Below, one piece after another: positions 1 to 64,000 of a stretch of DNA of 64,000 nt (position 1 is its first letter; each line of letters opens with the position of its first letter). The position numbers and the translations under genes were made by a program. The notes below the pieces were generated by a model. The model made no database searches and was not told where the DNA came from. It saw only the letters and a list, made by a program, of their open reading frames with translations. Source of the stretch: Parabacteroides faecalis (GTDB lineage: Bacteria; Bacteroidota; Bacteroidia; Bacteroidales; Tannerellaceae). The stretch covers positions 1 through 64,000 of the forward strand of contig NZ_JAKZMM010000022.1 of assembly GCF_022809355.1 (NCBI RefSeq), written 5' to 3'.

Positions 1-290
1 AAATGGCAGGATGGAATTCTGATTTCCTCGTAGAACTACTTGATGCAGACTGGAATCCTCCTTGTAATAAAATAGATTCCAGTAAAAAATGATTGTAATG
101 CGTCAGCCCTGCAGCTGTCAAAAAATTAATTGTTAGCGGGAATTATCTTGGTTTCTCATGACGAGAGGAACAGTTCTCCAAAGATAAAAAATGAAAAATG
201 AGGCGAATTTTTTAGGGAATACGTTTGGCCTTTACAATTTTTTTGTACATTTGCCCATTAGAAAAGCACATTTATTAAAAATAAAGATTT
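1..290. other. Upstream intergenic stretch at window edge
   Basis: No convincing coding sequence is visible. It holds an inverted repeat (ACTGGAATC at 49-57 and GATTCCAGT at 75-83, 17-nt loop) that is not followed by a T-run on either strand, and the tonB promoter near its right end. The gene to the left lies outside the window. Confidence 0.5.
224..253 (+). promoter_or_regulatory. Bacteroidetes-type promoter for tonB
   Basis: A -33 TTTG (224-227) and a -7 TACATTTG (246-253) are separated by 18 nt, matching the TTTG / TAnnTTTG consensus used by the Bacteroidetes primary sigma factor. The tonB start codon follows 37 nt later. Confidence 0.7.
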
Positions 291-983
291 ATGGAAGTTA
301 AGAAATCGCCGAAAGCGGACTTGGAAGGCGGCATTGGCATGAGTATCCTGATGGGTATGATTGTCGGTTTGGCTGTTTTATTCGTAGGCTTCGAATGGGG
401 TACGAAAGATGTCCAGGTTGTGACTGCAGACGAAGGAGTTGCAGACATTATCGCTGAAGAAGAAATTGAAATTACGAGACAGGAGAACACGCCTCCTCCA
501 CCACCTCCACCACCAGCACCGGCTGTTACCGAAGTGTTGAACGTTGTGGAAGACGATGTGGAATTGGAGCAGCAGGAAATTATTTCATCTGAAGATGATG
601 CTTCAGCTGCCCAGACTGAGACATTCGTTGCACCGGTAGTTGAAGAAGAAGAAGAAGAATCTGCACAGCAGATCTTTACCGTTGTAGAAAAGCAGCCGGA
701 ATTCCCGGGTGGTACTGCAGAATTGTTCAAGTATTTGAGCAAAGCTATTAAGTATCCGGTAATTGCACAGGAAAACGGTATTCAGGGTCGTGTAGTTTGT
801 TCTTTCGTTGTAAACCGAGATGGTTCTATTGTAGATATCCAGGTAATGCGTGGTGTTGACCCGTCATTGGATAAAGAAGCAGTTCGTGTGATCAGCGAAA
901 TGCCTAAATGGAAACCAGGTGAACAGCGTGGTAAACCAGTACGTGTAAGATTTATCTTGCCGGTACAGTTCCGTTTGCAATAA
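291..983 (+). CDS. tonB: TonB family energy transducer
   Basis: A 230-residue TonB-type protein that should carry proton-motive energy from ExbB/ExbD to outer-membrane receptors. Seen: a short cytoplasmic N-terminus, one membrane segment at about residues 16-34, an acidic and proline-rich periplasmic linker with eight consecutive prolines near residue 68, and a C-terminal TonB domain (about 140-230) with EFPGG, the YP..A.ENGIQGRV motif and a final VRFILPVQFRL strand. The matching exbB/exbD genes lie 2.3 kb downstream, separated by an isoprenoid gene, tatD and a tRNA. It has its own promoter and terminator, so it is probably monocistronic. The family is clear; the receptor it serves cannot be told. 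Confidence 0.93.
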   Translation: MEVKKSPKADLEGGIGMSILMGMIVGLAVLFVGFEWGTKDVQVVTADEGVADIIAEEEIEITRQENTPPPPPPPPAPAVTEVLNVVEDDVELEQQEIISSEDDASAAQTETFVAPVVEEEEEESAQQIFTVVEKQPEFPGGTAELFKYLSKAIKYPVIAQENGIQGRVVCSFVVNRDGSIVDIQVMRGVDPSLDKEAVRVISEMPKWKPGEQRGKPVRVRFILPVQFRLQ

Positions 984-1000
984 TTTAATTGTTTGGATAG

Positions 1001-1035
1001 AAAAAAGGCTGCACTTTTGGGTTGCGGCCTTTTTT
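1001..1035 (+). terminator. Rho-independent terminator after tonB
   Basis: AAAAAAGGCTGCA pairs with TGCGGCCTTTTTT across a short loop and ends in a T-run, 17 nt after the tonB stop. Confidence 0.85.
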
Positions 1036-1182
1036 CATAAATGGGAAGTTGGAGCTTGCAGGTTGGTGAGTTGCCAAGTGAAGCCTTTGCAGGATGTCGT
1101 AGATTCAAAAAACGCTGAATCGGGAAACCAGGTGGCTGACTTATACGCTTGAAAACTGAATGGCTCAAAAAATAAATACGTG

Positions 1183-2157
1183 ATGCTGTCATTTGAAGAA
1201 ATAAGAAAAAACGTAGAAAAAGCAATCAGTGAGTTGCGTTTCGACTATCCGCCCAAAAGTTTATACGACCCGATTGAATACACATTGGCGTTGGGAGGAA
1301 AACGGATTCGTCCGGCGTTGGTGTTGATGGCTTATAATCTATATAAGGAAGCAGTGGAGGAAGCGATGGCTCCGGCCATCGGTTTGGAAGTCTTTCATAA
1401 CTTTACCTTGCTGCACGACGACTTGATGGATGAGGCAGACAAGCGGCGGAACAAACCGACGGTGCATAAAGTATGGAATGCCAATACGGCCATTCTGTCT
1501 GGAGATGCCATGTTGATTGCTGCTTATCAGCTGATAGGGAAAACGCCTGCCTGTCATTTGAAACCAGTCTTTGACTTATTTACGCAAACTGCTCTTGAAA
1601 TCTGTGGCGGACAGCAATACGATATGGAATTTGAAACGCGTACCGATGTGACGGAAACGGAATATATTGAGATGATCCGTCTGAAAACAGCCGTGCTGCT
1701 GGCTTGTGCGCTAAAGATGGGAGCTATTTTGGCCGATGCTCCGGCCGAAGATGCCGAACATCTGTATCAGTTTGGCATTCATATCGGACTGGCATTCCAA
1801 TTGCAGGATGATTTGCTGGATGTATATGGAGATACGGAAACTTTCGGAAAGAATATCGGTGGAGATATCTTGTGCGACAAGAAAACGTTCTTGTTGATTA
1901 ACGCATTCCGTCTTGCCAATGAACAACAACGCAATGAATTGAACCGGTGGATAGGTGCTAAACCTGAAAATCCGGAAGAAAAGATTGCAGCCGTTACCTA
2001 TATATATAATGAGTTACGCCTGAAAGAACTTTCGGAACAAAAGATAGAAAGTTATTTCGCCCGTGCGATGGAGCATTTGAAAGCCGTAAAGGTACAGCCG
2101 GAGAAGAAAGCCGTATTGAAGCAACTCAGTGAACGATTAATGAACCGACAGTCGTAA
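1183..2157 (+). CDS. Polyprenyl diphosphate synthase (short/medium chain)
   Basis: A trans-isoprenyl diphosphate synthase of 324 residues that condenses isopentenyl diphosphate onto an allylic primer for quinone or other isoprenoid synthesis in the cytoplasm. Seen: GGKRIRP near residue 38, first Asp-rich motif DDLMD in LLHDDLMDEADKRR, and second Asp-rich motif DDLLD in FQLQDDLLDVYGD. The first motif is DDxxD, without the two-residue insertion of typical bacterial farnesyl synthases, and has Phe five residues before it, a position that limits chain length; a C15-C20 product is my inference. A GTG at 1180 directly precedes the ATG at 1183; I chose the ATG. tatD follows after 1 nt, so the two are co-transcribed. 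Confidence 0.88.
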   Translation: MLSFEEIRKNVEKAISELRFDYPPKSLYDPIEYTLALGGKRIRPALVLMAYNLYKEAVEEAMAPAIGLEVFHNFTLLHDDLMDEADKRRNKPTVHKVWNANTAILSGDAMLIAAYQLIGKTPACHLKPVFDLFTQTALEICGGQQYDMEFETRTDVTETEYIEMIRLKTAVLLACALKMGAILADAPAEDAEHLYQFGIHIGLAFQLQDDLLDVYGDTETFGKNIGGDILCDKKTFLLINAFRLANEQQRNELNRWIGAKPENPEEKIAAVTYIYNELRLKELSEQKIESYFARAMEHLKAVKVQPEKKAVLKQLSERLMNRQS

Positions 2158-2158
2158 G

Positions 2159-2944
2159 ATGAAACTGATCGATACACATAATCATATTTATCTGGAAGAA
2201 TTTGATCCGGAACAAGACGCCTTGATTCGGGAAGCACAGGATTCAGGCATTGAAGCCTTGCTGTTGCCGAACGTTGATCTGGAAACAATAGACCGGATGC
2301 ATGCAATTTGTGACCGTTATCCGGACTATCTTTTTCCGATGATGGGCTTGCATCCAACCAGTGTGCAGGCAGATTATGCAGCCGACCTGAAGAAAGTCGA
2401 GTCCTGTTTCGGGAAACGGACATACTGTGCCGTGGGAGAAATCGGGATTGACTTGTATTGGGACAAGACTTATCGGGCACAGCAGATCGAAGTATTCGAA
2501 GAACAGCTGCGCTGGAGTTTGGATTTGGATCTTCCGGTAGCTATTCATACGCGTGAAGCCTTTCCGGATGTGTTTGATAGTATTTATAAGGTAGGTGCGG
2601 ATAAGCTGAAAGGAGTATTCCATAGCTTTTGTGGGACCGCCGAAGATTTGGAAACTGTTAAGAAACTTCCCGGATTCAAGATCGGAATCAACGGAGTGGT
2701 TACATTCAAGAATTCGAAGCTGGGAGAAGTGCTTCAGGCAACAGATCTTTCACAGATCGTATTGGAAACCGATGCGCCTTATTTGGCTCCGGTTCCATTC
2801 CGAGGGAAAAGGAATGAACCGGTTTATATTTGGAAAACGGCCGAGAAATTGGCACAAATTTATCAAACAACCGTAGAAAACGTGGTTTCACTGACTCGAA
2901 CCAATGCGATTACCCTGTTTAAAAATGTGAATAAAATAATATAG
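2159..2944 (+). CDS. tatD: TatD family metal-dependent hydrolase/DNase
   Basis: A 261-residue TIM-barrel hydrolase of the TatD family, whose members are Mg-dependent 3'-5' exonucleases or other metal hydrolases in the cytoplasm. Metal ligands are visible in order: H7-N-H9 in the opening strand (IDTHNHIYLEEF), the Glu of GEIGIDLYWD, the His of AIHTREA, the His of FHSFCG, and the Asp of ETDAPYLAP. It is coupled to the prenyl synthase with a 1-nt gap. Length is normal for the family. True substrate is not predictable from sequence. Confidence 0.9.
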   Translation: MKLIDTHNHIYLEEFDPEQDALIREAQDSGIEALLLPNVDLETIDRMHAICDRYPDYLFPMMGLHPTSVQADYAADLKKVESCFGKRTYCAVGEIGIDLYWDKTYRAQQIEVFEEQLRWSLDLDLPVAIHTREAFPDVFDSIYKVGADKLKGVFHSFCGTAEDLETVKKLPGFKIGINGVVTFKNSKLGEVLQATDLSQIVLETDAPYLAPVPFRGKRNEPVYIWKTAEKLAQIYQTTVENVVSLTRTNAITLFKNVNKII

Positions 2945-3030
2945 TTGTATAATTTACATTTTACTTAAAATTTCTTTCCTAGATATTGTGCATATATCAA
3001 TCAAAAAGTTTAGATTTGTGCACTGAAACG

Positions 3031-3060
3031 TTTGTAATTGGGAAAAAATTCGTAATTTGC
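3031..3060 (+). promoter_or_regulatory. Promoter for tRNA-Ser
   Basis: TTTG at 3031-3034 and TAATTTGC at 3053-3060, spaced 18 nt; the tRNA begins 28 nt later. I see no second promoter between the tRNA and exbB. Confidence 0.75.
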
Positions 3061-3088
3061 ACTCGTTTTAGAGAAAGAAGGCTCTCAA

Positions 3089-3176
3089 GGAGAGATGCTC
3101 GAGTGGTTGAAGAGGCACGCCTGGAAAGCGTGTATACGCCTAAAGCGTATCGCGGGTTCGAATCCCGCTCTCTCCG
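3089..3176 (+). tRNA. tRNA-Ser (anticodon GGA)
   Basis: An 88-nt class II tRNA. The acceptor arm pairs GGAGAGA (3089-3095) with TCTCTCC (3169-3175), discriminator G. The anticodon loop CTGGAAA is closed by CACGC/GCGTG and gives anticodon GGA. A long variable arm is present, and the T arm is CGGG TTCGAAT CCCG. The 3' CCA is not encoded (GCAAG follows). Confidence 0.97.
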
Positions 3177-3252
3177 CAAGTCGGAGACTATAAAGCTTGA
3201 AAAATGAAATAAACAAATATGAGAATTATTAATCTTAAAAATTAAACACACA

Positions 3253-3990
3253 ATGAAAAAGTATTTTGCAAAAGCATTCTTGGGCTTGTGTGCCCTTGGA
3301 ACTTCTACAGTAGCATTTGCTCAGGATGCAGCAGCTCCAGCTGTTGAATCAGGTATGCATCAGGCGTTGAAAACAAAGTTTATTGAAGGTGGTGCCGACT
3401 TCATGAGTTTGGTTGCTATCGCTTTGATCTTTGGTTTGGCTTTCTGCTTGGAAAGAATTATCTATTTGAACTTGGCTGAAACTAATTCAAGCAAGTTGTT
3501 GAAAGGTATCGAAGAAGCACTTGACAAAGGTGATGTAGAAGCTGCAAAGGCTATTGCTCGTGACACAAGAGGTCCTATCGCCTCTATCGCTTATCAGGGT
3601 TTGATGAGAATCGACCAGGGTGTTGATGTAGTTGAAAGATCAATCGTATCTTACGGTGGTGTTCAAGGTGGTCTGTTGGAAAAGAACCTGTCTTGGGTAA
3701 CATTGTTTATCGCAATGGCTCCGTCATTAGGATTCTTGGGAACAGTTGTTGGTATGATCATGGCGTTCGATAAAATCGAACAGGTTGGTGATATCAGCCC
3801 GACCGTTGTAGCAGGTGGTATGAAAGTGGCCTTGATCACAACAGTAGGTGGTTTGATCGTTGCTTTGATTCTTCAGATTTTCTACAACTATCTGTTGAGT
3901 AAATTGGAATCTCTGTTGAACCAGATGGAAGACGCATCAATCTCATTGATCGACTTGGTTATCAAATACAACCTGAAATTTAAAAAATAA
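3253..3990 (+). CDS. exbB: MotA/TolQ/ExbB proton channel family protein
   Basis: The proton-channel subunit that energises TonB in the inner membrane (245 residues). Seen: an N-terminal hydrophobic segment ending in VAFAQDA that resembles a signal peptide, a membrane helix near residues 50-68 followed by ERIIYL, a long cytoplasmic loop, then two helices in the conserved ExbB core (APSLGFLGTVVGMI near 156-170 and a second helix ending near 215). It heads a cluster of four genes with gaps of 8, 21 and 2 nt. ExbB, not MotA or TolQ, is favoured by the two ExbD genes alongside. Confidence 0.93.
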   Translation: MKKYFAKAFLGLCALGTSTVAFAQDAAAPAVESGMHQALKTKFIEGGADFMSLVAIALIFGLAFCLERIIYLNLAETNSSKLLKGIEEALDKGDVEAAKAIARDTRGPIASIAYQGLMRIDQGVDVVERSIVSYGGVQGGLLEKNLSWVTLFIAMAPSLGFLGTVVGMIMAFDKIEQVGDISPTVVAGGMKVALITTVGGLIVALILQIFYNYLLSKLESLLNQMEDASISLIDLVIKYNLKFKK

Positions 3991-3998
3991 TTTGACTT

Positions 3999-4472
3999 AT
4001 GGCAGTTACTAAAATACGTAAAATATCCAGTTGGACATTGCTGATCAGTTCGATTATCAGTGTCATTGTACTGGTTATGTTCTACACAGGAGGCGTAGTA
4101 GATCCTGCTGCAGAAATGAAGGAGCCGATTTATACCGAGCTTCTGTTGAACTGGACTTATGTATTGTTCTTTGCGACAATCGCATGTACTGTTTTGATGG
4201 CATTGTGGCAGTTCGCCGGAGCATTGAAACATGATGCAAAGTCGGCCTTGATGTCTTTATTGGTATTAGTTTTGTTCGTAGCTATGTTGGGTGTTACTTA
4301 CTCAATGGGTGATGCAACTCCGTTGACTGGCTTGAACGCTGATTCTCAAGTTTACAACACGGCCGGTTGGTTGAAGATTACAGATATGTGGATTTATTCT
4401 ACTTATATCTTGATCGCTTTGATCCTGATCGTAGCTGTATTGGGTAGTGTAAAGAAAATATTGAATAAGTAA
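3999..4472 (+). CDS. Four-helix membrane protein between exbB and exbD
   Basis: A 157-residue integral membrane protein with four predicted helices (about 10-32, 48-74, 85-105 and 128-150) and almost no soluble part. I recognise no enzymatic or transport motif. Its place inside the exbB-exbD-exbD cluster, 8 nt after exbB and 21 nt before exbD, suggests an accessory subunit or assembly factor of the TonB motor; that is inference from context. Base composition matches its neighbours. Confidence 0.85.
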   Translation: MAVTKIRKISSWTLLISSIISVIVLVMFYTGGVVDPAAEMKEPIYTELLLNWTYVLFFATIACTVLMALWQFAGALKHDAKSALMSLLVLVLFVAMLGVTYSMGDATPLTGLNADSQVYNTAGWLKITDMWIYSTYILIALILIVAVLGSVKKILNK

Positions 4473-4493
4473 TAAGTTAACAGGAAAAGTAAA

Positions 4494-5081
4494 ATGGGTA
4501 AGAAAAGAAAGACACCGGGTATCAATGGTTCTTCTTCAGCCGATATTGCTTTCATGTTGCTTATCTTCTTCCTTATTACAACATCAATGGATACAGACCA
4601 AGGTTTGGCAAGACGTTTGCCGCCTCCTGTACCTAAAGATCAGAAGAATGATACTGACGTTGATATCAATAAACGTAACTTGCTGGTTGTATTGGTAAGT
4701 AGTACAAACCAGGTACTTTGCGGTAACGAAGTTACAGATGTCAAACAATTGAAAGATAAGGTTAAGGAATTCATTGATAATCCGTACAACGATGCCAACA
4801 AACCTGAAAAGGTTGAAGTGGATGTTCCGTTCTTCGGAAAGACGATGGTTACTAAGAATCACGTAATTTCTTTGCAGAATGACCGTGGTACTTCTTATCA
4901 GGCGTATATCGATGTACAGAATGAGCTGGCAGCAGCTTACAATGAATTGCGTGATGATATTTCAAAGAAGAAATTCGGTAAAGCCTTCATGGATCTGAAT
5001 GAAGACGAACAGAAAGCGGTACAGATGATTTATCCGCAGAAGATCTCTGAAGCTGAACCTAAAAACTATGGAGGTAAGTAA
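4494..5081 (+). CDS. exbD: ExbD/TolR family protein (first copy)
   Basis: A 195-residue biopolymer-transport protein with a short cytoplasmic N-terminus, one membrane helix (about 17-32, IAFMLLIFFLITTSMDTD) and a periplasmic domain. The Asp in SSADIAFML just before or within the helix is the residue that carries protons in ExbD. The C-terminal half (about 80-195) is longer than in E. coli ExbD. The next exbD starts 2 nt after its stop. Two different ExbD proteins may form a heteromeric complex with ExbB; this is inferred. Confidence 0.9.
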   Translation: MGKKRKTPGINGSSSADIAFMLLIFFLITTSMDTDQGLARRLPPPVPKDQKNDTDVDINKRNLLVVLVSSTNQVLCGNEVTDVKQLKDKVKEFIDNPYNDANKPEKVEVDVPFFGKTMVTKNHVISLQNDRGTSYQAYIDVQNELAAAYNELRDDISKKKFGKAFMDLNEDEQKAVQMIYPQKISEAEPKNYGGK

Positions 5082-5083
5082 CG

Positions 5084-5551
5084 ATGGGAAAGTTTAGTAA
5101 AGCAGGCGGACGTGAAATGCCTGAATTGAACACGTCATCATTACCTGACTTGGTATTCGCGTTCTTGTTCTTCATCATGATGGTAACATCTATGCGTGAA
5201 GTAACTTTGAAAGTGCAATTCAAGGCTCCTCAGGCTACCGAGCTTCAGAAATTGGAAAAGAAATCATTGGTTACTTTCATCTATGTTGGTAAGCCGACTC
5301 CTGACTTGCAGAAGAAATTCGGTTCTGAAACACGTATTCAGTTGAACGATCAGTTTGCTGAAACTTCAGAAATTCAGGATTACATCGCTCAGGAGAAGTC
5401 TAGTATGAAAGAGGAAGATCAGCCGTTTATGACTGTTTCTATCAAAGCTGATAAAGACACAAAAATGGGTGTGATCACCGATATTAAGCAAGCACTTCGT
5501 GAAGCGTATGCTTTGAAGATTAGTTATTCTGCTGCTAAGCGTATTGAATAA
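5084..5551 (+). CDS. exbD: ExbD/TolR family protein (second copy)
   Basis: A 155-residue second ExbD-type protein with one membrane helix (about 22-40) and the motif SSLPDLVFAFLFFIMMVTSM, whose Asp is in the place of the proton-carrying residue. The periplasmic part (about 45-155) includes a C-terminal region of the ExbD kind (MGVITDIKQALREA). It is clearly different in sequence from the preceding exbD, so this is not a recent duplication. Last gene of the cluster; a strong terminator follows. Confidence 0.9.
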   Translation: MGKFSKAGGREMPELNTSSLPDLVFAFLFFIMMVTSMREVTLKVQFKAPQATELQKLEKKSLVTFIYVGKPTPDLQKKFGSETRIQLNDQFAETSEIQDYIAQEKSSMKEEDQPFMTVSIKADKDTKMGVITDIKQALREAYALKISYSAAKRIE

Positions 5552-5582
5552 TTAATGCTTGATTGATAAATGAATAAGAAAG

Positions 5583-5616
5583 TCCCTTGATCCTTTTGGG
5601 TCAAGGGATTTTTTTT
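5583..5616 (+). terminator. Strong terminator after exb cluster
   Basis: TCCCTTGATCC pairs with GGGTCAAGGGA (11 bp with one G-T pair) over a TTTT loop, followed by eight Ts. Confidence 0.92.
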
Positions 5617-5664
5617 GCTTTAGAGAGATTTGAGTGACAATACAAAATATTTTCTCGTTTCTTG

Positions 5665-5695
5665 CTTGAAAAGTATAAGAATATCGTTATATTTG
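5665..5695 (+). promoter_or_regulatory. Promoter for Lrp-type regulator
   Basis: CTTG at 5665-5668 and TATATTTG at 5688-5695 with 19 nt between them; the start codon is 40 nt downstream. Confidence 0.65.
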
Positions 5696-5735
5696 TATCA
5701 AAATGTAAGTTTGCATAATTTAAATCGTATTTATT

Positions 5736-6209
5736 ATGGCACACCATCAGTTAGATGAACTAGATGAGAAAATATTAAAGTTAATTATAGGTAACGCGCG
5801 AATGCCTTTTTTGGAAGTGGCTCGTGAATGTAATGTTTCTGGTGCAGCAATTCATCAACGTATCCAGAAACTTACGAACTTAGGCGTTATAAAAGGCTCT
5901 GAATTTATTGTAGATAACACGAAAGTAGGATATGAGACTTGTGCTTATATCGGTTTATATTTAAACTCTCCGGGACAGTTCCCCACCGTAACAGAGGCTT
6001 TGAAGAAGATTCCTGAAGTTGTAGAATGTCATTATACAACGGGGCAGTATGATTTGTTTATTAAGATTTATGCGAAGAATAATCAGCATTTGCTGAGTAT
6101 TATCCATAACAAATTACAGCCGCTCGGTTTGGCGCGTACGGAGTCTTTGATTTCTTTTAAAGAAGCTTTCAAACGTCAGTTGCCGATCGATCTGAGTGAT
6201 GATGAATAA
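5736..6209 (+). CDS. Lrp/AsnC family transcriptional regulator
   Basis: A 157-residue feast/famine regulator. The N-terminal helix-turn-helix (about 8-55) reads LDELDEKILKLI, then VSGAAIHQRIQKLTNLGVI. The C-terminal RAM (AsnC) domain (about 70-145) has VVECHYTTGQYDLFIKIYAKN, the usual ligand-binding and octamer-forming surface. Such proteins sense amino acids or related small molecules and bend DNA. The overlapping acetyltransferase gene downstream is the most direct candidate partner; its target sites cannot be read from this window. Confidence 0.92.
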   Translation: MAHHQLDELDEKILKLIIGNARMPFLEVARECNVSGAAIHQRIQKLTNLGVIKGSEFIVDNTKVGYETCAYIGLYLNSPGQFPTVTEALKKIPEVVECHYTTGQYDLFIKIYAKNNQHLLSIIHNKLQPLGLARTESLISFKEAFKRQLPIDLSDDE

Positions 6210-6717
6210 TAAGAATAGGAGTGAAGAACTGATTATTCGTCGTGCGCAGTTGTCAGACTTGAAGGATATCATGCCTGTGTTTGATTGTGCGCGTCGTTTT
6301 ATGGCTCAGACCGGTAATCCTACACAATGGGCTGATGGTTATCCTGAACCTTCCTTTATAGCTGAAGAAATAGCCAGCGGACACTGCTACGTATTCGTCG
6401 ATCCATTAGGGAAGATCGTAGCCACTTTCTGTTATATTGAGGGTGATGATCCGACTTATCATGTAATTGAAGGCGGGAAATGGTTGAATGAAGCGCCTTA
6501 TGCTGTGTTGCATCGGCTGGCTTCGGATGGAAGTTATTCAGGAATTGCAGACTTATGTTTGGATTGGTGCTTCACAAAGACGGCTAATTTGCGTGTAGAT
6601 ACTCATCAGGATAATAAAGTGCTTCAGCATATTTTATTGAAGCATGGCTTTACGTATTGCGGAATTATTTATGTGCGCAATCACTCTCCACGGTTAGCCT
6701 ATCAGAAGATTCTTTGA
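6199..6717 (+). CDS. GNAT family N-acetyltransferase
   Basis: An acetyl-CoA-dependent acyltransferase of about 172 residues. The fold runs from LIIRRAQLSDLKDIMPVFD at the N-terminus to LRVDTHQDNKVLQHILLKHG near residue 138, which matches the last core helix of the GNAT fold; the Q/RxxGxG/A acetyl-CoA loop is poorly conserved. GTG 6196, ATG 6199 and ATG 6202 are all possible starts; I use 6199. The gene overlaps the Lrp regulator by 11 nt, so translation is coupled. The substrate is unknown. Confidence 0.85.
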   Translation: MMNNKNRSEELIIRRAQLSDLKDIMPVFDCARRFMAQTGNPTQWADGYPEPSFIAEEIASGHCYVFVDPLGKIVATFCYIEGDDPTYHVIEGGKWLNEAPYAVLHRLASDGSYSGIADLCLDWCFTKTANLRVDTHQDNKVLQHILLKHGFTYCGIIYVRNHSPRLAYQKIL

Positions 6718-6738
6718 GATGGTAATTGAAATATAAAG

Positions 6739-6780
6739 CAAAGGCGTACTTCTTGTTTTAGGAAGTGCGCCTTTGTTTTA
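6739..6780. terminator. Terminator between convergent genes
   Basis: CAAAGGCG (6739-6746) pairs with CGCCTTTG (6768-6775), extended by ACTTC/GAAGT. A T-rich tail lies on the plus strand; the stem also sits just after the minus-strand gene that ends at 6789. Confidence 0.8.
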
Positions 6781-6788
6781 TTTATTCC

Positions 6789-8522
6789 TTAGAGTGAATT
6801 TAATAGCGTATTCGCTTTTTCTACCACTTCTTGCCACGGAAGCTGGCTGTTGTTGATATCTTTTGTGCGGATCTCTTCCAGCACCTTATCCAGTTCCTCC
6901 AGGTTTGCACCTTCTTTGCGTAATATCCTTACTTTTTCTGCTGCTTCAATGCCATCAATCAACCGTTCGAATCGGATGGATGAGCGAAGATACGGATAGA
7001 CCAGATAAGTATCTCCTGAACTCCAATTACCGAAGCGGGAATCATATTGCGGATTTTCTGGCCATGAGTTGTAAGCCCAGCGAAGCATACCGTCATAATC
7101 GCAGGCAAGACCATACCAGCCTAATAATTCGGCTTCGTATGGATGAGAGAAAGTAAATGTATTTGGATAGAACGGACCGCAACAAACGTAGAATGTTGTA
7201 TTGAAGCCATTGGCACGGCGGGCAACGATATCGTCATGATCGACCTTTTGTCCTTGTGATACGCAAACATCACGCATCCTATTATACTTCTTATACGATT
7301 TGTGATTATCAGCAATGGCAAATCCCATTTCCGGAGCACATTTTTCCAATACTTTTACTGCCGCGTCCATTTGCTCCGGTGAACGTTCATCCATGGCTAT
7401 GTTGGTAATGTCTAACCAACCTTTTTCATCCAAATGCTTCTTGAAGTCTGCTAAGAAAGGTTCCCACATTTGAGCAAATTCAGGTTTTCCCGGTGTTGCG
7501 ACAACTGTAACCTTTTTGTTCTCGGCTTCGTCGAAGTAATCCAATTCACAATTCCATGGAACCATCGAATAACAATTGATCATGCGGTTGATACCGATTG
7601 ACAACATCATTTCTACCCAGCGATCGAATACCTGGTAATCATAGCTCCAGCTGCCATCTTTATGTCGTGTCCATTTGATCATGTCTTCGTAGGCATCGTA
7701 GCATTGATGATTCCAGGGATCTTTATTGAGCGTGGCGGTAATGACTTTCTGACCGGCTTTTGCCAAAGGAATCATCGTCTGTCTTAAGGCTTCGAAGTGT
7801 TCGTCGCTCCACATCTGTAAACCTTCTGCTCGTGCTACTGCTGATGGATGTTGCCATAAATCCAGATGGTAACTCCATTGGTCGGGTGTTGGCAGCAGAT
7901 GGTCAATTACTTTCAGTTGGATCGGGAATGAAATCTTTCCCTTGTCTTGACTTTTGACCGTTACTGTAGAAGTATAAACACCGGCAACGGCATCTTGCGG
8001 TACTTGGATCGTAATCCATACCGGATGAGTTGTGCGGGGAGCCATATCGAAACGAGACAATGAATCCAACATATCCGGCATCAATACGCTAGGACCGCCT
8101 TTCTTGAATTCCGGAGAATTAATATCTGCCAGTGTATATCTTACGAAACGAGCCTGAGCAATCGTACTCGGTAAAGATGCATTGTCTGCTTTGAAGTCAT
8201 CAATATGACAGGTGACGCCATTGGCGCCTTCAGCAGCCCAAAGAAGAAGTTGTGCGGAGGCTTTTTCTCCACGCCAGGCAACTAATGCGCAAGGTTTGTC
8301 TGCTAAAACCTGAGGAACTTCACTACGAGAGTAGCGCCAATCAATACTTCCCCATGCACCATTCAGCTGTTTTCCTGTTTGGTTCCAGAGGTTTTCTGCT
8401 TCAGTACTAATGGCTACCGGATCTTCTGCTTCCTGAAATGTCGTAACAGGAACATACTTTTGCTCTTGACAACCGAAGAAAGCAAGAGCTAGAAATGCAA
8501 GCATTGTGTTTTTCAATTCCAT
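6789..8522 (-). CDS. GH123-like glycosidase lipoprotein (DUF4091 type)
   Basis: A 577-residue lipoprotein resembling glycoside hydrolase family 123 enzymes, which remove beta-linked N-acetylgalactosamine with help from the substrate's acetamido group. Seen: signal peptide with lipobox ALAFFGC (Cys18), an N-terminal beta-rich region (about 40-210), then a TIM-barrel-like region with the adjacent acidic pair D378-E379 in NIAMDERSPEQM, as in the GH123 active site. I chose the ATG at 8522 because it starts the lipoprotein signal; an upstream ATG at 8549 would add nine polar residues. No SusC/SusD pair is next to it, so it is an isolated glycan gene. Substrate is inferred from family. Confidence 0.75.
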   Translation of the reverse strand: MELKNTMLAFLALAFFGCQEQKYVPVTTFQEAEDPVAISTEAENLWNQTGKQLNGAWGSIDWRYSRSEVPQVLADKPCALVAWRGEKASAQLLLWAAEGANGVTCHIDDFKADNASLPSTIAQARFVRYTLADINSPEFKKGGPSVLMPDMLDSLSRFDMAPRTTHPVWITIQVPQDAVAGVYTSTVTVKSQDKGKISFPIQLKVIDHLLPTPDQWSYHLDLWQHPSAVARAEGLQMWSDEHFEALRQTMIPLAKAGQKVITATLNKDPWNHQCYDAYEDMIKWTRHKDGSWSYDYQVFDRWVEMMLSIGINRMINCYSMVPWNCELDYFDEAENKKVTVVATPGKPEFAQMWEPFLADFKKHLDEKGWLDITNIAMDERSPEQMDAAVKVLEKCAPEMGFAIADNHKSYKKYNRMRDVCVSQGQKVDHDDIVARRANGFNTTFYVCCGPFYPNTFTFSHPYEAELLGWYGLACDYDGMLRWAYNSWPENPQYDSRFGNWSSGDTYLVYPYLRSSIRFERLIDGIEAAEKVRILRKEGANLEELDKVLEEIRTKDINNSQLPWQEVVEKANTLLNSL

Positions 8523-8588
8523 ACTATTTATTTTAATTGAATAAATCATGAACGATTATTGATTCATTTATTAACTAAGAAATCTTTA

Positions 8589-8666
8589 TTCGCCCAGGGC
8601 GAACATATATTCGGTGTGGGCGATTATATATTCAACGTGGGTGAATATATAATCAGCGTGGGCGAA
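8589..8666. repeat. Tandem palindromic repeat, 4 units of 21 bp
   Basis: Four 15-bp cores at 8589-8603, 8610-8624, 8631-8645 and 8652-8666 are separated by 6-bp AT spacers (CATATA, TATATA, TATATA). The first core, TTCGCCCAGGGCGAA, is a perfect palindrome about a central base; the others are diverged but keep a TnnGCGTGGGnGAA-like form. The same 15+6 layout recurs at 47417-47473. Confidence 0.9.
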
Positions 8667-8758
8667 CAAAGTAAAATTCATCTATTCTTTCATAAAACAA
8701 TGTTATTATCAAAAGTATTGCTTGATGGATGAACTGAATTAGAATTTATCAAAAAAAG

Positions 8759-8812
8759 AAGGTGCGCCCAACGTCTTGATTGGTAATACCAGTAAACGTT
8801 TTGACGCACCTT
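8759..8812 (-). terminator. Terminator of asnS
   Basis: AAGGTGCG (8759-8766) pairs with CGCACCTT (8805-8812), with further pairing of AACGT and ACGTT inside. On the minus strand the stem is followed by a run of Ts (the A-run 8751-8757 on the plus strand). Confidence 0.82.
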
Positions 8813-8833
8813 GTTTTTATGCGGATTTCTTAA

Positions 8834-10240
8834 TTAGAATTCTGCATTATTCGGAGTACGCGGGAACGGAATCACATCGCGGATGTTGGCCATACCTGTA
8901 ACGAATAATAACAATCGTTCGAAACCAAGACCAAAACCAGAATGAGGAACCGTACCAAAGCGGCGAGTATCCAAATACCACCACATATCTTTCATCGGGA
9001 TATTCAATTCCTGAATGCGGTTGTAAAGCTTATCGTAATCAGCCTCACGTTCAGAACCACCGATGATTTCACCGATCTTCGGGAACAGAACGTCCATAGC
9101 ACGAACAGTCTTTCCGTCTTCGTTCTGTTTCATATAGAACGCCTTGATTTCTTTCGGGTAATCTGTCAGGATAACCGGACGTTTGAAATGTTCTTCCACC
9201 AAGAAACGTTCGTGTTCTGAAGCCAAATCAACACCCCAGTAAACCGGGAATTCAAATTTGTGGCCTTTCGCAACAGCTTCTTCCAGAATCTTGATACCTT
9301 CTGTATAAGGTAAGCGGACGAATTCGTCTTTCAAGACACCTTGCAAGCGTTCGATCAAGCCTTTGTCGAACATATCGTTCAGGAATTTAACATCGTCCAT
9401 GCAATTGTCGAGAGCCCATTGTACGCAGTACTTAATGAATTCTTCTGCCAATTCCATGTTGTCGTTGATGTCATTGAAGGCAACTTCCGGTTCAATCATC
9501 CAGAACTCAGCCAAGTGACGAGGAGTATTGGAGTTTTCAGCACGGAAAGTCGGACCGAATGTATAGATCTGACCCAAAGCTGTTGCAGCCAATTCACCTT
9601 CCAACTGACCAGAAACCGTCAGACTTGTCTGCTTTCCGAAGAAGTCATCGTCGTAAAGGATAGAGCCGTTCTCGTCTTTCTTCAAGTTATACAGGTTCTT
9701 CGTAGTTACCTGGAACATCTGTCCTGCACCTTCACAGTCGGAAGCCGTGATAATAGGTGTATGGAAGTAGAAGAAACCTTTGTCATGGAAGAATTTATGA
9801 ATCGCATAAGCCATGTTATGACGAATACGGAAAACGGCACCGAATGTATTCGTACGCGGACGCAAGTGAGCGATTTCACGCAAGAACTCCATCGAGTGAC
9901 CTTTCTTCTGTAACGGATAAGTTGCCGGATCAGCTGTACCGTAGATTTCAATTTCGGTAGCTTGGATTTCGACTGACTGACCTTTTCCTTGCGACTGCAC
10001 TAAAGTACCGTTTACACTGATACTGGCACCAGTCGTGATCGGTTTCAGAAACTCTTCACCTAATTTATCTACATCAACAACGATTTGAACATTATTTATT
10101 GTAGAACCGTCGTTCAGCGCAATAAAGTTTACTTGTTTACTGCCACGGCGAGTACGAACCCAACCTTTTACATTAACGGTAGAGCCAAAAGCTGTGCTTT
10201 TGAGCAAATCTACAATCTTTGTTCTTTTTATTGTTTCCAT
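8834..10240 (-). CDS. asnS: Asparaginyl-tRNA synthetase
   Basis: A 468-residue class II aminoacyl-tRNA synthetase that charges tRNA-Asn in the cytoplasm. Seen: N-terminal OB-fold anticodon-binding domain (about 15-105, [19 protein letters not shown]), class II motif 2 region ([19 protein letters not shown]) and motif 3 ([16 protein letters not shown]) close to the C-terminus. Length matches the usual 466-470. I start at the ATG at 10240 ([13 protein letters not shown]); the frame is open a further 30 nt upstream but that would overlap rluB and add a non-conserved tail. It lies 16 nt after rluB and is probably co-transcribed with it. Confidence 0.97.
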
Positions 10241-10256
10241 TATATTATTAGTTTTA

Positions 10257-11699
10257 TTATTCGAAAGCACCCATGCGCAATGCGTTTACTTCTTTTTCGT
10301 TCAGATAACGCCATTTACCGCGGCCCAGGTTTTTCTTCGTCAGACCGGCGAAATATACACGATCCAATTTAACGACGTGGTAACCTAATGATTCGAAGAT
10401 ACGACGAACAATACGGTTACGGCCTGAATGGATTTCGATACCTACCTGGCTCTTGTCTGTTTCGCTTGCATAGCTGATAGCGTCTGCATGGATTTCACCG
10501 TCTTCCAGTTCCAAACCGTTGGCGATTTTCTCCATATCTTCTACAGAAACATTCTTATCCAACCATACATGATAGATCTTCTTCTTCTTGAATGACGGAT
10601 GAGTCAGTTTAGAAGCCAGATCACCATCGTTCGTTAATAACAATACACCGGTTGTATTGCGGTCCAGACGGCCTACCGGATAGATTCTTTCTGTACAAGC
10701 GTGTTTTACCAAATCCATTACAGTCAGACGTTCCTGTGGATCATCAGATGTAGTCACACAGTTCTTCGGTTTGTTCAGGATGATGTAAACCTTGCTTTCA
10801 ATCTGAACCGGTTTGTCGTTGAAAGTTACTTTATCTGAACGAGTAATCTTTGTACCCAATTCTGTTACTACAACGTCGTTTACTTTTACATTACCTGCCT
10901 GGATGAATTCATCTGCCTCACGACGAGAGCAAACACCTGCATTCGACAAGAATTTGTTCAAACGGATCGGTTCGTTCGGATCTGCCAATACTTCCTTATA
11001 CTTCAATTGTTTCTGGAAGTTGTATTTAGCATTCGGATTGTAATTGTTAGAACGACGATTGTTGTTATTGTTCGGACGACGATTGTTGTTATTACGTCCG
11101 TTGTTTGCGTTATAACGGCCGCCACCGTATGCGTTTCCGCCACCGTAGTTATTGCCGTATGGACGTGGAGCTGCTCCGCGATTATCCTGACGGTTATCGA
11201 AGTTTGTACGGTTTTCACCTACACGCGGTCTTCTTTTCTTTACCGGTGCACCTTCCGGGTTGTTAGGTAAAGCATTGGGGTTGCTGCTATAAACCGGACG
11301 GTTGAAAGCACGTTGATCGTTGTTCGGATTGTAGGCCGGACGATTTCCATACTGACGGTTTTGATTATACCCTCCGTCACGATTCGGATTGTTGTAATTC
11401 GCGTTACGGTTATTACCATACTGGCGGTTGTTTCCATATCCGCCACGATTGTCATAACGTTGCTGATAACCTTGGTTGCCATAATCATTATACGACTGGC
11501 GATCTCCATAAGAACGATAACCTCCTCGGTCATTGTTTGCCGGTCGGTTGTACGGTCTGCGTTCATAGTTACCTTCCTGACGGTTGTAACCAGCGTTATA
11601 AGGTCTTCCACCGTCTTCTGCATTTTCTCTGTAGCCCGTTACTTTTCTTGGGCGTGCTGCTGGCTGCTGCTGTGCCTCGTCTCTTTCTTCTGTACTCAT
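10257..11699 (-). CDS. rluB: RluB-type rRNA pseudouridine synthase with long disordered N-terminus
   Basis: A 480-residue enzyme that converts a uridine of 23S rRNA (in E. coli, U2605) to pseudouridine. The conserved part starts with an S4 RNA-binding domain (about 245-290, [20 protein letters not shown]) and continues with the RsuA/RluB catalytic domain, catalytic Asp346 in [11 protein letters not shown]. Residues 1-240 are low-complexity, rich in Asn, Arg, Gly and Tyr with many RGG, YGN and NNR steps, so they should be unfolded and bind RNA or promote condensation. Extended RluB proteins are known in Bacteroidetes. A family member such as RluE or RluF is less likely. Confidence 0.9.
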
Positions 11700-11808
11700 T
11701 GTTGTATTTATTATAATAAAGGTTTATAATTGATAGCCTCACGGCTACCTTTGATTTTTTATTGTATGATTAAAATTAGGAGATAAAATAGCATTGATTC
11801 TGTTTATT

Positions 11809-11858
11809 ATCAAAGTAGTCCGGTTGATCGATTAGCAATTGTCCGGAACTACTTTGAT
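11809..11858 (-). terminator. Long hairpin between purB and rluB
   Basis: ATCAAAGTAGTCCGG (from 11809) pairs with CCGGAACTACTTTGAT (to 11858) with one bulge. It follows purB on the minus strand but lacks a T-run, so it may be a weak terminator or an RNA-stability element. Confidence 0.55.
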
Positions 11859-11876
11859 GCCTTTTTCTCCTTGTTT

Positions 11877-13220
11877 TTAAATTCCTGTATAATTATGCGG
11901 TGTAATCGCTCTTAATTCTTCTTTTACGCGATCACTGACCTGCAATGTTTCAATAAAATCTTTGATCGACTGTTCGGTGATGCCTGCATTGGTACGGGTA
12001 AGCGCCTTCAATGCTTCGTAGGGTTTCGGATAACCTTCCCGGCGTAAAATCGTTTGGATTCCTTCTGCCACGACTGCCCAACATTTGTCAAGGTCTGCTT
12101 CCAAGGCTTTCTCGTTCAGCAATAATTTACCCAGACCTTTTAACAGACTCTTGAAGGCAATTTCGATGTGTGCCATCGGAACACCAATATTTCTCAGAAC
12201 CGTTGAGTCTGTCAAGTCACGCTGTAAGCGGGAAATCGGAAGCTTTGTTGATAAATGTTCCAGGATTGCGTTGGCAATTCCTAAGTTTCCTTCTGCATTT
12301 TCGAAGTCGATCGGATTGACTTTATGCGGCATGGCCGATGAACCTACTTCGCCAGCTTTGATTTTCTGCTTGAAATATTCCATCGAAATATATTGCCAGA
12401 AGTCGCGGTTCAAGTCAATCAGGATGGTATTGATTCGTTTCATGCCATCGAAGATAGCACCCAGATTGTCGTAGTTGGAGATTTGTGTTGTCCACTCTTC
12501 GCGTTGTAATCCTAATGACTCACTGACGAACTTGTTACCGAAAGCTTTCCAGTCATATTCCGGATAAGCCACGTGATGCGCGTTGAAGTTTCCGGTAGCA
12601 CCTCCGAATTTGGCTGAAACAGGTATTGCCTTCAATAGGTTCAGTTGCTGTTTCAAGCGATAAACGAACACCATGATTTCTTTTCCTAAGCGGGTAGGAG
12701 AAGCCGGTTGTCCGTGAGTCTTGGCCAACATCGGGATATTCATCCATTCGTTTGCATACGTCTCTAATGTCTGGATCACTTCTTCCAGTCCTGGATAATA
12801 AACCTCATTCAGCGCTTCTTTCAGCGATAAGGGAATAGACGTGTTGTTGATGTCTTGTGATGTCAGTCCGAAATGAATGAACTCATGATATTTTTCAGCC
12901 AGGAAATGGTCTGTTTTTTCTTTGATGAAATACTCAACGGCTTTGACATCATGGTTGGTTACCTTCTCAATTTCTTTTACTCGCAAAGCATCTTCTTCCG
13001 TAAAATCTTTATAAACATTGCGAAGCCAAGTTTTTACTTCTTCCGTATTTAATTCACTTAATTGCGGAAGATATTCAGACAGAGCTATCAAATACTCAAT
13101 CTCCACGCGCACTCTATATCTAATCAGCGCGAATTCAGAAAAATAAGCTGCCAGGTTCTCAGCTTTGTTCCAATATCGCCCGTCAACAGGCGAGATGGCT
13201 GTTAGTGTCGATAGTATCAT
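11877..13220 (-). CDS. purB: Adenylosuccinate lyase
   Basis: A 447-residue fumarase/aspartase-superfamily enzyme with two jobs in purine synthesis: SAICAR to AICAR, and adenylosuccinate to AMP plus fumarate. Seen: ISPVDGRYWNKAENL at the N-terminus, a substrate-binding TSQDINNTS segment, and the superfamily signature GSSAMPHKVNPIDFENAEGN near residue 288. Length fits the E. coli-like branch (456). It is first of a possible purB-rluB-asnS transcript, but the 177-nt gap with a hairpin after purB may separate them. purA lies about 28 kb away in this window. Confidence 0.97.
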   Translation of the reverse strand: MILSTLTAISPVDGRYWNKAENLAAYFSEFALIRYRVRVEIEYLIALSEYLPQLSELNTEEVKTWLRNVYKDFTEEDALRVKEIEKVTNHDVKAVEYFIKEKTDHFLAEKYHEFIHFGLTSQDINNTSIPLSLKEALNEVYYPGLEEVIQTLETYANEWMNIPMLAKTHGQPASPTRLGKEIMVFVYRLKQQLNLLKAIPVSAKFGGATGNFNAHHVAYPEYDWKAFGNKFVSESLGLQREEWTTQISNYDNLGAIFDGMKRINTILIDLNRDFWQYISMEYFKQKIKAGEVGSSAMPHKVNPIDFENAEGNLGIANAILEHLSTKLPISRLQRDLTDSTVLRNIGVPMAHIEIAFKSLLKGLGKLLLNEKALEADLDKCWAVVAEGIQTILRREGYPKPYEALKALTRTNAGITEQSIKDFIETLQVSDRVKEELRAITPHNYTGI

Positions 13221-13255
13221 TTTTCCTTTAATACATTATATATTATGTAGAGTTG

Positions 13256-13290
13256 CAAAGTTAATGCTTTTCCTGGTATGTATATGCAAA
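13256..13290 (-). promoter_or_regulatory. Probable promoter for purB
   Basis: On the minus strand TAACTTTG (13256-13263) is a good -7 box 35 nt before the start codon. A TTTG (13287-13290) lies upstream, but the 23-nt spacing is longer than usual. Confidence 0.5.
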
Positions 13291-13323
13291 AGCAAAGTTT
13301 TTTTATTTTTTTCTCCGAAAATG

Positions 13324-13354
13324 TTTGGAGGTTTCAAAAAAAGCCGTACCTTTG
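13324..13354 (+). promoter_or_regulatory. Promoter for the tRNA-Val cluster
   Basis: TTTG at 13324-13327 and TACCTTTG at 13347-13354 with 19 nt between, about 45 nt before the first tRNA. Confidence 0.75.
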
Positions 13355-13399
13355 CACCGTCTTAAAGAGATAAGGCGTACAAAACATGATGAATGAAAA

Positions 13400-13474
13400 G
13401 GGCGTTTAGCTCAGCTGGTTCAGAGCATCTGCCTTACAAGCAGAGGGTCGGCGGTTCGAATCCGTCAACGCCCA
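13400..13474 (+). tRNA. tRNA-Val (anticodon TAC), copy 1
   Basis: A 75-nt tRNA. Acceptor GGGCGTT pairs with AACGCCC, discriminator A; the anticodon loop CTTACAA between TCTGC and GCAGA gives TAC (valine). The T arm is GGCGG TTCGAAT CCGTC. CCA is not encoded. It is the first of three identical genes. Confidence 0.97.
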
Positions 13475-13501
13475 CTTTTCAAAATAATCAACCGATTAAT
13501 C

Positions 13502-13576
13502 GGGCGTTTAGCTCAGCTGGTTCAGAGCATCTGCCTTACAAGCAGAGGGTCGGCGGTTCGAATCCGTCAACGCCCA
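13502..13576 (+). tRNA. tRNA-Val (anticodon TAC), copy 2
   Basis: Identical in sequence to copy 1. The 27-nt spacer before it (CTTTTCAAAATAATCAAC...) is nearly the same as the one before copy 3, so the unit of duplication is about 102 bp including the spacer. Confidence 0.97.
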
Positions 13577-13604
13577 CTTTTCAAAAACAATCAATCGATT
13601 AATC

Positions 13605-13679
13605 GGGCGTTTAGCTCAGCTGGTTCAGAGCATCTGCCTTACAAGCAGAGGGTCGGCGGTTCGAATCCGTCAACGCCCA
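13605..13679 (+). tRNA. tRNA-Val (anticodon TAC), copy 3
   Basis: Identical to copies 1 and 2, separated from copy 2 by a 28-nt spacer. A terminator follows 10 nt later, so all three are probably one transcript. Confidence 0.97.
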
Positions 13680-13689
13680 CACTTCTATC

Positions 13690-13714
13690 AAGCATCCATT
13701 TGGATGCTTTTTTT
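13690..13714 (+). terminator. Terminator of the tRNA-Val transcript
   Basis: AAGCATCC pairs with GGATGCTT over ATTT and runs into seven Ts. Confidence 0.9.
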
Positions 13715-13754
13715 GTTTCTACACAATTCATCGATTGTATTTATTACGACTGCT

Positions 13755-14090
13755 TTATAATTTCAGTTGTATTTGTCTGATTATTTCTTCCCGCTGTTCG
13801 CTGCTGGTGACGTAAATCTTTCCGCTTTTCGTGCGGATATAAAAGGCTTGGCTGTAATTTCCGACGAAAGCCGTGTATTTCCCTAATTCTTTATTTCGGA
13901 AAAGTCCGGTGTAACCTAAAAAGCCTCCGTTTCCCATCAGACGAATATCCGAATGATAATCCTTATATGGTTCGATTTTTTCTATTGCAGAAAAGGGAAT
14001 TTCTTTTATACCAGCCAGCTTACAGATCGTCAGTTTGTCATCGCCTAATTTTAAAGACATAGGTGCTTGTAAAACGAAATAAACGCTCAA
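13755..14090 (-). CDS. PH-domain-like membrane protein, start codon unclear
   Basis: At least 111 residues that resemble the small bacterial PH-domain membrane proteins: a beta-rich domain with LTICKLAGIKEIPFSAIEKIE and YIRTKSGKIYVTSSEQREEI. The only standard start in frame is a TTG at 14090, which would cut through a hydrophobic helix. The frame stays open upstream to about 14200 and encodes the rest of that helix (NTWVISAFSIVLLLSVYFVL) after STKINEF, yet has no ATG, GTG or TTG there. So the real N-terminus is probably near 14150 from a non-standard codon, or the start has been lost and this is a young pseudogene. Function unknown. Confidence 0.6.
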   Translation of the reverse strand: MSVYFVLQAPMSLKLGDDKLTICKLAGIKEIPFSAIEKIEPYKDYHSDIRLMGNGGFLGYTGLFRNKELGKYTAFVGNYSQAFYIRTKSGKIYVTSSEQREEIIRQIQLKL

Positions 14091-14205
14091 GAGTAATACG
14101 ATTGAAAAAGCGCTGATTACCCATGTGTTAAACTCGTTGATTTTCGTAGATAAGTAATAGATTGTTAACTGATTATTGATTATAAATAGGTTATAAACTA
14201 ATTAA

Positions 14206-14293
14206 TTCACATTTGTGATCTAATTAATTTACCTATGTGAATTGATTGATTCATATTAGTGATTTAATTAATTCATATAGGTGAATTAATTAA
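14206..14293. repeat. Tandem repeat, 4 units of 22 bp
   Basis: Units at 14206-14227, 14228-14249, 14250-14271 and 14272-14293 have the form TTCAnATnnGTGAnTTAATTAA. Each unit pairs TTCA with its complement TGAA/TGAT around a short centre, followed by an AT-only spacer. The period and layout match the arrays at 8589 and 47417, but the sequence is different. Confidence 0.9.
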
Positions 14294-14441
14294 TATATCA
14301 GCTATTTGATATGAAAAGAGGAAGGGGACGAATTTAGTTGGTGCGGGATTTGTCAGGAATTTTTCTTGGGATCCATCCGATTTTAAGAGAGGAAGATAAG
14401 TTTCTGTTGGATAACATAATTGTCAAACATCACAGAATAAA

Positions 14442-14472
14442 TTGTTTATCTCCGCAACAATTCCTAATTTGC
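14442..14472 (+). promoter_or_regulatory. Promoter for EF-G2
   Basis: TTG at 14442-14444 and TAATTTGC at 14465-14472, 20 nt apart, leaving a leader of about 60 nt. In B. thetaiotaomicron the paralogous gene is activated under carbon starvation by a CRP-like regulator; I did not identify that site here. Confidence 0.55.
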
Positions 14473-14537
14473 GGTCGTGACTTCAAAACGTCACATATAT
14501 TTCTATATTGTTAAACCTAAAAAAAGCTGATATCATC

Positions 14538-32732: not shown

Positions 32733-34331
32733 TTACCATTCATCCACTTGCTGTTCTTGGCGGAAACGGTCTAACTGTTGTTGCAGTCGGTCTTGTACAT
32801 CCTTGTATTCAGCCTTCCCGTATAAGTTGTTCTGTTCGTTCGGGTCTGCCTGCAAATCATACAACTCATTGCAGTTGATTGCTTCACGATGTTCATCTTT
32901 ATCTCCGTAAAAATGGATGAGCTTATATTGTTTGTCGCGCACACCATCATGACGGCGTACCATGTGAATGGCTGGATAATCATAATAATGATAGTATAAA
33001 TACTTTCGCCAGTCGGCAGGAGTTTTTCCATCCAGTAACGGAACGAGCGATGTTCCTACCATATACTCCGGCTTTTCTATGCCGGCAATATCCAGATAAG
33101 TAGGCGCATAATCAATATTCTGTACGAGGTCTGTATTCTCAATACCTTTAGCCTTGCCTGGATAGCTGATGATCAGTGGAGTACGGAAAGACTCTTCGTA
33201 CATGAAACGTTTGTCAAACCAGCCATGTTCACCCATATAAAATCCTTGATCGGATGTATAGACAATCACGGTATTCTCCATCAGGTTGTTCTTTTCCAGA
33301 TAATCCAGCAAGCGGCCCACTTCATCATCGACCGTTTTGATACAACGCAGATAATCTTTCAGATACTGCTGATATTTCCATTTGGCCAGATCTTTACCTT
33401 GGGGTTGCTTCTGTTTGAAGTCTTCATGTCTTGTTTTGTAGGCCGTTTCCCAGGCTTCCCGTTGTTGCGGATTCATCCGGTCCAACGAATTTTGTAGGCC
33501 TTGGCTACTCCATTCTTTATTATAAGGAGGCGTATCTTTCAGTTCATTCAACTTCAAGTCATAGACCAAAGTCATGTGATCGGCAATACGCATTTCCTGT
33601 GTCCGGGCAGCATCACAACGAGTAGCATAATCGTCGTCGAAGGTTTCCGGTAAAGGAAATTCTACATCTTCATACAAGTGAAGATATTTTTCTTCCGGCA
33701 TCCAGTTACGGTGTGGTGCCTTTTGATGCACCAGCAGGCAGAATGGTTTGTTCGGATCTCGTTTCTCCAGGAATTCCAGCGCATAATCGGTTGTCAGCTT
33801 CGTAGCATAACCTTCGCGCTTGACGTATTCTCCATTCGTTTCCTTACTTTTGAATTCCGGATTATAATATTCTCCCTGATCCCACAAAACCTGATAATAG
33901 TCGAAACCCTTGGGTTCACATTGCATGTGCCACTTCCCGACAACGGCTGTCTGGTAACCATGTTGTTGTAATATCTCGGAGAAGAATACTTTGGTGGTAT
34001 CAATGCCTTTTCCTAACTGCCGCTGTCCGTTTTGATGACTATATAATCCGGTCATCAGACAAGCCCGGCTGGGTGTTGACAACGAGTTTTCTACAAAAGC
34101 TTGTCGGAACAAAACACCACGGGCAGCCAAACGGTCGATATTGGGTGTTGGGGCTAATTTCCCTAACGCATGCCCATACGCACTGATCGTTTGGAACGAA
34201 TGGTCGTCCGTCATGATATGAATAATATTCAACGGCTTAGTTTCTGTCGCCTTTTCTTTTGTTCCGCTGCAAGCTGACAGCAGCAGAACTGGAGCCATCA
34301 GGCTCATGGATTGGAACAAATTCTTTTTCAT
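32733..34331 (-). CDS. S-type sulfatase lipoprotein (family S1)
   Basis: A 532-residue sulfatase that removes sulfate esters from glycans. Seen: lipoprotein signal with LLLSAC (Cys21), metal-binding TDDH (41-44), the sulfatase signature S-T-P-S-R with S85 as the residue turned into formylglycine, GKWHMQ (metal/substrate), and TSDQGFYMGEHGWFDKRFMYEES in the C-terminal half. The Ser-type signature means it needs an anaerobic maturase (anSME), which is not in this window. It resembles Bacteroides enzymes of the GlcNAc-6-sulfatase kind; that subfamily is a guess. I start at ATG 34331 (the frame opens further upstream). Confidence 0.88.
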   Translation of the reverse strand: MKKNLFQSMSLMAPVLLLSACSGTKEKATETKPLNIIHIMTDDHSFQTISAYGHALGKLAPTPNIDRLAARGVLFRQAFVENSLSTPSRACLMTGLYSHQNGQRQLGKGIDTTKVFFSEILQQHGYQTAVVGKWHMQCEPKGFDYYQVLWDQGEYYNPEFKSKETNGEYVKREGYATKLTTDYALEFLEKRDPNKPFCLLVHQKAPHRNWMPEEKYLHLYEDVEFPLPETFDDDYATRCDAARTQEMRIADHMTLVYDLKLNELKDTPPYNKEWSSQGLQNSLDRMNPQQREAWETAYKTRHEDFKQKQPQGKDLAKWKYQQYLKDYLRCIKTVDDEVGRLLDYLEKNNLMENTVIVYTSDQGFYMGEHGWFDKRFMYEESFRTPLIISYPGKAKGIENTDLVQNIDYAPTYLDIAGIEKPEYMVGTSLVPLLDGKTPADWRKYLYYHYYDYPAIHMVRRHDGVRDKQYKLIHFYGDKDEHREAINCNELYDLQADPNEQNNLYGKAEYKDVQDRLQQQLDRFRQEQQVDEW

Positions 34332-34350
34332 AAGCGATTTAAATGAATAA

Positions 34351-34358
34351 CAAAAGTA
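34351..34358 (-). promoter_or_regulatory. -7 box of the sulfatase gene
   Basis: On the minus strand TACTTTTG (34351-34358) fits TAnnTTTG, 20 nt before the ATG. Confidence 0.5.
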
Positions 34359-34444
34359 AGTAATCATCCGGAGAATCTTTGCACGGATCTTAAGATGGCA
34401 ACACTAATTAACATCAGAATCATAGAATCTCTTCTGGTTTTCTG

Positions 34445-34452
34445 TAAGTTTG
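34445..34452 (+). promoter_or_regulatory. -7 box of the PepSY-like lipoprotein gene
   Basis: TAAGTTTG, 30 nt before the ATG, fits TAnnTTTG; the upstream -33 element is unclear. Confidence 0.5.
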
Positions 34453-34482
34453 TAACACTTATAATCCATAAATCATTTTATC

Positions 34483-35871
34483 ATGAAAAAGAGAGTTGAT
34501 AGAATATGTAGTTTCCTGATGGCATGTTTACTCCTGATTCATATCAGTTGTAGTGAAAATAATTCGGTAGAAGATCCCAGACAAGAGTTGCCTGAAAATA
34601 TTCAAAGCAGTTTACAAGTGCTTTATCCGGATGAAATCCCTCAGTCAACAGAGCAGCTTATCGATCCGAATACAAGTGAGGTCTGTTATTACGTAAGTTT
34701 TTCCGATGGAACCTATTTTGTATTCAATGCTGCAGGTGAGTGGACGAGTGTGTATTGCTATACGAAGGTACTTCCTGTTTCCATCCAAACAACCTATAAA
34801 GATGCTATCCGGCAGATAGAAACCGAAACAGCATCACCTATTCAGGCTCTTGATAAGACATTATATGGTATTGCTTTTGGTTTGGAAGACCAAAGATGGC
34901 TGGCTTACAGTACAACGGATAAGAAATTATTGGGAGAGGAAATGGAACATAACACCGGTCTGCAACCTAATGAGTATCTGCCGGGTCCGGTTTATTTCTT
35001 TGTGAGTTCTTCTTTTGATGCGGAAATCGAACATGTCATCGTTCCGCAGGATGAAAATCAGTCCGACTTTCGTTATTCTTTATGGTTAAGCAATCATATG
35101 GTTGTCGACTTCAATCAAGACAATGATTGGCTAGAGGTTCGCCATGCAGAAAAGGCTTACTTGCCTGATAGCTTTTATTCATTGTTGCCTGAAGATGTGG
35201 TAGAACAGTTAACAGAAGACTGTCCGGAAAAGAATATTTATCTTGTCCGGCAGATCAAGTCAGAACAGACGATTCAATATGAATTTGAAACAGACGACCA
35301 AAAATCATGGTGTTATGCGATTCCGAATCCGGATTATACACCGCCAACCATATTCCCAGATAAAGGGATTCGGGCTTTTATTGATAAATATTTTGGAATA
35401 ACTTCATCTGTTTCTATGGTCTTGTCTTTAGATACTAAAGATCGGGTTATCGTCTCTCTTCCCAATGGATTCAATTTTACGGTCAATATGCAAGGCGAAT
35501 GGATAAATATTGATAACCATAATTTGGGTTGGTCTGCGCTGAAAGAAGAACTCATATCTTCGGAAATCTTGAAAGCTGTAGAAGAGAAATATCAGACGAC
35601 CATTACCTCGATTACTCGTCCGCTCGATCAACTACAAGTTCAATATATGCTGGCTGATGAGGGCGATCAAGTCTATTATGTGTACTCGGCAACAGAATTT
35701 GTAGCACAAGATTCGCCGAGAACTCCTTATGAAAAGGCTTATCGGTATATTCGTCATCATTATCCTGCAGAGATTTCTTTCAATCTTTCGTATGAGCAAG
35801 GTAGATATCAAACTACTTTGGAAGATGGAACTTTATTACTCTTTGATGGAAAAGGCGAGTTGATCAAATGA
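34483..35871 (+). CDS. Multi-module PepSY-like (DUF2874) lipoprotein
   Basis: A 462-residue lipoprotein (lipobox IHISC near residue 23) made of repeated PepSY/BLIP-like modules of about 90-110 residues. Each ends in a hairpin of the form SFSDGTYFVFNAAGEW, SLWLSNHMVVDFNQDNDW, VSLPNGFNFTVNMQGEW and TLEDGTLLLFDGKGE, visible four times along the protein. Such proteins are common on Bacteroidales surfaces or in the periplasm; the family resembles inhibitors of proteases or lactamases but no role has been fixed. Next to the sulfatase, but divergent from it. Confidence 0.78.
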   Translation: MKKRVDRICSFLMACLLLIHISCSENNSVEDPRQELPENIQSSLQVLYPDEIPQSTEQLIDPNTSEVCYYVSFSDGTYFVFNAAGEWTSVYCYTKVLPVSIQTTYKDAIRQIETETASPIQALDKTLYGIAFGLEDQRWLAYSTTDKKLLGEEMEHNTGLQPNEYLPGPVYFFVSSSFDAEIEHVIVPQDENQSDFRYSLWLSNHMVVDFNQDNDWLEVRHAEKAYLPDSFYSLLPEDVVEQLTEDCPEKNIYLVRQIKSEQTIQYEFETDDQKSWCYAIPNPDYTPPTIFPDKGIRAFIDKYFGITSSVSMVLSLDTKDRVIVSLPNGFNFTVNMQGEWINIDNHNLGWSALKEELISSEILKAVEEKYQTTITSITRPLDQLQVQYMLADEGDQVYYVYSATEFVAQDSPRTPYEKAYRYIRHHYPAEISFNLSYEQGRYQTTLEDGTLLLFDGKGELIK

Positions 35872-35908
35872 AATTTTAGTTTATAAGGAAATTACCAGCT
35901 ATTTTCCG

Positions 35909-35916
35909 TAATTTTG
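35909..35916 (+). promoter_or_regulatory. -7 box of the mtaB operon
   Basis: TAATTTTG fits TAnnTTTG. It contains the TTG at 35914 that could open the frame, so the ATG at 35950 is the better start. Confidence 0.55.
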
Positions 35917-35949
35917 CAAACTATTAGTTCAGGAGATTGTTTCATAGAT

Positions 35950-37275
35950 ATGATAGATCATACAGTTTTTGAAAATAAGAAAGCTGCCTATTATACATTA
36001 GGTTGCAAATTGAATTTTGCCGAGACTTCGACTATCGGAAAGGTCTTGTCAGAACAAGGAGTCCGAAAAGTCCGTCCTGGTGAGAAAGCTGATATTTGCG
36101 TTATCAATACATGCTCGGTAACAGAGCTGGCTGATAAGAAATGTCGTCAGGCTATTCGTCGTATTAGTAAACAACATCCCAATGCTTTTGTGGTGGTGAC
36201 GGGTTGTTATGCCCAGTTAAAGCCGGAAGAAGTGGCACACATTGAAGGAGTAGATCTTGTTTTGGGTGCGGAACAAAAGCTGGATATCCTGCACTATCTG
36301 AATGATTTGCACAAGACCGATGCTGATGGAGAAATTCATACTTCGGCCTCAAAAGACATTCGTACTTTTACGCCTTCTTGTTCCGCCGATGATCGGACCC
36401 GGCATTTCTTGAAAGTACAAGACGGATGTGATTACTTCTGCAGTTATTGTACGATACCTTTTGCCCGTGGCCGTAGTCGTAACGGTTCGATTGAAAGTCT
36501 GGTGAAACAGGCGGAGGAAGTTGCTGCCCAAGGAGGAAAAGAAATTGTCCTGACAGGAGTAAATATTGGAGATTTCGGAAAAACAACGGGTGAGACTTTC
36601 ATCGATTTGATTCGTGCGTTGGATGAAGTGGAAGGGATTGAGCGCTATCGTATTTCTTCTATTGAACCGAATCTGATTACGGATGAGGCAATCGATTTCG
36701 TGGCAGGCAGCAAACGATTTGCTCCACATTTCCATATTCCATTGCAGAGTGGAAGTGATGATGTGCTGAAACTGATGCGTCGCCGGTATGATACGGCATT
36801 GTTCCGTCATAAAATCGAGAAGATCAAGTCGATTCTTCCAGATGCTTTTATCGGAGTAGATGTAATCGTCGGTACACGTGGGGAAACGGATGCTTACTTT
36901 GAAGATGCCCGTCGTTTTATCGAAAGTCTGGATGTTACGCAATTACATGTATTCAGTTATTCCGAACGTCCGGGAACACAAGCGCTGAAAATCGACTATG
37001 TAGTGGATCCGAAAGTAAAACATATCCGTAGTCAGATTCTGTTGGATTTGTCGGAGAAGAAGCTTCAGGCGTTTTATGAAGCCCATATAGGCCGGGAAGC
37101 CAAAGTCTTGTTCGAGCATACGAAGAAAGACGGTATGATGCACGGATTTACAGAAAACTACATCAAGGTTGAAACTCCTTATGACGCTTCTTTGATTAAC
37201 GAGACTCGACGAATTCGGTTAGGTGGATGGAACGCAGATAAATCTGCTTTGCAAATAGAATCTTTTATCGGGTAA
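35950..37275 (+). CDS. mtaB: tRNA t6A37 methylthiotransferase
   Basis: A 441-residue radical-SAM enzyme that adds methylthio to t6A at tRNA position 37. Seen: the N-terminal UPF0004 domain with cysteines in TLGCKLN, NTCSVT and TGCYAQ for one Fe-S cluster; the radical-SAM CDYFCSYCTIPFARG (CxxxCxxC) for the second; and a C-terminal TRAM domain (from about 380). The TLGCKLNFAE opening is characteristic of MtaB rather than MiaB (which has GCQMN). Followed after 19 nt by an acyltransferase gene, probably in one operon running to the PorE-like gene. Confidence 0.93.
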   Translation: MIDHTVFENKKAAYYTLGCKLNFAETSTIGKVLSEQGVRKVRPGEKADICVINTCSVTELADKKCRQAIRRISKQHPNAFVVVTGCYAQLKPEEVAHIEGVDLVLGAEQKLDILHYLNDLHKTDADGEIHTSASKDIRTFTPSCSADDRTRHFLKVQDGCDYFCSYCTIPFARGRSRNGSIESLVKQAEEVAAQGGKEIVLTGVNIGDFGKTTGETFIDLIRALDEVEGIERYRISSIEPNLITDEAIDFVAGSKRFAPHFHIPLQSGSDDVLKLMRRRYDTALFRHKIEKIKSILPDAFIGVDVIVGTRGETDAYFEDARRFIESLDVTQLHVFSYSERPGTQALKIDYVVDPKVKHIRSQILLDLSEKKLQAFYEAHIGREAKVLFEHTKKDGMMHGFTENYIKVETPYDASLINETRRIRLGGWNADKSALQIESFIG

Positions 37276-37294
37276 TTTTCTTGAGACTGATTGT

Positions 37295-38203
37295 ATGTGG
37301 ACACAGATTCAATATGCACTGATTTATGGTTGGATTAAATTACATGCATTACTGCCTATGTCGGCATTGTATGTATTATCTGATTTCCTTTATTTTATCG
37401 TTTATCGGGTAATTCGTTATCGTGTATCAGTCGTACGTAGGAATTTAAAGGCTGCATTTCCGGGGAAAAGTAATAAAGAACTTCTGCTTTTGGAAAAGAA
37501 GTTTTATCATCACTTTGCCGATTATGTAGTTGAGACGTTGAAATTAGCCCATATTTCTTTGGAAGAATTACAGAAAAGAGCCTATGTACAGAATCCGGAA
37601 CTTATTGATCAGTTAATGGACAAAGGTAATCCTTGCTGTTTGTTGTTGATGGGGCATTTTGGTAATTGGGAATGGTATTCAGGATCTACTTCTCGGTTTA
37701 AAGATGCTTGTTTGTATCAGATTTATCGTCCTTTAAATAATAAGGCAGTGGATAAACTCTTTATCCATTTGCGGACGAAGTTTGGTTCATTCGGTATTTC
37801 TAAAAATGATACAGGACGTGAGGTGGTGCGGCTTGTGCGGAATAAAGTTCGGTCAGCAGTTATCTTTTTGGCTGACCAGACACCAAGCCCAAGTAATTTG
37901 CATTATTGGACAAACTTCCTAAACCAGGATACGGCTATTCTTACCGGAGCAGAACGTCTGGCCCGGAAGTTAAATACTCCGGTTGTGTTTTTGGATGTGC
38001 AGATGTTGAAACGAGGTTACTATACACTCGAAATACAGTTGATTACTGACAATCCCAAGGAAACTCCCGAGAATTGGATTACCGAAGAATATGCTAGACG
38101 CATGGAAAAAAGTATCCTTCGTAAACCGGAAGGATGGCTTTGGACGCATAAACGTTGGAAATATAAACGGAGTGACGCTGTAACTCATCATGGAAATAAC
38201 TAA
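37295..38203 (+). CDS. LpxL/HtrB-family lipid acyltransferase
   Basis: A 302-residue acyltransferase of the lipid A late-acyltransferase family, anchored at the inner membrane by a helix near 14-40. Seen: the catalytic HxxxxE motif in LLMGHFGNWEWYS (near residue 121), and QTPSPSNLHYW further on. It should transfer a fatty acyl chain to lipid A or a related lipid. It overlaps the next gene by 14 nt, and mtaB ends 19 nt upstream. Whether it acts on lipid A or on an ornithine-type lipid is not decided by sequence. Confidence 0.88.
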   Translation: MWTQIQYALIYGWIKLHALLPMSALYVLSDFLYFIVYRVIRYRVSVVRRNLKAAFPGKSNKELLLLEKKFYHHFADYVVETLKLAHISLEELQKRAYVQNPELIDQLMDKGNPCCLLLMGHFGNWEWYSGSTSRFKDACLYQIYRPLNNKAVDKLFIHLRTKFGSFGISKNDTGREVVRLVRNKVRSAVIFLADQTPSPSNLHYWTNFLNQDTAILTGAERLARKLNTPVVFLDVQMLKRGYYTLEIQLITDNPKETPENWITEEYARRMEKSILRKPEGWLWTHKRWKYKRSDAVTHHGNN

Positions 38204-39227
38204 GAATAAGAAAATAGCAATTGTCATATTGAATTGGAACGGTTCTGCCTTGATGGAAAAGTATCTTCCTTCGGTAGTCCGTTATTCTCCGGCTGAATGG
38301 GCTGATGTCATAGTTGCGGATAATGGGTCAACGGATGATTCCTTGCAAATGCTGGCCGATAAATTCCCTTCCGTGCAGATTATCCGGATGGATAAGAATT
38401 ATGGATTTGCAGAAGGTTATAATCAGGCTCTGAAACAAATCTCTCATCCTTATTGCGTCTTGTTGAATAGTGATGTGGAAGTAACTCCGAACTGGCTGGA
38501 TGCTCCTTGTCGATTATTGGATACACACCCTGATGTTGTTGCCGTTCAGCCTAAGATCAAAGCCGACGATCAGCGTGCCTTCTTTGAGTATGCCGGAGCT
38601 TCGGGTGGTTTTATGGATAAATACGGTTATCCGTTTTGTCGGGGGCGCTTATTGCATATTGTAGAGGAAGACAGCGGGCAGTATGATACTCTAATAGATG
38701 TTCTTTGGGCGACAGGCGCTTGTCTGTTTATCCGTACGGATGTGTATAAAGCCGTAGGAGGATTGGATGGTGATTTCTTTGCTCATCAAGAAGAGATTGA
38801 TATGTGTTGGCGACTTCGGGCACGTGGTTATCGGTTGGTATGCACTCCTCAGTCTGTCATTTATCATAAAGGAGGTGGTACATTGAATGTGGAAAGTCCT
38901 CGCAAGACATTCCTGAATTTCCGGAATAATCTGTTGATGCTTTATAAGAATTTACCGGATAAAGACTTGAAACCGGTGATGCGGCTTCGTTTTTGGCTTG
39001 ACTATTTGGCTGCTCTTAAGTTCTTTTTGACTGGACATGTCGCGAATGCCAAGGCGGTTTATCAGGCTCGGCATGAGTTTTATCAGCTTCTTCCTCAATT
39101 TGAACATAAACGGATGGAAAATATGCAGAAGACGGTTCTTACTGAGATACCGGAGCTGAAATCATATAGTTTGTTGTGGCAGTTTTATCTGAAAGGACGA
39201 AAACATTATTCCGAATTGCCGCAATAA
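38190..39227 (+). CDS. Glycosyltransferase family 2
   Basis: A 345-residue GT-A glycosyltransferase. Seen: the donor-binding NGSTDDSLQML strand with DVIVADNGSTDD, the metal-binding LLNSDVEVTPNW (DxD-like), and the HQEEIDMCWRLRARG acceptor-side motif typical of WbbL/rhamnosyltransferase-like GT2. The C-terminal third has a hydrophobic stretch suggesting membrane association. It overlaps the acyltransferase by 14 nt, so it may act on the same surface glycolipid. Sugar and linkage are unknown. Confidence 0.9.
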   Translation: MEITKNKKIAIVILNWNGSALMEKYLPSVVRYSPAEWADVIVADNGSTDDSLQMLADKFPSVQIIRMDKNYGFAEGYNQALKQISHPYCVLLNSDVEVTPNWLDAPCRLLDTHPDVVAVQPKIKADDQRAFFEYAGASGGFMDKYGYPFCRGRLLHIVEEDSGQYDTLIDVLWATGACLFIRTDVYKAVGGLDGDFFAHQEEIDMCWRLRARGYRLVCTPQSVIYHKGGGTLNVESPRKTFLNFRNNLLMLYKNLPDKDLKPVMRLRFWLDYLAALKFFLTGHVANAKAVYQARHEFYQLLPQFEHKRMENMQKTVLTEIPELKSYSLLWQFYLKGRKHYSELPQ

Positions 39228-39266
39228 GATCGTGTATTTTACGTTATAAGTAAGATATTTACTGAT

Positions 39267-41261
39267 ATGTCACTAGTAATGAATCAACAGAAATCCTACA
39301 TATTTGGTCTATTGGGCATTTTCCTTTCGCTAATGTTCTTTTCTTGTAAAACGGCGAAGCTGAGTGATGCTGAGGAAAAGCATCGTATCGGAGAATATTA
39401 TGAAGCTGCCGCTATCTATCGTAAAGTTTATACAAAGACATCACCCAAGAAACGGGATTTGAGAGGTTACATCGCTTTCCGTATGGCTGAATGCAATCGG
39501 TTGATCAATAGTACGGACAAAGCTATCAGTGGATATATGAATGCATTGAGATATGAATATCCTGATTCTATCTTGAATTTACGTTTAGGCCAGATGCTTC
39601 AGCGTAAGGGACGTTATACTGAGGCAATCAAACAGTACGATGCTTATTTGATGTACAATCCCGAAAGTCAATTAGCTTTTAATGGAATTGAAGGTTGTCA
39701 GTTGGCTCCTGTATGGAAGAAGAATCCAACCCGTTATGAAGTCCGACGCATGGAAAAGTTCAATTCCCGCCGTGGTGAGTTTTGTCCGATGTTGACAGGA
39801 GAGAAGTATGATCAATTGTATTTTACCTCTTCACGAACGAAAGATAAGGAAGCAAAGGTTAGTGCTATTACCGGACAGTATAATAATAACTTTTTCCTGG
39901 TCAAACAGGATGAAAATGGCAATTGGTTGAATCCGGAAGAACTGGAAGATGAAGTGAATACGGAGTTTGATGAAGGAACGTCCTCGTTTTCGGCTGATGG
40001 GAATACAATGTATTATACGTATTGTTCGCAGGATGAAACAGGCGACCGTACTTCTGAAATATATGTTTCTACCCGTAGTAGTGCTAAATGGGGGAAAGGA
40101 ACGCGTACCACGATTGTAAAAGATTCAGTGACGGCTTTAGGTCATCCAGCCATTTCACCGGATGGGAAATATCTTTATTTCACATCAGATGTTGTAGGAG
40201 GATTTGGAGGAAAAGATTTATATAGAGCCCGTGTAGCAGGAAGTGATTTTGGTCCTATGGAAAACTTGGGCCCGGAAATTAATACGACAGGTGATGAAAT
40301 GTTTCCTTATGTACGTGATTCTGTAACCATATATTTTGCTTCCAATGGACATCCGGGTGCAGGTGGTTTGGATTTGTTTAAGGCGACTCAAGACAGTACA
40401 GGACATTGGAAGGTAGAAAACTTAGGTTTTCCGATAAACTCCTCAAGTGATGATTTTGGTATTACGTTTGAAGGAAATAAGGAAAAGGGTTTTTTCAGTT
40501 CAAACCGGAATGATGCTCGTGGGTTTGATCATATTTATTCATTTGAAAAGCCAACAATTACAGTACGTATTGAAGGTATTGTAAATGATGTGGATGAATA
40601 TCCGATAGAAGATGCAACGGTCCGGATTGTAGGAAAAGACGGATTGAATGCCAAGGTGCAAACAAAGAAAGATGGAACTTACGAAGTGGAACTGGAACGG
40701 GATATTAAATATGTCATGATGGCCAGTGCCCGTGGTTTCTTGAACCAGAACTATGAATTACATACCAGTCCGGAAGAGAAAAGTGAAACGTATATTGTTG
40801 ATTTCTTCTTGTCGCCGATTAGTAAACCTGTGGTTATCGAGAATATTTTTTATGACTTTGATAAAGCAACCTTACGTCCGGAATCGAAGAAGGCTTTGGA
40901 TGAGATGATCAAGATGTTGAATGACAATCCTAATGTAACCATTGAGTTAGGTGCACATACTGACCGGAAAGGTACAGATAAGTATAACGAAAAGCTGGCT
41001 CAACGGAGAGCTCAGTCGGTTGTCGATTATCTGATAGCCGGAGGTATTGCGGCCGATCGTCTTGAAGCTAAGGGATATGGAGAAAGCGTACCGAAGACGA
41101 TCAATAAAAAGATGGCTAAACAGTTTGATTTCTTGAAAGAAGGTGATGTCTTGACGGAAGACTTTATTCTGAAATTAACTCCTGAACAACAGGAAATAGC
41201 TGATCAGATCAATCGTCGTACAGAGTTTAAGGTGTTACGTACCAATTATAACTTGTTCTAA
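39267..41261 (+). CDS. porE: PorE-like OmpA-family lipoprotein (type IX secretion)
   Basis: A 664-residue multidomain lipoprotein. Seen in order: lipoprotein signal (SLMFFSC, near residue 27), a TPR region (about 35-150), a WD40/PD40-type beta-propeller (about 165-430, repeats such as GHPAISPDGKYLYFTSD), a carboxypeptidase-regulatory-like domain (about 435-520), and an OmpA peptidoglycan-binding domain (about 530-664, IFYDFDKATLRPES and IELGAHTDRKGTDKYNEKLAQRRA). This order and length match PorE of Porphyromonas gingivalis, which links the T9SS to the cell wall. It ends an operon that begins at mtaB (39-nt gap before it). ATG at 39279 is a second start option. Confidence 0.85.
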   Translation: MSLVMNQQKSYIFGLLGIFLSLMFFSCKTAKLSDAEEKHRIGEYYEAAAIYRKVYTKTSPKKRDLRGYIAFRMAECNRLINSTDKAISGYMNALRYEYPDSILNLRLGQMLQRKGRYTEAIKQYDAYLMYNPESQLAFNGIEGCQLAPVWKKNPTRYEVRRMEKFNSRRGEFCPMLTGEKYDQLYFTSSRTKDKEAKVSAITGQYNNNFFLVKQDENGNWLNPEELEDEVNTEFDEGTSSFSADGNTMYYTYCSQDETGDRTSEIYVSTRSSAKWGKGTRTTIVKDSVTALGHPAISPDGKYLYFTSDVVGGFGGKDLYRARVAGSDFGPMENLGPEINTTGDEMFPYVRDSVTIYFASNGHPGAGGLDLFKATQDSTGHWKVENLGFPINSSSDDFGITFEGNKEKGFFSSNRNDARGFDHIYSFEKPTITVRIEGIVNDVDEYPIEDATVRIVGKDGLNAKVQTKKDGTYEVELERDIKYVMMASARGFLNQNYELHTSPEEKSETYIVDFFLSPISKPVVIENIFYDFDKATLRPESKKALDEMIKMLNDNPNVTIELGAHTDRKGTDKYNEKLAQRRAQSVVDYLIAGGIAADRLEAKGYGESVPKTINKKMAKQFDFLKEGDVLTEDFILKLTPEQQEIADQINRRTEFKVLRTNYNLF

Positions 41262-41316
41262 ATTTCTTGCGCTGAAAAAAGTAGGTTGAATCGTTCGGAA
41301 TCTCCGATAAATCTAC

Positions 41317-41324
41317 TAACTTTG
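41317..41324 (+). promoter_or_regulatory. -7 box of purA
   Basis: TAACTTTG fits TAnnTTTG with a leader of about 80 nt before the ATG. Confidence 0.45.
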
Positions 41325-41407
41325 TCGATTGCGTTAGGGAATGTAAAGGAATAATGGTTCAATAACGCATACAAGCGAAATATTAACGGCCTATATAAAT
41401 AAAAGCA

Positions 41408-42679
41408 ATGAAAGTAGATGTTTTATTAGGATTGCAATGGGGTGACGAAGGCAAAGGTAAAGTAGTTGACGTTCTTACTCCGAAATATGATGTGGTCGCT
41501 CGTTTTCAGGGTGGACCGAATGCAGGACATACATTAGAGTTTAAAGGCGAGAAATATGTGTTGCGTTCCATTCCTTCAGGTATTTTCCAGGGAGGTAAAA
41601 TTAATGTGATCGGTAATGGCGTGGTTTTGGATCCGGTTCTGTTCAAGGAAGAAGCAGAAGCTTTGGCTGCCAGTGGCCATGATATTACCAAACAGCTGTA
41701 TATTTCTAAGAAAGCACATCTGATCTTACCGACTCATCGTATTTTGGATGCGGCTTATGAAGCAGCCAAAGGCGCAGGAAAGATTGGTACTACCGGAAAA
41801 GGTATCGGTCCGACTTATACAGATAAGATCAGTCGTAATGGTGTACGCGTAGGTGATTTACTGCGAGACTTCGATTCTATTTATAGTGCCGCAAAAGCCA
41901 GACATGAAGCTATTCTGAAGTCATTGAATTATGACTATGACATTACGGAATTGGAGGCTAAATGGTTTGATGCCTTGAATTATCTGAAGCAGTTTAAGCT
42001 GATTGACAGCGAGCATTTCATCAACAACCTGTTGAAGGACGGCAAGAATGTATTGGCTGAAGGTGCTCAGGGTACTATGCTGGATGTTGATTTCGGTTCT
42101 TATCCTTTTGTTACTTCTTCAAATACAATTTGTGCTGGTTGTTGTACCGGTTTAGGTGTCGCTCCCCGAAATATAGGTGAAGTGTATGGTATCTTTAAAG
42201 CTTATTGTACTCGTGTTGGTAGCGGACCTTTCCCAACTGAATTGTTTGATGAGGTTGGTGATAAGATCGGTCAGCTTGGTCATGAGTTTGGAGCTGTAAC
42301 AGGACGTAAGCGTCGTTGCGGATGGATTGATTTGGTAGCTTTGAAGTATGCTGTGACAATTAACGGTGTCAGCCAGCTGATCATGATGAAGAGCGATGTA
42401 TTGGATACGTTTGAAACCATTAAAGCTTGTGTGGCTTATAAGATTAATGGAGAAGAAGTAACAGAATTCCCTTATTCAATTGATGGTGAAGTAGAACCTG
42501 TCTATGTTGAATTGCCGGGTTGGCAGACTGATATGACTAAGATGTTGAGCGAAGATGAATTCCCGGAAGAATTCAATGCTTATTTGACATTCTTGGAAGA
42601 AGAATTGGGTGTGCCTATCAAGATCGTATCGGTTGGACCGGATCGTGAACAGACCATCGTTCGTTACACAGAAGAATAA
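41408..42679 (+). CDS. purA: Adenylosuccinate synthetase
   Basis: A 423-residue GTP-dependent ligase that joins aspartate to IMP, the first committed step to AMP. Seen: the start LLGLQWGDEGKGKVVD with the GDEGKGK nucleotide loop (residues 11-17), a QFKLIDS region, AQGTMLDVDFGSYPFVTSS, and the C-terminal TGRKRRCGWID. It works with purB of this window. Length is normal. It appears to be transcribed alone. Confidence 0.97.
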   Translation: MKVDVLLGLQWGDEGKGKVVDVLTPKYDVVARFQGGPNAGHTLEFKGEKYVLRSIPSGIFQGGKINVIGNGVVLDPVLFKEEAEALAASGHDITKQLYISKKAHLILPTHRILDAAYEAAKGAGKIGTTGKGIGPTYTDKISRNGVRVGDLLRDFDSIYSAAKARHEAILKSLNYDYDITELEAKWFDALNYLKQFKLIDSEHFINNLLKDGKNVLAEGAQGTMLDVDFGSYPFVTSSNTICAGCCTGLGVAPRNIGEVYGIFKAYCTRVGSGPFPTELFDEVGDKIGQLGHEFGAVTGRKRRCGWIDLVALKYAVTINGVSQLIMMKSDVLDTFETIKACVAYKINGEEVTEFPYSIDGEVEPVYVELPGWQTDMTKMLSEDEFPEEFNAYLTFLEEELGVPIKIVSVGPDREQTIVRYTEE

Positions 42680-42744
42680 GAATAGACAAATTGGCGGATT
42701 AACAAGTTGATAGTTTGTTCTTCCGGCTAAGGATATTGTCAGGA

Positions 42745-42790
42745 ATGGCAGAAGAAGTGTTTGATATGGCACATCTTTCTGCCATTTCTT
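42745..42790 (+). terminator. Hairpin after purA
   Basis: ATGGCAGA (42745-42752) pairs with TTCTGCCAT (42777-42785) plus flanking pairs, then TTTC. The zinc peptidase promoter begins right at its end. Confidence 0.6.
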
Positions 42791-42819
42791 TGTTTGGTAA
42801 GGATTTTGTTCTATATTTG
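42789..42819 (+). promoter_or_regulatory. Promoter for the zinc peptidase gene
   Basis: TTTG at 42789-42792 and TATATTTG at 42812-42819, 19 nt apart, 36 nt before the ATG. Confidence 0.7.
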
Positions 42820-42855
42820 AGGACTGAATTATTTTATTTATAGTAATTTACAATT

Positions 42856-43536
42856 ATGTATTGGATTATTTTTATAGGATTCGCCCTATTGAGTTGGTTA
42901 GTATCTGCTAACCTGAAGCGAAAGTTCGAGAAGTATTCTCAAGTGCCCTTACCCAATGGAATGACAGGACGTGACGTTGCCGAGCAAATGCTTCACGACA
43001 ACGGTATTTATGATGTACAAATCACTTGTACGCCCGGACAACTGACAGACCATTACAATCCCATGAACAAGACAGTGAATTTGAGTGAAGGGGTTTATTA
43101 TAGTAATAGTATTGCCGCTGCAGCCGTCGCTGCACACGAATGCGGTCATGCCGTGCAACATGCAACTGCTTATGCTCCGTTAAAGATGCGTTCGGCTTTG
43201 GTGCCGGTAGTAAGCTTTGCTTCCAACATTGTATCGTGGGTATTGTTAGGCGGAATGTTGCTATTGCATAAGTTTCCGGAATTGATGTTGTTTGGTATTA
43301 TTCTTTTCGCTACCACAACTTTGTTTAGCTTTATCACTTTGCCTGTGGAGATTAATGCCAGTCAGCGTGCTTTGGTTTGGTTGAGCCGGGCAGGAATAAC
43401 GAATGTATATACACATGATAAAGCTGAAGATGCATTAAAGTCGGCTGCTTATACCTATGTGGTTGCTGCTTTAGGTTCATTGGCTTCGTTAATGTATTAC
43501 ATTATGATTTTCATGGGTGGAAGTCGAGATGAATAA
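42856..43536 (+). CDS. Zinc-dependent membrane peptidase (YugP-like)
   Basis: A 226-residue membrane protein of the Zn-dependent peptidase family found as YugP in Bacillus. Seen: an N-terminal helix (about 1-15), the metal motif AAHECGHAVQH (near residue 95), and helices around 112-135, 142-162 and 195-215. The family is predicted to cleave membrane proteins; a substrate is not known. Normal length, own promoter, convergent with prs. Confidence 0.85.
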   Translation: MYWIIFIGFALLSWLVSANLKRKFEKYSQVPLPNGMTGRDVAEQMLHDNGIYDVQITCTPGQLTDHYNPMNKTVNLSEGVYYSNSIAAAAVAAHECGHAVQHATAYAPLKMRSALVPVVSFASNIVSWVLLGGMLLLHKFPELMLFGIILFATTTLFSFITLPVEINASQRALVWLSRAGITNVYTHDKAEDALKSAAYTYVVAALGSLASLMYYIMIFMGGSRDE

Positions 43537-43553
43537 CAGACATAGAGACAAAA

Positions 43554-43589
43554 GAAAAGAGCCGGATGCGAAAGCGCCCGGCTCTTTTC
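43554..43589. terminator. Bidirectional terminator between convergent genes
   Basis: GAAAAGAGCCGG (from 43554) pairs with CCGGCTCTTTTC (to 43589), with A- and T-rich flanks; it serves the zinc peptidase and prs. Confidence 0.92.
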
Positions 43590-43611
43590 TTTTCTTGTTA
43601 TGTATCAAAAC

Positions 43612-44553
43612 TTAGATCGTATACAAAGAACTGATAGATTCACCACTGCATACACGACGGATGGCTTCAGCAAACATGTCTGCAATAGACAAGATCTTTA
43701 CTTTCTCACACTTCTTAGCATAAGGAATAGAATCGGTAAAGATCATTTCTGTCAAAGCTGACTGATCTACGCGTGTAGAAGCCGGATCAGACATTACGGC
43801 ATGACTGGCAATGGCACGAACAGATTTAGCTCCGTTTTCCATCATCAGGTTAGCTGCTTTTGTGATAGTACCGGCTGTATCAACCATATCATCAACCAGC
43901 AGAACATCCAAACCTTTTACATCACCGATGATACGCATTTCGGCTACTTCGTTAGCACGCAAACGAGATTTATGACAAATTACCATCGGCAATCCTAAAT
44001 ATTTAGAATAGCTGCTGGCACGTTTTGTTCCACCAACGTCAGGTGTAGCGATACACAAATTGTCTAACGGCAGTTCATTCTTGATATAATCCAGGAATAC
44101 ACTAGAAGCATACAAGTGGTCAACCGGAACATTGAAGAAACCTTGAATCTGATCTGCATGCAAGTCCATTGTAATCAGACGGTTGATGCCGGCAGCACTC
44201 AGCATGTCTGCGATTAATTTTGCACCGATAGCCACACGTGGTTTATCCTTTCTGTCTTGACGTGCCCAACCGAAGTATGGGATAACTGCAATGATTGAAT
44301 GAGCAGAAGCACGTTTGGCAGCGTCGATCATCAGGAGTAATTCCATCAGGTTGTCGGCATTGGGAAACGTTGATTGTACCAAAAATACATCACGGCCACG
44401 GATAGATTCTTCATACGAAACAGAGAATTCTCCATCTGCGAAGTGTTGAATATTCATTTGTCCCAGAGGACAACCTAAACTGTTGCAGATTTTTTCTGCC
44501 AAGTAACGGGAATTTGTACCCGAAAATACTAAGAAAGGAGTTTGTGCACTCAT
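43612..44553 (-). CDS. prs: Ribose-phosphate pyrophosphokinase
   Basis: A 313-residue PRPP synthase that makes the activated ribose for purine, pyrimidine, His and Trp synthesis. Seen: the flexible ATP loop YFGWARQDRKDKPR (about 96-109), the metal-binding MDLHADQIQGFF, and the PRPP loop VLLVDDMVDTAGTITKA (about 215-230). Length is typical of the bacterial class I enzyme. Its own minus-strand -7 box lies upstream; amylase and patatin genes precede it on the same strand. Confidence 0.97.
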   Translation of the reverse strand: MSAQTPFLVFSGTNSRYLAEKICNSLGCPLGQMNIQHFADGEFSVSYEESIRGRDVFLVQSTFPNADNLMELLLMIDAAKRASAHSIIAVIPYFGWARQDRKDKPRVAIGAKLIADMLSAAGINRLITMDLHADQIQGFFNVPVDHLYASSVFLDYIKNELPLDNLCIATPDVGGTKRASSYSKYLGLPMVICHKSRLRANEVAEMRIIGDVKGLDVLLVDDMVDTAGTITKAANLMMENGAKSVRAIASHAVMSDPASTRVDQSALTEMIFTDSIPYAKKCEKVKILSIADMFAEAIRRVCSGESISSLYTI

Positions 44554-44594
44554 TATTCCGAATATTTATCTTTAGTGAATAAGTTATTTGTCTG

Positions 44595-44602
44595 CAAAAT
44601 TA
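44595..44602 (-). promoter_or_regulatory. -7 box of prs
   Basis: On the minus strand TAATTTTG (44595-44602) fits TAnnTTTG, 42 nt before the ATG; a TTTG further up is too close to be a -33 element. Confidence 0.5.
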
Positions 44603-44650
44603 CAAAACAATTACAAAAGGACAACTATCTGGTCCGAATAATATGTATTT

Positions 44651-46348
44651 CTAGTAAGTAAACTTCAATACTTTACCCGAACATGCCTCTAATTTCACCT
44701 TGAAAGGCCAGGCGGTTGTCAGTGTACTGATGGTTTCAGTTCCTGTAAGCAGGTCTTTCAACATGGCCGCTTCATTATCTTTTATGTCGAGTGCCTTGAA
44801 TGCATCTTCCGGAATATTGACCCATACGTTTTGTTCGGAATGGGTAAAGTTGGCAACGACCAGGATGACTTCATTCTTATGTTTACGCAAGAAGGCATAT
44901 TGATTCCGGTTGTTGAAGAAGCGGTTCTTTTCGTTGGTATACATCAGGTCGAAGAATGAACCTTGGGTAATGGCCGGCTCGTTCTTGGCGATGTTTAGGA
45001 TGGCAGCATATTGCTGACGCAATTGTTTTTGCTTTTCCGTCAGTTTGCCTCCGTCATATTTCCCTCCGTTTTTCCAGTTGCGTAATGTCGATACACTCCA
45101 GTAATCGAAAATGGTCGTTCTGCCGTCGAGTCCGCTGAAGCCTTCTTCGTCCATGCCTCTTTCTCCTAATTCCTGTCCTGAATAGATCATCATCGGATTG
45201 GTATTCATAAGGGCCGAAACCATCAGTCCGGAAATGCCGGCCGAAGGATCTTTGGCAAAGAAATCGGAAGCCAGACGTTGCTCGTCATGATTTTCCAGGA
45301 AGTTCAACATGTGCGACTGGATTCCTTCGAGCGATTGCCAACAAGCTGGAATATTGCTGGCCGGAGCCTGTCCGCAAATAACAGCCCGCAAGGTATCGTA
45401 TAAACCGACTTTATCATACAGATAATCGAAGTGTCCGTTGAAAATATAGTTTCTGTATTCTGCCGGGTTGTATACTTCTGCAATGAAAATGACCGGATAA
45501 TCTTTCTTGACAAGCGGAATGGCCCATTCCCAGAATTCAACCGGAACCATTTCTGCCATGTCACACCGGAATCCGTCTATTTGTTTGCTAGCCCAGAAGC
45601 GAAGTATGTCCAGCATTTTGTGCCAGGTGTTGGGGATAGGATCAAAATACTTACTTCGGCCGTTCAGGTAGTCGACACCGTAATTTAATTTGACGGTTTC
45701 ATACCAGTCGTTACAGTTGGGAAAAGCATCGAATCGGTCGTTACCTGTTGCTTTTGCGGGGAATTCGCTATATCCCAAGCCTTCATCATCGTTTGTAAAC
45801 GGCAATGTCAAGGGCTGACCAGGGATATAATAGAAATTATTGTTCGGATCGAAAGCTTTCGATGTATTGTCGTTTTGTCCGAGTTCTTCGATAAAATTGT
45901 ATTGGGCATCCGAATGATATTGCCGGGCTACGTGATTCGGAACAAAATCAATGATGACTTTCATTCCGGCATCGTGTGTGCGGGCAACTAATGCTTCGAA
46001 TTCTTCCATTCTGTTTTCCACATGGTCGGCCAAGTCTGGGTCAATGTCGTAATAATCTTTGATGGCATACGGCGAACCGGCTTTCCCTTTTACAACGGCT
46101 CTATGGTCTTTTTGAATATGATAAGCCGTATAATCGGTTTGTGTAGCATGTTCGATTACGCCTGTGTACCAGATATGTGTGGTTCCTAGTTCTTTGATCT
46201 TACTTAATGCCAGTGGTGTGAAATCCGAAAATTTACCGACTCCGTTTTCTTCCAGGCTTCCGTTGCGGACAGGCTTAGTATTTGTATTCCCAAACCACCG
46301 GGGAAACACTTGGTAGATGATCATCTTTTCTGTTTTTCTTGATTCCAT
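44651..46348 (-). CDS. Alpha-amylase family protein (GH13), cytoplasmic
   Basis: A 565-residue GH13 glycosidase that works on alpha-glucans. Seen: the barrel motif VIIDFVPNHVARQYHS, the nucleophile Asp in KQIDGFRCDMAE, the acid Glu in VIFIAEVYN, and the third Asp in FLENHDEQRLA; a beta-sandwich C-terminal domain follows (about 480-565). There is no signal peptide, so it acts inside the cell, perhaps on glycogen or imported maltodextrin. It lies 24 nt after the patatin gene on the same strand. Confidence 0.9.
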   Translation of the reverse strand: MESRKTEKMIIYQVFPRWFGNTNTKPVRNGSLEENGVGKFSDFTPLALSKIKELGTTHIWYTGVIEHATQTDYTAYHIQKDHRAVVKGKAGSPYAIKDYYDIDPDLADHVENRMEEFEALVARTHDAGMKVIIDFVPNHVARQYHSDAQYNFIEELGQNDNTSKAFDPNNNFYYIPGQPLTLPFTNDDEGLGYSEFPAKATGNDRFDAFPNCNDWYETVKLNYGVDYLNGRSKYFDPIPNTWHKMLDILRFWASKQIDGFRCDMAEMVPVEFWEWAIPLVKKDYPVIFIAEVYNPAEYRNYIFNGHFDYLYDKVGLYDTLRAVICGQAPASNIPACWQSLEGIQSHMLNFLENHDEQRLASDFFAKDPSAGISGLMVSALMNTNPMMIYSGQELGERGMDEEGFSGLDGRTTIFDYWSVSTLRNWKNGGKYDGGKLTEKQKQLRQQYAAILNIAKNEPAITQGSFFDLMYTNEKNRFFNNRNQYAFLRKHKNEVILVVANFTHSEQNVWVNIPEDAFKALDIKDNEAAMLKDLLTGTETISTLTTAWPFKVKLEACSGKVLKFTY

Positions 46349-46372
46349 ATTTGTAGAGTTTTTATTTATGAT

Positions 46373-47203
46373 TTATGGCAGTAAGCTATTCGGATGTGAG
46401 TTTATCGCTTTGATCAGGTTCTCGTGTTTCTTTTCCTGAATAACCTTTTGGAAAGCTTTGACTGCCGCTTCGTAACCAATTTCAGAAATCAGGTTAATAT
46501 TTTCCAGATCAAACGTCTTGTAAAGACCCACTTCTTTAGCTTCTATTAATATGTCACATAATTCTCTGTCTTCAATGGCATTTGCTTTGAACACATAATG
46601 ATAGGTGCGTTCGGCAATATGCAAAAGGGTCTGTTTGTATCGCTGAGGAATCAATGGACTTACATTTACACCGATAACGTATTCGCATTCGTCGCGTATG
46701 GTCGAAACCGGAAAGTTCCGGAAGAGACCGCCGTCAACATAATGCACGCCGTTGATAAGAACCGGACTAAACACGATGGGCATGCAACAAGAAGCGGTTA
46801 CTGCTTCGACAATAGGACCCGAACGAAATTCATGGCTGCATCCGCGATCCAGGTCGGTGGCTACGATAACTGTCGGGATCGGCAAATCCTCGATCCGCTT
46901 GCTCCGCAGGTGCCGTTTTAGGAATTCCTGAAAACGGTCGTAATTGAATAAACCGGACTTGGGAATCTGTAATTGTGCAAATTCGGAGAATTCTCTTCCG
47001 ATAAACATGTTTTTGATCTCATCGGCCGAATATCCGTCGGCGAATAATACGCCCATCAGCGAGCCTGCACTTGTTCCTGAAATAATGTCGGGTTTTAATC
47101 CACTTTCTTCTAGTAGTTTGAAAACGCCCAGATGTGCAAATCCTTTGGCGCCGCCTCCGCTGAGTGCTAAACCAATCTTATAGGGTTTCGGTGTTGCTTC
47201 CAT
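46373..47203 (-). CDS. Patatin-like phospholipase (RssA-type)
   Basis: A 276-residue serine lipid hydrolase. Seen: oxyanion loop GLALSGGGAKGFAHLG (about 11-26), the nucleophile Ser in IISGTSAGSLMG (GxSxG, Ser45), and the catalytic Asp in YVDGGLFRNFP (DG/A). No signal peptide, so it is probably cytoplasmic or peripheral. The upstream partner of the amylase by position (24 nt gap). Substrate unknown; small patatins of this kind are common and rarely characterised. Confidence 0.9.
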   Translation of the reverse strand: MEATPKPYKIGLALSGGGAKGFAHLGVFKLLEESGLKPDIISGTSAGSLMGVLFADGYSADEIKNMFIGREFSEFAQLQIPKSGLFNYDRFQEFLKRHLRSKRIEDLPIPTVIVATDLDRGCSHEFRSGPIVEAVTASCCMPIVFSPVLINGVHYVDGGLFRNFPVSTIRDECEYVIGVNVSPLIPQRYKQTLLHIAERTYHYVFKANAIEDRELCDILIEAKEVGLYKTFDLENINLISEIGYEAAVKAFQKVIQEKKHENLIKAINSHPNSLLP

Positions 47204-47416
47204 GCTTACTCCTCAATTTTTGAATCTCAACTTAAACCGGGGTCAAATATGAGACTTTTTTTACAATATCAAAAGGATTTACCCTTTTTTCTTTTGTTTT
47301 TCTCGACGGAAACTGCTGAGACAGGGACTGAGCTGGTCTGGGATAGTAGAAAAACACCCCATACAAAGGTGTGATTCCTGGATTATAAAAGAGTGGGGCT
47401 AATCGTAAATTCTTTA

Positions 47417-47473
47417 GTTCACGGCGTGAACTAAGTAATCCACGGCGTGAACTAAGTAATCCACGGCGTGAAC
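47417..47473. repeat. Tandem palindromic repeat, 3 units of 21 bp
   Basis: Three 15-bp cores at 47417-47431, 47438-47452 and 47459-47473 (GTTCACGGCGTGAAC, then ATCCACGGCGTGAAC twice) are split by the 6-bp spacer TAAGTA. The first core is a perfect palindrome about one base. Same 15+6 layout as at 8589, with a different sequence. Confidence 0.92.
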
Positions 47474-47605
47474 TAAAGTTTTCTTCGTGATGTCTGGAAG
47501 TTTGTTCAGGCTGATCTGTAACAAAAGAAAGACGGTTGAAAACATTTGTGTGCCGTCTTCCTGACTTTCTACTTTTATCTATATTAAAATTCCAATTTCT
47601 TTCTC

Positions 47606-47613
47606 TAATTTTG
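47606..47613 (+). promoter_or_regulatory. -7 box of glnN
   Basis: TAATTTTG fits TAnnTTTG, 28 nt before the ATG. Confidence 0.5.
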
Positions 47614-47641
47614 CAGCCGAAATCATTCTAAATGGTACAAT

Positions 47642-49831
47642 ATGTCTATATTCCGCTTTAATGCAGTAGAAAAAGCTTCCAATCGGAAAGCCGTGGAAGC
47701 TAGTACTCCCGATCAGAAAGTATCGGAATATTTTGGAGAGAACGTATTCAACCGGAAGACGATGCAAAAGTATCTCTCCAAAGAAACCTTTAAAGCTTTA
47801 ACACAATCTATCGATAGTGGTACACCGATTGACCGCGAAATAGCCAATCACGTTGCAGCCGGCATGAAGATGTGGGCGCTGGAAAAGGGTGTGACGCATT
47901 ATACACACTGGTTCCAACCTTTGACAGACGGTACAGCCGAAAAGCATGATGCGTTTGTCGAGCACGATGGAAATGGTGGTATGATAGAAGAATTCAGCGG
48001 AAAGCTGCTGGTTCAGCAAGAACCGGATGCTTCGAGTTTCCCGAACGGCGGATTGCGTAATACGTTTGAAGCCCGTGGTTATTCAGCTTGGGATCCGTCT
48101 TCTCCTGCTTTTATAGTGGATGATACGTTGTGTATTCCGACGGTATTTATTGCTTATACCGGTGAAGCGCTCGATTATAAAACACCGTTGATCCGTTCTA
48201 TCGAGGCGCTGAATATGGCAGCGACGGATGTTTGCCGTTATTTCAGTGATGATGTCAATAAGGTGATTGCTTATTTGGGTTGGGAACAGGAATACTTCTT
48301 GATTGATGAGGATTTGTATTCGGCTCGTCCGGACTTGTCTCTGACAGAAAGAACGTTGCTGGGACATGAAAGTGCCAAAAACCAGCAATTGGACGACCAT
48401 TACTTTGGTGCCATTCCTTCGCGTGTGCAGGAATTTATGAAAGACCTGGAAGTGGAATGCTATAAATTAGGTATTCCGGTCAAGACACGGCATAACGAGG
48501 TGGCTCCGAACCAATTTGAATTTGCTCCGATTTACGAGGAATGTAATCTGGCTAACGACCACAACCAGTTGCTGATGTCGGTGATGAAGCGAGTAGCCCG
48601 TCGTCATAACTTCCGGGTACTGTTGCACGAAAAACCTTTCAAGGGTGTGAACGGTTCGGGTAAGCACTGTAACTGGTCGATGGGAACGAACACAGGAATC
48701 AATTTGTTCTCTCCGGGAAAGGACCGCGAAGACAACCTGCGTTTCATTACCTTTATTGTCAATACAATTACAGCCGTATATAAATACAATGCGTTATTGA
48801 AGGCAACGATTGCCTCGGCTACCAACGCTCACCGTCTGGGAGCCAACGAAGCGCCTCCTGCTATTATCTCAACTTTCCTGGGTTCTCAGATCTCGGAAAT
48901 TCTGGATCGCTTTGAAAACAGTTCGATTGAAGACGCAATCGAAGTAGATGATAAGAAACGTCTGCATCTGGGCTTCGGACAGATTCCGGAATTGTTGCTC
49001 GATAATACCGACCGTAACCGTACTTCTCCGTTTGCCTTTACCGGAAACCGTTTTGAATTCCGAGCCTTGGGTTCGTCGGCCAACTGCGGATCGGCTATGT
49101 TGGCCCTGAATTCGGCCGTAGCTTATCAGCTTCGTCAGTTTAAGACCGATGTAGATTCGTTGCGTGCTCAGGGAAAGAGCAAGGAAGCGGCTATTTTCGA
49201 GGTGCTGAAAAACTATATCAAGGAATCGAAACCGATCCGCTTTGACGGAAACGGATATAGTGATGCCTGGAAAGAAGAAGCCTTGCGCCGTGGCCTGGAT
49301 TGCGAGAACAGCGTTCCGTTGCAGTATGATGCTTATCTGAAACCTGATGTAATCAAGATGTTTGGCGAGACAGGCGTGTTGAGCCAGAAAGAATTGGAAG
49401 CCCGTAATGAAGTGAAATGGGAAATCTACATCAAGAAGGTACAGATCGAAGCACGTGTACTGGGTGATTTGTCGTTGAATCATATCATTCCGGTTGTTAT
49501 CCGTTATCAGACAATTCTGTTGGAAAACGTCACTCGTTTGAAGGATGTCTTCTCGGAAGAAGAATATGAAACCCTTTCAGCAGAACCTCGTCGTCTGATC
49601 CGTAAGATTTCGGCCCATATTGCAGCTGTCACAACGAAAGTGGATGAAATGGTTGAGGCCCGCAAGAAAGCCAACCGGATTACCGATATGCGCGAAAAGG
49701 CAATTACTTACCATGATACGGTAGCTCCTTATCTGGATGAGATACGTGATCACATAGATGATCTGGAACTGATGGTCGATAACCAGAGTTGGCCGTTGCC
49801 GAAATATCGGGAATTGTTATTTATCCGATGA
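47642..49831 (+). CDS. glnN: Glutamine synthetase type III
   Basis: A 729-residue glutamine synthetase III (GSIII) that makes glutamine from glutamate, ammonia and ATP. Seen: TRHNEVAPNQFEFAPIYEE (metal and glutamate site, near 285), GVNGSGKHCNWSMGTN (near 335), and NRTSPFAFTGNRFEFRALGSSAN (near 460). Length far exceeds type I (about 470), as expected for type III, common in Bacteroides. Monocistronic; a weak terminator follows. Nitrogen control is likely but no operator was identified. Confidence 0.97.
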   Translation: MSIFRFNAVEKASNRKAVEASTPDQKVSEYFGENVFNRKTMQKYLSKETFKALTQSIDSGTPIDREIANHVAAGMKMWALEKGVTHYTHWFQPLTDGTAEKHDAFVEHDGNGGMIEEFSGKLLVQQEPDASSFPNGGLRNTFEARGYSAWDPSSPAFIVDDTLCIPTVFIAYTGEALDYKTPLIRSIEALNMAATDVCRYFSDDVNKVIAYLGWEQEYFLIDEDLYSARPDLSLTERTLLGHESAKNQQLDDHYFGAIPSRVQEFMKDLEVECYKLGIPVKTRHNEVAPNQFEFAPIYEECNLANDHNQLLMSVMKRVARRHNFRVLLHEKPFKGVNGSGKHCNWSMGTNTGINLFSPGKDREDNLRFITFIVNTITAVYKYNALLKATIASATNAHRLGANEAPPAIISTFLGSQISEILDRFENSSIEDAIEVDDKKRLHLGFGQIPELLLDNTDRNRTSPFAFTGNRFEFRALGSSANCGSAMLALNSAVAYQLRQFKTDVDSLRAQGKSKEAAIFEVLKNYIKESKPIRFDGNGYSDAWKEEALRRGLDCENSVPLQYDAYLKPDVIKMFGETGVLSQKELEARNEVKWEIYIKKVQIEARVLGDLSLNHIIPVVIRYQTILLENVTRLKDVFSEEEYETLSAEPRRLIRKISAHIAAVTTKVDEMVEARKKANRITDMREKAITYHDTVAPYLDEIRDHIDDLELMVDNQSWPLPKYRELLFIR

Positions 49832-49864
49832 TCAATATGTTTGCCATAAGCATATAAATTGGGG

Positions 49865-49897
49865 AATTGGTGGGATCTCTTCGGAAATTCCGCCAAT
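49865..49897 (+). terminator. Weak terminator after glnN
   Basis: AATTGGTGGGA pairs with TCCGCCAATT (one mismatch), then a short T-rich tail. Confidence 0.6.
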
Positions 49898-50023
49898 TTC
49901 TTTATAAAAACCTTTCCTGACGACGAGATATTAACCGGACTTTAGCTTGGAACTTTCAGCAATAAATCACTCTCTCATATACTTTTTTACTCTTTTATCC
50001 GTTTTCTTTACATGAAATCGGCG

Positions 50024-50031
50024 TATCTTTG
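50024..50031 (+). promoter_or_regulatory. -7 box of the porQ-cmk-ispH operon
   Basis: TATCTTTG fits TAnnTTTG, 20 nt before the porQ ATG. Confidence 0.5.
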
Positions 50032-50051
50032 AACCCTGTTATAAAAGAAGT

Positions 50052-51050
50052 ATGAGAAAAATCCTGTTTTTTCTGTTGATAAGCCTTTGGGCAAATACGA
50101 CTTATGCGCAGTTGGGCGATGAAGCATATAGCTTTCTTCGTCTGCCTTCTTCTACCCGTGTCGGTGCGTTGGGAGGTGATAATATCTCGTTGGTGGAATG
50201 CGATCCATCATTAGGTTTCCATAATCCGGCCCTGTTGGGAAAAGAGATGGATAATATGTTGAATCTGAATTATATGAATTATATTTCGGATGTAAACATA
50301 GGAAGCGCTATTTATACCAAGGCTTTTAAGGATAAAGGAGCCTGGGGCGTGGGGGCCAGTTTCTTCAGTTACGGCAAAATTCCCGGATATAACGAAGAGA
50401 ATCAGCAGACAGGTGACTTATCAGCAAAAGACATGAATATACAGGGTTTCTTTTCGTATGATTTGAGTGAGAAATGGCGCGGAGGAGTCTCACTGAAGTT
50501 CTTGTATTCTTCGATGGCCGAATATAATTCGTTCGGAATGGGTGTAGATGCCGGATTGAGTTATTATGATTCGGAGAAGAACTTTTCTTTTGGTTTCATG
50601 TTAAAGAATATCGGGGCACAGTTTAAGTCGTATTATGATGAACGGCAAAAGATGCCTTGGGACATCCAGCTGGGTATCAGCAAACGGATGGCTCATGCTC
50701 CGATACGCTTTTCGCTGACAGCCTTGTATCTGAATCGTTGGAAGTTTGATTATGTAGATGATTCGGATAAGGAATATGATGGCGATTCGTTCGCTCAAGC
50801 CTTGCTGAAGCATTTTGTCATCGGCGTGGACTGGCTTCCGTCGGATAACTTCTGGGTAGGAGTTGGGTATAATCCGAAGCGGGGAATGGATATGAAGCTG
50901 AGTGGAGGAAATGCCTTGAGCGGATTTTCGGCTGGAGCGGGTATTCATATCAAGATGTTTGATGTGAGTGCTTCATTGGCAAAATATCATCCGTCGGCTA
51001 TGTCGATGATGGTTACGGTAACGACTTATATATCTGATTTCAAGTTATAA
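50052..51050 (+). CDS. porQ: PorQ, type IX secretion outer-membrane protein
   Basis: A 332-residue outer-membrane barrel protein of the T9SS. PorQ sits with PorU, PorV and PorZ in the complex that attaches cargo to A-LPS at the cell surface. Seen: signal peptide (1-19, TTYAQ), the PorV/PorQ opening [29 protein letters not shown], and paired beta-strands to the end. It is followed by cmk and ispH, the same order I recall for Porphyromonas gingivalis. 4 nt separate it from cmk. Confidence 0.88.
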
Positions 51051-51054
51051 GAAG

Positions 51055-51753
51055 ATGGAGAAAAAGATTATTATAGCAATTGATGGCCATTCGTCGAGTG
51101 GTAAAAGTACGATGGCGAAAGATTTGGCCCGTGAGATTGGTTACATTTATATTGATACCGGTGCGATGTACCGCGCAGTCACTTTGTATTGCCTGCGGAA
51201 AGGATATATTCAGGGAGATACGATTCAGGAAGAGGCGTTGAAAGCCGACTTGGATCAAATGGATATCTCGTTTCGTTATAACGCAGAGACCGGCCGACCG
51301 GATACTTATCTGAATGGAGAAAAGGTAGAAAAGGAAATCCGTAGCATGGAAGTGGCCGATAAGGTCAGTCTGATTGCTGCTTTAGGTTTTGTCCGTCGGG
51401 CCATGGTGGCAAAACAGCAGGAAATGGGTAAGGCTAAAGGTATTGTGATGGACGGACGTGATATCGGTACGGTTGTTTTCCCGGATGCAGAACTGAAAGT
51501 ATTCGTTACGGCTTCTCCTGAAGTACGGGCACGCCGTCGGCTGGAAGAATTACAGGCGAAAGGGGAACAGACTACGTATGAAGAAGTATTGGCAAACGTG
51601 AAGAAGCGGGATTATATCGATTCAACCCGCGAAGAAAGTCCGTTGCGTCAGGCTCCGGATGCGTTGGTACTGGATAATTCGGAAATGACAATTCCGGAAC
51701 AGAAGAAGTGGTTGCGTGATCAATTCGAAGCAGCAGTATGTTCATCGAAATAG
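51055..51753 (+). CDS. cmk: Cytidylate kinase
   Basis: A 232-residue nucleoside monophosphate kinase that phosphorylates CMP and dCMP. Seen: P-loop [16 protein letters not shown] (about 7-22), IDTGAMYRA (CMP site), the [14 protein letters not shown] motif (near 132) and ARRRLEELQ in the lid. Length is normal. The stop overlaps the ispH start by 16 nt. Central gene of a porQ-cmk-ispH unit. Confidence 0.96.
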
Positions 51754-52613
51754 ACAGCGGATCGGGGTTCTGCTTTGGTGTGGTAAATGCCATCAGTAGT
51801 GCGGAACGGGAACTGAAGAATACAGATATCCTGTATTGTTTAGGTGACATCGTGCATAACAGTCTGGAAGTGGAACGGCTGGAAGCATTGGGGCTGCGGA
51901 CCATCGATCACGAAGAATTTGCCCGCTTGAAAGGAGAGAAGGTCTTGTTGCGGGCGCATGGCGAACCGCCTTCTACCTATGATATAGCCCGACAGAATCA
52001 GATACAGATTGTAGATGCGACTTGTCCGGTAGTATTGCAATTGCAGAAGAAGATTCATCGTTGCTATCAGGAGACACGCGATACGCATACCCAATTAGTT
52101 ATCTATGGTAAGAAAGGTCATGCTGAAGTAAACGGACTGGTCGGACAAACGGAAGGAACGGCCATTGTGATCGAAAAGGTAGAAGACTTGGATAAGCTCG
52201 ACTTCAACCGGAACATTGCCTTGTTTTCGCAGACGACTAAATCGCTTGACGGTTTTCGGAAAGTCGTTTCAGAGATCGAGAAACGGATTTCTCCGGATGT
52301 CTCGTTCCAATATCATGATACGATCTGCCGGCAGGTAGCCAACCGGCTGCCCAATATCCAGCGTTTTGCTTCGGAACACGACTGGGTTTACTTCGTAGCT
52401 GGTAAGAAAAGCTCCAACGGAAAGATGCTTTTCGAAGAGTGTCGGAAGGCAAATCCCAATACGCAGTTCATCTCTTCAGCTGCTGAAATTACTGAACGTT
52501 TGCCGGAAGGTGTTTTGCGGGTCGGCGTTTGTGGAGCGACTTCCACACCGAAATGGCTGATGGAAGAAATTGCCGAACGGGTGAGGATTTTGAACTTACC
52601 TGCTTCGTTATGA
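51738..52613 (+). CDS. ispH: 4-hydroxy-3-methylbut-2-enyl diphosphate reductase
   Basis: A 291-residue Fe-S enzyme, the last step of the MEP pathway, giving IPP and DMAPP, which feed the prenyl synthase at 1183. Seen: the three cluster Cys in [17 protein letters not shown] and [22 protein letters not shown] and [12 protein letters not shown] (substrate His). Length is normal. Start ATG at 51738 overlaps cmk, so translation is coupled. Confidence 0.96.
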
Positions 52614-52665
52614 TTAAAATTATAAACATTTTCTATCTCGAAGATGTTATATTTGGCAGAATTAC

Positions 52666-52673
52666 TAATTTTG
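52666..52673 (+). promoter_or_regulatory. -7 box of pfkA
   Basis: TAATTTTG fits TAnnTTTG, 25 nt before the ATG at 52699; the TTTG at 52652 lies too near to be a -33 box. Confidence 0.45.
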
Positions 52674-52698
52674 CAGCGAACTTTAAAATTTGAATCCT

Positions 52699-53679
52699 AT
52701 GCCAGCAATAAAGTGTGTCGGAATCTTAACATCCGGAGGTGATGCTCCGGGTATGAATGCAGCGATTCGTGCCGTGACACGTGCTGCAATTTATCAAGGT
52801 ATTAAGGTGAAAGGTATTTACCGTGGTTATAAGGGTATGATCACGGACGAGATCGAAGAATTTAAAACTCAAAACGTAAGTAATATAATCCAGCGTGGAG
52901 GTACAATCCTGAAAACAGCTCGTTGTGCTGAATTCAAAACTCCGGAAGGACGTAAGCAGGCTCACGACAAGTTGATGGAACATGGCATTGATGCTTTGGT
53001 GGTGATCGGTGGAGATGGTTCTCTGACAGGTGCCCGTATCTTTGCAGAAGAATATAATATGCCGATTGTTGGTCTGCCGGGTACAATCGATAACGACTTG
53101 TATGGTACGGATGTAACGATCGGATACGATACAGCCTTGAATACAATCATGGAATGTGTCGACAAGATTCGTGATACAGCGACTTCCCACGAACGTTTGT
53201 TCTTTATCGAAGTCATGGGACGTGATGCCGGATTCCTGGCATTGAACGGAGCCATTGCTTCGGGAGCTGAAGCGGCTATTATCCCGGAAATCTCGTTGGA
53301 AAAAGACCAATTGGCCGAAATGATCGAAACAGGTTTCCGTAAGTCAAAGAACAGTAGTATCGTATTGGTGGCAGAAAGCGATGTAACGGGCGGTGCTATG
53401 GGCGTTGCTGAACGTGTGAAGAATGAATATCCGCAGTTCGATGTGCGCGTTTCTATCTTAGGACACTTGCAGCGTGGAGGTTCTCCTTCGGCACAAGACC
53501 GTATCTTGGCTACTCGTATGGGTGTAGCTGCTGTAGATGCCTTGTTGGATGGTCAGCGGAATGTAATGATTGGTATCCAAAACGATGAAATCGTCAACGT
53601 ACCATTCTCAAAGGCGATCAAGAACGATAAGCCTATCAATCGTGATTTATTGGATGCTTTGCGCATCTCATCTATTTAA
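52699..53679 (+). CDS. pfkA: ATP-dependent 6-phosphofructokinase
   Basis: A 326-residue glycolytic enzyme making fructose-1,6-bisphosphate. Seen: the start [18 protein letters not shown] (phosphate loop, about 8-25), [12 protein letters not shown] (Gly in GGDG indicates ATP rather than pyrophosphate use), and [13 protein letters not shown] with the catalytic TIDND. A TTG at 52690 upstream could be a start but the ATG at 52699 fits family length better. Monocistronic with a good terminator. Confidence 0.95.
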
Positions 53680-53710
53680 TACGTCAATCGAATTAATTGA
53701 AAATGCAGAA

Positions 53711-53746
53711 AGGGGAAGTTTCTTTGGGAACTTCCTCTTTTTTATG
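53711..53746 (+). terminator. Terminator of pfkA
   Basis: AGGGGAAGTT pairs with AACTTCCTCT across TCTTTGGG, followed by six Ts. Confidence 0.9.
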
Positions 53747-53801
53747 TTGGTCAGTTATTTCTCCAATATGAAGTTTCTGAGTTATGTATCTGACAAATAT
53801 A

Positions 53802-53833
53802 CTTGCCTTTTTAACTAGGCAATCGTATATTTG
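53802..53833 (+). promoter_or_regulatory. Promoter for the broken beta-propeller gene
   Basis: CTTG at 53802-53805 and TATATTTG at 53826-53833, 20 nt apart, so the damaged gene may still be transcribed together with the M49 gene behind it. Confidence 0.6.
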
Positions 53834-53860
53834 TGAAATTCATTTTTAATACAGGTATTT

Positions 53861-55044
53861 ATGAAAAACTTACATTACTTTGCTGCGGCAGTATTAGCAG
53901 CTTCCTTGTTGGTAGCTTGTCAATCGCCATCGAAAGAAGGAGAAGGAGTGATCACGGTGCCGGTTCGTACCCAATTGGCACAGCAAGACGTCATTCCGGT
54001 ATCGGATGATGTGGAGAAGATTGAGTATATTCCACTGGAGACAGGCGATTCTTGTCTCGTTAGTAATATTCTTTCGATGCAAGTCAGCCGCGATTACCTT
54101 TTTATCTATAATGGAAAGACCAATCAGATCTTGCAGTTTGACCGTGCGGGTAAATTCGTGCGGACAATCGGGCGTACCGGCAACGGGCCGGGAGAATACA
54201 CGCTGGTGAGCGATCTGGTAATCGACGAAGCGAATCAGCAACTTTATATCTTCTGTTATGGCGAAGCACCGCGGGTATATGGTTTTGATGGACAATATCT
54301 CTTGTCTGATACAACCCTGCAAGGCAGTACCTCGGCTGTTTTGTTGGACGGGCAACATATCGCGATGAAAGGTTTACGGATGTATCCGAATGCCTGGTTA
54401 GCCGCTTTGAAAGAGAAAGGTGGAGAAATTACGGAACAGGTCGATCCGTATGAAGCTTCATTGACCGAAGATGTCTGTTATATGGAGAATCCGATGCTTG
54501 TTCCGGCAGGGAAGTCGGCATTGGCTTTCGCAACGTGTAACGATACCGTGTTCCGCCTTTCGCCCGAAGGTATCGAACCCGCTTATTGTCTGGCACGGCA
54601 GAATCGGACGGCTTTCTATACGGATGTAGCGGATATTCGCCAACGGAAGAATAATCCGATTCAAGATACGGATTTGGATTTGTATGATTTCTTCGAGACG
54701 CCGCGTTATTTATACTTGCGTATTACGCAGGCCGGAGAAATTTACATCCAGCGTTATTCGAAGGCAGACGGAACTTGTCTTTCATGCCGTGTTCCCGAAG
54801 CCTATCTATCGTGCAGCCGAAGTATACCGGGAAATAATGCAATCGGTTGACCAACGATGTCGATCAGGGCGTTCCTTTCTGGCCTGAGTTTGCTGTGAAT
54901 GGCAGGACAAGCGCTCAGGTAGTAACCTACGATCTGATCAGTGGATTGTAAGAAGAAGGATATTTGAAAGATATGCCTGATGCGTTGAAAGCATTGGGGG
55001 CGGATGATAATCCGCTTATTATCATTTATACATATAAGCAGTAA
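53861..55044 (+). pseudogene. Six-bladed beta-propeller lipoprotein, frameshifted and stopped
   Basis: The first 329 codons encode a lipoprotein signal (LLVAC, Cys20) and a beta-propeller resembling Bacteroidales six-bladed beta-propeller proteins (GKFVRTIGRTGNGPGEY and similar blades). The frame ends with TGA at 54850. One base fewer than expected near 54846-54848 (TTT to TT) breaks what would read IGLTNDVDQGVPFWP in the next frame, the usual end of this family. That frame then meets a TAA at 54949-54951, where an AAA or CAA is likely in the intact gene, and continues to a C-terminal DDNPLIIIYTYKQ ending at 55042-55044. Two lesions make the loss likely real rather than a read error. Confidence 0.75.
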
Positions 55045-55053
55045 TCATAAACA

Positions 55054-57021
55054 ATGAAAGAAGAATTTTCTTACATAGTCGATCAGTTTGCCGATTTACA
55101 AATCCTGCGTTATCAGGTACCGGGATTTGAAAATCTCTCTTTGCGCCAAAAGCAGTTACTTTATCATTTATCAGAGGCTGCTTTGATGGGACGTGATATT
55201 TTATTCGATCAGAACGGTCGTTATAATCTGGTGATCCGTCGGACACTCGAGGCGGTTTATCAGTACGGGACAGTAGATAAATCATCCGTCGATTATCAAG
55301 CCTTCGAAGTCTATCTGAAGCGGATTTGGTTTGCCAATGGTATTCATCATCATTACGGAGAAGATAAGTTTATACCCGGTTTCTCGGAAGCTTTCTTCGA
55401 TGCGGCAGTCCGTTCGGTAGATGTTTCTCTATTGCCGTTGAAAGCGGGAGAAACAGTTGATACCTTACTGGCCCGTTTGAAGCCGGTGATCTTTGATCCA
55501 ACCGTAATGCCTAAACGTACCGTTCAAAGTGGAGATACCGACTGGATCCAGGCTTCGGCCAATAATTATTATGGTGAAGATGTTACCCAAGCTGAAGTAG
55601 AAGCTTTCTACGGGAAGATGAAGGCTGAAGGCGACAGTCGCTGTCCGCTGTCTTATGGTTTGAATAGTCGTTTGGAAAAAGAGAACGGTCAGTTAGTCGA
55701 ACGGGTTTGGAAAGTAGGAGGTCTGTATTCGGAAGCCATCGAACGGATTGTGGTCGAATTGGAGAAGGCCGCCGCTTTTGCCGAGAACGAGAAACAACGG
55801 CAGATCATCGCTACGCTGATAGATTATTATCGTACCGGCGATCTTCGTACCTTCGATGCCTATTCTATTCTTTGGGTAGAAGATACCGACTCGCAAGTTG
55901 ATTTCGTAAATGGTTTTATCGAAACCTATGGTGATGCCTTAGGATTGAAGGCGAGTTGGGAATCGACGGTGAATTTCCGGAACGAAGAAGCTACTCGTCG
56001 TACGCAAACCATCAGTGAGAATGCTCAGTGGTTTGAAGATCATTCGCCGGTGGATCAGCGATTCAAGAAGGAACGGGTAAAAGGTGTGAGTGCGAAGGTG
56101 ATCACGGTTACGATGTTGGGAGGCGATTGTTATCCTTCTACGCCGATAGGAATTAATCTTCCGAATGCCGATTGGATTCGTCGAGACCACGGCTCGAAGT
56201 CGGTTACCATTGAGAATATTATGGAAGCTTACGACAAGGCTTCGCAGGGCAGCGGCTTTAGTGATGAGTTTGTCTGGAGCGATGAAGAACGCAATCGCAT
56301 TAAGACATACGGTTTCCTGACGGATATGCTGCATACTGATTTGCATGAATGTTTGGGGCATGGTTCCGGTCAGTTGCTTCCCGACACAGATCCGGATGCC
56401 TTGAAAGCCTATGCTTCTACGTTGGAAGAAGCTCGTGCCGATTTGTTCGGTTTATATTACCTGGCCGATCCAAAAATGCAAGAGCTAGGCTTGGCTCCTG
56501 ATGGAGAAGCCTTCAAAGCCGAATACTATAAATACATGATGAACGGCTTGCTTACCCAGCTGGTTCGTATTGAAGAAGGCAAGGAGGTAGAAGAAGCCCA
56601 TATGCGAAACCGGCAGTTAATCGCCCGCTGGGTATTTGAACAGGGAGCAACTGATAAGGTAGTAGAACTGAAAAAGCGTGAAGGAAAGACTTTTGTTGTC
56701 ATTAACGATTATCAGCAGTTGCGTGCTTTGTTCGGGAAACTTCTGGCAGAAGTTCAGCGTATCAAGAGCGAAGGCGATTATGAGGCTGGACGATCGCTGG
56801 TAGAGAACTATGGTGTCAAGATTGATCCCGTATTACATCATGAGATTCGTGAACGTTATGTCCGTCTGCATTTGTCACCTTATAAAGGATTTGTCAATCC
56901 GGTTATGCGTGAAGTAAAGGATGATTCAGGTCATGTAACCGACATTACGTTGGATTATACCGAAGGATATGCCGAACAGATGCTGCGTTACAGTCGGGAT
57001 TATTCTTATTTGAGTTTGTAA
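55054..57021 (+). CDS. Dipeptidyl-peptidase III family metallopeptidase (M49)
   Basis: A 655-residue zinc peptidase that removes N-terminal dipeptides from short peptides. Seen: the M49 signature HECLGH (431-436, normally HELLGH) and the downstream zinc ligand/glu pair EEARAD (458-463). There is no signal peptide, so it acts in the cytoplasm, whereas some Bacteroides DPP III enzymes carry one. The broken propeller gene ends 9 nt upstream; co-transcription is likely. A role in nutrient peptide turnover is inferred. Confidence 0.9.
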   Translation: MKEEFSYIVDQFADLQILRYQVPGFENLSLRQKQLLYHLSEAALMGRDILFDQNGRYNLVIRRTLEAVYQYGTVDKSSVDYQAFEVYLKRIWFANGIHHHYGEDKFIPGFSEAFFDAAVRSVDVSLLPLKAGETVDTLLARLKPVIFDPTVMPKRTVQSGDTDWIQASANNYYGEDVTQAEVEAFYGKMKAEGDSRCPLSYGLNSRLEKENGQLVERVWKVGGLYSEAIERIVVELEKAAAFAENEKQRQIIATLIDYYRTGDLRTFDAYSILWVEDTDSQVDFVNGFIETYGDALGLKASWESTVNFRNEEATRRTQTISENAQWFEDHSPVDQRFKKERVKGVSAKVITVTMLGGDCYPSTPIGINLPNADWIRRDHGSKSVTIENIMEAYDKASQGSGFSDEFVWSDEERNRIKTYGFLTDMLHTDLHECLGHGSGQLLPDTDPDALKAYASTLEEARADLFGLYYLADPKMQELGLAPDGEAFKAEYYKYMMNGLLTQLVRIEEGKEVEEAHMRNRQLIARWVFEQGATDKVVELKKREGKTFVVINDYQQLRALFGKLLAEVQRIKSEGDYEAGRSLVENYGVKIDPVLHHEIRERYVRLHLSPYKGFVNPVMREVKDDSGHVTDITLDYTEGYAEQMLRYSRDYSYLSL

Positions 57022-57081
57022 GTGAAGTTTCAGTTGATAGGTTAACAAGAAACGGGTAAACAGGGTGGTTTAGTTTATAGA

Positions 57082-57117
57082 AAACCTTGTCAACTGGCAT
57101 CTGAAACCTTGTCAACT
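57082..57117 (+). repeat. 14-bp direct repeat, 22-bp period
   Basis: AAACCTTGTCAACT occurs at 57082-57095 and at 57104-57117. The gap between starts is 22 nt, the same period as the other arrays, and a similar inverted unit (GTTTCAGTTGATAGGTTAAC) lies just before. Shorter and more doubtful than the other arrays. Confidence 0.6.
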
Positions 57118-57145
57118 TTAGTTATAGATTTTAGTTTATACAATT

Positions 57146-57838
57146 GTGGAAGATTTAAGAGATATACGAAAACAATTGCGGCTGGCGATGAATGGAGTAA
57201 TCTCCACCAGCATGCGCCAGAAAGGTATGAATTATAAACTGATCTTCGGAGTTCCTATTCCGGAGATCAAACACATAGCTGCCGCACACGAACCCGATGT
57301 AGAGTTGGCTCGTGCCTTGTGGAAAGAAGATGTTCGGGAAATGAAAATCCTGGCTACTTTACTTTTCCCTGCGGGTAGTATGACGCAGGAAGAAGCTTTG
57401 GCCTGGATGCGTGAAATCCCTTATCCGGAGATTGCCGAACAATGTTGCAATAATCTTTTCCCCACGGTAGAACAACCGGATCAGTTGGCTTTAAAGTTCT
57501 TGGCCGATAAGAAAAGTCCGTTCGGACGCATGTGTGGTTTTCTGCTTTGGGCGCAATTGTTCAAGAAGAATCTGGCAGTCGAAAAGAGTCGGGTAGAAGC
57601 CTTTTTGGCTGAATGTACGTGTACGATACATCCGGATGTAGAGGCAGGAGCAACAGAATCTTCCTGGCAAGAGAAACAGGCCGCGGTACAGGCTTTAAAG
57701 TTCTTCGGTCGTCTTTCTTCTGCAAATGCTCAGGATGCTTTATCGGTTATTGCAGAAGACGGGCAACCTGAAACGGAAGAATTAAAAGCCTATTACGATG
57801 ATCTGCAATTTGAGTTTGCTTATTATGAGGAAAAGTAA
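57146..57838 (+). CDS. DNA alkylation repair protein (AlkD-like)
   Basis: A 230-residue all-helical HEAT-repeat protein of the AlkD/AlkC family, whose best studied members remove 3-methyladenine or 7-methylguanine from DNA. Seen: a run of paired helices with Trp and acidic residues (ALWKEDVREMKILATLLF, MTQEEALAWMREIPYPEIAEQC). The start appears to be GTG at 57146, there being no closer ATG that keeps the first helix. Whether it is a glycosylase or a divergent relative is not decided. A hairpin element follows before the convergent alpha-2-macroglobulin gene. Confidence 0.8.
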   Translation: MEDLRDIRKQLRLAMNGVISTSMRQKGMNYKLIFGVPIPEIKHIAAAHEPDVELARALWKEDVREMKILATLLFPAGSMTQEEALAWMREIPYPEIAEQCCNNLFPTVEQPDQLALKFLADKKSPFGRMCGFLLWAQLFKKNLAVEKSRVEAFLAECTCTIHPDVEAGATESSWQEKQAAVQALKFFGRLSSANAQDALSVIAEDGQPETEELKAYYDDLQFEFAYYEEK

Positions 57839-57901
57839 ATGAGTCTTGGGTGAAAGAGTGGCTTACTTTTACCGTAAGCCCCAATCATTCCCCGAAGAAA
57901 T

Positions 57902-57951
57902 AAACGAGAATCGGAAATGTTTCCCTTTGGATTCATTTTCGATTCTCGTTT
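57902..57951. repeat. Nested hairpin element, copy B
   Basis: AAACGAGAATCG (57902-57913) pairs with CGATTCTCGTTT (57940-57951), enclosing 26 nt that contain an inner hairpin (TCC/GGA). The 3' half, GGATTCnTTTTCGATnCTCGTT, and the loop length match copy A at 31128; one stem pair differs (T-A against A-T) but is kept paired. It lies between convergent genes and ends in a T-run, so it also serves as terminator. Confidence 0.85.
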
Positions 57952-57992
57952 GTTTTGAAAGGCTATGCCGTAAGAATAGCCGGTGTCTGCGA

Positions 57993-60900
57993 TTATTCAG
58001 TTACCAGGAGTCGGTTGCCTTCGGTGTGACTGATGAACTCGGGTGCATACAAGCATTGAATGGTGCTGATGCCGCCGGTGTATGAACCACTCCGGGAGAC
58101 AACAACCGGATATTCCAATACAAACGTACCTTGTGGCAGATGTTCGATATAGATGTTCTCAGAAAGATCTTTCGATGAACGGTAATACCAGATGCCATCC
58201 CGGTATTGGCTGCCGGAAAGCGCTTGGGTTGGTTCGAAACAACCGGCACGCAAGTCTTTCAGGAATACGTATTCCATATCACGATCGGAACGGATGGTCA
58301 GACGGACGATGACTTTATCTCCCACTTTCAACGGTTGTTCTTCGGTTACCGGACGAATTTCTCTCTTACCTGATTCGTCCGTTTCCACAAACAGTTTCTT
58401 CTCTACATTCAATACGCCCTTTTGCTTCTCTACTTCGTCTAAGGGTGCAAAATACTGGATATAGATGGAACCCCAAGCCGGAGCCTTTCCGCTTTTCTGG
58501 ATATGGACAACCGGACTCTTCACGGATGTAAGCTGGGTGATTGTTGGATTCACTTTTAGATAACCGGTGCCTGTTTCACCATCAGTGGTGCTCCAAGTCG
58601 TATCATTCAGACGGATGTGGCAGACATTCGTTTCTTCTATCCACGAATTACCTGTCAGTAACAAGGCATAGACGGCATTTTGTGTTGCCGGAACTGATTC
58701 CCAGTTTTGGGTTCGCTTCTGATTCAACAGCCATTGTTTCATTCGGTCGGTCTGTTCCTGATTCGGATCGGTCTGCTGGAAAAGAGCCATGATCAGACAA
58801 TGCGTCTCAATGGCACTCCGGTTAGATGCAAACGTGTTCCGGTTGTTAGCCCAATACATACCTTTCTCGGCATGATCGGTTGCCGTCTTTCGGAACCACG
58901 CAACGATATCCTGTGTCGTTTCTTTCTTTCCGTTTTGATACATGAGCCAGGCTATGGCTGCCCTGCTGTACAATCCGTATTCTTTCCAGTTCGTTTCTGC
59001 CTGCCGGGTGTAGTAACGGATGGCTTCGCGGGCTTCACCCAATTCCGGAATATCCCGATAGAAACTGCGGACAAACAGATATTCTACTTGTTCGTCGCTT
59101 GGAATAGCTGTAGGTTCTCCTTTTATCTTCAACAGTTGTTCGTAATCTTCCTGTATGGACTGATCCAGAAAACGAAGCGCTTTCATCTGCATTTCCTTTT
59201 CTGCCTGGTTGTAGGATACGGCATTCAACTGAATGAGTTGTGCCATCCCTTTCAGGATCTGTAAGGTGATATGCCGGCTGGCAGGCATACCTTTCATCCA
59301 GCTCCAGCCACCATTCGGAAGCTGTTGTTTCAGTAATTGCTGCAAGGCTTCTTCCCGTACTTGGGCAGTCCGGTTGGTATCAAACAGCAATTGCAGGCGC
59401 TGTTTCTGTTCGGTCTCGTTAGCAGCATCCATCACCCAAGGTGTTTCTTCCAATAAGATTGTCTTCAGTTCCTCGTTCTTTTCCAAGTTGGAAAGAAGCG
59501 TTTCCGCATTTTCTCCGGCCGCTTTCCAGCGATCAATAACCTGTTTGATGCGCGGATGAGCCTGAGCGATATAAGCAGATAACGTATTGCTGTAATAAAC
59601 GCTGAACCACGAGAGGATATCTTCCTGTTTCGGCTCGTTTAATGTTGACAAGGCTTGCACGGCATACCAGATCGGATTACTGCTGACTTCGAAAGTGATC
59701 CGGTACGGATTCGTCAGGGCTTGTTTCGGAAGCTTGATGGCCAGTTCCTTTTTATCCGTCAGATAGAAAGGAATACTTTCTGTAATCAGTGTCTGGTTCG
59801 GGAGAACAGGCAGCAGATGCTGTTCACCGTCACTGCCGGCTGCACTGACTGCCTGAATACGACAACCCACTACACCCAGTTTATCCCAGTCTTTTACCTG
59901 GAAGTTCCATTGTATCGTTCCAGTTTCATCAGCTGTCAGCGAGAACGGCTTCTCTATCTGCAACAAGATTTCTTCGGTCTCCGGATTGAATAATTCCAGT
60001 TTGGCCTTTCCTTGGATAGCTTCCGCCATCTGGTTGATGATCTGTGTTGAGATAACGGCTTCATCTCCATTTCTCAGGAAGCGGGGTAAATAGGGAGAAA
60101 CCATTATCGGCTTACTGGTGACGGCTTCTTTCGACAGATACCCGTATTTCAGGTCTTTGGTCTGTGCCAGTAATTGCAGTTTCCAGGTAGTATTACTTTC
60201 CGGAACGGTAAAGTTGAAGGAAACATGTCCGGTCTCATCGGTCTGTAATACAGGATAAAAGAACGCCGTTTCGGCAAAGTTCTCCCGGAAGGAAACGGTT
60301 TCTGTCTGGGCTGGTGCCGGAGCTGCGATGGCTTCTTCTGCCATGACGGTATTCGTACTGCTTACTTCCGGTTCACTCAATACGGCACTGTCTTCGGTTA
60401 TTTGTAAGACTTCGGTAACATTGGCAGCTGATTTAGCCATAGTGCCGCGTAGCTTCAGTCCACCTGTCAAGGATCTGGTCGACGATGCTGCATAGAACCG
60501 CAGATTCTGTTGCAGCATTTCCGTCCAGGCCTGGTACATCTGGTCGTAACTGTAAGCCGGAACATCTTGCAAAGACAGTTCTGCGTATTGTGAACGGTTC
60601 TGGGTCTGGAAAGAAAGTCCGGTCTGGAAATAGTTTCTCCAGAGAGATACGTGCCGCTGAGGTGTGAAATACCAGTGGAAAGGCAGGATCTGATCTAAAG
60701 AAGCATCATACATACTGGCCAGGACTTCTGCCTGAACAGCCGAAGAATCGGCATCTACCAGTCGGAATTTCCAGTATTCCTGACTTCCCGGTAACAGATG
60801 ATCCCGGAATGTTTCCGTATGGAATGTCAGTTTCCGCTCCGGTTCTTTCCGAATGATGGAACAGCTATTACTATACAGCTTGCCACCTTTGACGAAAGAG

Positions 60901-63665
60901 AAAGAAGCGGTCATGCCTTCGCCATACGATTCCTGGTACAATACCGGGAATGCCCGGTTCTCATTCCGCATGGAAACGAGTTCCCGATGAATACGGGTTC
61001 CGTTGGCGGCAAAGAGTTCATATATGATGTATGCCGGACTTTCGGAAGTACCGAAATAGACATCGATGGTTTCTCCTGGAAGTGCCTCATAATTTCCTTC
61101 CGGCATCCAGGAAGATATAAATACCGGCATGTGGCGATCTTGCAGACTGTATAAAATGAAATCACCTTCAGCTTTTACTTTCACTCCTTTCTGATCCATC
61201 GAGTTGACTTGTAAGCGATAGCGTCCGGATGCCAGATTCTTGAAGGCATCCGTAAGGGTTTGATCCGTAGAGAAAGGTCCGACGGCCAAAATCGAATCCG
61301 TCTCGTAAGTGATTGAACCACTCTTCGGCTCTTTCTTCTCAGTCAGTTTATAGAGGGTATAAGAACCTTGTGCCTTTACCTTTTCTCCGTTGAGGGTTTG
61401 TGCGATGACTTTCGCTTCGGCTTTTTCCTTTTCCAGCCAGTAATTGAGTTGAAGAGAAAGCACGATGCCTGCATCTCCTACCGAGAAGACATACGATGTC
61501 TCTTGTGTTTCGCCTTTACTGTCGGTCAGGCGTGCCTTTACTTCATACGACTGGCAAACCGGGCGGTTGGAATCGGTCTGCTCTCTTTCCGGAATAAAGG
61601 TGAATTGGAATTGCCCTTTCTGATTAACATCGGCTGTTCCTTGGGCTACTTGTTCATAACTTTGGTTATATGGATTAGGCATATATGCCCGTAACCAGAA
61701 GGGACGGCGGGTGATGGTCCATTCTACTTTCCCTTCTTGCAACGCTACGCCTGAGAACGATTCGGCTTTTCCCAGAATCTGCACTTCATTTCCGAAGCTG
61801 ACTTCCTCTTTTATCGGTTCGATATCCAGTCGGAACGAAGGACGTTTATATTCTTCTACGCGGAAAGATGCAGAGGCTTTATCTGTTACCAGAGTAAAGT
61901 TCCCGTTCAATCCTTGTTGAGGTAAAGTGAATTCACCATGGAAAGAACCAAAAGCGTTGGTCGTAAATTCTTTCCGGGCGATTTCCTTGTAATTGGCATC
62001 GCGCAGGGATACCGAAATTGTTTCACCTTCGTTGGCTGTTAACTGCTTTTTATCGTCTGTATAGACAATTCCCTTGAAGGCCACTGTTTGTCCCGGTCGG
62101 TAAATACCCCGGTCTGTAAACAGGGAAACATACGTTTGCGACTTGTTGCCGGTCATCTGTCGGTATGAAGCCGAAATACCTGTCAGCAAAGCCGCTGTAT
62201 CCTGAGGCAGAACCGGACGGACTGCATCAATCTGATTCCGGTTTTTAACGGCAAGCAAAGCAAATCCCTTTGCATCGGTCTTGACAGTTACCAGTTCTTT
62301 TACTTCCCATTGCATGGTAGTATTGTAACAGATCACCGGAATATCCGCCAGCGGTTTCCCCGTTTCAAAGTCGGTTACGAACACTTCCTGTATACCTTCC
62401 GCATTCGGACGATAGGTAAGAGCTAAGCGACTTACACTAAACGGCGCACGGTTTGTCAGACTTTTATCGGTTGTGGATACTTCATACATAAACAAGCCCG
62501 GTTGTTCCATCGGAATAAGCAAGGTTGTATCTTTTGTCAGCAAAGGAGAAACCTGAGGCAAATGGACGGTCATCTCTTTGACGAGCTTTCCGTAGTAAGC
62601 CGTATTGTCTTTGCTTCCCTGACGTAAGGCCGTTACCGTAGCAGCCTTGTTTTGATATACTTTCACCCGGAGTTCCGTTACATGCTTATAGCGGATTTTG
62701 AGTTCTTGTTCTTTTCCCGGATAAACCTGATTCTTATGCTGGATAGAGATAGAGGCTTGTTCCATCCGTTCGATAGCATTCTTGAACTCATTAGCCCGTG
62801 GATAAGCAGCAAAGGCCTGAGCTTGCTGCTGGCAGAAGTCATAAACGATTTGACGTACCGAATCCTGCTGGGCATTATTCTGATAATAATATGGTTCTTG
62901 CTGTAACCAATCCAGACGGTTCAGTTGTATTTCCAGCTGGGATTCCGGATCAGTCGTATGAGTTAATAACGAATCGAGTGACTGTTTGTACGTACTTCTT
63001 GTTTTCTCTCCTTTCCGGTATTGGTATTGCAGGTAATCCAAAGCTACTAAAGTTTCGGCTTTTGGATTCACTTGTGTCTTGCGGAATTGTAACCACGTTT
63101 GATAATAGGTATCGTCAGCCTGTATGTCGATCGCCCGTTGCAACAGGAAATCATATAAGGTTGGGCGCAATGTCCGGGCGTCCTTTCCTAATTCCATCAC
63201 CTGGGCATATTTTTCGGCCGGTGTGTTCTGAAGTGTCTGAATTGGAGATAAAGACTGCTTCAGTTCTTCCTTTATCTTTTCTTCAAACAGGTTGGCTGTC
63301 CATTCCCGTATGTCTTCCGGCACATAACCTTGTAACGGTGTACGTTGGTGAATCGTCCATCCATTTTGGTTATAATAGGACTGATACATTTCGGCCAGCA
63401 ATGAATGTAAGAGGGATGCGGTAGCCGAATCCTGAACCTGTAAGGTATATTCGGTCGTTTCCTGAATCAGATCCGGAAACTTATCCACATCTTTTTCCAG
63501 TTCATCGTGCATTTTTTGCACAAGCGTCTGAATGACTTCCGACGGACTTTTATCTTTCGGAATCGAAAACCCGGAACTTGTTTCCTGACGGGCAGCTGCA
63601 TAATAGGCCGTTAAGGCAGCAGCCGGGATTAATAGGACGGAAATAAAAAATGCTCTTATCTTCAT
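57993..63665 (-). CDS. Alpha-2-macroglobulin family protein
   Basis: A 1,890-residue protein of the bacterial alpha-2-macroglobulin (A2M) group, thought to trap attacking proteases in the cell envelope. Seen: an N-terminal signal or anchor helix (about 5-24), helical N-terminal region, MG2-type domain with TDRGIYRPGQTVAFKGIVY (near 515), A2M domains including YLPRFLRNGDEAVISTQII, and an alpha-toroid-like terpenoid-cyclase region with LPNGGWSWMKG. There is no CGEQ thioester motif and no lipobox cysteine, so it belongs to a thioester-free, non-lipidated branch. Single gene, convergent with the AlkD-like gene. Confidence 0.9.
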   Translation of the reverse strand: MKIRAFFISVLLIPAAALTAYYAAARQETSSGFSIPKDKSPSEVIQTLVQKMHDELEKDVDKFPDLIQETTEYTLQVQDSATASLLHSLLAEMYQSYYNQNGWTIHQRTPLQGYVPEDIREWTANLFEEKIKEELKQSLSPIQTLQNTPAEKYAQVMELGKDARTLRPTLYDFLLQRAIDIQADDTYYQTWLQFRKTQVNPKAETLVALDYLQYQYRKGEKTRSTYKQSLDSLLTHTTDPESQLEIQLNRLDWLQQEPYYYQNNAQQDSVRQIVYDFCQQQAQAFAAYPRANEFKNAIERMEQASISIQHKNQVYPGKEQELKIRYKHVTELRVKVYQNKAATVTALRQGSKDNTAYYGKLVKEMTVHLPQVSPLLTKDTTLLIPMEQPGLFMYEVSTTDKSLTNRAPFSVSRLALTYRPNAEGIQEVFVTDFETGKPLADIPVICYNTTMQWEVKELVTVKTDAKGFALLAVKNRNQIDAVRPVLPQDTAALLTGISASYRQMTGNKSQTYVSLFTDRGIYRPGQTVAFKGIVYTDDKKQLTANEGETISVSLRDANYKEIARKEFTTNAFGSFHGEFTLPQQGLNGNFTLVTDKASASFRVEEYKRPSFRLDIEPIKEEVSFGNEVQILGKAESFSGVALQEGKVEWTITRRPFWLRAYMPNPYNQSYEQVAQGTADVNQKGQFQFTFIPEREQTDSNRPVCQSYEVKARLTDSKGETQETSYVFSVGDAGIVLSLQLNYWLEKEKAEAKVIAQTLNGEKVKAQGSYTLYKLTEKKEPKSGSITYETDSILAVGPFSTDQTLTDAFKNLASGRYRLQVNSMDQKGVKVKAEGDFILYSLQDRHMPVFISSWMPEGNYEALPGETIDVYFGTSESPAYIIYELFAANGTRIHRELVSMRNENRAFPVLYQESYGEGMTASFSFVKGGKLYSNSCSIIRKEPERKLTFHTETFRDHLLPGSQEYWKFRLVDADSSAVQAEVLASMYDASLDQILPFHWYFTPQRHVSLWRNYFQTGLSFQTQNRSQYAELSLQDVPAYSYDQMYQAWTEMLQQNLRFYAASSTRSLTGGLKLRGTMAKSAANVTEVLQITEDSAVLSEPEVSSTNTVMAEEAIAAPAPAQTETVSFRENFAETAFFYPVLQTDETGHVSFNFTVPESNTTWKLQLLAQTKDLKYGYLSKEAVTSKPIMVSPYLPRFLRNGDEAVISTQIINQMAEAIQGKAKLELFNPETEEILLQIEKPFSLTADETGTIQWNFQVKDWDKLGVVGCRIQAVSAAGSDGEQHLLPVLPNQTLITESIPFYLTDKKELAIKLPKQALTNPYRITFEVSSNPIWYAVQALSTLNEPKQEDILSWFSVYYSNTLSAYIAQAHPRIKQVIDRWKAAGENAETLLSNLEKNEELKTILLEETPWVMDAANETEQKQRLQLLFDTNRTAQVREEALQQLLKQQLPNGGWSWMKGMPASRHITLQILKGMAQLIQLNAVSYNQAEKEMQMKALRFLDQSIQEDYEQLLKIKGEPTAIPSDEQVEYLFVRSFYRDIPELGEAREAIRYYTRQAETNWKEYGLYSRAAIAWLMYQNGKKETTQDIVAWFRKTATDHAEKGMYWANNRNTFASNRSAIETHCLIMALFQQTDPNQEQTDRMKQWLLNQKRTQNWESVPATQNAVYALLLTGNSWIEETNVCHIRLNDTTWSTTDGETGTGYLKVNPTITQLTSVKSPVVHIQKSGKAPAWGSIYIQYFAPLDEVEKQKGVLNVEKKLFVETDESGKREIRPVTEEQPLKVGDKVIVRLTIRSDRDMEYVFLKDLRAGCFEPTQALSGSQYRDGIWYYRSSKDLSENIYIEHLPQGTFVLEYPVVVSRSGSYTGGISTIQCLYAPEFISHTEGNRLLVTE

Positions 63666-63779
63666 ATCTTATCTATTTAAAGCTTCGCCCCAAGTGCGAA
63701 ACCAGAATTTCTCTCTTTATATATAAGATACGAAGTAAGAGCAAAAAGTTGTAAAGAGTGTGTTAAATTCGAGTAAAAC

Positions 63780-64000
63780 TTATGCTTTACGAACGTATGT
63801 CAGGAAAGTATAAGGATAAGCGTTCTTCTCGTCTGCCGGAAATTCCTGCCTATCTACTTCTTCCCATAAGTCCCAGTTCACTACCGGGAAGAAAGCATCT
63901 GCATTTTCAAACTCATGATGAACACGCGTGATATACATTTTGTCTGCTTTACTTAATGCCTGGCGATATACCAAGGCTCCTCCGATAATGAATATCTCAT
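63780..64000 (-). CDS. folA: Dihydrofolate reductase, C-terminal part (runs off the window)
   Basis: The last 73 codons of a protein continuing past the window's right end. IFIIGGALVYRQAL matches the conserved DHFR loop (VFVIGGGxxYxxAL) and the downstream sequence (THVHHEF...ADAFFP, then EYPYTFLTYVRK) matches DHFR's C-terminal strands. DHFR reduces dihydrofolate to tetrahydrofolate. Only the C-terminal half can be seen; start and any partner (thyA) lie outside. Confidence 0.85.
   Translation of the reverse strand, partial: EIFIIGGALVYRQALSKADKMYITRVHHEFENADAFFPVVNWDLWEEVDRQEFPADEKNAYPYTFLTYVRKA

Follow-up and report, generated by a model that had tools for sequence, protein, structure and literature searches.

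Textbooks present HU proteins as non-specific packers of bacterial DNA, and no sequence specificity is known for classical HU; the HU superfamily was reportedly analysed by Burroughs and colleagues in 2017. Palindromic, dispersed intergenic repeats with a cognate protein gene are represented by the REP/BIME elements and their RAYT proteins. In Porphyromonas gingivalis, one report describes tandem repeats of 22, 23 and 41 nt, as well as the BrickBuilt elements, given there as known only from P. gingivalis and P. gulae, with 19 copies and a 23-nt tandem unit (PMC4596501). One of these, BrickBuilt_14, adjoins PGN_0872, which the same report lists as a DNA-binding protein (PF00216) (PMC4596501). 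Known targets of Lrp-type proteins are clusters of semi-palindromic sites separated by two or three helical turns (PMC2995911).

The arrays studied here share features with each of these systems. As with REP/BIME, they are palindromic, dispersed and intergenic and have a proposed cognate protein gene, but no Y1 transposase match was found and the proposed partner is an HU-winged-helix protein. A REP/RAYT system was rejected, as PF01797 (Y1_Tnp) gave 0 matches in the organism's own genome, with 6 of 14 control genomes positive. The HU fold and the short palindromic chromosomal sites recall HU/IHF and the matS-MatP nucleoid sites, although, unlike classical HU, each paralogue here appears to own a palindrome array. 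The likeness to BrickBuilt lies in intergenic, dispersed tandem units with inverted-repeat ends, whereas BrickBuilt has leader and tail segments, up to 22.8 units and ends resembling those of IS5-family insertion sequences (PMC4596501), and the arrays here have about four palindromic cores, no IS partner that could be seen and no target duplication. Semi-palindromic sites two turns apart and, on the reading proposed here, autoregulation and wrapping are in common with Lrp/AsnC operators (PMC2995911, PMC10201364), but the proposed partner here is of another protein family and the arrays occur as many sequence families per genome.

The window, that is, the whole 64,000-nucleotide stretch of Parabacteroides faecalis DNA that was analysed, contains the following features.

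8585 to 8669, forward strand: family B array with four cores, the first being TTCGCCCAGGGCGAA, a 21-bp period and the ends CTTTATTCGCC / GGCGAACAAAG.
14197 to 14296, forward strand: family C array with four TTYAC/TTCAY-N4-GTGAA-like cores, a 22-bp period and AATTAATTAATT-like spacers, upstream of an EF-G-like gene.
31064 to 31124, forward strand: family D element with direct and inverted ACGCCGGC repeats, a dispersed repeat and no tandem palindrome array.
47343 to 47408, no strand: left flank of the family A copy, where a 22-bp A/T-triplet lattice is expected from the family-wide profile of 46 flanks and not from this copy alone.
47409 to 47479, forward strand: family A array with three cores (ATTCTTTAGTTCACGNCGTGAAC...) and a 21-bp period, between a patatin gene (reverse strand) and a type III glutamine synthetase gene (forward strand).
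47480 to 47550, no strand: right flank of the family A copy, with GGAAGTTTG at 47496-47504, about one 22-bp step beyond the element.

A preliminary description of this DNA had claimed four separate intergenic arrays with a period of 21 or 22 bp, at least two of them with a palindromic core. Three of them were confirmed by TRF (8597-8668, 21 bp, 3.4 copies; 14199-14294, 22 bp, 4.4 copies; 47420-47476, 21 bp, 2.7 copies) and by a lag scan over periods 15-39, in which only 21, 22 and 24 bp were found, the 24-bp matches lying at other positions. The fourth, at 31067-31121, gave no TRF report and is an element of about 56 bp from a separate dispersed family, D, in which ACGCCGGC occurs twice in direct and once in inverted orientation at ~20-22 bp. 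The 15-bp palindromic cores that had been quoted are present, but in the array at 8587-8668 the first core alone is fully palindromic and the other three are imperfect. The arrays are also not the isolated features they had been taken for, being copies of dispersed families. The array observation is real and larger in extent than first described.

The own genome (4.31 Mb, 104 contigs) was searched by BLAST with each window element as the query. Family A (query, the array at 47409) was found at 25 places, family B (the array at 8585) at 16 and family C (the array at 14197) at 17, of which 16 were used after a 32-bp match close to a contig end was dropped. Family D (the 31064 element) was found at at least 30 places with 40 of 59 candidates scored, and 22 were used after eight weaker or shorter matches were dropped. 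Under a fixed rule, 19 of the 25 family A copies have four cores, 3 have three, 2 have two and 1 has five; the three-core copies take in the window copy and that at L028, which shows a degenerate fourth core. The usual ends of family A are ATTCTTTAGTTCACG ... CGTGAACTAAAGAAT, and ATTCTTTAGTTCACG-like terminal inverted repeats flank most copies, in part as a trivial result of the palindromic cores. Across 95 units, almost any base occurs at the dyad centre (1.74 bits), whereas among the 14 positions up to 7 bp away 11 fall below 0.5 bits, and in 57 spacers from four-core copies the spacer centre is AAGTA or ACTTA only, with 0 intermediates. Family A copies at co-directional sites are oriented along transcription in 10 of 11 cases, and 13 of the 25 copies are between divergent genes, which is compatible with a promoter-proximal role; convergent placement is rare in families A-C (2 of 55 placed sites). 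A location at promoters only was nevertheless rejected for arrays in general, 8 of 44 arrays in a random sample being in convergent regions, near the ~16% background. A regulon of common function was rejected as well, since the genes downstream of families A-C, judged from their first residues, with nine window genes scanned with Pfam, appear diverse and mostly housekeeping.

The random sample covered 382 intergenic regions (13 genomes, 200 kb, taking in the window with its three arrays), and tandem arrays were present in 44 of them. Ten Markov-shuffled sets of the same regions gave 0 arrays, so the counts stand above shuffled intergenic DNA, as the preliminary description had anticipated; a coding control gave 3 arrays in 1515 pieces (606 kb) and an E. 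coli intergenic control gave none in 34 regions (11 kb). The best periods of the 44 arrays were 14-16 bp (8), 21-23 bp (19), 24 bp (1), 26 bp (1) and 40-44 bp (15), so that 34 fall at 21-23 or 40-44 bp and 0 at 17-20 or 27-39 bp. Some of the 40-44-bp arrays are two unlike palindromes alternating every ~20.5-22 bp (L132, L133, L100). Arrays of 21-23 or 40-44 bp were sampled in five genus mates (G033, G014, G004, G037, G008) and in five other genera of the family (G047, G057, G040, G039, G059), which bears out the expectation that the period is conserved outside the window; two further genus mates, G011 and G028, had no such array in 25 and 30 sampled regions, respectively. When palindromes only were scanned for, periods of 21-23 bp were in excess in the own genome and periods of 21-24 bp in G033, with few matches in the other samples. 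Misclassified coding sequence was rejected as a source of the arrays, only 4 of the 44 falling within ORFs of 150 aa or more, three of these in G057, where gene prediction by a caller trained on the window is unreliable.

The core sequence varies between arrays while the spacing is constant. Family A at E<=0.001 was detected in 1 of 37 other genus genomes, weakly, and a sample of 148 further genomes of the order gave 0; the weak match, in G033 (L086), is a four-core 21-bp element of different sequence. In the GTDB collection, the exact family A core pattern occurred at one locus, L049, in an uncultured Bacteroides MAG, where the element has four cores and 86% identity to one family A copy, and the ORF that follows it is, by eye, no HU protein. 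Conservation of arrays in place was rejected. For 12 of 13 genes an orthologue was found in G033, and the scan placed arrays of other sequence just upstream of two of them (ABC-F, L153; maf, L159), with further arrays by eye at rplU (L149) and, in degenerate form, lysS (L151); these in-place arrays are not clearly above the background of 6/31, the scan match at L155 was ~1.5 kb off, and the G033 glutamine synthetase locus had no array. No viral contig matched the family A or B core pattern exactly, plasmids and phages gave no BLAST match of family A, and PADLOC returned weak matches only.

A regular pattern of A/T triplets extends beyond the repeats. In 46 family A flanks aligned from the element ends, G+C was 0, 0 and 4% at positions 21-23 outward, 0, 2 and 9% at positions 43-45, and 11, 7 and 17% at positions 65-67, with G+C-rich segments separating the A/T triplets. 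The 27 family B flanks had G+C of 4 and 0% at positions 23-24 and 7 and 0% at 45-46; in families C and D, the flank lattice was less distinct. A separate random-sample set of 31 arrays showed a weaker outward continuation (p=0.008). Because G and C are excluded while A and T both occur, the flanking triplets appear to be under constraint, and some of the flank lattice may stem from outer repeat units that have degenerated. Unanchored searches for the lattice were insensitive, in the positive control as well, and pairs of the AASTTT motif gave no clear 22-bp peak. The earlier suggestion of selection on spacing and symmetry is well supported by the clustering of periods, the free dyad centre amid mostly conserved arm positions, and these 22-bp triplets.

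Genes for HU-like proteins of the PF18291 (HU-HIG) family, described by Pfam as 'HU domain fused to wHTH, Ig, or Glycine-rich motif', were compared for upstream arrays. PF18291 gave 20 matches in the own genome, from which 15 genes among the matches listed were taken (L039, L054 and L058 were known beforehand from their arrays), and 20 genes were chosen blind to their flanks in seven other genomes, leaving out G033 C6:18276 (L104) as already seen. Proteins were classed by length as long (>=185 aa, HU plus a C-terminal domain) or short (HU only), and arrays were scanned for within ~200 bp upstream at periods of 20-23 or 40-44 bp with at least 27 of 36 self-matches. In the other genomes, an array was present upstream of 9 of 13 long genes versus 0 of 7 short genes (p=0.004), and the long-gene rate compares with 34 of 382 in random intergenic regions (p=5e-7). 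In the own genome, 4 of 6 long genes among the matches listed were positive. When the two sets were pooled, with own genes again limited to those listed and L010 and L104 left out as long genes reached via their arrays, a palindromic array was present at 13 of 19 long genes versus 0 of 16 HU-only genes (p=1.8e-5); if non-palindromic repeats are counted, the HU-only figure becomes 4 of 16 (p=0.012). These four are own short genes, three of them near-identical, with upstream non-palindromic 20/40-bp repeats within the scanned periods. The nine own short genes had 0 palindromic arrays upstream, and two had 22-bp arrays on the downstream side. Elsewhere, short L182 is preceded by a 22-bp array at a distance of 536 bp, short L179 has a 14/21-bp repeat downstream, and in the random sample HU-only L138 has a palindromic array and long L116 has none by scan. 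Among the six scan-negative genes of the 19 long ones, five (L163, L164, L185, L186, L191) show weaker arrays by eye only and L194 is ambiguous.

The association was also seen in a sequence-independent test for four equally spaced palindromes in the 200 bp upstream. In the long class (n=19), the mean z was 2.13 at 22 bp, 1.60 at 21 bp and 1.58 at 23 bp, with the remaining periods at 0.20-0.97, while the short class (n=16) had a mean z of -0.16 at 22 bp; gene by gene, the best period was 21 or 22 bp in 11 of the 19 long genes. All 21 of 21 long proteins matched TIGR01201, all six scanned proteins (five long, one short) matched PF18291, and a C-terminal winged helix was found in the long class. 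The AlphaFold model of L010 consists of an HU-like part and a winged helix (mean pLDDT 88). HU-HIG copy number was not supported as a predictor of array density, the array-richest sample, G057, having 3 PF18291 matches.

A second set was obtained by tblastn with a long G047 protein as the query, which gave 16 plasmid-collection records, 14 of them near full-length, and 12 were fetched; the organisms were Bacteroides finegoldii, Bacteroides sp., Phocaeicola massiliensis and P. distasonis. The same scan found an array within 230 bp in 8 of the 12 genes. The upstream region of L196 (P. distasonis) is the same sequence as that of L178 (G004, a genus mate), which points to Parabacteroides as the most likely genus, and the new cases are thus 7 of 11. 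L196 adjoins rpsL, and a chromosomal origin is probable for several of these 'plasmids'.

The position of the array relative to the promoter was examined with the box TAnnTTT(G/A/C), which we take to be the Bacteroidales -7 element; the boxes are motif matches and transcription starts were not mapped. In all nine scan-positive long genes from other genomes, the first array palindrome lay 32-33.5 bp downstream of the box start, the nine centres being hand-picked from the palindrome list, with palindromes upstream of or over the box passed over; the null had a mean of 0.34 and a maximum of 3 in 5000. An automatic lattice rule gave the same distance in 6 of the 9 (not L188, L190 or L193) and 32.5 bp at L104. 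The own-genome genes L010 and L039 are non-canonical, and at L010 the promoter-like box is downstream of the family A copy. An array between the -7 box and the start codon would imply autoregulation.

Particular families and particular genes also appear to be paired. In the family A-D loci, fetched as 3-6 kb each with some ended by contig ends, a profile search found three long HU-HIG genes, L010 (family A), L039 (B) and L054 (C), and one short gene, L058 (C); 0 family D copies were at long HU genes among the fetched loci. About 0.15 long genes would be expected at these loci (P about 5e-4) under the rough assumptions of 76 downstream genes, 3600 genes and 7 long genes, the chance being higher if there are more long genes. 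In the own genome, the L165 operator recurs at other places as copies of 96 and 89 bp and that of L172 as a copy of 73 bp; the operators of L187 (96 bp) and L104 (108 bp) likewise recur in G040 and G033, respectively. With L010, L039 and L054, the operators recurring elsewhere are 7 of 21, the A-C loci having been fetched for their arrays; the other 14 of 21 had no second copy in partial samples covering ~0.7-13% of each genome. The proteins of L010, L039 and L177 form a subfamily (42-43% identity), with the other long proteins at 19-28% to L010, and by the second core rule this subfamily has odd cores at 21-bp spacing and the other long genes have even cores at ~22 bp. The correlation of core with protein similarity was weak, with a Mantel r=0.077 (p=0.19) under the first core rule, which picked the wrong core at L104, and r=0.165 (p=0.033) under the second.

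Taken as cognate sites, the arrays would probably belong to diversified HU-winged-helix paralogues, as autoregulatory operators and dispersed copies, and other readings have to account for the same features. We think it unlikely that they are non-autonomous mobile elements, each a BrickBuilt-like MITE with an internal minisatellite, moved by a transposase in trans and without host function. The dispersed copies, the inverted-repeat ends and the near absence of family A from the other genomes searched, with its relative in a distant MAG, would fit such elements. Target-site duplications, however, were at chance in 20 family A copies (2 seen versus 1.84 expected at 2 bp; 2-5 bp examined), 0 empty sites occurred among 79 joined flanks of the fetched loci, for which relatives are distant (about 80% identity at best), and the exact matches of the end motif TTCTTTAGTTCAC were at known copies in 38 of 38 cases, with no autonomous partner seen in a draft assembly that may lack IS copies. 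With one mismatch allowed, TTCTTTAGTTCAC had six further matches and the reversed control pattern had 18. Mobility also leaves unexplained the W triplets 22-66 bp outside, the quantised periods with unlike sequences and the HU promoter geometry. Mobile dispersal may occur alongside the HU-winged-helix reading.

Transcription of the arrays is probable at the many long HU genes where they are downstream of a -7-like box, which would suit a series of RNA hairpins in 5′ leaders, acting as an attenuator or a protein-binding leader. The A/T positions are strict outside the cores, though, a leader role is not obvious for the family A copies between divergent genes, and Rfam found only tRNAs in the window, so this role, among those first proposed, is now judged very unlikely. 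We give still less weight to a platform for an octameric Lrp/AsnC-type protein with four dimers two turns apart, a highly improbable reading in spite of the clustered sites known for that family and one AsnC gene in the window (5736-6209). The genome has two AsnC genes against many array families, and neither gene is preceded by an array, as judged by eye at the window gene and by scan at L161. Binding by a dimeric protein, also suggested earlier, has gained a concrete candidate in the HU-HIG winged-helix proteins, predicted from sequence, while the placement of every core on one DNA face is compatible with the data without being proved by them.

The preferred reading is that the arrays are sequence-specific platforms for the expanded family of HU plus winged-helix proteins (the long HU-HIG/HU_rel class), in which the binding, bending, repression and pairing of one paralogue with one family are what we infer, while the arrays, their period and dispersal, the lattice, the association with long HU genes and the promoter geometry are seen in the sequence itself. 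Each paralogue, as a dimer, would recognise its own palindrome of ~14-16 bp, plausibly through the winged helix, and about four dimers would sit side by side every two helical turns, at 21 bp in one subfamily and about 22 bp in the rest, with the HU part contacting or bending the A/T tracts that lie between the cores and outside them. At its own gene, the canonical array between the -7 box and the start codon would lead to repression, and the dispersed copies would be further sites of the same paralogue, giving a paralogue-specific nucleoid or regulatory set. A literature search of partial coverage found no earlier published account of these arrays or of HU-HIG binding sites. More tentatively, the Bacteroidales could possess parallel chromatin systems, with dozens of HU-winged-helix paralogues each using a self-chosen palindrome four times at two-turn spacing, autoregulating, and copied to tens of fast-changing intergenic sites. 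The model could explain 21-23 and ~42-bp intergenic repeats of the kinds reported as MITEs or minisatellites and, if it is true, many 'HU family DNA-binding protein' annotations would gain individually testable predicted operators. Sequence specificity in the long HU-HIG class, if real, would mean that chromosome organisation and self-regulation in the Bacteroidales include an extensive, rapidly evolving layer whose DNA code can be read.

Among the copies of family A, one of the dispersed intergenic arrays of 21/22-bp palindromic-core units in this genome, the spacer centre was either AAGTA or ACTTA (as in copies L009-L028), with intermediates absent. The two spacers, TAAGTA and TACTTA, are reverse complements of each other. 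In the half-site flanks, the switch between GAACT and GGATT consists of two linked changes. This lack of intermediate spacers, together with the linked half-site changes, would be consistent with either modular exchange or discrete recognition states. At three intergenic regions of the genus mate G033 (L149, L153, and L159) that are orthologous to array sites of P. faecalis, arrays unrelated in sequence were present, the L149 array being judged by eye.

Two further features of the window are as follows:

13400-13680: three nearly identical genes for tRNA-Val(tac), repeated in tandem every 103 bp
31126-31187: inverted repeat AGTAACGAG...CTCGTTACTTTT, adjoining the element of family D, a separate dispersed repeat

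Sequence resembling this inverted repeat also adjoins D copies L064, L076, L079, and L084, indicating that it is itself another dispersed repeat. A different flanking stretch, TATGCCTAAATTTACTTTACACTTTTTTG, is common to five D copies close to contig ends (L069, L070, L074, L075, and L083) and may be the terminus of an element present in several copies, where the assembly is broken.

Three near-identical genes of the short, HU-only class (L167, L168, and L169), each preceded by an identical 40-bp non-palindromic repeat, are, judging from their sequences, recent duplicates. Long HU-HIG-like proteins are encoded by phage records H17-H21 from human faeces, 5 of the 50,697 records matching. In G057, from another genus (g12) of the same family, the 80 kb sampled (L131-L134) contained 13 tandem arrays, eight of them with a 40-44 bp period, and in some arrays two palindromes alternate at ~20.5-21 bp. 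Matches to PF18291, the HU-HIG model, however, numbered only three in the G057 genome, suggesting that a different protein may serve these arrays.
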